Of a stretch of DNA of 43,621 nucleotides, positions 1 to 43,621 are shown in pieces. The DNA is from an uncultured Bacteroidota bacterium (lineage in GTDB: Bacteria; Bacteroidota; Bacteroidia; Bacteroidales; P3). The stretch spans positions 1 to 43,621 of the forward strand of contig CACZUZ010000018.1 of the NCBI GenBank assembly GCA_902784465.1. Reading direction: 5' to 3'. The notes under the pieces are model-generated. The model was given only the letters and a program-made list of their open reading frames with translations, searched no databases and was not told the origin of the DNA. The number at the start of each line of letters is the position of its first letter. Position 1 is the stretch's first letter. The translations under genes and the position numbers were made by a program.

Positions 1-401
1 CGTGCTCCACCGGAGTCGTTGAGGCCGATAACGGGAGCGCCGACCTTCATGGCCTGGTCCATAATCTTGCAGATCTTGAGCGACATTGTCTCCGAGAGGG
101 AGCCGGCGAAGACGGTGAAGTCCTGGGCGAAGACGTAGACCTGACGGCCATCGATGGTGCCGTAACCGGTGACAACGCCGTCGCCAAGGAACGACTGCTT
201 CTGCATGTCGAAATTGGTGCAACGATGGGTGACAAACATGTCAAATTCCTCGAACGAGCCCTCGTCAAGAAGAAGGGCAATGCGCTCGCGGGCCGTGAGT
301 TTGCCTTGCTCATGCTGTTTGTCGATACGCTTCTGACCACCGCCGATTTTAGCCTCGCTACGTTTGTCGAGAAGTTCTTTTATTTTTTCTTCAAAAGCCA
401 T
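1..401 (-). CDS. mmdA: Methylmalonyl-CoA decarboxylase / propionyl-CoA carboxylase carboxyltransferase subunit, N-terminal part (cut by window edge)
   Basis: Carboxyltransferase subunit of a biotin-dependent acyl-CoA carboxylase or sodium-pumping decarboxylase, acting on methylmalonyl-CoA/propionyl-CoA. About 133 residues are visible from the ATG at 401; the C-terminal three quarters lie outside the window. The visible part has the family's N-terminal helix, the [18 protein letters not shown] segment, the [29 protein letters not shown] region written here only in part ([14 protein letters not shown]), and ends in NDSGGAR, the start of the acyl-CoA-binding oxyanion region. The next gene upstream, mce, acts on the same substrate pool, which supports a succinate-propionate role. 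The spacer between the two is an 8-bp repeat array. Whether the enzyme works as decarboxylase or carboxylase cannot be decided from this fragment. Confidence 0.93.
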
Positions 402-416
402 AATTTATTTTTTTTG

Positions 417-512
417 ATTATCGGATGTACGGATTTTCGGATAATTGGGATATTCGGATATTGGGATGTTCGGATGTTCGGATAATCGGATAGTCAATCA
501 TCCGAAAGTCCC
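417..512. repeat. Octamer array, CGGAT core, between mce and mmdA
   Basis: Tandem degenerate 8-bp units (CGGATGTT, CGGATAAT, CGGATATT) read on the plus strand. Close to the mce stop codon the orientation flips to ATCCGAAA. In the direction of transcription (minus) the order is therefore CGGAT units next to the mce stop, then ATCCG units toward the mmdA start, which permits a fold-back hairpin. Confidence 0.85.
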
Positions 513-515
513 TAT

Positions 516-923
516 TTATTTGCAGCAAAATTCGGTGAGGACACCCAGGGTGCTCTTGGGGTGCAGGAAACCGATATGGAGACCTTCGGCTCCACCACGG
601 GACTGCTGGTCGATGAGACGCACACCCTTATCCTTGGCCTCATTGAGGGCCTGATCGGTGTTATCGACAGCGAAAGCGATGTGGTGCATACCGCCCTTGC
701 CACCGTTCTTCTCGATGAACGAAGCAATGGTGCTTTCAGGACATGTGGGCTCGAGGAGCTCGATTTTCACGTCGCCGATTTTAAAAAAGGCTGTTTTTAC
801 TTTCTGGTCGGTAACTTCCTCAATTGCATAGCATTTGAGTCCAATCACTTCTTCCCAGTACTTGATTGCTTCTTCCAGATTGGTGACAGCAATACCGATG
901 TGTTCGATGTGTGAAGGAGTCAT
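516..923 (-). CDS. mce: Methylmalonyl-CoA epimerase
   Basis: Interconverts (R)- and (S)-methylmalonyl-CoA in the cytoplasm, linking methylmalonyl-CoA mutase to decarboxylation or carboxylation. At 135 residues it has the family's usual length. It is a vicinal-oxygen-chelate fold protein: the N-terminal HIEHIGIAV motif carries the first metal ligand (H8), GGMHHIAFAV the second (H80/H81), and VLTEFC at the C-terminus the glutamate ligand (E131). The ATG at 923 is followed by MTPSHIEHIG, where family members normally begin. It lies upstream of mmdA in the same direction, 114 bp apart, the gap being an octamer array. A -7 promoter element about 106 bp upstream (1029-1037) gives a leader of roughly 100 nt with a hairpin at its 5' end. 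Confidence 0.96.
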   Translation of the reverse strand: MTPSHIEHIGIAVTNLEEAIKYWEEVIGLKCYAIEEVTDQKVKTAFFKIGDVKIELLEPTCPESTIASFIEKNGGKGGMHHIAFAVDNTDQALNEAKDKGVRLIDQQSRGGAEGLHIGFLHPKSTLGVLTEFCCK

Positions 924-978
924 GATTTTCTATAGTATTAATTATTAATTTTAAAAATTTAATAGTAAAACAAACTAT

Positions 979-1019
979 TTTTTTCATACATCACTGTATC
1001 ACAGCGACGTATGAAAAAA
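979..1019. other. Inverted repeat at the 5' end of the mce leader
   Basis: Perfect 11-bp arms (TTTTTTCATAC and GTATGAAAAAA) around a 19-nt loop. With the promoter at 1029-1037 the minus-strand transcript would start just before this hairpin, so it could protect the 5' end. On either strand it could also act as a weak terminator, since a T-run follows. Confidence 0.55.
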
Positions 1020-1028
1020 CAATGCAAA

Positions 1029-1037
1029 GCAAAGATA
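1029..1037 (-). promoter_or_regulatory. Bacteroidota -7 element for mce
   Basis: Minus-strand TATCTTTGC matches the TAnnTTTG consensus of the Bacteroidota primary sigma factor. Predicted start of transcription is about 7 nt downstream, near 1022. Confidence 0.6.
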
Positions 1038-1143
1038 CGACATTTTATTTAATTGACAATTTTTTTTTCAAAAATCAACTAAAAAAACTGTCGGAGAAGT
1101 CGATAGCAGAAAAAACGATGAAGACAAACGGGGACAGGTTCCG

Positions 1144-3024
1144 TCAATACAGACTGTCAACAGTTTTGACTATACTGTCGGCATCGTATCCGCAATGGGA
1201 CATGAGGAGTGGTACCGACCCGTGCTTGACGAAATAGTCCGGAATGCCAAGGCTGACAATTCTGCCGCTGAATTTTCCCTGGAGGGTCTCCATCACGGCA
1301 CTGCCAAAGCCGCCCTGGATGCAGCCATCCTCGACGGTCACGATGTTGTCGTAGCGCGACGCCACTTCGTTCAGCAGTTCAACATCGAGCGGTTTCACAA
1401 ATCTCATGTCGTAGTGCCCCACTCTCCTACCCTTTTCGGCAAACAGAGCAACGGCTTTAGCCGCCTCGTTGCCCACATGACCTATCGTCAGTATAGCCAC
1501 ACTGACGCCCTCGGTAAGGCAGCGTCCTTTGCCCACAGCCAAGGGCTGCATGTCGTTACGCCAGTCGGGATGAACCGACAAGCCTCGCGGATAGCGTATC
1601 ACGAAGGGGCCCATGCCATCCAACTGAGAGGTAAACATCATGTTGCGTAACTCATGCTCGTCCATCGGAGCGCATATCGTAAGGTTCGGTATCGGTCTGA
1701 GTGCCGCCAGGTCGAAGGCACCGTGGTGCGTAGGTCCGTCTTCGCCCACCAGTCCGGCACGGTCGAGACAGAGGACCACAGGCAGTTTCTGCAGCGCCAC
1801 ATCATGTATCACCTGGTCGTAGGCTCTCTGCATGAACGATGAATAGATGTTGCAGAAGGGAGTCATCCCTTGTGCCGCAAGCCCGGCGGCGAATGTGACG
1901 GCATGCTGCTCGGCAATGCCCACATCAAAGGCCCGGTCGGGCATACGCTCCATCATCATATTGAGCGAACATCCAGTAGGCATAGCGGGCGTGATGCCGA
2001 CAATCTTCGGGTTCTTCTCGGCAAGCTCTATTATCGTGTAGCCAAAAACATCCTGGTATTTAAGCGGTTGGTGGCTGGTATCACCTTTCAGTTGCAGGCC
2101 TGTCTCCACATCGTAGCGACCCGGAGCATGGTAGGTTATAGGGTTACGTTCGGCTTCGGCCATACCCTTGCCTTTCGTGGTTACGATATGCAGCAGCTTG
2201 GGGCCGCCGATATTTTTCAGCTGCGAAAGAATCTCCACAAGCCTTGCCACATCGTGACCGTCGACAGGACCGAAATAGCGGAAACCCAGCGACTCGAAGA
2301 GGTTGGCGCTGGCCAACAGCGAGGACTTGAAGGCCGACAGAGTTTTCGATATGAAATTATGCCCCCGCGTAGGGCCGCTGTCGCCACCTGTCTTACGCCA
2401 GACATGCTCCTTGATTTTGTTGTATTTGGGCGAAGCCGTGATGTCGACCAGATAGTTGCTGAGTCCGCCGACAGCCTTATCGATAGAGATACCGTTGTCG
2501 TTGAGAATCACCAACATGTTGGCTTTCGACACACCCGCATTGTTGAGTGCCTCGAAGGCCTCGCCGCCTGTCATGGAGCCGTCGCCAATCACAGCAATAT
2601 GTTGGCGTTGAGTGTTGCCCTGAAGTTTGGAGGCTGTAGCCATACCGAGGGCTGCCGAAATGGAGGTGGAGCTGTGACCAGTGCCGAAGGCGTCATACTC
2701 GCTCTCGTCCATCTTGGGGAAGCCACTGATGCCGCCGTAAGTCCTTATGGTCGGGAAGAGGTCGCGGCGGCCGGTGAGGATTTTGTGTGCGTAGGCCTGA
2801 TGCCCGACATCGAAGATTATCTTGTCGTCGGGAGTATTGAAAACGTAGTGCAGGGCGATGCAGAGTTCCACGGTGCCTAGCGAAGAAGCCAGGTGTCCGG
2901 GATGCGTCGCCAACGTGTCAACAATATATTTTCTCAGTTCGTTTGCCAGCTCCGAAAGGTCGGAAATAGGCAATCGACGAAGGTCTTCTGTAGTATTAAT
3001 ATTTTCTAAAATAACACCTTGCAA
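1144..3024 (-). CDS. dxs: 1-deoxy-D-xylulose-5-phosphate synthase
   Basis: Thiamine-diphosphate enzyme that condenses pyruvate and glyceraldehyde 3-phosphate, the first step of the methylerythritol phosphate isoprenoid pathway. Visible motifs are the N-terminal ATHPGHLASSLGTVEL (catalytic His), the TPP/Mg motif GDGSMTGGEAFEALNNAG, FGPVDGHD, and in the pyrimidine domain DVGIAEQHAVTFAAGLA and RAGLVGEDGPTHHGAFD. No ATG lies in frame near the expected start. A TTG at 3024 gives LQGVILENINTTEDLRRL, which matches where short-form Bacteroidales proteins begin, and 626 residues, the usual length. A -7 element at 3050-3058 puts the RNA start about 20 nt before this TTG, which rules out longer upstream reading. 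No partner gene of the pathway is adjacent. Confidence 0.95.
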   Translation of the reverse strand: MQGVILENINTTEDLRRLPISDLSELANELRKYIVDTLATHPGHLASSLGTVELCIALHYVFNTPDDKIIFDVGHQAYAHKILTGRRDLFPTIRTYGGISGFPKMDESEYDAFGTGHSSTSISAALGMATASKLQGNTQRQHIAVIGDGSMTGGEAFEALNNAGVSKANMLVILNDNGISIDKAVGGLSNYLVDITASPKYNKIKEHVWRKTGGDSGPTRGHNFISKTLSAFKSSLLASANLFESLGFRYFGPVDGHDVARLVEILSQLKNIGGPKLLHIVTTKGKGMAEAERNPITYHAPGRYDVETGLQLKGDTSHQPLKYQDVFGYTIIELAEKNPKIVGITPAMPTGCSLNMMMERMPDRAFDVGIAEQHAVTFAAGLAAQGMTPFCNIYSSFMQRAYDQVIHDVALQKLPVVLCLDRAGLVGEDGPTHHGAFDLAALRPIPNLTICAPMDEHELRNMMFTSQLDGMGPFVIRYPRGLSVHPDWRNDMQPLAVGKGRCLTEGVSVAILTIGHVGNEAAKAVALFAEKGRRVGHYDMRFVKPLDVELLNEVASRYDNIVTVEDGCIQGGFGSAVMETLQGKFSGRIVSLGIPDYFVKHGSVPLLMSHCGYDADSIVKTVDSLY

Positions 3025-3049
3025 AACAATCAAGCTATTGTATGAAACT

Positions 3050-3058
3050 GCAAAGATA
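3050..3058 (-). promoter_or_regulatory. Bacteroidota -7 element for dxs
   Basis: Minus-strand TATCTTTGC, in the gap between the upstream gene's stop and the TTG start of dxs. It implies a short leader of about 20 nt and supports the non-ATG start. Confidence 0.6.
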
Positions 3059-3067
3059 AGAAAAAAT

Positions 3068-4069
3068 TCAATTCTTCGCTTCTCCGTTATGTACTTTGTA
3101 GGCTGGCTGGTCCTTGGGGAGAGGTTCGAACTCCTTGTTGAGCTTTGGGTCCGACAGTCGCCCTTGCGCATTGTCGCGCAGTTCCCACTTGCCATCACGC
3201 AGGATATAAGCCATCTCGGTACCTGTTGGGGCATAGTACTGCGGCAGGCCTTCCATGCCTGGCAACATGGGTGCCACCTCGTCGAACAATATCATCTTCA
3301 TCTTCTCCTCACGCGGCACCTGGGTATTGATGGTGCGTCCTTTCTTCTTGATTTTCTTGTTCTCGTAGGTGCGGACAATCTGTTGGTCGAAGCGAAGGTT
3401 GACCATAGCGTTGCTCGAATACTCAAGCACCAGTCGCCGCAAGTTCTTTTCCCTGCGGAACAATGACTGTCCAAACTGCGGGCGTGAACCACCACGGAAG
3501 AGTATAGGTTCTATGACTTTCCTCTGTACCAGAGCATTGACACCTGTCCAGCCCAGAAGGGTATAGTACATTTTCCCTTCATACTTGGTCTCTATAAGCT
3601 CCTGGTAGACACTGCCGTACCAGTTGTCGGGGTCGAGCACCTGCTCCTGAACCGAAATCATTTCGTCCGACTTGTCGTGAAGTACATAGACATCGTAGTT
3701 CTCGCTCTTGGGGTTGTAGGACTGCACAAAGCCGAAGCACTCGTACTCGCCATTGTCGCGCACCACAGGCCAGGTGATGATGCGGAACTGGCGGTCGCTC
3801 GATGTCAGCACCGACACCGCTGTGCCGAAGTCCCATCTCCATTCAAACGACTCGTCGACATGCAATGCCTCGTCGAAGAGCTGAACGAACTGCTCGTTGG
3901 CATTGTAGCGTTCATTGTCGGTCGGCGCTCCTGTTATCTTCTCTAGAAGGGGCTGCATATTACGCTGATAGGCACTCATCACATCGCGGTTTTGGCCGAA
4001 AGCAGAGGAAAACCGGCAACTGAATAATGTGCTGAGGACAATGACAAGAAGAGGGATTATTTTTTTCAT
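3068..4069 (-). CDS. Secreted or lipid-anchored protein of unknown function
   Basis: 333 residues. The N-terminus is an export signal (two Lys, then a hydrophobic stretch ending LSTLFSC). The Cys at 18 could be a lipoprotein site, or cleavage could occur after SSAFG. The mature part starts with a helical segment, followed by a mixed region rich in aromatic residues (FEWRWDFGTAVSVLTSSD, FRIITWPVV, YNPKSENYDVYVLHDKSDE, WYGSVYQELIETKYEGKMYYTLLGW). I recognise the general look of a conserved Bacteroidota hypothetical protein but no domain with a known activity. It is divergent to dapD with an 88-bp gap and ends just before the dxs promoter, so it seems to be a single-gene unit. Confidence 0.85.
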   Translation of the reverse strand: MKKIIPLLVIVLSTLFSCRFSSAFGQNRDVMSAYQRNMQPLLEKITGAPTDNERYNANEQFVQLFDEALHVDESFEWRWDFGTAVSVLTSSDRQFRIITWPVVRDNGEYECFGFVQSYNPKSENYDVYVLHDKSDEMISVQEQVLDPDNWYGSVYQELIETKYEGKMYYTLLGWTGVNALVQRKVIEPILFRGGSRPQFGQSLFRREKNLRRLVLEYSSNAMVNLRFDQQIVRTYENKKIKKKGRTINTQVPREEKMKMILFDEVAPMLPGMEGLPQYYAPTGTEMAYILRDGKWELRDNAQGRLSDPKLNKEFEPLPKDQPAYKVHNGEAKN

Positions 4070-4157
4070 GAAAAGGATGAGATTTGCAACAATAAAAAGG
4101 ATGTTTCAACGTTTAACATAAAAAAATATAATTTATTGCAATAAACCGAAAAAAAAT

Positions 4158-4970
4158 ATGTCAATACAAGAATTGATTGAACAGGCTTTCGACAACAGGG
4201 AATTACTCAACCAAACAGAGGTCCGCGAGGCTGTTGCCTTTGTTGTCGAGGAGCTCGACAAGGGACGCCTGCGCGTTGCCGAGCCAGAAGGCAACGGCTG
4301 GCATGTGAACGAGTGGGTCAAGAAGGCCGTTCTGCTCTATTTCCCCATCTGCGGAATGCAGACCGTCGAGGCCGGTCCCTTCGAATACCATGACAAGATA
4401 CCACTGAAGCACAGCTATGCAAGCCAGGGGGTGCGTGTAGTCCCTCCCGCCGTCGCGCGTTACGGCTCGTTCCTTGCCAACGGGGTGGTGATGATGCCAA
4501 GCTATGTCAACATAGGCGCTTACGTCGACAGCGGCACCATGGTCGACACCTGGGCCACCGTGGGCAGCTGTGCACAGATTGGCAAGAATGTACACCTCAG
4601 TGGCGGCGTTGGCATTGGCGGCGTGCTTGAACCCGTACAGGCCGCACCCGTAATCATTGAAGACCATTGTTTTATAGGTTCCCGATGCATTGTTGTCGAA
4701 GGTGTTCACCTCGGGACCGAAGTAGTACTTGGCGCTGGAACCGTCATCACCTCGAGCACCAAAATAATTGACGTGACCAATAGCGAGCCTCTTCATTATC
4801 AGGGTTATGTGCCACCTCGCAGCGTTGTCATCCCTGGTAGTTATGTGAAGCATTTCCCTGCCGGCGACTACTCTGTTTCCTGTGCCCTCATCATAGGGCA
4901 ACGCAAGGAGAGCACCGACAAGAAGACATCGCTCAACGCCGTTCTTCGTGACTTCGACATAGCGGTGTGA
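4158..4970 (+). CDS. dapD: 2,3,4,5-tetrahydropyridine-2,6-dicarboxylate N-succinyltransferase
   Basis: Transfers succinyl from succinyl-CoA to tetrahydrodipicolinate in the succinylase branch of lysine and meso-diaminopimelate synthesis (cytoplasm). 270 residues, the normal length. Residues 1-100 form the helical N-terminal domain (MSIQELIEQAFDNRELL, GNGWHVNEWVKKAVLLYF). From about residue 105 the left-handed beta-helix is visible as hexapeptide repeats (MMPSYVNIGAYVDSGTMV, ATVGSCAQIGKNVHLSGG, CFIGSRCIVVEGVHLG), closing with YVPPRSVVIPGS. Neighbours are unrelated: a divergent secreted protein and a downstream small lipoprotein 56 bp away. The 88-bp upstream gap is very AT-rich and I see only weak matches to the -7 consensus. 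Confidence 0.97.
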   Translation: MSIQELIEQAFDNRELLNQTEVREAVAFVVEELDKGRLRVAEPEGNGWHVNEWVKKAVLLYFPICGMQTVEAGPFEYHDKIPLKHSYASQGVRVVPPAVARYGSFLANGVVMMPSYVNIGAYVDSGTMVDTWATVGSCAQIGKNVHLSGGVGIGGVLEPVQAAPVIIEDHCFIGSRCIVVEGVHLGTEVVLGAGTVITSSTKIIDVTNSEPLHYQGYVPPRSVVIPGSYVKHFPAGDYSVSCALIIGQRKESTDKKTSLNAVLRDFDIAV

Positions 4971-5026
4971 CGGATGGTGATATATATATCAATTCTGCAC
5001 AAATACATAAATACAAAACATTATAA

Positions 5027-5392
5027 ATGAGAAAACTAACATTATTGGTAGCAGCGGTGGCAATGATGGTTGCATGCAGCGACAAGCATGACGATTTCGA
5101 CTTCACCGGCATCGTGGTCGATTACGAAGAATGCAACGGAATACAGGAGATGGGCTACGCCGTGGAGCTTTCCAGTCCCACCTCGAGGGGCGGATCGTAC
5201 ACTACACGCGAAAACAAGAATTACGACAACGTGGTGGTAATCTACGGAGCCGACCGATTACTCAAGGCCAACTCCAAAATCAGCGGCCGCATTTATATCG
5301 ACAACAAATACTCAAAAACAACCTGTAGCCGCCACTACACCGACCGCGACGTGCCGGAGGCAGTGTTTACCAAGTTGAAAGTTGAGAGTTGA
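5027..5392 (+). CDS. Small lipoprotein of unknown function
   Basis: 121 residues. The signal sequence MRKLTLLVAAVAMMVACSDK has a clear lipobox ending at Cys17, followed by Ser-Asp, so an outer-membrane or periplasmic lipoprotein is likely. The mature part of about 104 residues has alternating hydrophobic residues compatible with a small beta-sandwich (DFTGIVVDYEE, NVVVIYGADRLLKANSKI) and one distal Cys in KTTCSRHY. It follows dapD by 56 bp with no visible terminator and may be transcribed with it, though no functional link is apparent. Confidence 0.8.
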   Translation: MRKLTLLVAAVAMMVACSDKHDDFDFTGIVVDYEECNGIQEMGYAVELSSPTSRGGSYTTRENKNYDNVVVIYGADRLLKANSKISGRIYIDNKYSKTTCSRHYTDRDVPEAVFTKLKVES

Positions 5393-5426
5393 TTGCGGGT
5401 GGCAGATGATAGCGAGTGGTTGATTG

Positions 5427-5876
5427 TTATAAGTCGACCGACTCGATTGCGTGATCGTCGGTCACCACAGGCACCTGCTGCTCGGGAGACTGGAACAACC
5501 GTATAATCAACAAAATCAGTATGAATGCCGCCAGGAAAAGCATCAGATAGCCCTTGTTCTGAATGCTTTTCAGAAACGGGCTCACCTTTCTTGGTTCTTC
5601 ACCTTTGGCCAGCACAATATACCTGTGACCATCCTTCTCGATGGTCTCTTCCTTATGTATCTGGAACGGAGCCGAAAGTATGGTTTCTTTTACGGCGGCA
5701 TTGAAATTGCTCTGTGAGACGCCCTCCCCTTTTTCCAACACAGCGAAATAACGCCTCACCACACCATCGCCCGCCTTGCGGCGGGCGTAGGCGCGATAGG
5801 TTTTCCCCAGCTCGTTTTCATCGGCCAGGCCTTCGATATGGTATCGGCGCAAATCGCCTTGAAGAGTATCCAACAA
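5427..5876 (-). CDS. Single-pass membrane protein of unknown function, probable TTG start
   Basis: About 149 residues from TTG at 5876; a GTG at 5924 would give 165 residues, but its extra N-terminus would be a translation of the heptamer repeat (residues NSQFTIHNSQ). A -7 element at 5908-5916 lies inside that extension and places the RNA start near 5900, so the TTG is preferred. The N-terminal domain of about 95 residues is soluble (LQGDLRRYHIEGLADENELG, KAGDGVVRRYFAVLEKGEG). A single strong membrane segment (YLMLFLAAFILILLIIRLF) lies near the C-terminus, followed by a short acidic tail. The protein may be tail-anchored. I recognise no family. An octamer array separates it from alaS upstream. 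Confidence 0.72.
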   Translation of the reverse strand: MLDTLQGDLRRYHIEGLADENELGKTYRAYARRKAGDGVVRRYFAVLEKGEGVSQSNFNAAVKETILSAPFQIHKEETIEKDGHRYIVLAKGEEPRKVSPFLKSIQNKGYLMLFLAAFILILLIIRLFQSPEQQVPVVTDDHAIESVDL

Positions 5877-5907
5877 TTGTGAATTGTGAATTGTGAATTG
5901 TGAATTG
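5876..5907. repeat. Heptamer array (GTGAATT) over the 5' end of the 5427-5876 gene
   Basis: Four to five tandem copies of a 7-bp unit, AATTGTG on plus and CACAATT in the mRNA sense. It would form the leader just before the TTG start. Confidence 0.8.
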
Positions 5908-5916
5908 ACAAATGTA
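5908..5916 (-). promoter_or_regulatory. Bacteroidota -7 element for the 5427-5876 gene
   Basis: Minus-strand TACATTTGT fits TAnnTTTG. The start of transcription is predicted near 5900, leaving a leader of about 25 nt made of heptamer repeats. Confidence 0.5.
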
Positions 5917-5929
5917 TCTGTCACGGAGG

Positions 5930-6050
5930 TTCGGAGGTTTGGATTTTCGGATAATCGGATTTTCGGATATTCGGATATTTGGATTTTCGGTTATTCGGAT
6001 ATTTGGATTTTCGGATTTTCGGATATTCGGATTTTCGGAGGTTCGGATTA
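5930..6050. repeat. Octamer array, CGGAT core, between alaS and the 5427-5876 gene
   Basis: About 14 units of 8 bp on plus, such as CGGATTTT and CGGATATT with TTGGATTT and CGGAGGTT variants. All units share one orientation; in the sense of the flanking minus-strand genes they read ATCCGAAA. Confidence 0.9.
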
Positions 6051-6053
6051 AGT

Positions 6054-8690
6054 TTACACTTCGGCTGCTGCGACCTTCAGTGCGTTGTCAAGACCTGCAG
6101 CATTCTTGCCGCCAGCTGTGGCGTATGCGGGCTGTCCGCCACCGCCGCCCTGGATTTCCTTGCCGGCAGCACGTATGATGGTTCCTGCATTCTTGCCATC
6201 TGCCACACGGTTCTCGCCCAGACATATCATCAGCTGCGGCTTGTCGGCGACGACGCTACCCAGAACCAGAGCCATGTCGGGGAACTGGCTTCTGAGCTGC
6301 ATCACACCATCTTTCAGCTGCATGATGTCGCAGTCCATACGCTTGACAACCATGGGGTTGTTCTTCAGCTCTTCGGCCAGTGAACGGCAAATTGATACCA
6401 CTCTTTCCTTTTGGAAAGAAGCTATCTGTGAACGCAGTTCAGCAGCCTCGTCCTGAAGACGCTGAATGGCGGCGGAAAGGTCTTTGGGGTTCTTGAGCAG
6501 TCCTTTGGCATCCTCCAGCTGGTCTTGCATCTCGTCGACATAACGCATTGCAGCAGCACCCGTCACAGCCTCGATGCGACGCATACCGGCGGCAATGGCG
6601 CCCTCGCTGACGATGCGGAACGATCCTATATGGCCTGTATTGTCGGTATGGGTACCGCCACAGAACTCAACGCTGTCGCCGAATTTGACCACACGCACAA
6701 ACTCGCCATACTTCTCGCCAAACAGAGCCATGGCACCCAGCTTGCGAGCCTCGTCTATGGGCATCTGCCGATGCTCTTCGAGGGATATGGCGTGCCATAT
6801 ATCGATGTTGACCTGTTTCTCGACCTCACGGATTTCCTCTTTGGTGAGCTTGGCAAAATGCGAGAAGTCGAAACGCAGACGCTGGTCGTCGACGCTGGAA
6901 CCTTTCTGCTCGACATGAGTGCCAAGCACGTTACGCAAAGCCTTATGCAGCAGGTGTGTGGCCGAGTGGTTGCACTGGATGGCGAAACGGCGGCACTTGT
7001 CGACCTCGGCCTTGAAGGTTGCCGTCAAATCGGAGGGCAACTTGGTGACAATATGGACAATGAGGTTGTTTTCCTTCTTGGTGTCGACGATGGGTATCAC
7101 CTCTTCGCCGGCGCCTATAGTGCCCTGGTCGCCAACCTGACCACCGCCCTCGCCATAGAAGGGGGTGCGGTCGAACACCAACTGGTAGAACTCGCGGTCT
7201 TTGGTGCGGACATGGCGATAGCGGAGAATCTTGACCTCGCATGCCAGTTCGTCGTAGCCCACAAACTGCTCCTCGGCATCAGGCACCAGCTCCACCCAGT
7301 CGTCGCTCTCGGTCTTGGCGGCGGCACGCGAGCGGTCTTTCTGCTCGGCAAGGCCCTTGGCAAAACCATCCATGTCGACAGTCCATCCCTTCTCGGCAGC
7401 CATGAGTTGCGTGAGGTCGATGGGGAAACCGTAGGTGTCGAAAAGCTCGAAGGCAAAAGCACCGTCGATGACCTTGTCAACCTTCACCTTCTGCTCGCAA
7501 GCCTCGCAGGTAGTCTCACATTCAAGAGCCTTGGCGATATAGTCCTCGAAGCGTTTGATGCCGCCGGTGAGGGTCTTGAGGAAGGCCTGTTCCTCCTCGA
7601 GGATGATGCGGGTTATAAGGTCCTGCTGTTTCTTTAGCTCAGGGAAATGGTCGCCCATCTGGGACACAAGGGTGGGAACCAACCTATTGAGGAACGGTTC
7701 TTTAAATCCAAGGAAAGTGTATCCATATCGGACAGCACGGCGCAAGATGCGACGTATCACGTAGCCAGCCTTTGCATTGGATGGCAGCTGACCGTCGGCT
7801 ATGGAGAAGGAGACGGCACGCAGGTGGTCGGCACATACGCGCATGGCTATGTCGGCCTCCTCGTCCTGGCCGTACACCAGTCCTGCCTTCTTGGCAATGT
7901 CCTGAAGGAGAGGCTGGAAGACATCGGTATCGTAGTTCGACTTCTTGCCCTGCATCACCATGCAAAGACGCTCGAAACCCATTCCGGTGTCTATATGTTT
8001 AGCTTTCAGTGGCTCGAGAGTACCGTTAGCCAAGCGGTTATACTGCATGAAGACAAGGTTCCAAATCTCGATGACCAGGGGGTTGTCCTTGTTCACAAGC
8101 TCCTTGCCAGGCACCTTGGCTTTTTCCGCATCGTCGCGGAGGTCGATGTGGATTTCGCTGCAAGGTCCGCAAGGACCCTGGTCGCCCATCTCCCAGAAGT
8201 TGTCTTTCTTCGACCCCTTCAGTATTCTATCCTCATCGATATGCTCTTTCCAAAAATCGTAGGCTTCGGTGTCCATGGCAAGGCCCTCCTTCTCGTCGCC
8301 ACCAAAAACGGTGACATAGAGGTTCTTCTTGTCAATCTTCATCACCTCGGTGAGGAACTCCCAGCCGAATGCGATAGCTTCTTTTTTGAAGTAGTCGCCA
8401 AACGACCAGTTGCCGAGCATCTCGAACATCGTGTGGTGGTAGGTATCATGCCCCACCTCTTCGAGGTCGTTGTGCTTGCCACTGACACGCAGACACTTCT
8501 GCGAGTCGCAGACACGTGAATATTGGGCTGGACTGTTGCCAAGGAAGATGTCCTTGAACTGGTTCATGCCTGCATTGGTGAACATAAGGGTAGGGTCGTT
8601 TTTGACCACCATGGGAGCTGAAGGGACCACGTGGTGTCCCTTGCTCTGAAAATAATTTAAAAACTGTGAGCGTATTTCGTTTGAAGTCAT
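6054..8690 (-). CDS. alaS: Alanyl-tRNA synthetase
   Basis: Charges tRNA-Ala and edits mischarged Ser/Gly. 878 residues, full length. The class II catalytic core is at the N-terminus (FLNYFQSKGHHVVPSAPMV, PTLMFTNAGMNQFKDIFLG, EVGHDTYHHTMFEMLGNWSF). The editing domain has the zinc ligands HSATH at about residue 574 and CGGTHTDNTGHIG at about 674. The C-terminal DHHA1 domain ends with a Gly-rich loop (GGGGGQPAYATAGG). A small Cys pair region, CETTCEACEQK at about 390, is an insertion I would not expect in every homologue. Both flanks are octamer arrays, so alaS is bounded by repeats on each side. Confidence 0.98.
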   Translation of the reverse strand: MTSNEIRSQFLNYFQSKGHHVVPSAPMVVKNDPTLMFTNAGMNQFKDIFLGNSPAQYSRVCDSQKCLRVSGKHNDLEEVGHDTYHHTMFEMLGNWSFGDYFKKEAIAFGWEFLTEVMKIDKKNLYVTVFGGDEKEGLAMDTEAYDFWKEHIDEDRILKGSKKDNFWEMGDQGPCGPCSEIHIDLRDDAEKAKVPGKELVNKDNPLVIEIWNLVFMQYNRLANGTLEPLKAKHIDTGMGFERLCMVMQGKKSNYDTDVFQPLLQDIAKKAGLVYGQDEEADIAMRVCADHLRAVSFSIADGQLPSNAKAGYVIRRILRRAVRYGYTFLGFKEPFLNRLVPTLVSQMGDHFPELKKQQDLITRIILEEEQAFLKTLTGGIKRFEDYIAKALECETTCEACEQKVKVDKVIDGAFAFELFDTYGFPIDLTQLMAAEKGWTVDMDGFAKGLAEQKDRSRAAAKTESDDWVELVPDAEEQFVGYDELACEVKILRYRHVRTKDREFYQLVFDRTPFYGEGGGQVGDQGTIGAGEEVIPIVDTKKENNLIVHIVTKLPSDLTATFKAEVDKCRRFAIQCNHSATHLLHKALRNVLGTHVEQKGSSVDDQRLRFDFSHFAKLTKEEIREVEKQVNIDIWHAISLEEHRQMPIDEARKLGAMALFGEKYGEFVRVVKFGDSVEFCGGTHTDNTGHIGSFRIVSEGAIAAGMRRIEAVTGAAAMRYVDEMQDQLEDAKGLLKNPKDLSAAIQRLQDEAAELRSQIASFQKERVVSICRSLAEELKNNPMVVKRMDCDIMQLKDGVMQLRSQFPDMALVLGSVVADKPQLMICLGENRVADGKNAGTIIRAAGKEIQGGGGGQPAYATAGGKNAAGLDNALKVAAAEV

Positions 8691-8692
8691 AT

Positions 8693-8792
8693 TCTGGATT
8701 TTCGGATTTTTGGATTTTCAGATTTTCGGAGTTTTGGATTTTCGGAGTTTTGGATATCCGTCAATCCGAATATCCTATCATCCGAAAATCCC
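8693..8792. repeat. Two-part octamer array between the GroES-family gene and alaS
   Basis: On plus, 8693-8757 reads in the GGATTTTC orientation and 8758-8792 in the reverse complement (ATCCGAAT, ATCCGAAA), up to the stop codon of the GroES-family gene. In the transcript from that gene to alaS this gives CGGAT units followed by ATCCG units, and the outer parts can pair as a long imperfect hairpin (GGATTTTCGGA with TCCGAAAATCC). Confidence 0.88.
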
Positions 8793-8795
8793 TAT

Positions 8796-9152
8796 CTAAA
8801 ACTCGTCGCGTTCGACGAGGAGGATGGCACTTTGAGGGACAATGTAGTATTTCTCGCCGTTGTACTTTATCTCGACGGCACTCTTCTGCATGAAGAGAGC
8901 AAGGTCGCCTGGCTTGACCTGCAATGGCAAATACTTGGGTTCCTTGTCCTTGGGGTTCCAGGGCTCGTCGCTTTCCATACTGGGCAACGCATACCCCGGT
9001 CCACATTTGAGTATGTAGCCCGACTGGATATCCTCTTTTTCCTGATAGCCGGCAGGAAGATAAAGGCCACTTTTTGTGCGTTGCGATGCAGTCCCCTGCT
9101 GAATAAGCACGCGGTCGCCAATAACGATGAGCTTGTCAAGAGCGTTGTGCAT
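8796..9152 (-). CDS. GroES-family co-chaperonin-like protein
   Basis: 118 residues with a Cpn10-like sequence: LDKLIVIGDRVLIQQG at the start corresponds to the first beta strand, then a mobile-loop region with TKSGLYLPAG, then LPLQVKPGDLALFMQKSAVE and IKYNGEKYYIVPQSAILLV as the C-terminal strands. It is longer than canonical GroES (about 95 residues) because of an inserted segment around YALPSMESDEPWNPKDKEPK. No groEL is adjacent. It is therefore probably a second, accessory GroES-like copy of the kind found in many Bacteroidota, not the operon copy. An octamer array lies in its leader and another follows its stop codon. Confidence 0.85.
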   Translation of the reverse strand: MHNALDKLIVIGDRVLIQQGTASQRTKSGLYLPAGYQEKEDIQSGYILKCGPGYALPSMESDEPWNPKDKEPKYLPLQVKPGDLALFMQKSAVEIKYNGEKYYIVPQSAILLVERDEF

Positions 9153-9240
9153 AGTTGGATTTTTGGATTTTCGGATGATCGGATTTTCGGATGATCGGAT
9201 TTTCGGATGATCGGATTTTCGGATGATCGGATGGTTGGAT
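9152..9240. repeat. Octamer array with 16-bp higher-order unit, GroES-family leader
   Basis: On plus the array alternates CGGATTTT and CGGATGAT, giving a 16-bp unit repeated four times almost without change. It lies between the -7 element at 9300-9308 and the start codon at 9152, so it would be transcribed as 5' leader in the ATCCGAAA sense. Confidence 0.9.
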
Positions 9241-9299
9241 ATTGTTTATAAATCTGACACTCTGTTTATTAAATCGCTTTGAAGTCAACAAAACAATTT

Positions 9300-9308
9300 G
9301 CAAATTTA
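9300..9308 (-). promoter_or_regulatory. Bacteroidota -7 element for the GroES-family gene
   Basis: Minus-strand TAAATTTGC. A transcript starting near 9293 would have a leader of about 140 nt that includes the octamer array. Confidence 0.5.
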
Positions 9309-9339
9309 CAAAAAAAAGGGAGAAACAAAATATTTAGTG

Positions 9340-9348
9340 TAACTTTGC
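9340..9348 (+). promoter_or_regulatory. Bacteroidota -7 element for the YfhO-family gene
   Basis: TAACTTTGC on plus, followed by a leader of about 105 nt ending in heptamer repeats (ACAATTC) directly before the ATG at 9460. Confidence 0.55.
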
Positions 9349-9412
9349 ATTTTTAGAGAGTACATTATTTTTCGTACGACATCTCATAAATAGCCTAAGA
9401 AACAACCCTTTA

Positions 9413-9455
9413 TCACAATTTACAATTCACTATTCACAATTCACAATTCACATTT
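9413..9455. repeat. Heptamer array (ACAATTC) before the YfhO-family start codon
   Basis: Tandem variants of ACAATTC, ACTATTC and ACATTTC, period 7 with one 8-bp slip. In mRNA sense it is the same word as the leader repeat of the 5427-5876 gene. Confidence 0.75.
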
Positions 9456-9459
9456 CGCC

Positions 9460-11955
9460 ATGAAAAAAAACATCTGGATCCATGCCCTCATCGTAGTTGT
9501 CATGTTCCTTGTCGCCTGCATATACCTCTCCCCTGCCCTCGGCGGCAAAATCATCCGCCAAGGTGATATCCAAAAGAGTGAGGCCATGTCCTACACCCAA
9601 CGCATGGAAAAAGAGCGCACTGGCAAGATACCCAACTGGAACGAGTCGATGTTCAGCGGAATGCCTGGCTATCAGATTACTTCAGAAGCACCCAAATCGG
9701 TATTCCAACCTCTCAGGAGCGCCGTCATCATGCGTCACGTAGGTCTTGAACGCAACATAGGAGTCATCTTCCTCTACCTCATTGCATTCTACGTGGCCAT
9801 GCTGGCTTTCGGCGTCTCGCCGTGGCTTGCCCTTATCGGGGCAGTCTCCTTTGGTCTCGCCTCATATAACATTATTATTATAGAGGCAGGGCATATCACC
9901 AAAGCCTGGGCCATGGGCATGATGGCACCCATCCTTGCCGGAATGTTCCTCATCTTCCGCACCGCCATCGACCCCGACCTCGACAAGCGGACACGCAACA
10001 TCCGCACCCTGTGGGGCGCACTGCTCTTTGCCCTCGCTCTCATCCTCCAGATAAGCTTTAACCACATACAGATAACATTCTATACTGCAATCGCTTGCAT
10101 CTTCATGGGAATTGTCTATCTTGTCTATGCCATCATCAAGAAACGCTTCCCCTCCTTTGCCCTTTCCACAGGCATCCTCATCCTCTGCGCCGCCCTGGCT
10201 TTCGGCTGCAACATCAGGCTTCTCCTCGTCAACGAGGAATACGCGCGCTACACGATGCGTGGCGGCAATGAGCTGACTGTGACACCCTCCGACCTCTACG
10301 GAGCCACTGAGGTACAGCAGTCACAGAACACCGCCACAGGTCTCGACATCGATTATGCCTTCTCATGGAGTTATGGCGTGGGCGAGACCTACACCATTCT
10401 CGTCCCTGGCGCCTTCGGTGGCGGCAGCGGCGAACATATCGACATCGACAAATCGCACTTCTACAAGGCATTCCGCTCCACCTATCCCCAGTACCAGTAC
10501 CCGTGGGGCAGCGCAGCACCACTCTATTGGGGCACACAGCCTTTCACCAGCGGCCCCGTCTATTTTGGTGCCATCGTCATAATGCTCTTCCTCCTCGGAC
10601 TTGCCATCGTGAAAGGCCCCGACCGCTGGTGGATACTCATCGCCACCATCGTCGCCATACTCCTCTCGTGGGGCCGCAACTTCATGCCGCTCAACGAATG
10701 GATTTTCAACCACCTGCCACTCTACAACAAATTCCGCACGCCCAGTATGAGTCTCGTTCTGGCCAACCTCTGTATGGCCATAATGGCAGCCCTGACTCTC
10801 AAGCATATATTCACTGCTGATGACAGCGACAAAACCCGTCGCAACATCAATATAAGCCTCTACGTCGTCGCTGGTACCCTTGTAGCCTTTATCGTCGTCG
10901 TGCTGGCAGCCTCTTCCAAATTCAGCTTCGCCGGCCCCTCCGACGGACAGTTGCCACAGGGTCTGGCTGATGCCGCCGCCGCCGACCGTGCCGACCTCCT
11001 CAAGGCCGACTCGCTGCGCTCCATAATCTTCATCGTGCTTGCCGCCGCCGCCATCTGGCTCTATGTCAACCGCAAGATTAAAAACGCTGCCGTCACCATG
11101 GCTATTGTGGGACTCCTTGTTGTTGTCGACCTCTGGGGCGTTGACCGCCGCTACCTCAACAACGACAACTTCGTCGAGGAGAGCAGTGTGGCACTGCGTC
11201 GCAAGCCCTACGATTTCGAGATTGACCAGCAGGCAGCAGCCAATGGCGACATCGACTACCGTGTCCTCAACTTTGCCGCCAACACATTCAACGACTCAGA
11301 GCCCAGCGCATTCCACAACCAGATAGGAGGCTACAGCGCAGCCAAGCTTAGCCGTTATCAGAACCTCATCGACTTCTATATTAGCAGTCACATGAATCCC
11401 AACGTCCTCAACATGCTCAACACGCGCTACATAGTGACCAATGATGGCAATGTGCAGCGTAATCCGCAAGCCCTTGGCTCCTGCTGGTTTGTGCGTGAGG
11501 TTAAGAGCGTCGGCAACGCCAACGAGGAAATCATGGCATTGAACACCTTCAACCCCGCAACCACAGCTGTTGTCGACACCACCAAATATAAAATCGCAAA
11601 CAGAAGATTCGCTCTCGACAGTTCTGCCACCATCGCCCTCGAGCCGCAGAAAGTACATTCTGCCGACTATCGCAAATATGTGTCCAATAGCAGCAGCGAC
11701 CAGCTTGCCGTCTTCAGCGAGATACACTACGAGCCCGACTGGTTTGCCTACATCGACGGCAAACCTGCCGAATACATCCGTGCCAACTACATGCTCCGCG
11801 CCATGATTATCCCTGCCGGCAACCACGTCATAGAGTTCCGCAACGAAGCCCCCTGGCTCCACAAGCTCGACAGAATCAACTTGATACTCTCCATCGTAAC
11901 CCTTCTGGCCATGGCTGGCGCCATAGTGCTGGTGTACAGGAAGAAAAGAGCATAG
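9460..11955 (+). CDS. YfhO-family multi-pass membrane protein
   Basis: 831 residues. The first segment (IHALIVVVMFLVACIYLSP) is a membrane helix, followed by a periplasmic loop with GKIIRQGDIQKSEAM and WNESMFSGMPGYQ, which is typical of the YfhO/GT-C-like family. About a dozen further helices lie between residues 85 and 560. The C-terminal 230 residues form a soluble beta-rich domain (VLNMLNTRYIVTNDG, YEPDWFAYIDGKPAEYIRAN, GNHVIEFRN), followed by a last helix (LILSIVTLLAMAGAIVLVY) and a basic tail. The family is linked to glycosylation of cell-surface polymers and lipoteichoic acid in Firmicutes. The polyol-phosphate operon on the opposite strand begins its 3' end 26 bp downstream, so a joint role in surface glycan modification is plausible but inferred. 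Confidence 0.9.
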   Translation: MKKNIWIHALIVVVMFLVACIYLSPALGGKIIRQGDIQKSEAMSYTQRMEKERTGKIPNWNESMFSGMPGYQITSEAPKSVFQPLRSAVIMRHVGLERNIGVIFLYLIAFYVAMLAFGVSPWLALIGAVSFGLASYNIIIIEAGHITKAWAMGMMAPILAGMFLIFRTAIDPDLDKRTRNIRTLWGALLFALALILQISFNHIQITFYTAIACIFMGIVYLVYAIIKKRFPSFALSTGILILCAALAFGCNIRLLLVNEEYARYTMRGGNELTVTPSDLYGATEVQQSQNTATGLDIDYAFSWSYGVGETYTILVPGAFGGGSGEHIDIDKSHFYKAFRSTYPQYQYPWGSAAPLYWGTQPFTSGPVYFGAIVIMLFLLGLAIVKGPDRWWILIATIVAILLSWGRNFMPLNEWIFNHLPLYNKFRTPSMSLVLANLCMAIMAALTLKHIFTADDSDKTRRNINISLYVVAGTLVAFIVVVLAASSKFSFAGPSDGQLPQGLADAAAADRADLLKADSLRSIIFIVLAAAAIWLYVNRKIKNAAVTMAIVGLLVVVDLWGVDRRYLNNDNFVEESSVALRRKPYDFEIDQQAAANGDIDYRVLNFAANTFNDSEPSAFHNQIGGYSAAKLSRYQNLIDFYISSHMNPNVLNMLNTRYIVTNDGNVQRNPQALGSCWFVREVKSVGNANEEIMALNTFNPATTAVVDTTKYKIANRRFALDSSATIALEPQKVHSADYRKYVSNSSSDQLAVFSEIHYEPDWFAYIDGKPAEYIRANYMLRAMIIPAGNHVIEFRNEAPWLHKLDRINLILSIVTLLAMAGAIVLVYRKKRA

Positions 11956-11981
11956 AGTTTACTGCCAACGGCCTCTACGCT

Positions 11982-13220
11982 TCACTTTAGCTGAGATGCC
12001 AGGACGAAGGCGTCGTGCATGTTGTCCTCGAGCGAACAGTATTTCCAAGCACCATAGCGACCGATGGAATAGATGTCCTTCTGCGAAAGGAGGGACATCT
12101 TTTCTTTTTTGTCGTCCTCGGAGCGGCTGGTGATATGCACGTAGGCGGGATCCATAAGTACATGATGCTCGGCGACGAGCTTCTGGTCGGTCACGATGCC
12201 CGCAACCCTAAGGTCGTCAAGCGTCCGTTGCAAGAGTGCGTCGACATCACCGACAGGCTGGTTTTTGCCGAAACCTATCTCTACATAGAGCGACATACGG
12301 TCCTGCCCGATGATATTGTCGTAGAATCCGACCCTATAGAACAGATATCTGCTCTCAGGTATATAGAGCCAGCAATTACGTTTCTCGAGGCCTTTGGCAT
12401 CGAAACCGAGGTTGAAAACCAGCACCTTGTTCCATGTGTAGACATCATCGTCGTAGGCTATGCCGCAGAGGTCGAGCAAGCGGGGAAGCGGCATGGTCGA
12501 CACCAGCCGGTCGTAATGTATCGTGCGTTTGTCGGTAACGGCAGTATGGCTGTCGGTATTGATAGCTACAAGCTTCTCGCCCAACGAAATGCGTCCTACA
12601 TCGACATGCGAAGCCACAGAGTTGACAATGCGTATGCAGCCCTCCTTAGGATAGAGGAACGTGGCGTTGTAGCTCTTGCCTTCGGGATGACGGAAGTTGC
12701 GGACAATCTGCTCCTTGTCAGCGTAGGGGAAGAAGCGCCCCATAGCGTCGACATCAAGACGGTCGAGGTCGGTGGCGTACAGTTTGCTGTTGTAGGGTAT
12801 GAGGAACTTTTCGGCAATCCCGCGTCCAAACTTGGCATAGAGCATCTCCTTGAAAGTACCCGACGGCATACCTTCAGGAATCGTAAACAGGTCGTATAAG
12901 CAGTCGATAAACTCTTCCTGTTCAAGCTGATGGATATTCATCTGGAAAGGGAAATCCACATGACGATCCTTATAAAGTATCTGGGTATGTTTCTCCACCT
13001 TCAGAATCTCATCAGGACGGATGCGCTCCATCACATAGTCGCGGAGCTCGGGATGTTGGAAATGGAAGAAATGGCCGGAATAGTCCCAAACGAAGCCATC
13101 CTTGTAGATAGTCTTGCAATAGCCGCCAATCTGGTTTTCGGCTTCGACAATCTGATAGTCGCCGCCAGAGGCAGCAACATAACTCAATCCGGAGATACCG
13201 GCACCAATGATAAGATCCAT
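11982..13220 (-). CDS. FAD-dependent oxidoreductase, UDP-galactopyranose mutase / amine oxidase-like
   Basis: 412 residues. The dinucleotide-binding motif MDLIIGAGISGLSY starts at residue 1, followed by VEAENQIGGYCKT at the end of beta-2. Then come SGHFFHFQHPELRDYVM and KDRHVDFPFQMNIHQL, which resemble the substrate-binding part of UDP-galactopyranose mutase and protoporphyrinogen-oxidase-like enzymes in glycan clusters. The C-terminal FAD contact is IYSIGRYGAWKYCSLEDNMH. It is the last gene of the minus-strand surface-polymer operon, 60 bp behind the GT2 gene. A role in making an unusual sugar nucleotide fits the context, but the substrate cannot be named. The exact mutase signature residues are not clear to me. 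Confidence 0.82.
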   Translation of the reverse strand: MDLIIGAGISGLSYVAASGGDYQIVEAENQIGGYCKTIYKDGFVWDYSGHFFHFQHPELRDYVMERIRPDEILKVEKHTQILYKDRHVDFPFQMNIHQLEQEEFIDCLYDLFTIPEGMPSGTFKEMLYAKFGRGIAEKFLIPYNSKLYATDLDRLDVDAMGRFFPYADKEQIVRNFRHPEGKSYNATFLYPKEGCIRIVNSVASHVDVGRISLGEKLVAINTDSHTAVTDKRTIHYDRLVSTMPLPRLLDLCGIAYDDDVYTWNKVLVFNLGFDAKGLEKRNCWLYIPESRYLFYRVGFYDNIIGQDRMSLYVEIGFGKNQPVGDVDALLQRTLDDLRVAGIVTDQKLVAEHHVLMDPAYVHITSRSEDDKKEKMSLLSQKDIYSIGRYGAWKYCSLEDNMHDAFVLASQLK

Positions 13221-13259
13221 GTTGAGATGTTGATATGTTGAAATATTTATGTAATGTCC

Positions 13260-13289
13260 CTTAACTCCTCTTAACTCCTCTTAACTAAT
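13260..13289. repeat. Short tandem repeat (TTAACTCCTC)
   Basis: Two full copies and one partial copy of a 10-bp unit, between the stop codon of the GT2 gene and the FAD-enzyme start. Confidence 0.7.
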
Positions 13290-14291
13290 AATATTATTTT
13301 TCTTGATATACCAACGCAAGGCGACGGAAGCAAGCGACGGACAATGCGTCAAAAGCCAGACGAGTATCTGCATCACCTTATTTCCACGGTAATACTTGTT
13401 TGCCTTATAGTCGGGCACCTGTTTCAGCAGTTCGGCATAGATTTCATCGAATGCGGCCTTAGATGGTTTCTTGCTGTTTCTCACATGGTTGGCTACCGAC
13501 GAGAGATAACCTTTCTTGAGGTACATATAATCCAGCTCAGCCTTGAATTCATCGTAGGCTCCATGCTCCTTGGCGTAGGTCATCAACTTGCCGAAAACGG
13601 CCAGGCGCTTGCGGTACTTGTCGCTCTGCATAGTGGTTGTCACAGAGCCTGGGCGGATGAGATAGTGGTAGAAAGGCTTGTCGACGTATGCGACACTGGC
13701 AGCTTTCATCCATACACATGAGACAAAGAAACTGTCATCGGCTGCACGGTCCTCGGGGAAGCGAATATCGTTTTTAAGTACCATTTCGCGACGGTATATC
13801 ATCGAGGCGAAAAGCGACACATAATGCGTAAGGATATAGGCACGGCTCTCGTGGGTCAGCTTTCCCTCCGCCACCTTGGGATTCATCATGTTCTCGCCAG
13901 TGCTGCCGTCGGGATAGCACTTCTGCATGTAGCAGCAGCAAATGTCTGCGTCAAGACTTTTGGCTTTGTTATAAAGAGCCTCGAGCATATCGGGCTCGAC
14001 AGTGTCGTCGGGATCGATGAAGGAGATGTACTCACCCTGAGCCTCAGGGATGCCGAAATTGCGGGCCATTCCGGCACCAAGGTTGTGCTCCGGAGTAAGC
14101 ACTCTGAACTGAGCGGCACGGGGATGCCCCTCAATAGTGCGTTGGAGGATGGCTATACTGTCGTCGGGCCCGTGGTCGTCGACAAAAAGGAACTCGACAT
14201 CGTCCAGCGTCTGCGCCAGCAGCGAGCGAGTGCAGGCCTCGATATAATCGGCCACACCGTATACCGGCAAAATAACGGATACTTTTATCAT
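13281..14291 (-). CDS. Family 2 glycosyltransferase
   Basis: 336 residues. The GT-A fold is clear: VSVILPVYGVADYIEACTRS at the N-terminus, VEFLFVDDHGPDDSIAILQ for the first nucleotide-binding Asp, NLGAGMARNFGIPEAQGEYI, and SFIDPDDTVEPDML as the DXD-type metal site near residue 95. The C-terminal 120 residues are helical and basic, as in many GT2 enzymes of capsule clusters. No membrane segment is apparent. Its start lies 2 bp after the stop of the CDP-glycerol-type transferase gene, so the two are surely co-transcribed. It probably adds a sugar to the glycan that carries the polyol phosphate; donor and acceptor are unknown. Confidence 0.93.
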   Translation of the reverse strand: MIKVSVILPVYGVADYIEACTRSLLAQTLDDVEFLFVDDHGPDDSIAILQRTIEGHPRAAQFRVLTPEHNLGAGMARNFGIPEAQGEYISFIDPDDTVEPDMLEALYNKAKSLDADICCCYMQKCYPDGSTGENMMNPKVAEGKLTHESRAYILTHYVSLFASMIYRREMVLKNDIRFPEDRAADDSFFVSCVWMKAASVAYVDKPFYHYLIRPGSVTTTMQSDKYRKRLAVFGKLMTYAKEHGAYDEFKAELDYMYLKKGYLSSVANHVRNSKKPSKAAFDEIYAELLKQVPDYKANKYYRGNKVMQILVWLLTHCPSLASVALRWYIKKNNIIS

Positions 14292-14293
14292 AA

Positions 14294-15604
14294 TTAGCTG
14301 TTTATCATCTTTTCTATTTCATAGATAATCCTTTCCGACGGCATCATGCCGTCGATGGGCTGGAGATATTTTTCGTAAACCAACTGGCGAACAGGTGCCA
14401 TCGGGTCATTCCCTGCCAACACAACATCTTCAAGGAAATGGTCTATGTCGTCGACATTATGGGCATGGTAATGTGCATCGAACATCTTTTCCCCAAACGG
14501 AGAGTAACGAGACCGGACTTCTTCGCTACGTACGGTGAAGAGTACAGGCTTCCTTGTGAAAATATAATCGGTAGTAAATGAGCCGGAATCATGAATCATC
14601 GCATCGGAGGTAAGAAATAAGTCTACATAGGACGACTCTTCAATTTGTGTATTTTCTTTATGAGCCCAAGCAGAGTAGTATTCTTCAACCTTTTGTGCTC
14701 CCCATATCTGCTGAAGTTTGAATTTGAGTAGTTGGTGTGGTTTGAAAACAAATTGTATAGTGTCGGCATATTTGTCAGCGAGACGTAACATATCCTCGCA
14801 AATGAGTAGAAATGAAGAAAGGGCAAACCCCTCTTCAATGGAATGGTGAGGAGCCCATATAACGCGTTTCTTGGCCGAAGATTGTGGTTTCCACGTGTCA
14901 CGAGGTCTATAGTCATCGTGGAGAAATACCTCTACGCCCGGATAACCCGTAACAACGCCGTTAACTCCGTGACAACGCGAATGCGCGGCATACAACCCTT
15001 GATGAATTTCTGATTCGAGGAAATAGCATCCAACAAGATTATGGAACAACAGGTTGTAGTTAGCCTCATACATGAAACTAAAGTTGGTAAAACCATAGGG
15101 TATGTAACACGTCAGCTTGTCGCGAAAATGATAGATGAAATATTGTGGCAGGTGGTCTTTATACGGTGACGAGAAGAAAACAATATCTGGGTTTAGTCTT
15201 TTCTTTATGTCAATCCAACAATGATGGTCGGCATCATAAGGTATGATATACTCAAAACCACGGCTTTTGACAAATATCTCTGTGCGTTTTATTGTATCCT
15301 CAACCTCCTCTTTACTGAAACCCTTATATTGAGAATAAGGATAAATAACCACGTAAGGATGGTAATGTGGAGATTTCCGCATAACTTCAAAAAGATAGTC
15401 TGCCTTCCACATACCAGGTATTGTTAAAAAGAAAGCAACATCAATGCAATCTTTATCACGCAACCTCCGTGCAGCTGATAACTGAGACTTTCTGAAGCTC
15501 TGAATGTATCGCTTTGTAATAAACGGTATCTTGCTCCGCAATATATCGCGGTGAGCCAACATAAGCCTCAACTTATATTCAAAAGACTGGTCAGCGTTCT
15601 TCAT
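14294..15604 (-). CDS. CDP-glycerol (polyol-phosphate) glycerophosphotransferase-family protein
   Basis: 436 residues. The C-terminal half shows the TagB/TagF-type GT-B signature: KKRVIWAPHHSIEEGFALSS, IQFVFKPHQLLKFKL, SSYVDLFLTSDAMIHDSGSF and TTDYIFTRKPVLF. The His of APHHS and the DAMIHDSGS segment match the catalytic and nucleotide-binding regions of CDP-glycerol:poly(glycerophosphate) glycerophosphotransferases. The N-terminal half is divergent (VAFFLTIPGMWKADYLFEVM, PYSQYKGFSKEEVEDTIKR). Such enzymes move glycerol- or ribitol-phosphate from CDP-polyol onto a membrane-linked acceptor. Two cytidylyltransferases upstream in the operon could supply the donor. Base composition looks AT-richer than the flanks, suggesting transfer. 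Confidence 0.88.
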   Translation of the reverse strand: MKNADQSFEYKLRLMLAHRDILRSKIPFITKRYIQSFRKSQLSAARRLRDKDCIDVAFFLTIPGMWKADYLFEVMRKSPHYHPYVVIYPYSQYKGFSKEEVEDTIKRTEIFVKSRGFEYIIPYDADHHCWIDIKKRLNPDIVFFSSPYKDHLPQYFIYHFRDKLTCYIPYGFTNFSFMYEANYNLLFHNLVGCYFLESEIHQGLYAAHSRCHGVNGVVTGYPGVEVFLHDDYRPRDTWKPQSSAKKRVIWAPHHSIEEGFALSSFLLICEDMLRLADKYADTIQFVFKPHQLLKFKLQQIWGAQKVEEYYSAWAHKENTQIEESSYVDLFLTSDAMIHDSGSFTTDYIFTRKPVLFTVRSEEVRSRYSPFGEKMFDAHYHAHNVDDIDHFLEDVVLAGNDPMAPVRQLVYEKYLQPIDGMMPSERIIYEIEKMINS

Positions 15605-15606
15605 TC

Positions 15607-16833
15607 TTAATATTTGATATTTCGCCAGGCAAACGGAACCTCAAAATCAGCATATCGCGTATTACGTGTAAAGTATTGGTCTTGATATTCCCCGTTGATA
15701 AACACGGGATTATCTCTATAATCACTTACCATCTGGTTGATAAAATATTCAAGGTATTTTATCTTCTCTGGATTAAGGCCCATGTAACGCACAGCGGCAA
15801 TGTCGGCAAGAAGAAAGTCAAAAGCACCAAGCAGCACATTAGCATGCTTAGACGTAGGGCAGAATGGACCCTGCCCCTCTCCGGCCATAATACCGTCAAT
15901 TATCGTGAAGTACTTCCTTTCTTTTGTGAGCAGGCTCTTATACAAATCTACCACCATACGCCAAATGGTATCATTGCCAGGATGTGCACCCCGATGGGTT
16001 ACGGCTGCATGTTGCGCGCGCTCCCAACTCGCACGGTCGGGATATTCATCACCTCCTGTCTCTGGACTTCCAATACGCCAATGCACCAATTGGTTTTTTC
16101 TGGTCATTGCACCCACCTGACCTTTCAAATTCAGTGTTGCTCCAACTTTTTGATGGGTTTTTAATTTAGGAATAGATATATATACATCAGAGTCATATAA
16201 ACTCTTTGACATAGTATACAATTGTGTGTCTCCAGTATGTGCAGCAACCGTCTCTTCTCGCTCATCAAAAACTCCTCTAAACAATGACGAGTCCACACCA
16301 TAAAGCAGACTATTCTTTCCTAGATTCAATTCTACTTCACCATTGGGATCACCAGGCTGATGTGCCATCTTGTCTTTCTTTCCATAGTCTTTGAGATCCT
16401 TGCATACTAACGGCCTAAGGTCATATATATGACAAGGGACATCATATTTCCCTTCGAGACGCCTGATACCAGTGAACTCCATTAGTTCTTCGAAATCTGC
16501 ATCTATGGATGGATTATCCGCAATAATAATCTCACCTTTACCTCTAAGCGCTTGCGCAACACGGTCTGCCACTGCTTCAATAACGGCTGGGTGAGTAATG
16601 ACACAATAGAGGCTGTCAGTATGGTCACATGATTTACGCCAACGTGAAGCAACCCAATTGGGCTTGATAAACACCCTCATCCCTGGTTCAATATAACCCT
16701 CGAATGGGTTTTCTGGATTCATACCCAATGAACGAAATATCAAATCCAAGGCATGGTTCACCTTCATTGGACGATAACTATCCGCTGTAGCTATAGCCAC
16801 AGCCTTCCTATTTATTGTAGTCTCCATTGTCAA
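15607..16833 (-). CDS. DUF362 domain protein
   Basis: 408 residues (or 406 from a second ATG at 16827; the start overlaps the 3' end of the upstream gene by 20-26 bp). DUF362 features: VFIKPNWVASRWRKS near residue 55, THPAVIEAVADRVAQALRG, GEIIIADNPSIDADFEEL, DVYISIPKLKTHQKVGATLN and KYFTIIDGIMAGEGQGPFCP. No ferredoxin-type CxxCxxC cluster is present, unlike many DUF362 proteins. The biochemical function of the family is not settled; members near capsule and teichoic genes have been noted, but I can only say the operon position ties it to the surface polymer. It appears AT-richer than dxs, gyrB and other housekeeping genes here. Confidence 0.88.
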   Translation of the reverse strand: MTMETTINRKAVAIATADSYRPMKVNHALDLIFRSLGMNPENPFEGYIEPGMRVFIKPNWVASRWRKSCDHTDSLYCVITHPAVIEAVADRVAQALRGKGEIIIADNPSIDADFEELMEFTGIRRLEGKYDVPCHIYDLRPLVCKDLKDYGKKDKMAHQPGDPNGEVELNLGKNSLLYGVDSSLFRGVFDEREETVAAHTGDTQLYTMSKSLYDSDVYISIPKLKTHQKVGATLNLKGQVGAMTRKNQLVHWRIGSPETGGDEYPDRASWERAQHAAVTHRGAHPGNDTIWRMVVDLYKSLLTKERKYFTIIDGIMAGEGQGPFCPTSKHANVLLGAFDFLLADIAAVRYMGLNPEKIKYLEYFINQMVSDYRDNPVFINGEYQDQYFTRNTRYADFEVPFAWRNIKY

Positions 16834-17869
16834 TCATGTTTAAAAAACGTTCCAACACATATACATACCACTTCTGGTCGCCAGTCATGCCATCGGTGCA
16901 ATGAGGCCAGAACTCCGCTCTCCGTGGCCCCTCCCACCCCATCATCCATTCATTCAACGGACGCGGCATAGGTATCTTCACCGGCATCTCCCACCCAGGG
17001 TATAGTCGTTCAAAAATCTCACGCACAAGGTATTTATTCTCCCCTTTTCGCACCCTCGCATAATCCAGCGGGACACCCATCACCGTCTTCGAATAAGGCA
17101 TGTGAAGCTTGATTCCCGCGGTCGTGCAGGCATCGCTATATGAATTGATAGCCTCCTCATACATAGTGTCGTTGAGGAACGCATGTGCGTCGGTGTAGCC
17201 TTCCTTGGTCCATTTGGCGTATGGGGCGGTAATCAGCTGGGGGTGTTTCAACACCTTGTAAGGCAGCACATAAGAGTAGCGGTCGACGAACTCGCCGAAG
17301 GTCCAGTCTCGTGACAACAGACCGCTCATGCCTCCATACACTATATCGGCGCTCTCGCCAAATACAATCTCGTCGAATCCGTCCTCGAGAGCCATCTGCG
17401 AAGCCTTGCAGATTTGAATCTCGATTGAATGACATGGAGAGCCCTTGTGGTGCATCAGCACCGGTGCGAGTCGTTCCATATCATCCCAGTAGACCTCGAC
17501 GATGCGGTGTTCCAAGCCGCACTCCTCGGCATAGCGTGCTGCCTGTGCCGACTCGTCGACGACCTCTATGCCGGGAACCACACATCTGAATGTGTAGGCC
17601 ACACTGCCACGAGGCATCATCTTGGCCAGGATGGCGGAGTCGATGCCGCCACTCAGGGCCAGGGCTGTGCGGCCTCCGGCTGTGGCTGCCGACATCTCCT
17701 TCCGCAGTGCTGCTTCAAGCTCGACGCTGTTGGAGACCGGGCAACGGTCCTGCGGCGGGAAGAGGTGGTAGTCTTTAATGCCGTCGGCGAAGCACCTGTC
17801 CCTGTCAATCACAGTGCGGTACATGAGCCAGCTGCTCATACAATAATCCTTATCGACGATTTTGGACAT
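16808..17869 (-). CDS. Stand-alone asparagine-synthase-type amidotransferase/ligase domain
   Basis: 353 residues. The PP-loop of asparagine synthetase is visible as ALSGGIDSAILAK (S73-S78), which adenylates a carboxylate. GFDEIVFGESADIVYGG and LVREIFERLYPGWEMPVKIP match the later AsnB core. The N-terminal class II glutaminase domain, with its Cys2, is absent, so ammonia must come from a partner or another nucleophile is used. The gene overlaps DUF362 downstream and starts 2 bp after the TagD-type gene. In surface-polysaccharide clusters such proteins are thought to amidate uronic acids or attach amino compounds; here amidation of a polymer component is the best inference. The substrate is unknown. 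Confidence 0.87.
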   Translation of the reverse strand: MSKIVDKDYCMSSWLMYRTVIDRDRCFADGIKDYHLFPPQDRCPVSNSVELEAALRKEMSAATAGGRTALALSGGIDSAILAKMMPRGSVAYTFRCVVPGIEVVDESAQAARYAEECGLEHRIVEVYWDDMERLAPVLMHHKGSPCHSIEIQICKASQMALEDGFDEIVFGESADIVYGGMSGLLSRDWTFGEFVDRYSYVLPYKVLKHPQLITAPYAKWTKEGYTDAHAFLNDTMYEEAINSYSDACTTAGIKLHMPYSKTVMGVPLDYARVRKGENKYLVREIFERLYPGWEMPVKIPMPRPLNEWMMGWEGPRRAEFWPHCTDGMTGDQKWYVYVLERFLNMIDNGDYNK

Positions 17870-17871
17870 AA

Positions 17872-18306
17872 CTATTTGACATCTTCTAAATTATCAATTC
17901 TGACGGTATCAAGTGTGCGGCGTATCTGGGTAGAGGAGACACCTTGGGTGTAAGGAAAGTAGACAATCTTTATGCCTTCCTTGGCAAATTCCTCTTCATA
18001 TTTGCGCCATTTCTCGGTGCCATACCAGTCGTCGCCAACAAACAGGAACGATGCACCAAGTTTCTTACAGGCGGATAGCTTATCCATATCATATTGAGGC
18101 ACAGCAGCATCGACATATCTGCAACTGCGAACAACCTCGATGCGATCCTCAAATGGTATGAGGGCTTTCTTGCCCTTGTAGGCCACCAGCTCATCGACAG
18201 TGACACCCACTATCAGCTTGTCGCACATGCCTTTGGCATTCTTCAACAGATTGAGGTGCCCGATATGGAAGAGGTCGTAGACACCTGTTGTATATCCTAT
18301 AGTCAT
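17872..18306 (-). CDS. TagD-type glycerol-3-phosphate (polyol-phosphate) cytidylyltransferase
   Basis: 144 residues. It has the nucleotidyltransferase signature TTGVYDLFHIGHLNLLKNAK with HxGH at residues 14-17, and a C-terminal GVSSTQIRR corresponding to the second nucleotide-binding motif. Length and motifs match TagD/GCT-type enzymes that make CDP-glycerol from CTP and glycerol 3-phosphate. The ATG at 18306 begins directly at the fold; a longer reading frame upstream only translates the octamer array (as KSKSPKIR repeats) and should not be annotated. It lies 2 bp before the asparagine-synthase-type gene and in the same operon as the CDP-glycerol-type transferase, its likely consumer. Confidence 0.92.
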   Translation of the reverse strand: MTIGYTTGVYDLFHIGHLNLLKNAKGMCDKLIVGVTVDELVAYKGKKALIPFEDRIEVVRSCRYVDAAVPQYDMDKLSACKKLGASFLFVGDDWYGTEKWRKYEEEFAKEGIKIVYFPYTQGVSSTQIRRTLDTVRIDNLEDVK

Positions 18307-18308
18307 AT

Positions 18309-18476
18309 ATGTGTGGATTTTCGGAGATTTGGATTTTCGGATTTTCGGAGATTTGGATTTTCGGATTTTCGGAGATTTGGATTTTTGGATTATTGGATAT
18401 TTGGATTTTCGAACATCCATTCATCCGTTTTTCCATTCATCGTTTATCCATTCATCCGTTTATCCATTCATCCGAG
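18309..18476. repeat. Two-part octamer array between IspD/TarI-type and TagD-type genes
   Basis: Plus strand 18309-18412 has GGATTTTC units with a 24-bp higher-order unit repeated three times; 18413-18476 has the reverse orientation (ATCCATTC, ATCCGTTT). The stop codon of the upstream cytidylyltransferase (18468-18470) lies inside the last unit. The first half is open in the frame of the downstream gene and would encode an 8-residue repeat. Confidence 0.9.
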
Positions 18477-19169
18477 AATGTTCAGGTCCTCGGCAAATGT
18501 AATCTTGCGGTTTTCGTTTGAGCCTTCCACCACACAAATCTTTGTGCCAGGCATATACTTGCGAACAACACCGCAATCGTCGGTAGCCTGAAACTGTGGG
18601 TCTTGTAAAGCCCGTTGGTAGGCATCGCGTATCAATGGCAGACGAAAAGCCTGTGGGGTCTGAGCCATCCACATTAACCTGCGTTCTGGTATACGGGCCA
18701 CAAAACGTCCCACCTGACGCTCGGCAAAATCGGGATGCACCTCCCACACAGTGTCGGTGCTTGGCACCGCTACACCAACAGCTTCGTGATGCTGCAAAGC
18801 CGATATGACGCGGTCGACAATTTCGTTGCTCACCCATGGACGTGCCGCATCGTGGAGCAGCAGGTTGGTGTCGTCGGGCTCATCGATATAAGCCATGATG
18901 GCATTCAGGCTCGACATATAACGTTCGCTGCCACCGTCAATTATCTTCTTCAACCTAGACCATCCACGTTGTGCCGCCAACTCCTCCATCCTCATACGCC
19001 AGTCAGGATGTACAACCACAGCCACCTCGTTGATAGATGGATGGTCGTTAAAAGTGTCGATGCTGTACTCGATGACAGCACGTCCCGACAAGGGCATAAA
19101 CTGCTTGGGTACGGGCGAACCCATACGGCTGCCAGTGCCTCCAGCCAAGACTATTGCTATATTTTTCAT
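18468..19169 (-). CDS. IspD/TarI-family cytidylyltransferase
   Basis: 233 residues. The CTP-binding loop is IAIVLAGGTGSRMGSPVPKQ; LLLHDAARPWVSNEIVDRVI and VAVPSTDTVWEV form the substrate side, and ENRKITFAEDLNIL the C-terminus. The family includes IspD (methylerythritol phosphate) and TarI/Bcs-type D-ribitol-5-phosphate cytidylyltransferases. Its position at the head of an operon with a TagD-type enzyme and a CDP-polyol-dependent transferase favours a polyol-phosphate role. dxs is present in the window, but 15 kb away, so an isoprenoid role cannot be excluded. The stop codon lies inside the octamer array. No promoter is obvious directly upstream; transcription may come from 19769. Confidence 0.88.
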   Translation of the reverse strand: MKNIAIVLAGGTGSRMGSPVPKQFMPLSGRAVIEYSIDTFNDHPSINEVAVVVHPDWRMRMEELAAQRGWSRLKKIIDGGSERYMSSLNAIMAYIDEPDDTNLLLHDAARPWVSNEIVDRVISALQHHEAVGVAVPSTDTVWEVHPDFAERQVGRFVARIPERRLMWMAQTPQAFRLPLIRDAYQRALQDPQFQATDDCGVVRKYMPGTKICVVEGSNENRKITFAEDLNILG

Positions 19170-19170
19170 T

Positions 19171-19216
19171 TAATTAGGAGTTAGGAATTAGGAATGAGGA
19201 GTTGGGAATTGGGAAG
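19171..19216. repeat. Heptamer array (AGGAATT type)
   Basis: Six or so units such as AGGAGTT, AGGAATT, AGGAATG and GGGAATT directly upstream of the IspD/TarI-type start codon, period 7. Confidence 0.75.
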
Positions 19217-19252
19217 AGAGAGTGATAGGAGCAGCACATTTTACATTCTACA

Positions 19253-19747
19253 TTATTTCACATTCGCCCTTCTAATGGCTACATAAAGAAGAGCGGAAGC
19301 CAGAATGGCAACAAACTGGAGCAACAGGCTGGTGCCGAAAAGCGTTGCCGGAGCAAATAGCAAAGCACGCAACAGGTAGAACACCACCTTGCCGGCGAGA
19401 GCCGACGCGACAGCAGCCACAAAAAGCGGCAACCGACGCTCGAAAAGCAGCATGAGTGCAACCACAGCAGCCAGTTCAGGAACCATGCACACCGCGTTAG
19501 CCGCTAACGGAATACCCGTAGCAAGCATCGAGGCTAAAGGCAGCATTACAGCCAGCAGAAACGCATTGCGCCTGTCGCCAACCAACGCCATGCCGGCAAA
19601 CAGGGCAAGGAGCATCGGATTCAGCTTGTAAAGAGGGAAAGCAAGCACATGAGATGTTGCAGGAATAAGGCAAATTGCAGATATTAGCAACAGGTCAACA
19701 ATAACAACTTTGAGTAAATTGTCTGTTTTTGAAGCGATAACGTTCAT
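19253..19747 (-). CDS. Integral membrane protein of unknown function
   Basis: 164 residues from ATG at 19747 (a second ATG at 19756 lies almost at the predicted RNA start, so the shorter form is preferred). About five hydrophobic segments: VVIVDLLLISAICLIPATS, NPMLLALFAGMALVG, AFLLAVMLPLASMLATGIPL, AAVVALMLLFE and LQFVAILASALLYVAI, with few charged residues. Size and segment count resemble small ECF-transporter substrate-binding subunits, but I see no diagnostic motif, so that is only a possibility. It precedes the polymer operon on the same strand by 83 bp with no visible terminator and may be read through into it. Confidence 0.78.
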   Translation of the reverse strand: MNVIASKTDNLLKVVIVDLLLISAICLIPATSHVLAFPLYKLNPMLLALFAGMALVGDRRNAFLLAVMLPLASMLATGIPLAANAVCMVPELAAVVALMLLFERRLPLFVAAVASALAGKVVFYLLRALLFAPATLFGTSLLLQFVAILASALLYVAIRRANVK

Positions 19748-19768
19748 AGCTAACAAATATTAGAAAAA

Positions 19769-19777
19769 ACAAAGATA
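19769..19777 (-). promoter_or_regulatory. Bacteroidota -7 element upstream of the membrane protein and possibly the polymer operon
   Basis: Minus-strand TATCTTTGT. It is the only good -7 match upstream of the seven-gene polymer operon and its leading membrane protein. Confidence 0.5.
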
Positions 19778-19796
19778 ACAAAAAAAAATGGGTTGA

Positions 19797-19836
19797 TTGG
19801 ATTTGATTGAAATTTGAATTTTGAATTTTGAATTGA
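19797..19836. repeat. Heptamer array (TTTGAAT)
   Basis: Three clean tandem copies and flanking variants between two divergent promoters (19769-19777 minus and 19864-19872 plus). Confidence 0.7.
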
Positions 19837-19863
19837 CATATCAACATATTCGGAAAAATTATG

Positions 19864-19872
19864 TAACTTTGC
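19864..19872 (+). promoter_or_regulatory. Bacteroidota -7 element for the LEA14-like lipoprotein gene
   Basis: TAACTTTGC, 36 bp before the ATG at 19908. Confidence 0.6.
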
Positions 19873-19907
19873 AACTTCAATAGGTAATCAATCAAACACA
19901 CAACATC

Positions 19908-20618
19908 ATGAAAAAAAGAATAATACCCTTCTTTGCCATCGCCGCTTTGTGTTCATCATTAGTGGCTTGCGACATCATCACCAACACACTGACACAGGCC
20001 GCCAGTCTGGCCAACCTCGTCAACTGCGAGTACAGTCTTAAGAACGTAAGCGACCTCCAAATCGCAGGTGTTAATGTCAAAAGCCTGACCAACGGCAACA
20101 TCACTGCCAGCGACGTGGTGAAACTCACATCGGCTCTTGTCACGAAACAGGTGCCAATGAACATGAATGTCAATATCGACATCAAGAATCCCACCGAACA
20201 CAAAGCTGCCCTCACAGCCATGGATTGGATTTTGGACATCGACAACGCGCAGTTTGCCCAGGGCAAAAGTCCCAACAGCTACACGATAACACAAAAGACC
20301 ACCACCACTGTACCCCTTGGTGTCGGCACCGACCTCTACAGCATGTTCAGCAAGGACGGCATCAACTCGCTGAAGAACTTCGTAAGCAGTTTCAAGAATG
20401 ACGGCACTTCCTCGAAGGTGGGTCTTCGCATCAAGCCCTCGCTCAACGTCGGCTCGTACGTGGTTCCTATGCCCAACTACATAAAGGTGGAGAAGAAAAC
20501 CGGCACTGGCACCAGCACCCAAAGCAACACAGGTACCAGTACCGGCAACAACAAATCGAACACCTCGAATAACGGCAGAACCAAAAACACGTCAAAAAAC
20601 AAAAGCCTTACCAAGTAA
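19908..20618 (+). CDS. Lipoprotein with possible LEA14-type (water-stress) beta domain
   Basis: 236 residues. The signal IPFFAIAALCSSLVACDI has a lipobox with Cys21. Residues 40-180 contain NCEYSLKNVSDLQIAGVNVK, KQVPMNMNVNIDIKNPTEHK and LTAMDWILDIDNAQFAQG, a pattern seen in LEA14/WHy-type beta-sandwich proteins (NxxNP-like IKNPTEH and a following self-similar strand). The C-terminal 50 residues are low-complexity, Thr/Ser/Asn/Gly/Lys-rich, and likely disordered. It is transcribed from its own promoter and followed by a strong terminator. Function is unknown; the LEA14 suggestion is by eye only. Confidence 0.82.
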   Translation: MKKRIIPFFAIAALCSSLVACDIITNTLTQAASLANLVNCEYSLKNVSDLQIAGVNVKSLTNGNITASDVVKLTSALVTKQVPMNMNVNIDIKNPTEHKAALTAMDWILDIDNAQFAQGKSPNSYTITQKTTTTVPLGVGTDLYSMFSKDGINSLKNFVSSFKNDGTSSKVGLRIKPSLNVGSYVVPMPNYIKVEKKTGTGTSTQSNTGTSTGNNKSNTSNNGRTKNTSKNKSLTK

Positions 20619-20684
20619 GCAAGCAAATCTGCAAGTCCAACCGCATTGTGCCTTGCTGGAAATGGATGCTCCAATTATAGAAGA

Positions 20685-20725
20685 GAAAAGGTTATAATGC
20701 GCGAGAACGCATTATAACCTTTTTC
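20685..20725. terminator. Bidirectional intrinsic terminator between convergent genes
   Basis: Perfect 16-17 bp stem (GAAAAGGTTATAATGCG paired with its complement) around CGAGAA, with A- and T-runs at the ends. It separates the lipoprotein gene (+) from the aminotransferase gene (-). Confidence 0.9.
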
Positions 20726-20739
20726 AGAAATATATTATG

Positions 20740-20789
20740 AAGCCGGATTTTCGGATTATCGGATTATCGGATTTCCGGATTATCGGATT
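20740..20789. repeat. Octamer array, CGGAT core, at the 3' end of the aminotransferase gene
   Basis: Six units (CGGATTTT, CGGATTAT, CGGATTTC) on plus between the terminator and the aminotransferase stop codon. Confidence 0.85.
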
Positions 20790-22106
20790 TTACTTCACGG
20801 GGTGGTCGGCGTGGAATTTCTCCAGACGCTCCTTGAGGTCGGGGAACTGGTCACGCTGGACGAGGGCGACGCAGGCGCGGATGCCTTGCTTGAGGCTGCC
20901 GGTGATGTCGAGGGCGATGGCGCTGATGCCGTAGCGGATAAGCTCGTTGAGAAGCTCGACGCCTTTGTAGCCAGGATAGCAGAAGGTGAAATAGAAGCCG
21001 TCGCCGATGTCCTCGCCCATATCCTTGTCGTAAACGATATAGAAGCCGTTGTCGGTGAACAACTTCTTCATGATGCCGGCCTTCTCGCCATACTCCTTGA
21101 TATCCTTGACGAAGTTGAAAGTGCCGTCGTTGGCACCTTTGAGCATGGCAGCCATTGCATACTGCACGCTGTGGGCTGTGCCGCTGGAGAGGCAGTAGAG
21201 TGTGCCGAAGATGAGGGCGCGGCCGAGCTGGGTCTGGCTGTAGAAACGCGACAGGTCGGGGCATTCCATATTGAACAGCTTGGGTGAGCAGACCATCATG
21301 GCAATACGCTCGCCGGCATAGCTGAACGACTTGGAGCCGGAAATCATGATGACATAGAGGTCGGTGTACTTGGCAACCGTGGGCTGGAAGGGTGCCTTGC
21401 CAGGGACGCTGTAGTCCTTGCGGAAGTCCATGAGGAAATAGGCAGAGTCTTCCATCACGACGACGCCATATTTTTGGGACATCTCACCGATAATCTTGAG
21501 CTCATGCTCGGTGAAGCAGAACCATGCGGGATTGTTGGGGCTGCTGAAAATCATGCATGCCACATCACCGTCCTTCAGTTCCTCTTCGAGCTTGTCGCGC
21601 AGCTTGTCGCCACGGTACTCGTAGACGTCGAAGGCTTTCATCGGAATGCCCAGAACACGGCACTGCTGTTTCTGCACAGGGAAGCCAGGGTCGATGAAGA
21701 GCACCTTGGTTTTCTTGGCATCGTAGCGGGTCAGCGTCAGGAAGCTGGCGAAGCCGGCCTGCATCGAGCCGACGGTAGGCACGCAGCAATCGGGGGTGAC
21801 GTCGATGTCGAGGAAGTTTTTCACGAAACGAGCGGCCTCGCGTTTGAAGTCGGCAGTACCGTAGATTTCGGGATAGATGCTTGCGACACCGCTCTTGAGG
21901 GCCTCAATCTGGGCGTTGACACCCACCTGGGGAGCAGGCAAACCAGGGATACCCATCTCCATCTTGACGAAGCGGACACCTGTCTCTTTTTCAACGTCCT
22001 GAATCATTTTGCGCATCTCGCGGATGCTGGCCTTTCCGGGATTCTTTATCTTGTTTTCGGCGGCAATCTTGTCGATTACCTCTTTTTGGATTGGTATTTG
22101 AGTCAT
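20790..22106 (-). CDS. PLP-dependent aminotransferase, class I/II
   Basis: 438 residues, fold type I aminotransferase. Residue runs supporting this: VKMEMGIPGLPAPQVGVNAQ (N-terminal substrate loop), TVGSMQAGFASFLTLTRYD (cofactor phosphate side), IFSSPNNPAWFCFTEHEL (Asn of the NPxN-like motif), GVVVMEDSAYFLMDF (Asp and Tyr contacts) and MISGSKSFSYAGERIAMM, where the Lys is the Schiff-base residue. The C-terminal domain ends with FPDLKERLEKFHAD. An N-terminal helical extension (IDKIAAENKIKNPGKASIRE) is present. Neighbours do not suggest a pathway, so the amino donor and acceptor are not predicted. Confidence 0.93.
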   Translation of the reverse strand: MTQIPIQKEVIDKIAAENKIKNPGKASIREMRKMIQDVEKETGVRFVKMEMGIPGLPAPQVGVNAQIEALKSGVASIYPEIYGTADFKREAARFVKNFLDIDVTPDCCVPTVGSMQAGFASFLTLTRYDAKKTKVLFIDPGFPVQKQQCRVLGIPMKAFDVYEYRGDKLRDKLEEELKDGDVACMIFSSPNNPAWFCFTEHELKIIGEMSQKYGVVVMEDSAYFLMDFRKDYSVPGKAPFQPTVAKYTDLYVIMISGSKSFSYAGERIAMMVCSPKLFNMECPDLSRFYSQTQLGRALIFGTLYCLSSGTAHSVQYAMAAMLKGANDGTFNFVKDIKEYGEKAGIMKKLFTDNGFYIVYDKDMGEDIGDGFYFTFCYPGYKGVELLNELIRYGISAIALDITGSLKQGIRACVALVQRDQFPDLKERLEKFHADHPVK

Positions 22107-22117
22107 GATATTATTGT

Positions 22118-22242
22118 TTGAATGTTTGATTGCTTGAGTGTTTGATTGCTTGAGTGTTTGAGTGCTTGAGTGTTTGAGTGCTTGAGTGTTTGAGTGTTTG
22201 ATGCGTCAGCCACTCAAACATTCAAACATTTACACATTCAAG
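22118..22242. repeat. Two-part octamer array, TTGAGTG core, between DUF4835 and aminotransferase genes
   Basis: On plus, 22118-22203 alternates TTGAGTGT, TTGATTGC and TTGAGTGC (8-bp period, 16-bp higher order). After a pivot (TGCGTCAGC) 22211-22242 has the reverse complement (CACTCAAA, CATTCAAA). In the transcript the order is TTGAATG units after the DUF4835 stop, then CACTCAA units toward the next ATG. A 10-bp perfect pairing flanks the pivot. Confidence 0.92.
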
Positions 22243-22245
22243 CAT

Positions 22246-23172
22246 TCACTTTACGTTCCAGTCTTTCAGTTTAGCTACGTTTATGGGGCTTAGTTCTTTT
22301 ATAATGGTATGCACAATCTTCTGTTCGTCGGCAGGGGCGGGCGTAAAGATAGAGACTATCTCTGCCATGTTGACATCGATGAACTGTGTCACCGACAACA
22401 GGTTTGAGCGTTTCTTGTGTACCTGTTGCAAATACTTCAGCGACTGAATAATATTCTGTCGTGCAATGGGTTGGTCCTTGGTCATCATATCAAGTCCCAG
22501 CCGATAGTAGTAGTAGTAAACGCTATGCAACGCCTCGTAAGCCGAGTTGGTGTGGTTCTCCATGAACCAATAGCGCGACTTCTGGCTGTCGCTGGCCTTC
22601 CAGCCCTTGTTGCCCGACGTGCTTGCTGTCTGCGCAATGGTGCGAGCCATTTCGAAGAAAGGTTCCCCTCCGTTGGGTCCGAACGAGTCGAAATACATTC
22701 CCAGCATGATGTAGCAGTAGAAGCCCAAAGTCGACGAAAGGTTATCGTAGAAAGAGTTGGGGTCGAACTCAAGAGGCTGACTTTCATTGAATGAGAACGT
22801 AAAGTCGTTGTTGCCTTCGATGTAGTTGAACAGGCCGGAAGTATAGTTGGAATTGAACACTGGACGGCGCAACTGGATGGAAATCTGCCCTGTAAAGTCG
22901 GTTGCCGACGAACGCTGGGAGAGAATGATGTTGAGGGAACAGTCGAGACGCTCGTTCTGTTCGAGCTCGAGGTTTGTCCAATGACGGGCATTGATGAAAT
23001 CCTCGATGGCACGTTTCATGTTCTCAAATATTTTTATGTCTCCAGTCTCGTATTGCTGGGTCGTTGACTGCAGTTTCTGGTAGTTTATATTCACAGAACA
23101 GCGAAACTCCTGTGTATAGCCAAAGGCACAGAAGAAACACATAATCAACAATATGAAGATTTTTCTCTGCAT
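22246..23172 (-). CDS. DUF4835 family secreted protein
   Basis: 308 residues with an N-terminal signal (IFILLIMCFFCAFGYTQEF). The mature protein matches the Bacteroidota DUF4835 family by eye: FRCSVNINYQKLQSTTQQYE, IFENMKRAIEDFINARHWTN, RLDCSLNIILSQRSSATDFT, IQLRRPVFNSNYTSGLFNY, YDNLSSTLGFYCYIMLGMYF, DSFGPNGGEPFFEMAR and KGWKASDSQKSRYWFMEN. The family is thought to be periplasmic or cell-surface and often lies near coaBC/recN in other Bacteroidota; that context is not seen here. The gene has its own promoter (23196-23204) and is divergent from gyrB. Confidence 0.93.
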   Translation of the reverse strand: MQRKIFILLIMCFFCAFGYTQEFRCSVNINYQKLQSTTQQYETGDIKIFENMKRAIEDFINARHWTNLELEQNERLDCSLNIILSQRSSATDFTGQISIQLRRPVFNSNYTSGLFNYIEGNNDFTFSFNESQPLEFDPNSFYDNLSSTLGFYCYIMLGMYFDSFGPNGGEPFFEMARTIAQTASTSGNKGWKASDSQKSRYWFMENHTNSAYEALHSVYYYYYRLGLDMMTKDQPIARQNIIQSLKYLQQVHKKRSNLLSVTQFIDVNMAEIVSIFTPAPADEQKIVHTIIKELSPINVAKLKDWNVK

Positions 23173-23195
23173 AATAATCCCAAAAGAAACTTTTG

Positions 23196-23204
23196 CAAAT
23201 GTAC
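23196..23204 (-). promoter_or_regulatory. Bacteroidota -7 element for the DUF4835 gene
   Basis: Minus-strand TACATTTGC, 24 bp before the start codon at 23172. Confidence 0.6.
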
Positions 23205-23217
23205 AAAATTTTTTTAA

Positions 23218-23330
23218 TATGGATTTTCGGATTGATGGATTGACGGATTTTCGGAGGGGACGGATTGACGGATTTTCGGAGGGACGGATTTTCGGAGGGA
23301 CGGATGGGACGGATTTTCGGATTGGGGGAT
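23218..23330. repeat. Octamer array, CGGAT core, between the divergent DUF4835 and gyrB promoters
   Basis: Units CGGATTTT, CGGATTGA and CGGAGGGA, with 8-bp period and a few slips. It lies upstream of both promoters, so it is probably not transcribed from either. Confidence 0.85.
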
Positions 23331-23403
23331 AAGGCCAAAGGCTATGAACACATTGTTGAAAACTCTTTTATGCCCGATACGTTCAAAAAACAAAATAAAA
23401 TAC

Positions 23404-23412
23404 TACTTTTGC
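23404..23412 (+). promoter_or_regulatory. Bacteroidota -7 element for gyrB
   Basis: TACTTTTGC on plus, 29 bp before the gyrB ATG. Confidence 0.6.
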
Positions 23413-23419
23413 AAATTAA

Positions 23420-25399
<1,980 letters not shown>

Positions 25400-25404
25400 T
25401 TTTG

Positions 25405-25510
25405 GAATTATCGGAATAACGAAATAACGTTATAACGTCATAACGACTTTTCGAAATAACGTTATAACGAAATAACGAAATAACGACAAAACGTCATAAC
25501 GACAAAACAA
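25405..25510. repeat. Octamer array, ATAACG core, between gyrB and pepE
   Basis: Units AAATAACG, TTATAACG, TCATAACG and ACAAAACG in strict 8-bp period with one interruption (ACTTTTCG). The word differs from the CGGAT arrays but the period is the same. It begins 5 bp after the gyrB stop codon. Confidence 0.9.
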
Positions 25511-25536
25511 TTCAACTGCTTGCAACAATAAATAAC

Positions 25537-26286
25537 ATGGATAAAAGAAACCTTCTTCTCATCAGCAACAGCACCATGCGCGGCGAGGCATACCTCGGCT
25601 GGTGCAAAGAGATGATTGCCGACTTCTGCAATCGTCATAACGTAAAGAGAGTGCTGTTCGTCCCCTACGCAGGCGTCTCCCTCGCCCAAGGCGGACTCAC
25701 CAAGAGCTATGACGCCTACGAGGCCAAAGTGGCAGCCGTCTACAAAGAGTTCGGCGTGAAGCTCACCTCTGTCCATCACAAGGCGTTGCCCATCAATGCC
25801 GTATACGACACCGACTGTGTGGCTGTGGGCGGTGGCAACACTTTCCACCTCGTTCGCGAGCTGCAGCGTACCGGCCTTATGCAGGCCATCCGCCAGCGTG
25901 CCTTCGACGGCATGCCCTACATGGGATGGAGCGCCGGCAGCAACGTGGCGGGTCCCACCCTCTGCACCACCAACGACATGCCCATCGTCATGCCCGCCTC
26001 GTTCGACTGCATGGGTCTGGTGCCATTCCAGATCAACCCCCACTACACCGACTTCTTCGACCCGAAGCATGGTGGCGAGACACGCGACGACCGTCTGAAA
26101 GAGTATATCATGGTCAACCCCAAGGCTACCGTCGCCGCCATCCGCGAGGCCACTGCCCTCCTTCTCGAAAACGGCAAACTCTCCCTCATCGGCAAGCCCA
26201 ACAAGATGAAAGTCTTCAAGACCAATATCGAAAACACCCAGGAACTCCACCTCGATGCCGACCTCAATTTCCTGCTGAAAGCGTAA
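25537..26286 (+). CDS. pepE: Dipeptidase E (alpha-aspartyl dipeptidase), peptidase family S51
   Basis: Cytoplasmic serine dipeptidase that cleaves Asp-Xaa dipeptides. 249 residues, close to the family's 230-250. The nucleophile elbow is MGWSAGSNVAGP with Ser132; the family's triad partners correspond to Asp147 (TTNDMPI) and His169 (FQINPHYTDFF). VAVGGGNTFHLVRELQ is the typical glycine-rich loop. It lies 137 bp after gyrB, the gap filled by an octamer array, and is followed by another array and a strong terminator, so it may be co-transcribed with gyrB; no separate promoter is visible. Confidence 0.95.
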   Translation: MDKRNLLLISNSTMRGEAYLGWCKEMIADFCNRHNVKRVLFVPYAGVSLAQGGLTKSYDAYEAKVAAVYKEFGVKLTSVHHKALPINAVYDTDCVAVGGGNTFHLVRELQRTGLMQAIRQRAFDGMPYMGWSAGSNVAGPTLCTTNDMPIVMPASFDCMGLVPFQINPHYTDFFDPKHGGETRDDRLKEYIMVNPKATVAAIREATALLLENGKLSLIGKPNKMKVFKTNIENTQELHLDADLNFLLKA

Positions 26287-26385
26287 CGGATGTCCAGATA
26301 ATCGGATGTCCGGATAATCGGATGTTCGGATAATCGGATGTTCGGATGTTCGGATAATCGGATGTTCGGATAATCGAATGTGCAG
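26286..26385. repeat. Octamer array, CGGATAAT/CGGATGTT, after pepE
   Basis: About 12 units, alternating CGGATGTC/CGGATGTT and CGGATAAT, starting at the pepE stop codon and followed by a terminator. Only one orientation is present; no co-directional gene follows in the same transcript. Confidence 0.9.
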
Positions 26386-26414
26386 GAAAAGCGATCTGCA
26401 ATACTGCAAATTTT

Positions 26415-26446
26415 GCTGCAAGATGTATTCATCTTGCAGCTTTTTT
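26415..26446 (+). terminator. Intrinsic terminator after pepE
   Basis: GCTGCAAGATG, loop TATT, CATCTTGCAGC, then TTTTTT. A canonical rho-independent terminator on plus. Confidence 0.92.
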
Positions 26447-26599
26447 CATTTTTTAAGTTTTTAATTCAAAGCAAGTTGAAAAATAGAAAACAGCAAACAA
26501 CACAATTTAACAAACTGGTAATTAGGGAGAAAAAACGAACCTTCACAAAACAGTGGATAAAAAATGGTTTTTTCCCTTCCTTGTTCCACATAAAAAATG

Positions 26600-26608
26600 T
26601 ATCTTTGC
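26600..26608 (+). promoter_or_regulatory. Bacteroidota -7 element for the exopolysaccharide cassette
   Basis: TATCTTTGC with a TTG-containing -33-like region (CCTTGTTCC) about 19 bp upstream. RNA would start near 26614, leaving a leader of about 240 nt before the sugar-transferase gene. Confidence 0.65.
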
Positions 26609-26672
26609 AAAATTGTTTTCAGACTTTTGAGCCATGCAAATTGCATAACGGCTCTGGCGTTGCCGTGGAATA

Positions 26673-26706
26673 ATATTCACAATTCCTAATTCCTAATCTC
26701 TAATTG
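26673..26706. repeat. Heptamer array (AATTCCT) in the exopolysaccharide leader
   Basis: Tandem AATTCAC, AATTCCT, AATTCCT, AATCTCT, AATTGAG units, period 7, in the 5' leader of the cassette. Confidence 0.7.
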
Positions 26707-26742
26707 AGAAACAACTGGTATATAGCCGAGTGCAAGCCAACT

Positions 26743-26832
26743 ATGAAGATGGAAATGGGCGAAAACAACTATGTCTTCACCGAGATTTCCATCCAGGATG
26801 TAAAGCCATTAGACACCCCACAACAAACATAA
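26743..26832 (+). CDS. Candidate small leader peptide or gene remnant
   Basis: A 29-residue frame from ATG (KMEMGENNYVFTEISIQDVK in the middle), ending 23 bp before the start of the sugar-transferase gene. The frame stays open upstream to a TTG at 26704 and there reads RNNWYIAECKPT, which resembles the first strand of NusG-type proteins. Bacteroidales capsule operons often begin with a NusG-like antiterminator gene, so this could be the rest of a deleted one, or a leader peptide. The similarity is short and could be chance. Confidence 0.25.
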   Translation: MKMEMGENNYVFTEISIQDVKPLDTPQQT

Positions 26833-26855
26833 ATATCATCAATTGTAGAAGTACA

Positions 26856-28250
26856 ATGGAGATAAGTTTAAAGAACAATAATCACACCAACCGGCTGATT
26901 CAACTCATTATCATAGTGGTAGACTATGCTGTAATGAGCTTTCTGCTCAACATCGTGGTAGGCATCAAAGACTCATCAGATGTGTGGGACAGAGGAGCAG
27001 TCCAGACATTATGGTTTATATACACTTTTGCCTTCATCTTTGCCCAATATCTGTTTCCTCCTGTCATTCACATGCGTGTGGTGGGTGCCAACTCCATTAT
27101 TCAACGCTGCACATTGTTCGCTGCCACACAGACCCTGCTCTCCTATCTGCTGCTCCGTGCCGTTCATTTCATGGCCCGGTTGGGATGGTATATGCTTGTC
27201 TTGGGGCTTGTCCTCCTGGTCTCCATCATCCTCCTGCGTTTTGTGGAGCGTTGGATTGTCAAGAAACTACGTCAGTCGGGCTACAACACACGTTACATAA
27301 CGCTAGTCGGATCGAACCAAGAGCTCGTGTATTTATATAGAAAACTCACCGAAAACACCTCGTTTGGATATAAGGTTCTCAACATCTACGGCGACCTGGA
27401 GGGGCTGACCACCAACGGTAGCGTCAAAGACTTCGAAGAGCTGCTGTCTCGGCCGAAAGAGCTGCATCTGGGCGATGAGGTTTACTTGTGTGTGCCGCGA
27501 CTGGAGCGTGAACTGATAGAACGGACTGCCAGCGTGTGCAATCACCACATGGTCATGTTCTATTATCTGCCCACCGCCGAAGAGAAGCTGCACCTACAGC
27601 CCATCCTCATCGACGACATCGGGGTCATGACAACATATATCAGCCCGCTTGAAGACCCCCTGAACAGACTCCTCAAACGGCTGTTCGACATCGTTTTGTC
27701 TATCCTGTGCCTCATTCCCACCGCTCTGCTTATGCCTGTCATCGCCTCAGTCATAAAACTGCAAAGTCCCGGCCCAATTTTCTTTCGTCAATTACGAACG
27801 GGACTCAACGGCCACGACTTTTATTGCTACAAGTTCCGCTCCATGCATGTCAACAGAGATGCCGACCGTCTGCAGGCCACCAAGGACGACCCTCGCAAGT
27901 TCCCCTTTGGCAATCTGATGCGCAAGACCAACATCGACGAGCTGCCGCAGTTCTGGAACGTCCTGATTGGCAACATGAGCATCGTGGGCCCCCGTCCCCA
28001 CATGCTGGCACATACAGAGCAGTACGACAAACTGATTGACAAGTACATGGTACGTCACCTCGTCAAACCCGGCATCACGGGCTGGGCTCAAGTGACTGGC
28101 TTCCGTGGCGAAACATCGGAGTTGTGGCAGATGGAGGGACGTGTGGAGCGCGACATCTGGTATATCCAGCACTGGAGCCTGTGGCTCGACATGCGCATCA
28201 TCTGGATGACAGTCAAGAGTGTTTTCAAAAGAGATGAAAAGGCGTATTGA
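26856..28250 (+). CDS. Polyprenyl-phosphate sugar-1-phosphate transferase (WbaP/WcaJ type)
   Basis: 464 residues. It starts polysaccharide assembly by moving a sugar-1-phosphate from a nucleotide sugar to undecaprenyl phosphate at the inner membrane. Four or five N-terminal membrane helices (LIIIVVDYAVMSFLLNIVVG and following) precede a CoA-binding-like cytosolic domain (YITLVGSNQELVYLYRKL). The re-entrant helix (LFDIVLSILCLIPTALLMPV) and the catalytic domain follow: SPGPIFFRQLRTGLNGHDFY, CYKFRSMHVN, MRKTNIDELPQFWNVLIGNM, SIVGPRPHM and VKPGITGWAQVTGFRGET. The ATG at 26856 opens at MEISLKNNN; a longer frame upstream is not conserved-looking. First gene of the cassette with the Wzc- and Wza-type genes. 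Confidence 0.95.
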   Translation: MEISLKNNNHTNRLIQLIIIVVDYAVMSFLLNIVVGIKDSSDVWDRGAVQTLWFIYTFAFIFAQYLFPPVIHMRVVGANSIIQRCTLFAATQTLLSYLLLRAVHFMARLGWYMLVLGLVLLVSIILLRFVERWIVKKLRQSGYNTRYITLVGSNQELVYLYRKLTENTSFGYKVLNIYGDLEGLTTNGSVKDFEELLSRPKELHLGDEVYLCVPRLERELIERTASVCNHHMVMFYYLPTAEEKLHLQPILIDDIGVMTTYISPLEDPLNRLLKRLFDIVLSILCLIPTALLMPVIASVIKLQSPGPIFFRQLRTGLNGHDFYCYKFRSMHVNRDADRLQATKDDPRKFPFGNLMRKTNIDELPQFWNVLIGNMSIVGPRPHMLAHTEQYDKLIDKYMVRHLVKPGITGWAQVTGFRGETSELWQMEGRVERDIWYIQHWSLWLDMRIIWMTVKSVFKRDEKAY

Positions 28251-28326
28251 AAAGGTACAGAATGAAATCACCATGGATGACCTATTTGGTAATGATTTAA
28301 ACAATTTGCAAAATAATATACAATAA
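28234..28326 (+). CDS. Candidate 30-residue small protein between sugar transferase and Wzc-type gene
   Basis: ATG at 28234 overlaps the last 17 bp of the sugar-transferase gene and the frame ends 18 bp before the next ATG. It begins MKRRIEKVQNEITMDDLFGN, basic then acidic, and ends Asn/Gln-rich. Translational coupling to both neighbours would be possible. No family is recognised and it may be chance. Confidence 0.3.
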   Translation: MKRRIEKVQNEITMDDLFGNDLNNLQNNIQ

Positions 28327-28344
28327 TAATCTAAAAACAGTTTC

Positions 28345-30903
28345 ATGTCCGACAACGTAAAAATCGATTTAGAAGACCTTGACGACTTGAAAAGTCTTCT
28401 GGGTGAAGAAACTAAAAGTACTAGGATTAGCTTCCAGAAGGTGTTTTCTCATCTGGTACTCAACTGGTACTGGTACCTTATCTCTCTGGTCATCTGCCTG
28501 TGTGCAGCCTGCTTCTATCTGAATTTGGTACCTCCCACCTACCAGGTGACGGCAAGAATGCTCGTCAAGGACGAGGACAAGAAAATGAACAGCCCCGTGA
28601 AGCAGTTCCTGCCCAACATGGAAGACTTCGGCATCATGAACAATTCCAGCGGCTTCGACAACGAGGTGGAAATTCTGGCATCGCCGGTAACCATCCATGA
28701 CGCCGTTAAACGACTGAAACTCTATACGGAATATCGGTTCGGCGGTCACATCAGGAAAAGACTTGTATACACCTACCAGCCTGTCAGCGTAGAACTCGAC
28801 CCCCTGTCGCTCGACTCCCTGGACTACTATATGCTGGATGGCATTTTTTCTATAACTGCGACGATAACAAGAAAAGAAAATAACGGAGAGGGCTATCATG
28901 CCGACGTGATGCTGCTCGCCAACGGGAAAATCAAGAAGTCATACAGTCATGACTTCAAGTCCCTCCCGTCATCTATAGCAACCGAATTCGGCACCATCTC
29001 ATTCGTGAACAACCCCAAATACAGACCAAACAATAAAGATCCTTTCCACAAAGGTGACGCTCTCATTGCCACCATCCGCCCACCCATGATTGTCGCGCTC
29101 GACTATATGCGCAGGCTCAGCGTGGAACCCACATCGAATAAGACCTCCATCGCCGCCATCGTCCTCAAAGACGAGAGCCACAGACGCGGTATCGACTTCA
29201 TCAACGCCCTCGTGCTATGCTACAACGACCAGGCCAATATTGACAAGAACGATATTGCAATGAAAACAGAGGAGTTTATCAACCAACGACTTGAGAAGAT
29301 CGACGCCGAGCTTGGAACGACCGAAAACTCCCTTGAGAACTACAAACGCCGCAACTCCGTCACTCAACTGGAGGCCGACGCGGCTCAGTCGCTGCAAATG
29401 TCGGCTCAGTATGCCTCTCGCCTGGCCGATGCCAACACCCAGCTGCAGCTGCTCGAATATCTGCAAGAATTTATCGAGAATCCCGACAACCGCTATAAAC
29501 TGATACCTGCCAATATCGGAATGAACGACCTCGCATCCACCCAGTTGATTAACGACTACAACAAAGTGGTTCAGGAACGCAACCGCCTGATGCGTAGCGC
29601 CAGCGAACAATCGCCACAGGTGCAGGCGGTTACCGCCACAATCGACAACCTTGAGGCTTCCATCAGGCAGTCGCTCGCTCAGGCCCGCCATTCCACCGAA
29701 CTGCAGCGCAACTCCATCAAGAATCAGTATGACCGGTATCAGGGACGCATAGGCAACACACCGGAGCAAGAGCGTGTCCTCACCCAGATTGGCCGCCAGC
29801 AGGAAGTGCGCTCCGGCATCTATCTTCTCCTCCTCCAGAAACGCGAAGAGAACAGCATCTCTCTCGCTGCTACAGCCGACAAAGGCAAACTCATCGCCAC
29901 ACCTCTGAGCAACGGACAAGTTGGACCCAAGAAGAAAACAATTCTTCTGTTGGCATTATTGCTGGGCCTGTTCATTCCCTTTGCCATCCTGTATGTGATT
30001 CAGCTGCTGCGCTACCGCATCGAGGGCCGCGAGGATGTCGCTGCACTCACCAAAGTCCCCATCGTGGCCGATGTGCCGGTGGCTAATGAAAGCGCGAAAG
30101 ATGCCGCCGGCATTGTGGTTCAGGCGGACAAGAACAACATGATTGACGAAGTGTTCCGCTCGCTCCGCGCCAATATCCAGTTCCTCATCAAGAATGATGA
30201 AAAGATCATTCTCCTCACTTCGGGCACCTCCGGCGAAGGCAAGACCTTCCTCGCCTCCAACATCGCTGTGTCGTTTGCACTGCTCGGCAAGAGGGTTGCC
30301 CTGGTGGGATGCGACATCCGCAAGCCAGCCCTCGGAAAACTATTTGGCACTTCAAACCGCAAACATGGCCTCACCAACCTCCTCAGACTGGAAAAGGTTA
30401 CAAAAGAGGATTTGCACAACGAGACAGTCCCGTCCGGAATCAACCCTTGCCTCGACCTCCTCTTGTCGGGTCCCATCCCCCCAAATCCTACCGAGCTGTT
30501 GAGCAGGTCTAACTTCAAGACAGTGCTCGACCTGCTGAGCGACGAGTACGACTACATCATCCTCGACTCTGCTCCCGTGGGATTGGTCACCGACACTATA
30601 CAGCTGGCTCGCTATGCCAATGTGAACTGTTTCGTCTGCCGTGCCGACTACACGCCCAAGTCAACCCTCTCACTGCTCAACTCGCTGACCAAAGAAGACA
30701 AACTCCCCAATGCCTGCATCGTTCTCAATGGTGTGGACATGTCGAAGAAGAAGAATGGCTATTACTATGGCTACGGCCGCTACGGCAGGTATGGCCGCTA
30801 CGGCTACGGCAAGAACGGCTATGGATACAGCTACTATGGCAGCTACGGCAATTACGCCGAGTCCCATTACGGCGACAAAGATGATGATAGCATAAAGAAA
30901 TAA
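28345..30903 (+). CDS. Wzc-type polysaccharide co-polymerase with tyrosine autokinase domain
   Basis: 852 residues. The N-terminal Wzz domain is bounded by two membrane helices: about residues 40-60 (YLISLVICLCAACFYLNLV) and 531-552 (ILLLALLLGLFIPFAILYV). The periplasmic part has long helices around residues 310-480 (QRLEKIDAELGTTENSLENY, RQSLAQARHSTELQRN). The cytosolic BY-kinase has Walker A TSGTSGEGKTFLASNIA near 625, Walker A' LVGCDIRKPALGKLFG near 652 and Walker B YDYIILDSAPVGLVTD near 735. The C-terminus from about 804 is a tyrosine cluster with YGRYGRYGRYGYG, the autophosphorylation site region. It controls chain length and export together with the Wza-type protein downstream. Confidence 0.95.
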   Translation: MSDNVKIDLEDLDDLKSLLGEETKSTRISFQKVFSHLVLNWYWYLISLVICLCAACFYLNLVPPTYQVTARMLVKDEDKKMNSPVKQFLPNMEDFGIMNNSSGFDNEVEILASPVTIHDAVKRLKLYTEYRFGGHIRKRLVYTYQPVSVELDPLSLDSLDYYMLDGIFSITATITRKENNGEGYHADVMLLANGKIKKSYSHDFKSLPSSIATEFGTISFVNNPKYRPNNKDPFHKGDALIATIRPPMIVALDYMRRLSVEPTSNKTSIAAIVLKDESHRRGIDFINALVLCYNDQANIDKNDIAMKTEEFINQRLEKIDAELGTTENSLENYKRRNSVTQLEADAAQSLQMSAQYASRLADANTQLQLLEYLQEFIENPDNRYKLIPANIGMNDLASTQLINDYNKVVQERNRLMRSASEQSPQVQAVTATIDNLEASIRQSLAQARHSTELQRNSIKNQYDRYQGRIGNTPEQERVLTQIGRQQEVRSGIYLLLLQKREENSISLAATADKGKLIATPLSNGQVGPKKKTILLLALLLGLFIPFAILYVIQLLRYRIEGREDVAALTKVPIVADVPVANESAKDAAGIVVQADKNNMIDEVFRSLRANIQFLIKNDEKIILLTSGTSGEGKTFLASNIAVSFALLGKRVALVGCDIRKPALGKLFGTSNRKHGLTNLLRLEKVTKEDLHNETVPSGINPCLDLLLSGPIPPNPTELLSRSNFKTVLDLLSDEYDYIILDSAPVGLVTDTIQLARYANVNCFVCRADYTPKSTLSLLNSLTKEDKLPNACIVLNGVDMSKKKNGYYYGYGRYGRYGRYGYGKNGYGYSYYGSYGNYAESHYGDKDDDSIKK

Positions 30904-31026
30904 GTGAATTCGTTAATTCGTTAATTCGTTAATTCGAAAATCCATTTATCCGAACATCCAACCATCCGAACATCCAATCATCCGAACATCCAACCATCCG
31001 AACATCCAATCATCCGAAAATCCAAA
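30904..31026. repeat. Two-part octamer array between Wzc-type and Wza-type genes
   Basis: Starts with TTAATTCG units (four copies) after the Wzc-type stop codon, then ATCCGAAC/ATCCAACC/ATCCAATC units. The latter form a 32-bp higher-order unit repeated twice. In the transcript the second part has the ATCCG orientation toward the next start codon, as in the other two-part arrays. Confidence 0.9.
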
Positions 31027-31029
31027 ACA

Positions 31030-31830
31030 ATGAATAAACCTATCAACCTCTTTTGCTCTTTTGCCATCGTGCTGCTTTTGGCCAGTTGCGAAAGCAGCAG
31101 GAATGTGGCATATTTCAAGAACAGCGACGAGGTGTCTGTCTCCTCGTCGCAGTATCTCTTCGATGCCAAGATTATGCCTAAGGATGTGCTCAACATCACC
31201 GTCAGCACCACCGACGATGCCGCCGCAGTCCCCTTCAACCTGACCATTCCAACGCCCTATACTCTCGGACAGCGCAACAGCTATTCGCAGGCTATGCTGC
31301 AAAGCTATATCGTGGACAATGAAGGCAATATCGATTTCCCCTTGGTCGGCAGCCTCCATCTTGCAGGCCTCACCAAAAGTGCCGCCGAACAGCTCATCGG
31401 AGACAAAATCAAGCCCTACCTGACCGAGGCAGAGAAACCCATCGTCACCGTGCGAATGATCAACTATAAGATTTCGGTGCTGGGTGAGGTTGCCCGTCCA
31501 GGCATGTTCACCGTCGCCAACGAGAAAATCTCCATCCTCGAGGCTCTCGCCCAGGCCGGCGACCTCACCATCTATGGCGTTCGCGACCGCGTCAAACTCA
31601 TCCGCGAAGATGCAACGGGCAAAAAAGAGATTCATGTGCTTAACCTCAACGACGCCAACATCATCAATTCGCCCTATTTCTACCTTCAGCAGAACGATGT
31701 CATCTATGTGGAACCCAACAAAGTAAAAGCCCAGAATTCAAGTATCGGTTCAGTAACGACATCCTCCTTGTCGGCCGCAAGCATTCTCGTCTCGATAGCC
31801 ACCCTCGTTATCAGCGTGATGAGAAGATAG
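31030..31830 (+). CDS. Wza-type polysaccharide export lipoprotein
   Basis: 266 residues. Signal with lipobox FAIVLLLASCES (Cys20). The Poly_export domain follows (NVAYFKNSDEVSV, KIMPKDVLNITVSTTDDAAA, YIVDNEGNIDFPLVGSLHLA, GLTKSAAEQLIGDKIKPYL), then an SLBB-type domain (YKISVLGEVARPGMFTVANE, KISILEALAQAGDLTIYGVR, VKLIREDATGKKEIHVLNLN). A C-terminal hydrophobic segment (AASILVSIATLVISVMRR) may be the outer-membrane-spanning helix of the Wza octamer. It is the last gene of the cassette, followed by a terminator. No polymerase, flippase or glycosyltransferase is found next to it. Confidence 0.94.
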   Translation: MNKPINLFCSFAIVLLLASCESSRNVAYFKNSDEVSVSSSQYLFDAKIMPKDVLNITVSTTDDAAAVPFNLTIPTPYTLGQRNSYSQAMLQSYIVDNEGNIDFPLVGSLHLAGLTKSAAEQLIGDKIKPYLTEAEKPIVTVRMINYKISVLGEVARPGMFTVANEKISILEALAQAGDLTIYGVRDRVKLIREDATGKKEIHVLNLNDANIINSPYFYLQQNDVIYVEPNKVKAQNSSIGSVTTSSLSAASILVSIATLVISVMRR

Positions 31831-31865
31831 TTGCACAACCCCAAATCACAGACCTCTGTGTTCCC

Positions 31866-31899
31866 AAAGGCATCTGGCATCCTCCCAGATGCCTTTTTT
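31866..31899 (+). terminator. Intrinsic terminator of the exopolysaccharide cassette
   Basis: AAAGGCATCTGG paired with CCAGATGCCTTT around CATCCTC, followed by a T-run. 36 bp after the Wza-type stop codon. Confidence 0.9.
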
Positions 31900-31904
31900 A
31901 TATA

Positions 31905-32046
31905 ACGTATGAGCGACAGGTAAACAAAGTGAATCCGTCGTGCGCGGTTTGCGGATCCGCAGACGCACTTTCAGACCGTACTCGTCTATGATGCGGCAGA
32001 AGCGGTCACGGCCTATGGGACTGTCACCGCGTGTGTAATTGGTACA
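31905..32046 (-). pseudogene. Remnant of an IS3-family transposase (OrfB)
   Basis: Minus-strand translation of the region gives RGDSPIGRDRFCRIIDEYG, then LKVRLRIRKPRTTDSLCLPV. GRDRF, followed by a basic stretch and RTTDS with a nearby LPV, is the pattern just before the integrase core in IS3-family OrfB proteins. Only about 45 codons remain; there is no start codon and the DDE core is gone. One end abuts the truncated ParE-like toxin gene, the other the cassette terminator. Confidence 0.6.
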
Positions 32047-32077
32047 TCGTTGACTTTCCTTTCTGTGTCAACTTTTT

Positions 32078-32293
32078 TCAGGATAATATACAGGGGAATT
32101 CTCGGAATTCGGTACACGTTTCCTCATCGGTGAAACTGGTCTTCCCAATATTCGGGAACTGCGAGATGCAGGCAACGGCCTCATTGATGCCATTCCGCAT
32201 CTTGATAGCAGCCTGTCTGCCAAACTCACGGGCGACGTAGGCTGCCGTTTCCGCAAACTCGGCAGCGGCACGCTCCGACCATCTCACCCTCAT
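32078..32293 (-). pseudogene. ParE/RelE-type toxin, C-terminally truncated
   Basis: 71 residues with a ParE-like start: VRWSERAAAEFAETAAYVAR, followed by FGRQAAIKMRNGINEAVACI and FPNIGKTSFTDEE. Family members are usually 90-100 residues and continue after the FREFP motif with two more beta strands that hold catalytic or binding residues. Here the frame ends shortly after EFREFPCILS, next to the IS3-type remnant. It overlaps the antitoxin gene by 4 bp (ATGA), the normal toxin-antitoxin coupling. The toxin is probably inactive, but the deletion makes that an inference. Confidence 0.7.
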
Positions 32294-32571
32294 ACGGCTT
32301 CGGCTATTGCATTGTCGACAATCTGCATCACATCTTCGTGCGAAAGCGTCTGCTCACGCCCGGCAATGATATCTCTCATACGTTGTTTAGACACCTCCAT
32401 CATCTCCTCACGGCTATAAATCCCCGGCATTTGGAGGGCTTCGTTCGCTTCAATATCTTCCCTTTTGACACGGGCAAGGAATGCGTGACGCACCTTCAAC
32501 GTCTGCTGACGGTAGAGTGTCCATAGAGCATCTTCCGGCGAAGTTCTTTGGTATGTAGCATCCATTTCCAT
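32290..32571 (-). CDS. Antitoxin partner of the ParE-type toxin
   Basis: 93 residues from the ATG at 32571 (MEMDATYQRTSPEDALWTLY); an upstream ATG at 32628 adds residues with no antitoxin-like pattern. The protein is helical and charged: QQTLKVRHAFLARVKREDIE, YSREEMMEVSKQRMRDIIAG and SHEDVMQIVDNAIAEAV. The last part resembles a toxin-binding tail. No clear ribbon-helix-helix or MazE signature, so assignment rests on the 4-bp overlap and order with the toxin. A -7 element at 32695-32703, part of an inverted repeat, could drive it. Confidence 0.7.
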   Translation of the reverse strand: MEMDATYQRTSPEDALWTLYRQQTLKVRHAFLARVKREDIEANEALQMPGIYSREEMMEVSKQRMRDIIAGREQTLSHEDVMQIVDNAIAEAV

Positions 32572-32657
32572 ATCTATATTATTCTTTACTAAAGTTTGAT
32601 ATGTAATTTTTTTGTAAAAAAGTGGCATGGGAATTAATATAATCCATTAATTTTTAG

Positions 32658-32703
32658 TATTTTTGTAGTGTAAACAAATAAAAATAGCCACACTGCAAAA
32701 ATA
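32658..32703. promoter_or_regulatory. Inverted repeat made of two facing -7 elements upstream of the toxin-antitoxin pair
   Basis: Arms TATTTTTGTAGTGT (32658-32671) and ACACTGCAAAAATA (32690-32703) are reverse complements with one mismatch and an 18-bp spacer. Each arm contains a TAnnTTTG match, pointing inward. The minus-strand one leads to the antitoxin gene. The repeat could be the operator for autoregulation. Confidence 0.45.
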
Positions 32704-32791
32704 CGAATTTATTTTCAGAGATTGATGTTTTCTTCAATAACAGTGAAGATTCCGCAATACAAGCCACGATAACCGCCATGTATGAAACAAT

Positions 32792-32824
32792 AAAATCCCC
32801 ACCGAAGGCAGTCTGGTGGGGATT
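32792..32824 (-). terminator. Intrinsic terminator of the BspA-like gene
   Basis: Perfect 10-bp stem AATCCCCACC/GGTGGGGATT, 26 bp after the stop codon of the minus-strand gene at 32850, followed in that direction by TTTTATT. Confidence 0.85.
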
Positions 32825-32849
32825 ATGGAAAATACTTGATTGTGGTGTT

Positions 32850-35800
32850 TTACTTGACCACCACGATGCGGCGAGCAGGGGCGTTTCCGACCTTGACGAG
32901 GTAGGTGCCTGTGGCGGGAACGTCGAAGCGCAGGGTTAAATACTCGTCGCGCTTAACGGCCATACGGCGACCAAGGGCATCGTAGAGCATAACATTGTTG
33001 CCGTCAGCACCTTCGACCACAATCTGTCCGTTAGAGCTGTAAATCTTGACGTTGGCAGCACCAACATCGTCTACGCCCTCTTGTGGGATGTAAATGGTGT
33101 CGTGGACAACAACAGTATCATGGATGTAAATAGTCTCGAAGATGGTGATTGTGTCGGTCTGGATGACAGTGTCGGGTAGGTGGGCATCTATGTAGGCGTA
33201 GAGCTCCGCCAGAATGTGGTTGTTGACGTATGTCGTGTCTGACATCAAGCTGTCTAAATAATTCGTCAACATGGCCGCCACTGCATTGCTGTCATAGACA
33301 TAATGTGTGATGAAAACCGTGTCGTGATAGTAGTTGTTGACAAAAACCGTGTCGTAGTAGTTGTAGGTGATGATGGTTGTGTCGCCGACATGAACTAAGT
33401 ATGCAATCAGCGTGTCATACACGGTAATGGTGTCGACGATGTTGATTGTCACGGTATCGTGCACTATGGTGGTGTCATGGATGTCGATATAGGTAGTGTC
33501 GTGGATCTCCAGAGTGTCTACAACGACAAGGGTGTCTATCTGGATGACTGTGTCGCGCGGAGGAACGGCGAAGAAAGCGGTGACGGTAGTGTCGCCATTC
33601 ACAACGAATGTTGCAGGATTAGTGGTAGAGTTATCGTTCCAATGGTTGAAATGGTTGCGTCCGTTGGCTAAAGCGTAGATGTTGGCCACGTCGCCTCGGA
33701 AATAGGTGCCGCCTCCAGCAACATTACCCATGCTGTCGATGTTGGCAGCAACTGTAATGACAAAGGTGTCAAGTTCAAAATTGGCGGTGAGCAATGTGTC
33801 ACAGGTCAGCGTGAGGCTACGCGGATTGTCGGTATTGCCATCGCTCCATTGGGTGAAGCGGTAGTGAGTGGCGGGTACACCCTCTATGGTTACGTAGCCG
33901 GATTCGCAGTCGGTGGTGACATAGGAGGCTGTGCCTTGATTGTTGTCTGCACTGGAGATATGGATGGTAAAACTGCCATTTAGCAGATGCCAATTGTGGT
34001 AATTGTTCCATCTGTAAGAACCTTGATAGTTGGCAAGCGCGTTGCAGGGCACATGAATCGCCAGAGAATTGTAAGGATTATAGCCACTGGCAAAAGATCT
34101 TGCAATATAGTTGCTCCCTAACGTTGGCGGCTCGGTAGGCATGAGTCGTATGGATTGGATGTTTGGACAGTCAAATGCCCCTTCCCCGATGAAAGTCACG
34201 TTTTCCGGCACGGTGAAAGATTGCAGTGACATTCCTCGGAACGCTTGTTCTCCAATGTATTGCAACGATGCAGGCAACGGCATGGCGTCGAGTGCCGAAC
34301 AATTGTAGAATGCATATTCTTCAATGGTGTCAACGCTGTTGCCGAAAGTAATGGTCGAAAGGCTGTCGCATCTGCAGAATGCAGCCGAACCTATGTGTTT
34401 TACAGAATTGGGAATTACGACACTGGTCATCTTGCAGTCCTTGAATGCCATGCGCGGTATCACCTTGACATTTTCTCCTATATATATGTAATGTAAGTTT
34501 TGGAATGCAGACGCACTTCCCCATTGTGCGCTGGTGTAATCAGGGCCATGCAATACATTGCTCCCAGTTGCGTCACCAATAGCGAAACAACTGTCGGCAT
34601 TGTAATACAGTGTGTCGAGGTTGGAACAACCATAGAATGCTCTAATTCCGATGTGTTCCATATTTTGCGGTATATTAATGGATGTCAGTCCTGTGCATCC
34701 ATAAAAAGCTAAGGACTCTATTTTTTTGACACTCACGGGTAGCGACAGGAATGCAATCTGTCCGCAGTTATAGAATGCACGTTCGTCAATAAGCTCGACA
34801 GAGCTTCCGAAATGTACTGTCTGTAGTAATGTGTTGGCAAAGGCATATTGCCCGATGGTCTTCACCGAGTTGGGAATGGTGACAGTTGTGATTGGACAGC
34901 CAGTCAACAACTGAGAGGGAATACTCTTAACATTGCTGCCGATAGTCACTGTCGTTAGATGTGAGCACTGTTGGAATACGCCATGTGATGAGCTGTAACT
35001 ACTACTTCCCGAGGTTGCGTCATAGACACAGCTGTCAGCGTTGAATACCAGATTGGTCAGGTTAGTACACCCCCAAAAGGTTCCGTCTGATATAGTTTCG
35101 AGCGATGAAGGCAGGGTCACGGATGACAGCTGCGTTACTCCACTGAAAGCTTGTTCGCCCAGGTATTTCAGGCTCGACGGCAGGTTAAGTGCTGTCAGGC
35201 TGGAACAGTTTTGAAAAGCACGCCATTCGATTCTTTCAACGCCAAACCCAAAATCTACTGTTGTCAGGTATGTGCATTCTGCAAATGCATATTCCTCAAT
35301 CTTTCTCAGCGAGTTGGGCAGTGTGATACTTGTGATGTTTGTACCATTGAAAGCACGGTTTGGAATATAGCGCACATGGCTGCCAATGTTGATATTTGTC
35401 GATGAAGAAATGCCATTTATGGTGCGACCAGAAATGTATCCACTACCATTTAATATGGCACCATTGTAAGAGCAGCTGTCGGCATTATAGTTAAAACTTG
35501 AAAGTGCCGTGATGCTTGAGAATGCTAAATTGCCTATATTCTGCAGATTGCGAGGGATTGTCAGTTCGGTGATGCCAGTGATTCCGGTGAAAGCCCTTGC
35601 ACCTATACTCTGCAATGTGTTTGGCAACGTGACGCTGCCCACCATCGATGCTCCATAGAAAGCGCTGTCACCAATACTAATAACGCCTTCGGGCACAACA
35701 ACCTGCGTCAACATTGAACAGCCATTGAATGCACTGTTGGCAATGGAGGTCAAGGATGTAGGCATGTTCACGGCTTGCAGACCGGTGCAATTGTAGAAAG

Positions 35801-36065
35801 CATCGAAACCGATGACGGTCACAGCATAAGAGGTGCCGCCGTATGCAACGGACGATGGAATGGTAAGATTGCCTGTTGGCTTGGTATAACCTGACCAATA
35901 ATCATTGTTGGAATAGTTGGGGTATACTACGTTCACCGATGAACCATCGATGATTTTGTAGTACAGTGTCTGGCCGCTCGGCGCTATAGCCGAGAAGTCG
36001 TAATTCTGTGCCTGCACGGCAAATGCCATAAGCAGGGATGCAATAATTGTTAGTTTGTGTTTCAT
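32850..36065 (-). CDS. BspA-like leucine-rich-repeat surface protein with T9SS-type C-terminal domain
   Basis: 1071 residues. Signal peptide KLTIIASLLMAFAVQAQ. Residues about 60-690 are BspA-type (LRR_5) repeats, for example LTSIANSAFNGCSMLTQVVV and VKHIGSAAFCRCDSLSTITF, roughly 22-24 residues each with interruptions. Residues 700-830 contain two InlB-B-like repeats (YRFTQWSDGNTDNPRSLTL, NHFNHWNDNSTTNPATFVV). Residues 835-993 are an unusual linker rich in Asp-Thr (IHDTTYIDIHDTTIVHDTV). The last 75 residues resemble the Por secretion tail (VKIYSSNGQIVVEG, VMLYDALGRRMAVKRD, VPATGTYLVKVGNAPARRIV). Probably exported across the outer membrane and anchored at the surface, with a role in adhesion. 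Confidence 0.93.
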   Translation of the reverse strand: MKHKLTIIASLLMAFAVQAQNYDFSAIAPSGQTLYYKIIDGSSVNVVYPNYSNNDYWSGYTKPTGNLTIPSSVAYGGTSYAVTVIGFDAFYNCTGLQAVNMPTSLTSIANSAFNGCSMLTQVVVPEGVISIGDSAFYGASMVGSVTLPNTLQSIGARAFTGITGITELTIPRNLQNIGNLAFSSITALSSFNYNADSCSYNGAILNGSGYISGRTINGISSSTNINIGSHVRYIPNRAFNGTNITSITLPNSLRKIEEYAFAECTYLTTVDFGFGVERIEWRAFQNCSSLTALNLPSSLKYLGEQAFSGVTQLSSVTLPSSLETISDGTFWGCTNLTNLVFNADSCVYDATSGSSSYSSSHGVFQQCSHLTTVTIGSNVKSIPSQLLTGCPITTVTIPNSVKTIGQYAFANTLLQTVHFGSSVELIDERAFYNCGQIAFLSLPVSVKKIESLAFYGCTGLTSINIPQNMEHIGIRAFYGCSNLDTLYYNADSCFAIGDATGSNVLHGPDYTSAQWGSASAFQNLHYIYIGENVKVIPRMAFKDCKMTSVVIPNSVKHIGSAAFCRCDSLSTITFGNSVDTIEEYAFYNCSALDAMPLPASLQYIGEQAFRGMSLQSFTVPENVTFIGEGAFDCPNIQSIRLMPTEPPTLGSNYIARSFASGYNPYNSLAIHVPCNALANYQGSYRWNNYHNWHLLNGSFTIHISSADNNQGTASYVTTDCESGYVTIEGVPATHYRFTQWSDGNTDNPRSLTLTCDTLLTANFELDTFVITVAANIDSMGNVAGGGTYFRGDVANIYALANGRNHFNHWNDNSTTNPATFVVNGDTTVTAFFAVPPRDTVIQIDTLVVVDTLEIHDTTYIDIHDTTIVHDTVTINIVDTITVYDTLIAYLVHVGDTTIITYNYYDTVFVNNYYHDTVFITHYVYDSNAVAAMLTNYLDSLMSDTTYVNNHILAELYAYIDAHLPDTVIQTDTITIFETIYIHDTVVVHDTIYIPQEGVDDVGAANVKIYSSNGQIVVEGADGNNVMLYDALGRRMAVKRDEYLTLRFDVPATGTYLVKVGNAPARRIVVVK

Positions 36066-36218
36066 GGTATTGATTAGTGATGTTGGTTTTCAACAATTGG
36101 TAACAGCCACTATTTGACTTGGAAGTCTTGTCTCCTACTACAATATGGATGTGTTGCTTAGTATTTGTTCAAAATAGATTCGCTATGATAGTTAGGAGGC
36201 AATGACCTGTTGTAATGT

Positions 36219-37022
36219 CTATTCATAATAGGTGTAAACACAAGTAATAGTCATGCCATCAATGGAATACGTCATTGTTGCCGGATAACCGTCATCATCG
36301 TAGGTGTAAGTGAAATTGCCGACACTATCGCCGGTATCATCGCCTTTCGTATCTGACACTTCAAAACGTGTGATGTTGTTTTCCGACCAGCATAAATCGT
36401 AATGGCCAATACTGAAGAAACTGGGAATATACCCCATCTGCGGCAGATATAGGGGGTTTTTCTTGTTGTCGTATGTTAACGTAACTATTTTTTCATCATC
36501 GTAATAATGCTGAGTGACGTTGTTGCCTGTCCAGACTATGTTCAGATAGTCTGGTTCAATCTCGTCGTCTTCACCATATATAGCTAAACGGGTCGGCTTA
36601 CTACCGGAATAAGAGTATTTGTAGGTGAGAACGTCTGATTCGTATTCTTTAATGTGGGTATATTTCTCTGTGTCTATCTTATTGCCGATCCATGAATAAT
36701 CACATTCATTGGTCATTTCTTCGCTTTCACTACGGTAGATTGCTTTTGACAGTTTGTCGCCCGAATAGGTGAAGGTGTAGCTCTCGTCCACAATGTCATT
36801 TACGTTGATAATAGCCACACTCTTAAGCTTGTCGCCCTCCCACACGTAGTTGTACGAAATTTCGGCACCAACAGGAGTAATCAATGATACCTTTTTCAGT
36901 TTTTTGGAAGGGGCGGCAGCTGGATTATCCTCGTCGACAGCCTCGGTAGATCCATTTTCTTTCCCGCACGAGGCAAAAGTAATCAGGGCTAAGAGTGTCC
37001 AAAATGCTAATTTGTGTTTCAT
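36219..37022 (-). CDS. Lipoprotein with YD-like repeats (DUF4595-like)
   Basis: 267 residues from the ATG at 37022 (MKHKLAFWTLLALITFASCG), lipobox with Cys19; a longer frame upstream would cover leader RNA. The mature part has a flexible acidic start (ENGSTEAVDEDNPAAAPS) and then repeated beta-hairpins of the type YTFTYSGDKLSKAIYRSESE, YKYSYSGSKPTRLAIYGEDD and FTYTYDDDGYPATMTYSIDG, similar to RHS/YD-type or DUF4595 lipoproteins of Bacteroidales. Cell-surface or periplasmic; no enzyme motif. It is preceded by a 300-nt leader with structured RNA features and a promoter at 37337-37345. Its signal sequence begins MKHKL like the neighbouring BspA-like protein. Confidence 0.85.
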   Translation of the reverse strand: MKHKLAFWTLLALITFASCGKENGSTEAVDEDNPAAAPSKKLKKVSLITPVGAEISYNYVWEGDKLKSVAIINVNDIVDESYTFTYSGDKLSKAIYRSESEEMTNECDYSWIGNKIDTEKYTHIKEYESDVLTYKYSYSGSKPTRLAIYGEDDEIEPDYLNIVWTGNNVTQHYYDDEKIVTLTYDNKKNPLYLPQMGYIPSFFSIGHYDLCWSENNITRFEVSDTKGDDTGDSVGNFTYTYDDDGYPATMTYSIDGMTITCVYTYYE

Positions 37023-37059
37023 GTTTTTGTGTTTATTGGTTAGTATTCTCTTGCAAGAC

Positions 37060-37190
37060 AGCATAAAAAAGCGCGGGAACAACTTTCTTGCTTATCCCGC
37101 TCATGAGGCTCTCGCATTGCCCTTGGTACAGAATAAGCAATGCCGAAGCCCACGCGTATGGATATAACATTTAATGCTATATGCCCAACC
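37060..37190 (-). ncRNA. Structured leader RNA with terminator-like hairpin upstream of the lipoprotein gene
   Basis: In the minus-strand transcript: a stem GCATTGC/GCAATGC (37137-37143 with 37114-37120), an alternative stem GCTTAT/ATAAGC (37133-37138 with 37090-37095), then GCGGGA/TCCCGC (37095-37100 with 37073-37078) followed by GC and six T (37065-37070), which looks like an intrinsic terminator. The first two stems share bases and cannot both form; the second also shares one base with the terminator. Further upstream an imperfect palindrome (ATAGCATTAAATGTTAT) lies at 37162-37182. This layout fits an attenuator or riboswitch-like element. I do not recognise a known class. Confidence 0.5.
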
Positions 37191-37336
37191 AATGGACGGA
37201 GGATCATTGCATTATTGCGGTACCAGATAGAATTTGCGAGATTCATGAGCCGCAGATAATACGCCGTTTCAACGTCTTTCTTATATGTCCTGTCGCCCAC
37301 CACCTTGCCCGTTTCGGTTTCGGTGGAAACGACGGT

Positions 37337-37345
37337 GCAAAAGTA
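37337..37345 (-). promoter_or_regulatory. Bacteroidota -7 element for the leader RNA and lipoprotein gene
   Basis: Minus-strand TACTTTTGC. A transcript from about 37330 would carry the structured leader and then the lipoprotein gene at 37022. Confidence 0.6.
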
Positions 37346-37393
37346 CAAACTTTTTCCGATATGGAAAATTTTTTGCGTTTTTTTTTAAAACTT

Positions 37394-37540
37394 CCGCACA
37401 TGCCACCAGTGTTAGGTTCACTGACAGCTCCGTTCACGCCCTCTGCACCCACATGCACTACTCCATCCCCGACCTCCTCCGCATGACCACCTACGCCTTC
37501 AACTACCAGATAAGTATGCCTGTTGATACAATACCATAAA
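37394..37540 (+). pseudogene. Possible coding fragment without start
   Basis: Between the leader promoter and the next promoter, a plus-strand frame ending at 37540 reads THMHYSIPDLLRMTTYAFNY and stops soon after. Codon choice (GCC, CTC, CGC, AAC) is like intact genes in this window and unlike the surrounding AT-rich DNA. No start codon with a plausible promoter is seen. The protein family is not recognised. Confidence 0.25.
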
Positions 37541-37577
37541 AAATAACTAAGAATGCATCGGTGTCGAAAAAAATGTG

Positions 37578-37586
37578 TACTTTTGC
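37578..37586 (+). promoter_or_regulatory. Bacteroidota -7 element at the decayed restriction locus
   Basis: TACTTTTGC on plus, with the predicted RNA start near 37593 inside an inverted repeat. Confidence 0.5.
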
Positions 37587-37588
37587 AC

Positions 37589-37614
37589 TATGATTTGCGA
37601 GTTATCAAATCATA
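37589..37614. promoter_or_regulatory. Perfect inverted repeat over the predicted transcription start (operator-like)
   Basis: Arms TATGATTTG and CAAATCATA (9 bp each) with an 8-nt spacer, directly downstream of the -7 element at 37578-37586. This could be an operator for a controller protein or a 5' RNA hairpin. Confidence 0.5.
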
Positions 37615-37690
37615 GCAAAAAGTTCAGTTTAAGACTCCTTTGTTGAGAAAATCGCCATTTTTCAAACAGATAGGGGGAATAAGATGGTGA

Positions 37691-37981
37691 CGTGGAAAGT
37701 ATCTGGTTGAACTTACCTACCTTGTAATAGGCTACGACCCCAACAATCATAATTTCACCAAAGAACAATGCTTAAACATAATATCATACATTAAAACACG
37801 TTTCTTCCGATATCTTGTTTCAATAAAAAAGAAGACTCAAGACAATCCTCGTGATGTGTTCCAGTTTGTCCCTATGCAAGACTTCTCAAAACCGTGGACT
37901 GATGCAGAACTATACAAAAAGTACAACCTCACCGATGATGAAATAGCCTACATAGAGAGTATGATTAAACCAATGGAGTAA
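37691..37981 (+). pseudogene. C-terminal fragment of a restriction-modification (methylase/endonuclease) protein
   Basis: An open frame of 96 codons without a start codon, ending 7 bp before the DUF1016 gene. It reads GKYLVELTYLVIGYDPNNHN, then a segment ISYIKTRFFRYLVSIKKKTQ, and FQFVPMQDFSKPWTDAELYK with IAYIESMIKPME at the end. This combination (KTRFxRxLVS, FxFVPxQDF, YKKYxLTxxE, YIESMIxPM) is what I know from the C-termini of type II restriction-methylase fusion proteins in Bacteroidota. The rest of the gene is missing: upstream there is only a short leader, so an internal deletion has joined the promoter region to the gene's 3' end. Confidence 0.6.
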
Positions 37982-37988
37982 GAACACT

Positions 37989-38765
37989 ATGAATGATAAT
38001 GAATATACCCAATGGGTCGTTGAATTGAAACAACGCATCAAGAATGCACAAATCAAGGCTGCGGTACAGGTGAATCGTGAACTGATAAACCTATACTGGT
38101 CTATCGGTCATGACATCGTGGAAAGAAAAGCCGAAGAGACATTTGAGGGTAATTTCTACAAACACCTGAGCAACGATTTGCAGCAACTTTTCCCTGAAGT
38201 CAAGGGCTTCTCTGAACGTAACATATACTATATGCGCTCAATGTATGTTCTGTTTTCACCATTAGAGAACGAACTGCCACAAGCTGTGGCAGTCGGAGAA
38301 TCAGAACCTTCCAAACTGCCACAAGTTGTGGCACGCGGAACCGTAAAAGAAATGGTATGCCAAATCCCGTGGGGACATATACGGTACATCATCGACAAAC
38401 ATGCATCGCCACAAGAAGCGTTCTTCTATGTGCGGAAAACATTAGAAAACGGCTGGAGCCGTGCAATGTTGCTGAATATGATGGATACAAAACTTTACGA
38501 GGCACAAGGGAGAGCCATAAACAACTTCTCCTCGGTGCTTCCATCATCCGAAAGTGATTATGCCCGTCAGATTACCAAAGACCCCTACAATTTCGATTTC
38601 TTGACCCTCAGCGAGGATTACAAGGAACGCGAACTACAGAAGGCTTTGGAAGAGAATATAGCGCGTTTCCTTATGGAGCTGGGAAATGGTTTCGCTTTCG
38701 TTGGTCGCCAAGTCAAGCTTGAAGTGAATACAAAAGTGGCTATGAACAGGATGTCAGCCCGCTGA
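37989..38765 (+). pseudogene. DUF1016 (YhcG-type) protein lacking its nuclease domain
   Basis: 258 residues. The N-terminal DUF1016 domain is intact: INLYWSIGHDIVERKAEE, LSNDLQQLFPEVKGFSERNI, YYMRSMYVLF, QIPWGHIRYIIDKHASPQEA, YVRKTLENGWSRAMLLNMMD and DPYNFDFLTLSEDYKERELQ. Family members continue after the FAFVGRQ motif with a PDDEXK nuclease domain (about 100 residues). Here the frame runs into NTKVAMNRMSAR and stops. Directly after the junction, another frame gives SGYEQDVSPLIYRRKLLTSK and ends at 38827, apparently the tail of an unrelated gene. It follows the restriction fragment by 7 bp, as DUF1016 genes often do in defence loci. Probably inactive. Confidence 0.75.
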
Positions 38766-38827
38766 TTTACCGCAGAAAGTTACTTACCTCCAAACCAGAC
38801 CTTTTCGATGATTTGCACTGGCACTAA
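38726..38827 (+). pseudogene. C-terminal fragment of an unidentified protein, out of frame after DUF1016
   Basis: A frame opening in the last codons of the DUF1016 remnant and ending at a TAA at 38827: EYKSGYEQDVSPLIYRRKLL continues with TSKPDLFDDLHWH. It has no start of its own. It is not similar to the DUF1016 nuclease domain, which argues for a deletion junction and against a simple frameshift. Family unknown. Confidence 0.3.
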
Positions 38828-38906
38828 TTCCTACACATTTTCCTACACATAATAAATAAAAATTGCCACAAAAATCTAATATTTAGACTCTTATGACAAT
38901 CTTTAG

Positions 38907-38993
38907 CGGAGAGACAGGGATTCGAACCCTGGGACCAGCAAGCTGGTCAACGGTTTTCGAGACCGCCCCGATCGACCACTCCGGCATCTCTCC
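38907..38993 (-). tRNA. tRNA-Ser (anticodon CGA)
   Basis: 87 nt. Acceptor stem GGAGAGA/TCTCTCC with discriminator G, as expected for serine. Anticodon arm GCGGT-CTCGAAA-ACCGT gives anticodon CGA, reading UCG. A long variable arm (GACCAGCTTGCTGGTC) marks the class II tRNA, and the T arm has GGTTCGAATCC. CCA is not encoded. A -7 element lies 61 bp upstream. Confidence 0.96.
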
Positions 38994-39053
38994 ATTTTAG
39001 AAATCAGTTTTTTACACAACATCTTGAACGCTTCCACTCCCCGATTTCGATTT

Positions 39054-39062
39054 GCAAAGATA
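39054..39062 (-). promoter_or_regulatory. Bacteroidota -7 element for tRNA-Ser
   Basis: Minus-strand TATCTTTGC, predicted start near 39047. Confidence 0.6.
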
Positions 39063-39142
39063 CATACTTTTTTTGATACCACAACTTTTTTTTCAGAAAA
39101 CATATTTTTCAAGAAAAATTTTGCGGATTCTCAAAGATTTAC

Positions 39143-39151
39143 TATCTTTGC
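39143..39151 (+). promoter_or_regulatory. Bacteroidota -7 element for the repetitive secreted protein gene
   Basis: TATCTTTGC on plus with a leader of about 155 nt. Shortly before the ATG at 39312 the leader holds a small hairpin (TGAGCC, ACT, GGCTCG). Apart from this and the tRNA promoter I see nothing in 38994-39311. Confidence 0.6.
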
Positions 39152-39311
39152 ATTTTTGTAATCAACCCCAAAAAGCTCTTAAATCGAAGCAACTCGCAAA
39201 AAGACTTAATATTAGTTAATTTCACAATTTTTTACAAGCTCGAAATACAAAAAAATAAAAACAATATAAACACTCTGAGCCACTGGCTCGGACAAAAGAA
39301 CGGAGCAAACC

Positions 39312-40403
39312 ATGAAAAAACTGATCTTGACATTAGCACTGGTAGCAATGACGCTGGCTGCATCGGCAAACTCCGTACGCTACTTCACCCGCCCGCAAGC
39401 AGCGCGCGTTGCCAACACCCTCGATGCACAGGCCGAACTGATGATCTACTGCGGATACGAGTACGAACTAGCCACATACGTAATAATCAACGAAGTGTGG
39501 GCCGAGCCAGTGAACAGTAAATACTACGAGATATGGATCTATGGCTATGATGCCTACACCGGAGAGGAAATCTACATGCCTATCGACCTCTCTTGCATCT
39601 GGCTCTACAACAACATCGGCAACCGCATGTACAGCGCGGCTCAGTATCTGAGATTCCGCAGCTCGGTGGCAACGCCCAACTTCTACTGGACCATGCCTCC
39701 CTACAACCCCTTCGTCCGCTACTACCACGACCCTGCTTTCAACCGCCACTACACCTACCACTATGAAATCCACCGCTTCGGATGGCGTCCTCCCGTACCC
39801 TCGCATGGCCATGCCCCCTACCACCCTTACTACATGCGTACCCCGCACACTCCCGCCCCAGTGCCCACGAAGCCCTACACTCCTGGTGTTGACCACCCCA
39901 CCGGCAACGGCAGCTACAACTATACTGGCGAGTCTCGCGGAAGCTCCACACGCAGCACCTCGTTCAACAGCGTCGGAGGTGTACGCTCTGGAAGCAACCG
40001 CAGTAACAGCGGCAACCCTGGAGTGACAAACAGAACTGCAACTTCGACCAACAACAGTGGTACCCGTACAAATGGCTCAAAGTCAGGAGCATCTACTAAT
40101 AACGGTCGCAACGTGTCAACCTCGGGTAACAACAGTGGTACAACCAACAATGGCCGCAACGTGTCGACATCGGGTAACAACAGTGGTACAACCAACAACG
40201 GCCGCAACGTGTCGACCTCAAACAGCAACAGCCGCACAACCAGCAACAGCCGCAACGTGTCGACCTCTAACAGCAACAGCCGCAGCGTGTCGACCTCTAA
40301 CAGCAACACTAGCAGCAGCCGCAATGCGTCGACCTCGAGCAGCAATGAGAGAAAAACTCAGACTACAGGCCGCAACGTAAGCACTGGAAGAAACACACGC
40401 TAA
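39312..40403 (+). CDS. Secreted protein with Asn/Ser/Thr-rich repeat tail
   Basis: 363 residues. Signal KKLILTLALVAMTLAASANS. The folded part, residues 20-185, is rich in Tyr and Trp (VARVANTL-like start written as AARVANTLDAQAELMIYCGY, IWIYGYDAYTGEEIYMPIDL, NFYWTMPPYNPFVRYYHDPA, NRHYTYHYEIHRFGWRPPVP). Pro-rich spacer at 185-205. From about 255 the tail has repeats of 14-16 residues such as NNSGTTNNGRNVSTSG, then shorter SNSNSR units. At the DNA level the tail is a tandem repeat prone to slippage. Probably surface-exposed or in the periplasm. The phosphorylase gene starts 12 bp downstream, so they are likely co-transcribed, without evident functional link. Confidence 0.8.
   Translation: MKKLILTLALVAMTLAASANSVRYFTRPQAARVANTLDAQAELMIYCGYEYELATYVIINEVWAEPVNSKYYEIWIYGYDAYTGEEIYMPIDLSCIWLYNNIGNRMYSAAQYLRFRSSVATPNFYWTMPPYNPFVRYYHDPAFNRHYTYHYEIHRFGWRPPVPSHGHAPYHPYYMRTPHTPAPVPTKPYTPGVDHPTGNGSYNYTGESRGSSTRSTSFNSVGGVRSGSNRSNSGNPGVTNRTATSTNNSGTRTNGSKSGASTNNGRNVSTSGNNSGTTNNGRNVSTSGNNSGTTNNGRNVSTSNSNSRTTSNSRNVSTSNSNSRSVSTSNSNTSSSRNASTSSSNERKTQTTGRNVSTGRNTR
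40065..40375 (+). repeat. Coding tandem repeat (Asn-Ser-Gly-Thr / Gly-Arg-Asn-Val-Ser units)
   Basis: About six copies of a 30-48 bp unit containing GGCCGCAACGTGTCGAC, encoding GRNVSTS. The middle copies are nearly identical at DNA level, the last ones shorter. Confidence 0.85.
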
Positions 40404-40415
40404 TACTCATCCGAA

Positions 40416-41291
40416 ATGAATAACACTCTGAAATCAAGCGAACTGGTATTGGCTCCCAATGGGAGCCTCTACCATATTTATATGACTGGCGACAATTTGG
40501 CCGACGACATTTTTCTTGTCGGTGACCCTAATCGCGTCAACATGTTCAAGGACATCTTCGACAGCATCGAATTTGAAAGCCAGAACCGTGAAATCCATGC
40601 CTTAACGGGCAGCTATCACGGCCATCGATTCACGGCTCTCAGCACCGGCATGGGTTGCGACAACATCGACATCGTCGTTACCGAACTCGATGCCGCCGCC
40701 AATATCGACCTCAAGTCCCGCACCATACTTCCCAGCCACCGCACGCTCAACATGGTACGCATCGGGACATCAGGGTCGCTGCATAGCGAAATACCCACAG
40801 GTTCGCTAGTGGCATCGGCCTACGCCATCGGTCTCGACGGTCTGCTCAACTACTACCAACACGACGACAGCCAGCTGGAAGAGGATATGACTGAAGCATT
40901 TGTGAGACACATACAGATGCCCGACCGCATGGCGCGTCCCTACTGCGTGAAAGGCAGCAACGAGCTCCTTGCCAAAGTGAGCGGATTTACGAAGCAGGGC
41001 ATAACAGCCACTGCTCCTGGCTTTTATGCACCACAAGGACGCACCATCCGCATTGCTCCCGCTATCCCCGACCTCAACGAGAGGCTTGCCTCTTTCACCT
41101 GGGACGGTCTGAAGGTGACCAACCTCGAGATGGAGACCTCCGCCATCTACGGTCTGTCACGGATAATGGGTCATAACGCTCTGACCGTATGCCTCATCAT
41201 CGCCAACCGTGCCGACGGCACTTTCCTCAACGACTATCACAACCAAATGAAGGACACTATTGTGAGAATGCTTGAGTGTTTGAATGCTTAA
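40416..41291 (+). CDS. Nucleoside phosphorylase (uridine/purine phosphorylase family)
   Basis: 291 residues, NP-I family. Phosphate-binding FLVGDPNRVNMFKDIF near residue 35; the Gly-rich ALSTGMGCDNIDIVVTELDA; VRIGTSGSLHSEIPTGSLVA, the GTxG phosphate site; NLEMETSAIYGLSRIMGHNA, where the EMET motif contacts ribose; and CLIIANRADGTFL. It splits a nucleoside with phosphate to base and ribose-1-phosphate in salvage. The sequence is nearer to uridine phosphorylase-like proteins of Bacteroidota than to DeoD by the spacing of these motifs, but base specificity cannot be told. The last codons (ECLNA) are in a TTGAGTGTTTGAATG stretch, the same word as the array at 22.1 kb. Confidence 0.92.
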   Translation: MNNTLKSSELVLAPNGSLYHIYMTGDNLADDIFLVGDPNRVNMFKDIFDSIEFESQNREIHALTGSYHGHRFTALSTGMGCDNIDIVVTELDAAANIDLKSRTILPSHRTLNMVRIGTSGSLHSEIPTGSLVASAYAIGLDGLLNYYQHDDSQLEEDMTEAFVRHIQMPDRMARPYCVKGSNELLAKVSGFTKQGITATAPGFYAPQGRTIRIAPAIPDLNERLASFTWDGLKVTNLEMETSAIYGLSRIMGHNALTVCLIIANRADGTFLNDYHNQMKDTIVRMLECLNA

Positions 41292-41306
41292 ATAGATCAA
41301 TTGCCA

Positions 41307-41795
41307 ATGAATTTCCGTCAACTGACAAAGGTTCTGTTATTACTATCGGCGTTTTCAACTTTCAATTTTCATTTTTCAATTACTAACGCCCAAGCCTCCT
41401 ATATTGCCGAACAGCTGGGGCGCGACGCGCATCACATAGTGCAATCATTAGGTGCCTTTGTGGGCAACGAACGTGCTGAGAGCCAGCAGTTCGACATCAC
41501 CTATATGCCGGCCGGCAACCATGTGGAGGGTGTCATGATTATCAACACCGCCGATTACCGCTGCACATTCAAGATGGACCCCAAAACAGAGATCTGCTAC
41601 CAAATCCTGCTCGATGTGCGTAGTGCCGACTTCCTTCGCGACTTCAACCGTCTCTTCCAGGTCTATCATACAGAAAACCCTGACAGCGACGACAAAACCA
41701 TGCATTTCGGCGACAAGCTGATACGTGTGCGCGAAACGGCATCAACGACATCACGTTTCCGCAGTTTCACCATGAACGTTATCAACGAAAAATAA
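41307..41795 (+). CDS. Secreted protein of unknown function
   Basis: 162 residues from ATG at 41307. Signal peptide (LLLLSAFSTFNFHFSITNAQ) with cleavage near NAQA. The mature part has AEQLGRDAHHIVQSLGAFVG, GNHVEGVMIINTADYRCTFK and EICYQILLDVRSADFLRDFN, and looks like a small alpha/beta protein. No family is recognised. It begins 15 bp after the phosphorylase stop codon and is probably in the same operon. After it (41796-41887) there is a short hairpin (GGGCTT/AAGCCC) without a T-run. Confidence 0.78.
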   Translation: MNFRQLTKVLLLLSAFSTFNFHFSITNAQASYIAEQLGRDAHHIVQSLGAFVGNERAESQQFDITYMPAGNHVEGVMIINTADYRCTFKMDPKTEICYQILLDVRSADFLRDFNRLFQVYHTENPDSDDKTMHFGDKLIRVRETASTTSRFRSFTMNVINEK

Positions 41796-41887
41796 CCTGA
41801 CAAAAAAAAAGACTCATTGGAGCCAAGGGCTTACAGAAAAGCCCATCAATCCTATCATTATAAAGAGAAATAAAAAAATATAACATT

Positions 41888-43102
41888 ATGACCCACTACG
41901 AAAAAGTATCTAGCAAAGAACTGCGCGCCGGCATGGGCGAAGGCCTGGTAGAGGCTGGCCGCAAGAATGAGAATGTCGTCGCGCTGAGCGCCGACGTGAA
42001 AGGAAGCGTCAAGATGGACGGCTTCGCCAAGGAGTTCCCCGAGCGCTTCATCCAGTGCGGCATCGCCGAGGCCAACATGGTCGGCATCGCCGCCGGACTG
42101 AGCCTCTGCGGCAAAGTGCCCTTCATCGGTGGTTTCGCCGAGTTTGTCACCGGTCGTGTCTACGACCAGATACGCCAGGTGGTGTGCTACTCGAACAAGA
42201 ACGTCAAGATATGCGGTTCGCACGCCGGCATCTCCCTCGGCGAGGACGGCGCCACACACCAGACCATGGAGGACATCGCCCTCATGAAGGTGCTGCCCAA
42301 TATGACCGTGCTCGTGCCCGCCGACTTCAACCAGGCAAAGGCTGCCACCATCGCCGCCGCCGAGCATGTAGGTCCTGTCTATCTGCGTCTTGGGCGCTCG
42401 AAGATGCCCTGCTTCCTTCCCGAGAACCAGAAATTCGAAATCGGCAAAGCCCAACTGCTTAGCGAAGGTAAGGACGTGACCCTCTTTGCCTGCGGCCACC
42501 TCGTGTGGGAAGCCCTGCAAGCCGCCGAACATCTCGAGAAGGTCGGCATCAGCGCTGAAGTCATTAATATCCACACCATCAAGCCTCTCGACGTGGAGGC
42601 CATCGTGGCCAGCGCCCGCAAGACCGGTGCCGTCGTCACCTGCGAAGAGCACCTCTTCAACGGTGGCCTCGGCGACAGTGTGGCACAGGTCTTAGCCCTC
42701 CACTGCCCCACCCCGATGGAGTATGTGGCTGTCGACGACAAGTTTGGCGAGAGCGGCACTCCCGACGAGATGCTCACCAACTACCACCTCCGCGCCGCCG
42801 ACATCATGGCCAAAGCCTACGCCGTCCTCCAGCGCAAACCCGGCGCCACCAAGCAACGCTATTGCCAAAGTTGCGGCATGCCGCTCACCGACGAGGTTGT
42901 GAGCGACAATCCCGACTACTGCAAGTATTGCTTTGCCGACGGACACTTCACGCAAGACTGCACGATGGAACAGATGATAGACTGCTGTGTCCAGTTCGTG
43001 GACCAGTTCAACCAGAACACGGGCCAGCACCTCACTGCCGACGAATACCGCGAGCAGCTCCGCCAGTACTTCCCGCAACTCAAGCGCTGGCAGAAGAAAT
43101 AA
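41888..43102 (+). CDS. Transketolase C-terminal half fused to a zinc-ribbon domain
   Basis: 404 residues. Residues 1-315 are the C-terminal (pyrimidine plus Tkt_C) part of a split transketolase: SADVKGSVKMDGFAKEFPER, FIQCGIAEANMVGIAAGLSL (with the catalytic Glu of IAEAN), HAGISLGEDGATHQTMEDIA, and VINIHTIKPLDVEAIV in the last domain. Split enzymes of this kind work with a separate TPP-binding half of about 275 residues, which is not next to this gene. From 322 a Cys4 ribbon follows: C326, C329, C345 and C348 in RYCQSCGMPLTDEVV and YCKYCFADGHF, with MEQMIDCCVQFVDQF and QYFPQLKRWQ. That matches the small free-standing zinc-ribbon proteins of PF12674 type. The fusion is continuous, without frameshift. 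Confidence 0.92.
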   Translation: MTHYEKVSSKELRAGMGEGLVEAGRKNENVVALSADVKGSVKMDGFAKEFPERFIQCGIAEANMVGIAAGLSLCGKVPFIGGFAEFVTGRVYDQIRQVVCYSNKNVKICGSHAGISLGEDGATHQTMEDIALMKVLPNMTVLVPADFNQAKAATIAAAEHVGPVYLRLGRSKMPCFLPENQKFEIGKAQLLSEGKDVTLFACGHLVWEALQAAEHLEKVGISAEVINIHTIKPLDVEAIVASARKTGAVVTCEEHLFNGGLGDSVAQVLALHCPTPMEYVAVDDKFGESGTPDEMLTNYHLRAADIMAKAYAVLQRKPGATKQRYCQSCGMPLTDEVVSDNPDYCKYCFADGHFTQDCTMEQMIDCCVQFVDQFNQNTGQHLTADEYREQLRQYFPQLKRWQKK

Positions 43103-43126
43103 AAATGATTAATAAACAATAGAAAT

Positions 43127-43363
43127 ATGAAATTGTTCAAGAAAAAGAACTGGGCTTACTATCTGTTTCTGTTTGGTGTATTTTCCTTGGCATTTTTCCT
43201 TGTAAGAATACTGTTCGACCATGACGGACTACGCAGTGCTGTTATTGGCGGATTGGTAAGCGGAGTTGTCTTTACCATCCTTTGGTGGTTTCTCGACCAA
43301 GGCCACGAGCAGGTAAAGGACGCCGCCCAACAAGACGAGGCCGAGCGCAAGCGCAAGGAATAA
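43127..43363 (+). CDS. Small two-helix membrane protein of unknown function
   Basis: 78 residues. Basic N-terminus (MKLFKKKN), two membrane segments (YYLFLFGVFSLAFFLVRILF and AVIGGLVSGVVFTILWWFL), then a charged cytosolic tail (DQGHEQVKDAAQQDEAERKR). It lies 24 bp after the transketolase fusion gene and is followed by a strong GC-rich hairpin. Not recognised. Confidence 0.75.
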   Translation: MKLFKKKNWAYYLFLFGVFSLAFFLVRILFDHDGLRSAVIGGLVSGVVFTILWWFLDQGHEQVKDAAQQDEAERKRKE

Positions 43364-43373
43364 CCCGTGGCGG

Positions 43374-43411
43374 TTGTATCGGCGCGGCGGCTTGCCGCCG
43401 CGCCGATACAA
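43374..43411. terminator. GC-rich perfect hairpin after the small membrane protein gene
   Basis: 17-bp perfect arms (TTGTATCGGCGCGGCGG and complement) with loop CTTG, outer GG/CC bases possibly extending it. No T-run follows, so it may be a REP-like element or an RNA-stabilising hairpin instead of a classic terminator. No second copy is seen in this window. Confidence 0.6.
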
Positions 43412-43455
43412 ACCCCGCCGAAAGATTGATGCATAACATATAATATAAAAGGTAT

Positions 43456-43621
43456 ATAAAGAAAGCAATCTTGACATTCGCCGTGCTGTGCGGCATCGGT
43501 TTCGGAGCCGTGGCGCAGAGCGTGGACACCAATGCGGTGGAGTTGATTGACCCCATTCAAATCGACCCGCAGTTTCCTGGTGGTGCCGATTCAATGTACG
43601 CATTCATCGCACGCAATTATC
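43456..43621 (+). CDS. Start of a TonB-domain protein, apparently with an ATA start codon (cut by window edge)
   Basis: The frame gives KKAILTFAVLCGIGFGAVAQ, a typical Bacteroidota signal peptide, then PIQIDPQFPGGADSMYAFIA, the start of a TonB C-terminal domain (PxFPGGxxxMxxFI). The codon in the start position is ATA, preceded by in-frame TAA 15 bp upstream with no ATG, GTG or TTG in between. The next possible start is TTG at 43471, which would shorten the positive n-region of the signal. Either ATA is used, or the base is a mutation or sequencing error. Continues beyond the window. Confidence 0.65.
   Translation, partial: MKKAILTFAVLCGIGFGAVAQSVDTNAVELIDPIQIDPQFPGGADSMYAFIARNY

Follow-up and report, generated by a model that had tools for sequence, protein, structure and literature searches.

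The intervening sequence (IVS) of 23S rRNA is reported to be excised from the RNA by RNase III, and the short tandemly repeated repetitive (STRR) heptamers of cyanobacteria are strain-specific short tandem words in spacers. MITEs and REP-RAYT systems comprise gene-less hairpins dispersed by a trans-acting protein, whereas a diversity-generating retroelement (DGR) consists of a reverse transcriptase with a template and a variable repeat. An S23p-bearing 23S rRNA IVS with heptamer repeats has been described, as in Coxiella, where tandem heptamers lie ahead of the S23p ORF (PMC4990558), and PF05635, the S23p family, is said to resemble the DGR protein Avd in sequence and structure (PMC10053308). 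In the same manner, intergenic heptamers have been described in Beggiatoaceae (TAACTGA) and in Xanthomonas and Nostoc (PMC4679880, PMC4692102), with a mention of Calothrix heptamers and of 70-75 convergent inverted heptamer pairs in Xanthomonas (PMC4692102). A search for the term S23 in PMC4679880 and PMC4692102 gave no match; the S23p structure 2gsc is XCC0516 of Xanthomonas campestris. Thus, the initial annotation of the DNA studied here went too far in treating the arrays as unlike any described element, since these heptamers and the S23p-bearing, heptamer-repeat IVS are known. Open-licence papers yielded no statement connecting intergenic short-tandem arrays with S23p genes; on octamers of Prevotella, this literature offered nothing useful.

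Tandem arrays in the window and the source genome

The window is the whole stretch of DNA analysed, 43,621 nucleotides from an uncultured Bacteroidota bacterium whose genome is Prevotella-like. On rereading, all eleven spacer arrays of the initial annotation were present at the positions reported, nearly filling the spacers between genes (Table 1). When all periods from 3 to 40 were scanned (64-bp windows, self-match of at least 66%), nine places emerged at period 8 and others at 16, 24, 32 and 40, with none at periods 3-7, 9-15 or 17-23. A single place at period 25 coincides with the slipping 23218-23330 array, and another at period 30 (40212) falls inside a coding region.

Table 1. Tandem arrays of the window and their genomic setting
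Position	Array	Setting	Remark
417..512	CGGATNNN octamer array, short inverted end (ATCCG) near 500-510	glyoxalase-like gene (516-923, -; stop at 516) on one side, start of a minus-strand gene (401) on the other	
5930..6050	CGGATNNN array, 24-bp higher order	between the stop of the alanyl-tRNA synthetase gene (6054) and a predicted gene that starts at 5924 and has no Pfam match	fills spacer
8693..8796	GGATTTTC array, then inverted arm of ATCC words	between the alanyl-tRNA synthetase gene (6054-8690, -) and the Cpn10-family gene (8796-9152, -)	
9152..9240	GGATTTTC/GGATGATC array, 16-bp higher order	5' of the Cpn10-family gene	divergent spacer
18309..18476	GGATTTTC array (24-bp higher order), then ATCC-word array in opposite orientation	between a cytidylyltransferase-like and an ispD-like gene	
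20740..20789	CGGATTAT array	3' side of the aminotransferase gene (20790-22106, -)	
22115..22245	TTGAGTGN array and inverted arm CACTCAAA adjoining GCGTCAGC	DUF4835-aminotransferase spacer	fills spacer
23218..23330	CGGATTGA/CGGAGGGA array, one-base slips	upstream of the gyrB/parE-type gene	divergent spacer
25405..25510	ATAACGNN array	between the gyrB/parE-type and peptidase-S51 genes	
26286..26385	CGGATGTT/CGGATAAT array	downstream of the peptidase-S51 gene	
30904..31026	GTTAATTC array joined to ATCCGAAC/ATCCAATC array	flanked by a Wzz-like and a polysaccharide-export gene	
5875..5907	heptamer array (AATTGTG), then GACAAATG		
9413..9456	heptamer array (TCACAAT)		word of 5875-5907, other orientation
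19172-19223	heptamer array		
19807-19834	heptamer array		

A wider sample of the source genome (843.6 kb, being the window and 40 stretches, or a third of the genome; 540 gene calls made for this analysis; 48-bp windows, 70%) contained 43 period-8 arrays, 38 of them intergenic. At other periods there were 24 arrays at 7 (16 intergenic), 15 at 9 (13 intergenic) and seven at 6 (one intergenic), with zero or one each at periods 5, 10, 11 and 13. The excess of period 8 extends beyond the window, though periods 7 and 9 are also in excess, and these arrays, together with the four heptamer arrays inside the window, contradict a strictly octameric period. A confinement to spacers is likewise true of most arrays rather than all, as five of the 43 are not intergenic by our gene calls, and the core words do differ, but 23 of the 43 belong to the single word family CGGATNNN. 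Where an array occupies a co-directional spacer of 40-400 bp (26 cases), it covers a median of 83% of that spacer. Several arrays are inverted, a G-rich array being followed by its complement; by a set criterion, 18 of the 43 octamer arrays contain an inverted repeat, at least two of which look by eye like terminator palindromes next to the array and are not made of array words, and 25 have no inverted arm. A CRISPR array was rejected, the window holding head-to-tail degenerate 8-mers and no identical repeats with unique spacers.

The arrays might be retained in spacers by selection for gene control, as RNA or DNA signals such as Rho-loading sites, terminators or word-specific regulator sites. 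Rho prefers C-rich RNA with YC, and a C excess of the sense strand with YC every 8 nt would suit it; moreover, 28 of 31 array-bearing spacers (40-600 bp) lie between co-directional genes, and arrays often span stop to start. However, 201 of 263 spacers are co-directional regardless of arrays, and 23 of 36 co-directional arrays have a C-richer sense strand and 13 a G-richer one (two-sided sign test, about 0.13), a composition too unconvincing to keep a Rho-loading or terminator function as a candidate. As the words are species-specific and some orthologous spacers of relatives are array-free, we regard a selected signal as quite improbable.

The same spacers in related genomes

Exact four-unit matches to the CGGAT word number 74 in the source species versus one in 119 congeners, which have the same array architecture with other, species-specific words. 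With this architecture recurring across the genus, the initial proposal of a single process that starts from different seed words comes close, but the period varies, the arms are frequently inverted, and one word is spread over dozens of places in a single genome while nearly absent from congeners. A copying or dispersal process is therefore needed, and not local seed growth alone.

In some near relatives, two of the window spacers measure only 9-33 bp and 21 bp, whereas further near relatives have them filled by different words. The DUF4835-aminotransferase spacer measures 139 bp in the window versus 9 bp, array-free, in congener genome G033, and the gyrB/parE-type-peptidase-S51 spacer is 21 bp long in G028 and G030 and is occupied in G011, G021 and G034 by an S23p gene with arms on both sides, a stop being present in the copy of G034. 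In X. ruminicola D31d, the ortholog of the 30904..31026 spacer contains heptamer arrays; heptamer arrays of this genome also lie on either side of a gene that looks HAD-hydrolase-like by eye and is not S23p.

One may argue that this is plain microsatellite growth, in which chance seeds in neutral spacers are extended by replication slippage with a favoured step of 7-9 nt and nothing is mobile. The 16/24/32-bp units resemble slippage, periods 7, 8 and 9 are in excess alike, and a proposal cited in PMC4679880 takes 7 nt as the stretch in contact with the polymerase. Nevertheless, we consider it rather unlikely in view of the near-exclusive presence of one word in one genome, the inverted arms, the association with S23p described below, and the difference in length between orthologous DUF4835-aminotransferase spacers. 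An artefact of metagenome-bin assembly could be suspected in a draft genome of 88 contigs (84% complete), but comparable arrays are present in numerous independent genomes and on complete plasmids, and one spacer contains arrays in both the window and X. ruminicola D31d, so that the probability of an artefact is negligible.

S23p genes between inverted arrays

Of the 56 intact, distinct S23p genes examined in the genus (PF05635, Avd-like, the 23S-rRNA-intervening-sequence family), 51 are enclosed by inverted array arms and five fail the inverted-arm test; the set, all with usable flanks, combines best matches, hand-picked multi-copy genomes and a few genes found via arrays, and is not random. 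The arm words are mostly 7-11 nt, and among controls inverted arms were found at four of 97 ordinary small genes of the source genome and at one of 28 parE loci. When only best PF05635 matches are considered, 24 of 29 testable in 30 congeners, both testable in the source genome and 17 of 27 in the order have inverted arms, ten of the order-level copies failing the test; 58 of 65 loci (L209-L273) entered, after removal of L242-L244 (below the Pfam cut-off), L241 (no tblastn hit), and L227, L258 and L264 (short or masked flanks). A further listing has 31 rows, a few of them one gene fetched twice, and arms are present in 30 and absent in L306. In addition, 19 plasmid records carry S23p and 12 were read for arms; of the 11 cyanobacterial plasmid copies, five have inverted arms, a sixth does so at 1 of 200 shuffles, and five fail, one of these with direct arrays.

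S23p proteins and arm words are paired. Over 1168 non-orthologous pairs, S23p identity rises with the similarity of the arms (Spearman 0.338), with none of 1000 permutations as strong. The median number of GTTNAT matches is 42 in nine genomes with a GTTNAT-armed S23p and 1 in 88 others (p 1.3e-5, or 7.9e-4 without the three genomes that prompted the comparison), statistics that ignore relatedness and concern relatives of one S23p protein only (28 loci, 24 genomes), the source genome being in neither group. Genome G054 has 69 GTTNAT matches and, among the loci examined, no GTTNAT-armed S23p. Between co-directional genes, S23p lies on the same strand in 48 cases and on the opposite strand in none. 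Related Nostoc plasmids exhibit empty, filled and gene-less states of one site; at the Nostoc A-B junction a target-like GATTCT stands on both sides as a candidate target-site duplication, yet it is also close to an arm word.

In the source genome, six PF05635 matches were found, three of them over the cut-off: one has arms of AACGAA/AACGAT words (L239), another arms of GTTTTAC words (L240), and the third (contig C58, L241/L297) has no clear arms, with a short heptamer-like stretch, by eye, on the 3' side only. A CGGAT-armed S23p was not found among these three in the 84%-complete assembly, and a tblastn search of the window with 56 S23p proteins (E 0.01) gave no match. An S23p gene between the arrays around 8796-9152 was ruled out because the gene there is Cpn10-like. 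The AATTGTG word of the 5875..5907 array also forms the arms of S23p genes in genomes G070 and G079.

It might be asked whether the arms belong to another mobilising system, with S23p as a frequent passenger or stabiliser. S23p is not known to have a catalytic site, and heptamer arrays of X. ruminicola D31d enclose a different gene. However, S23p subfamily and word co-vary at non-orthologous sites, and S23p is the gene between arms from Bacteroidales to cyanobacteria, which makes this very unlikely.

A proposed mobile hairpin element related to rRNA intervening sequences

The window arrays are probably best explained as arms of a mobile hairpin element, most of them gene-less remnants or non-autonomous copies, the element being an intercistronic relative of the S23p rRNA IVS; that is, we infer that they are gene-less members of the S23p element class. 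A complete element consists of a short-tandem array, usually G-rich, a gene for S23p (about 120 aa, PF05635, four-helix bundle, Avd-like) and the inverted array, and, lying in sense orientation between two operon genes, it would be an mRNA counterpart of the S23p IVS in 23S rRNA. S23p may bind the arm word and act in trans on gene-less hairpins, through which one word would disperse within one genome, while slippage within an arm would multiply its units. As a guess, a single-stranded and perhaps RNA intermediate, with host polymerase or reverse transcriptase, might drive movement. Several results count against this explanation: a CGGAT-armed S23p was not found in the 84%-complete source genome, 25 of its octamer arrays have no inverted arm by the set criterion, G054 is rich in GTTNAT without a matching S23p among the loci examined, some genus, order and cyanobacterial S23p copies fail the arm test, and no catalytic gene was seen in the element.

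Like the 23S rRNA IVS, these elements have an S23p-family ORF in the loop of a terminal-inverted-repeat hairpin, and one Azospirillum match with by-eye heptamer arms lies inside a 23S rRNA gene, the sole copy read that was placed there. Unlike the IVS, they are located between protein-coding genes, their arms are arrays, and gene-less copies are dispersed by dozens with a species-specific word; the window arrays themselves lie outside 23S rRNA genes and have no S23p ORF in the loop. With cyanobacterial STRRs they share an intergenic, dispersed distribution, a species-specific word (compared at species level) and GGGAACA-type words, which are S23p arms in Nostoc edaphicum, but they differ in the tie to S23p and inverted arms and in the unit, which is mostly 8 in the window and not 7 bp in the eleven arrays. 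The Xanthomonas GGGAATC and Beggiatoaceae TAACTGA repeats are similarly dispersed, short and intergenic. In contrast to the Avd of DGRs, S23p stands alone between the arms of the elements read. Resemblance to MITEs and REP-RAYT lies in gene-less hairpins that a trans-acting protein, here presumably S23p, would disperse, and in presence or absence at orthologous sites, seen for two window spacers when species are compared and for S23p elements when related plasmids are; the differences are that no transposase was seen between the arms and that these are tandem arrays with a changing word.

Implications

More tentatively, S23p proteins and short-tandem-repeat hairpins could form one very widespread RNA-borne selfish class that enters intercistronic gaps of polycistronic mRNAs and rRNA hairpin tips, each S23p type recognising its own 6-11-nt word and mobilising same-word gene-less hairpins in trans, a reading that is less likely than not. 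If true, one class would account for the heptamer and octamer arrays in spacers of Prevotella and cyanobacteria, and perhaps also for those in Xanthomonas and Beggiatoaceae.

Two old puzzles meet here: the role of S23p in rRNA IVSs and the origin of short tandem repeats in bacterial spacers. Should S23p recognise an arm word and mobilise hairpins, a protein of about 120 residues and a DNA of about 100 bp would suffice to test both at once, and many genes labelled "four helix bundle protein", as well as many intergenic repeats, would need a new annotation.

Octamer arrays and their words

The eleven octamer arrays claimed for the window by the initial annotation are all found there. When periods 3 to 40 were scanned, arrays appeared at 8 and its multiples; beyond these, period 25 was scored once, for the array at 23218, which slips, and period 30 once, for a repeat in coding sequence. 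The source genome is a 2.53-Mb draft of 88 contigs, 84% complete, with the window as contig C18; the window's Wzz-like protein matched 7 loci, 6 of them in Prevotellaceae (closest, 73% identity). Period 8 recurs elsewhere in this genome: 843.6 kb of it hold 43 period-8 arrays, 38 of them intergenic by simple gene calls, together with 24 arrays of period 7 (16 intergenic), 15 of period 9 (13), 7 of period 6 (1), and 0 or 1 for each of periods 5, 10, 11 and 13. The words of the 43 are CGGATNNN (23), ATAACGNN (8), GTTAATNN (6), TTGAGTGN-like (5) and one other. Array-bearing spacers of 40-600 bp lie between co-directional genes in 28 of 31 cases, compared with 201 of 263 spacers overall, and the median coverage of a spacer by its arrays is 83% (26 co-directional array-bearing spacers, 40-400 bp).

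A G-rich array followed by its complement is a frequent layout. With a score of 24 or more and better than 20 shuffles as the threshold, 18 of the 43 arrays contain an inverted repeat (in 14 the G-richer arm comes first, in 2 the C-richer one, and in 2 the arms are equal); true arm pairs are fewer than 18, because two cases are by eye terminator-like palindromes adjoining the array (window 20736; L155 658) and one repeat is common to some rows.

The words differ strongly between species. Four exact units of GGATNNNN have 278 matches in the window's own genome and at most 4 per genome in 98 congeners, of which 7 have any; four units of CGGATNNN have 74 matches, versus 1 in the other 119 congeners. 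Thus, a word disperses inside a single genome and is replaced by others from species to species. GTTNATNN is present in 59 of 98 genomes including the window's own (maximum 84 matches; backward control, 3 genomes), the 10-mer GGGAGTGANN in 12 of 98, and TTTCGATG was found in G005. The backward controls matched G034, G087 and G000 (the window's genome) for GTTNATNN, and G011, G038, G046, G056, G061, G068 and G093 for GGATNNNN; these matches, up to 26 per genome over both searches, point to additional octamer words.

An S23p gene between inverted arms

Of the stretches compared from 10 relatives, 9 conserve the order aminotransferase, DUF4835, gyrB/parE-type gene (parE) and peptidase S51, the other stops short of the aminotransferase, and five of the ten have extra DNA between DUF4835 and parE. 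Three relatives carry a small gene in the parE-peptidase spacer, and (GTTGATAN)n and (ATATCAAC)n words border it. In X. ruminicola D31d, the spacer orthologous to window 30904-31026 has heptamer arrays enclosing a gene that is HAD-hydrolase-like by eye, and no S23p was found in the stretch around it; since arrays occupy the same spacer in this species, they are real and not an artefact.

Spacers of the window and its relatives, and further features; several spacer ends are approximate because protein matches stopped short of the stop codon
Feature	Genome or locus	Length or position	Content
DUF4835-aminotransferase spacer	G033	9 bp	
DUF4835-aminotransferase spacer	G028	20 bp	
DUF4835-aminotransferase spacer	G030	24 bp	
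DUF4835-aminotransferase spacer	G034	33 bp	
DUF4835-aminotransferase spacer	G016, G031, G014, G021	67-103 bp	
DUF4835-aminotransferase spacer	window	139 bp	TTGAGTG hairpin
DUF4835-aminotransferase spacer	G005	193 bp	TCGA-words
parE-peptidase S51 spacer	G028, G030	21 bp	
parE-peptidase S51 spacer	G031	45 bp	
parE-peptidase S51 spacer	G033	58 bp	
parE-peptidase S51 spacer	G014	84 bp	9-mers
parE-peptidase S51 spacer	G005	114 bp	
parE-peptidase S51 spacer	window	137 bp	ATAACG words
parE-peptidase S51 spacer	G034	436 bp	small gene
parE-peptidase S51 spacer	G021	746 bp	small gene
parE-peptidase S51 spacer	G011	664 bp	small gene
parE-peptidase S51 spacer	G016 (L163)	1770 bp	other genes; by eye a restriction-modification pair in look, with a DPPY motif presumably of an adenine methylase
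Heptamer array	window	5875-5907	GTGAATT, as in S23p arms of G070 and G079; continues into GACAAATG
Inverted repeat	window	20686-20725	perfect, AAAAGGTTATAATGCG / CGCATTATAACCTTTT, between convergent genes beside an octamer array; likely a two-way terminator
GCGTCAGC / GCTGACGC	window; L148; L212; L216	22203-22210; 7079-7195;;	near different arm words
Tandem repeats in ORF 39312-40403	window	40101-40308	coding; 48, 30, 24, 18 bp
S23p cluster	L298 (G070:C7:1-20000)	~6-17 kb	seven S23p genes in ~11 kb, several arm words; suggests an element hot spot or nest
S23p between direct arrays	L276 (plasmid)	about 690-800 and 1163-1270	AAAAGCT/AAAAGCC heptamers

The small gene is S23p (PF05635, the Avd-like 23S-rRNA-intervening-sequence protein), which is matched in 117 of 119 genus genomes, 1 to 18 times each. 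With each locus oriented by its gene, the 150 bp upstream were compared with the complement of the 150 bp downstream. Inverted arms scored better than all 200 shuffles at 24 of 29 testable loci in the genus, 2 of 2 in the window's genome and 17 of 27 in the order; when the genus set was widened to 56 distinct intact S23p genes (100 shuffles, 200-bp flanks), 51 had them. Among controls, they occur at 4 of the 97 small genes taken from the window's genome and at 1 of 28 parE loci, that of G021, which adjoins an S23p element. The best period beside the 51 genes is 7 (15 genes), 8 (9), 11 (7), 10 (6), 6 (3), 9 (2), 12-15 (6) or none (3), and 15 of the 51, despite different words, have GACAA upstream and TTGTC downstream as a common inner motif. 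No S23p with CGGAT arms, the core word of the most frequent array family (CGGATNNN), was found in the window's own 84%-complete assembly.

Protein type and arm word are paired. S23p identity correlates with arm similarity over the 51 genes (Spearman 0.386, 0/500 permutations); common flanks mark 16 of the top 30 pairs by similarity as single old insertions that two species inherited, and without inherited pairs the correlation is 0.338 (1168 pairs, 0/1000 permutations). Two relatives of L239, an S23p of the window's genome, occupy unrelated sites in G070; they are 82 and 88% identical to it, and their arms resemble its own. Moreover, GTTNAT matches, which include a few from the element's own arms, have a median of 42 in nine genomes with a GTTNAT-armed S23p versus 1 in 88 others (28 S23p loci, relatives of one protein). 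The difference has p = 1.3e-5, uncorrected for kinship (at least G011, G021 and G079 carry one inherited insertion), and 7.9e-4 minus the three genomes that led to the element. S23p arms in G038 contain both GTTGAT and GTGGAT units, so the GGAT words of the window may be variants of the GTTNAT family.

Where S23p is flanked by co-directional genes, it lies on its neighbours' strand at 48 loci, inherited copies of one insertion included, and on the opposite strand at none. Among the other 8 of the 56 loci, the left neighbour is divergent in one; in the remaining seven, no gene was called on at least one side, and one of these seven has a convergent neighbour on its other side. Blind landing in DNA would be expected to place S23p on both strands. 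Two explanations are offered: survival of sense insertions alone, since S23p would need the promoter of its neighbours, or insertion at the transcript level.

Plasmid relatives and the 23S rRNA copy

S23p is matched in 19 plasmid records (Nostoc and other cyanobacteria, Riemerella, Azospirillum and others), 12 of which were read for arms. Inverted arms were better than all 200 shuffles at 5 of 11 cyanobacterial loci, with L282 at 1 of 200; L276 has direct arrays, and L277, L281, L283 and L284, all from cyanobacterial plasmids, failed this test at 200 shuffles. At three of the plasmid loci (L280, L276, L282), S23p separates two CRISPR genes: these are cas6|cas4 in the plasmids of Anabaena sp. 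90 and of Pseudanabaena galeata, and cas10|cmr3 in Picosynechococcus PCC 7003.

Related plasmids show the same sites in different states. One gene cluster runs A|B|C. L290 and L293 have nothing at either junction; at A|B, L283 and L291 carry S23p and L292 a broken copy of it, and at B|C, a stop/start overlap in L290, L274 is filled. The cas10-cmr3 junction is empty in PCC 7002 and filled in PCC 7003. Behind TraM, the junction with the next gene is empty in L288, holds S23p between GGGAACA arms in L275 and L289, and in L287 has GGGAACT/AGTTCCC words and no annotated S23p. Thus, gene-less arms can occupy places where relatives hold the full element.

The S23p match of Azospirillum lipoferum 4B is within a 23S rRNA gene (Rfam LSU, model 466-2062), with heptamer arms on both sides by eye, so that the known intervening sequence (IVS) of 23S rRNA seems to share the arm-S23p-arm build. 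One report describes tandem heptamers ahead of the S23p ORF in the Coxiella IVS and terms IVS function and origin still unclear (PMC4990558); another states the likeness of PF05635 to Avd of diversity-generating retroelements (DGRs) (PMC10053308). A sequence search of solved structures matched 2gsc and 2rld, besides two weak matches to designed proteins.

Proposed element

The complete element is arm-S23p-arm; this build, the tie between arms and S23p, the match of protein type to word, the sense orientation and the varied states of single sites are observed. We propose the following mechanism. Avd binds nucleic acid; by analogy, S23p, if Avd-like a ring-shaped nucleic-acid-binding protein, would grip the arm word, and a single hairpin strand, gene-less hairpins included, would be copied into a new intercistronic place. 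Arm length would then shift in both directions through slippage, which would explain the higher orders of 16, 24 and 32 bp. We infer that the window's arrays belong to this class, as gene-less copies and half-decayed arms. Whereas the rRNA IVS lies inside 23S rRNA, the elements here lie between cistrons; most likely, they are its intercistronic relatives, and the spacer repeats are their remains.
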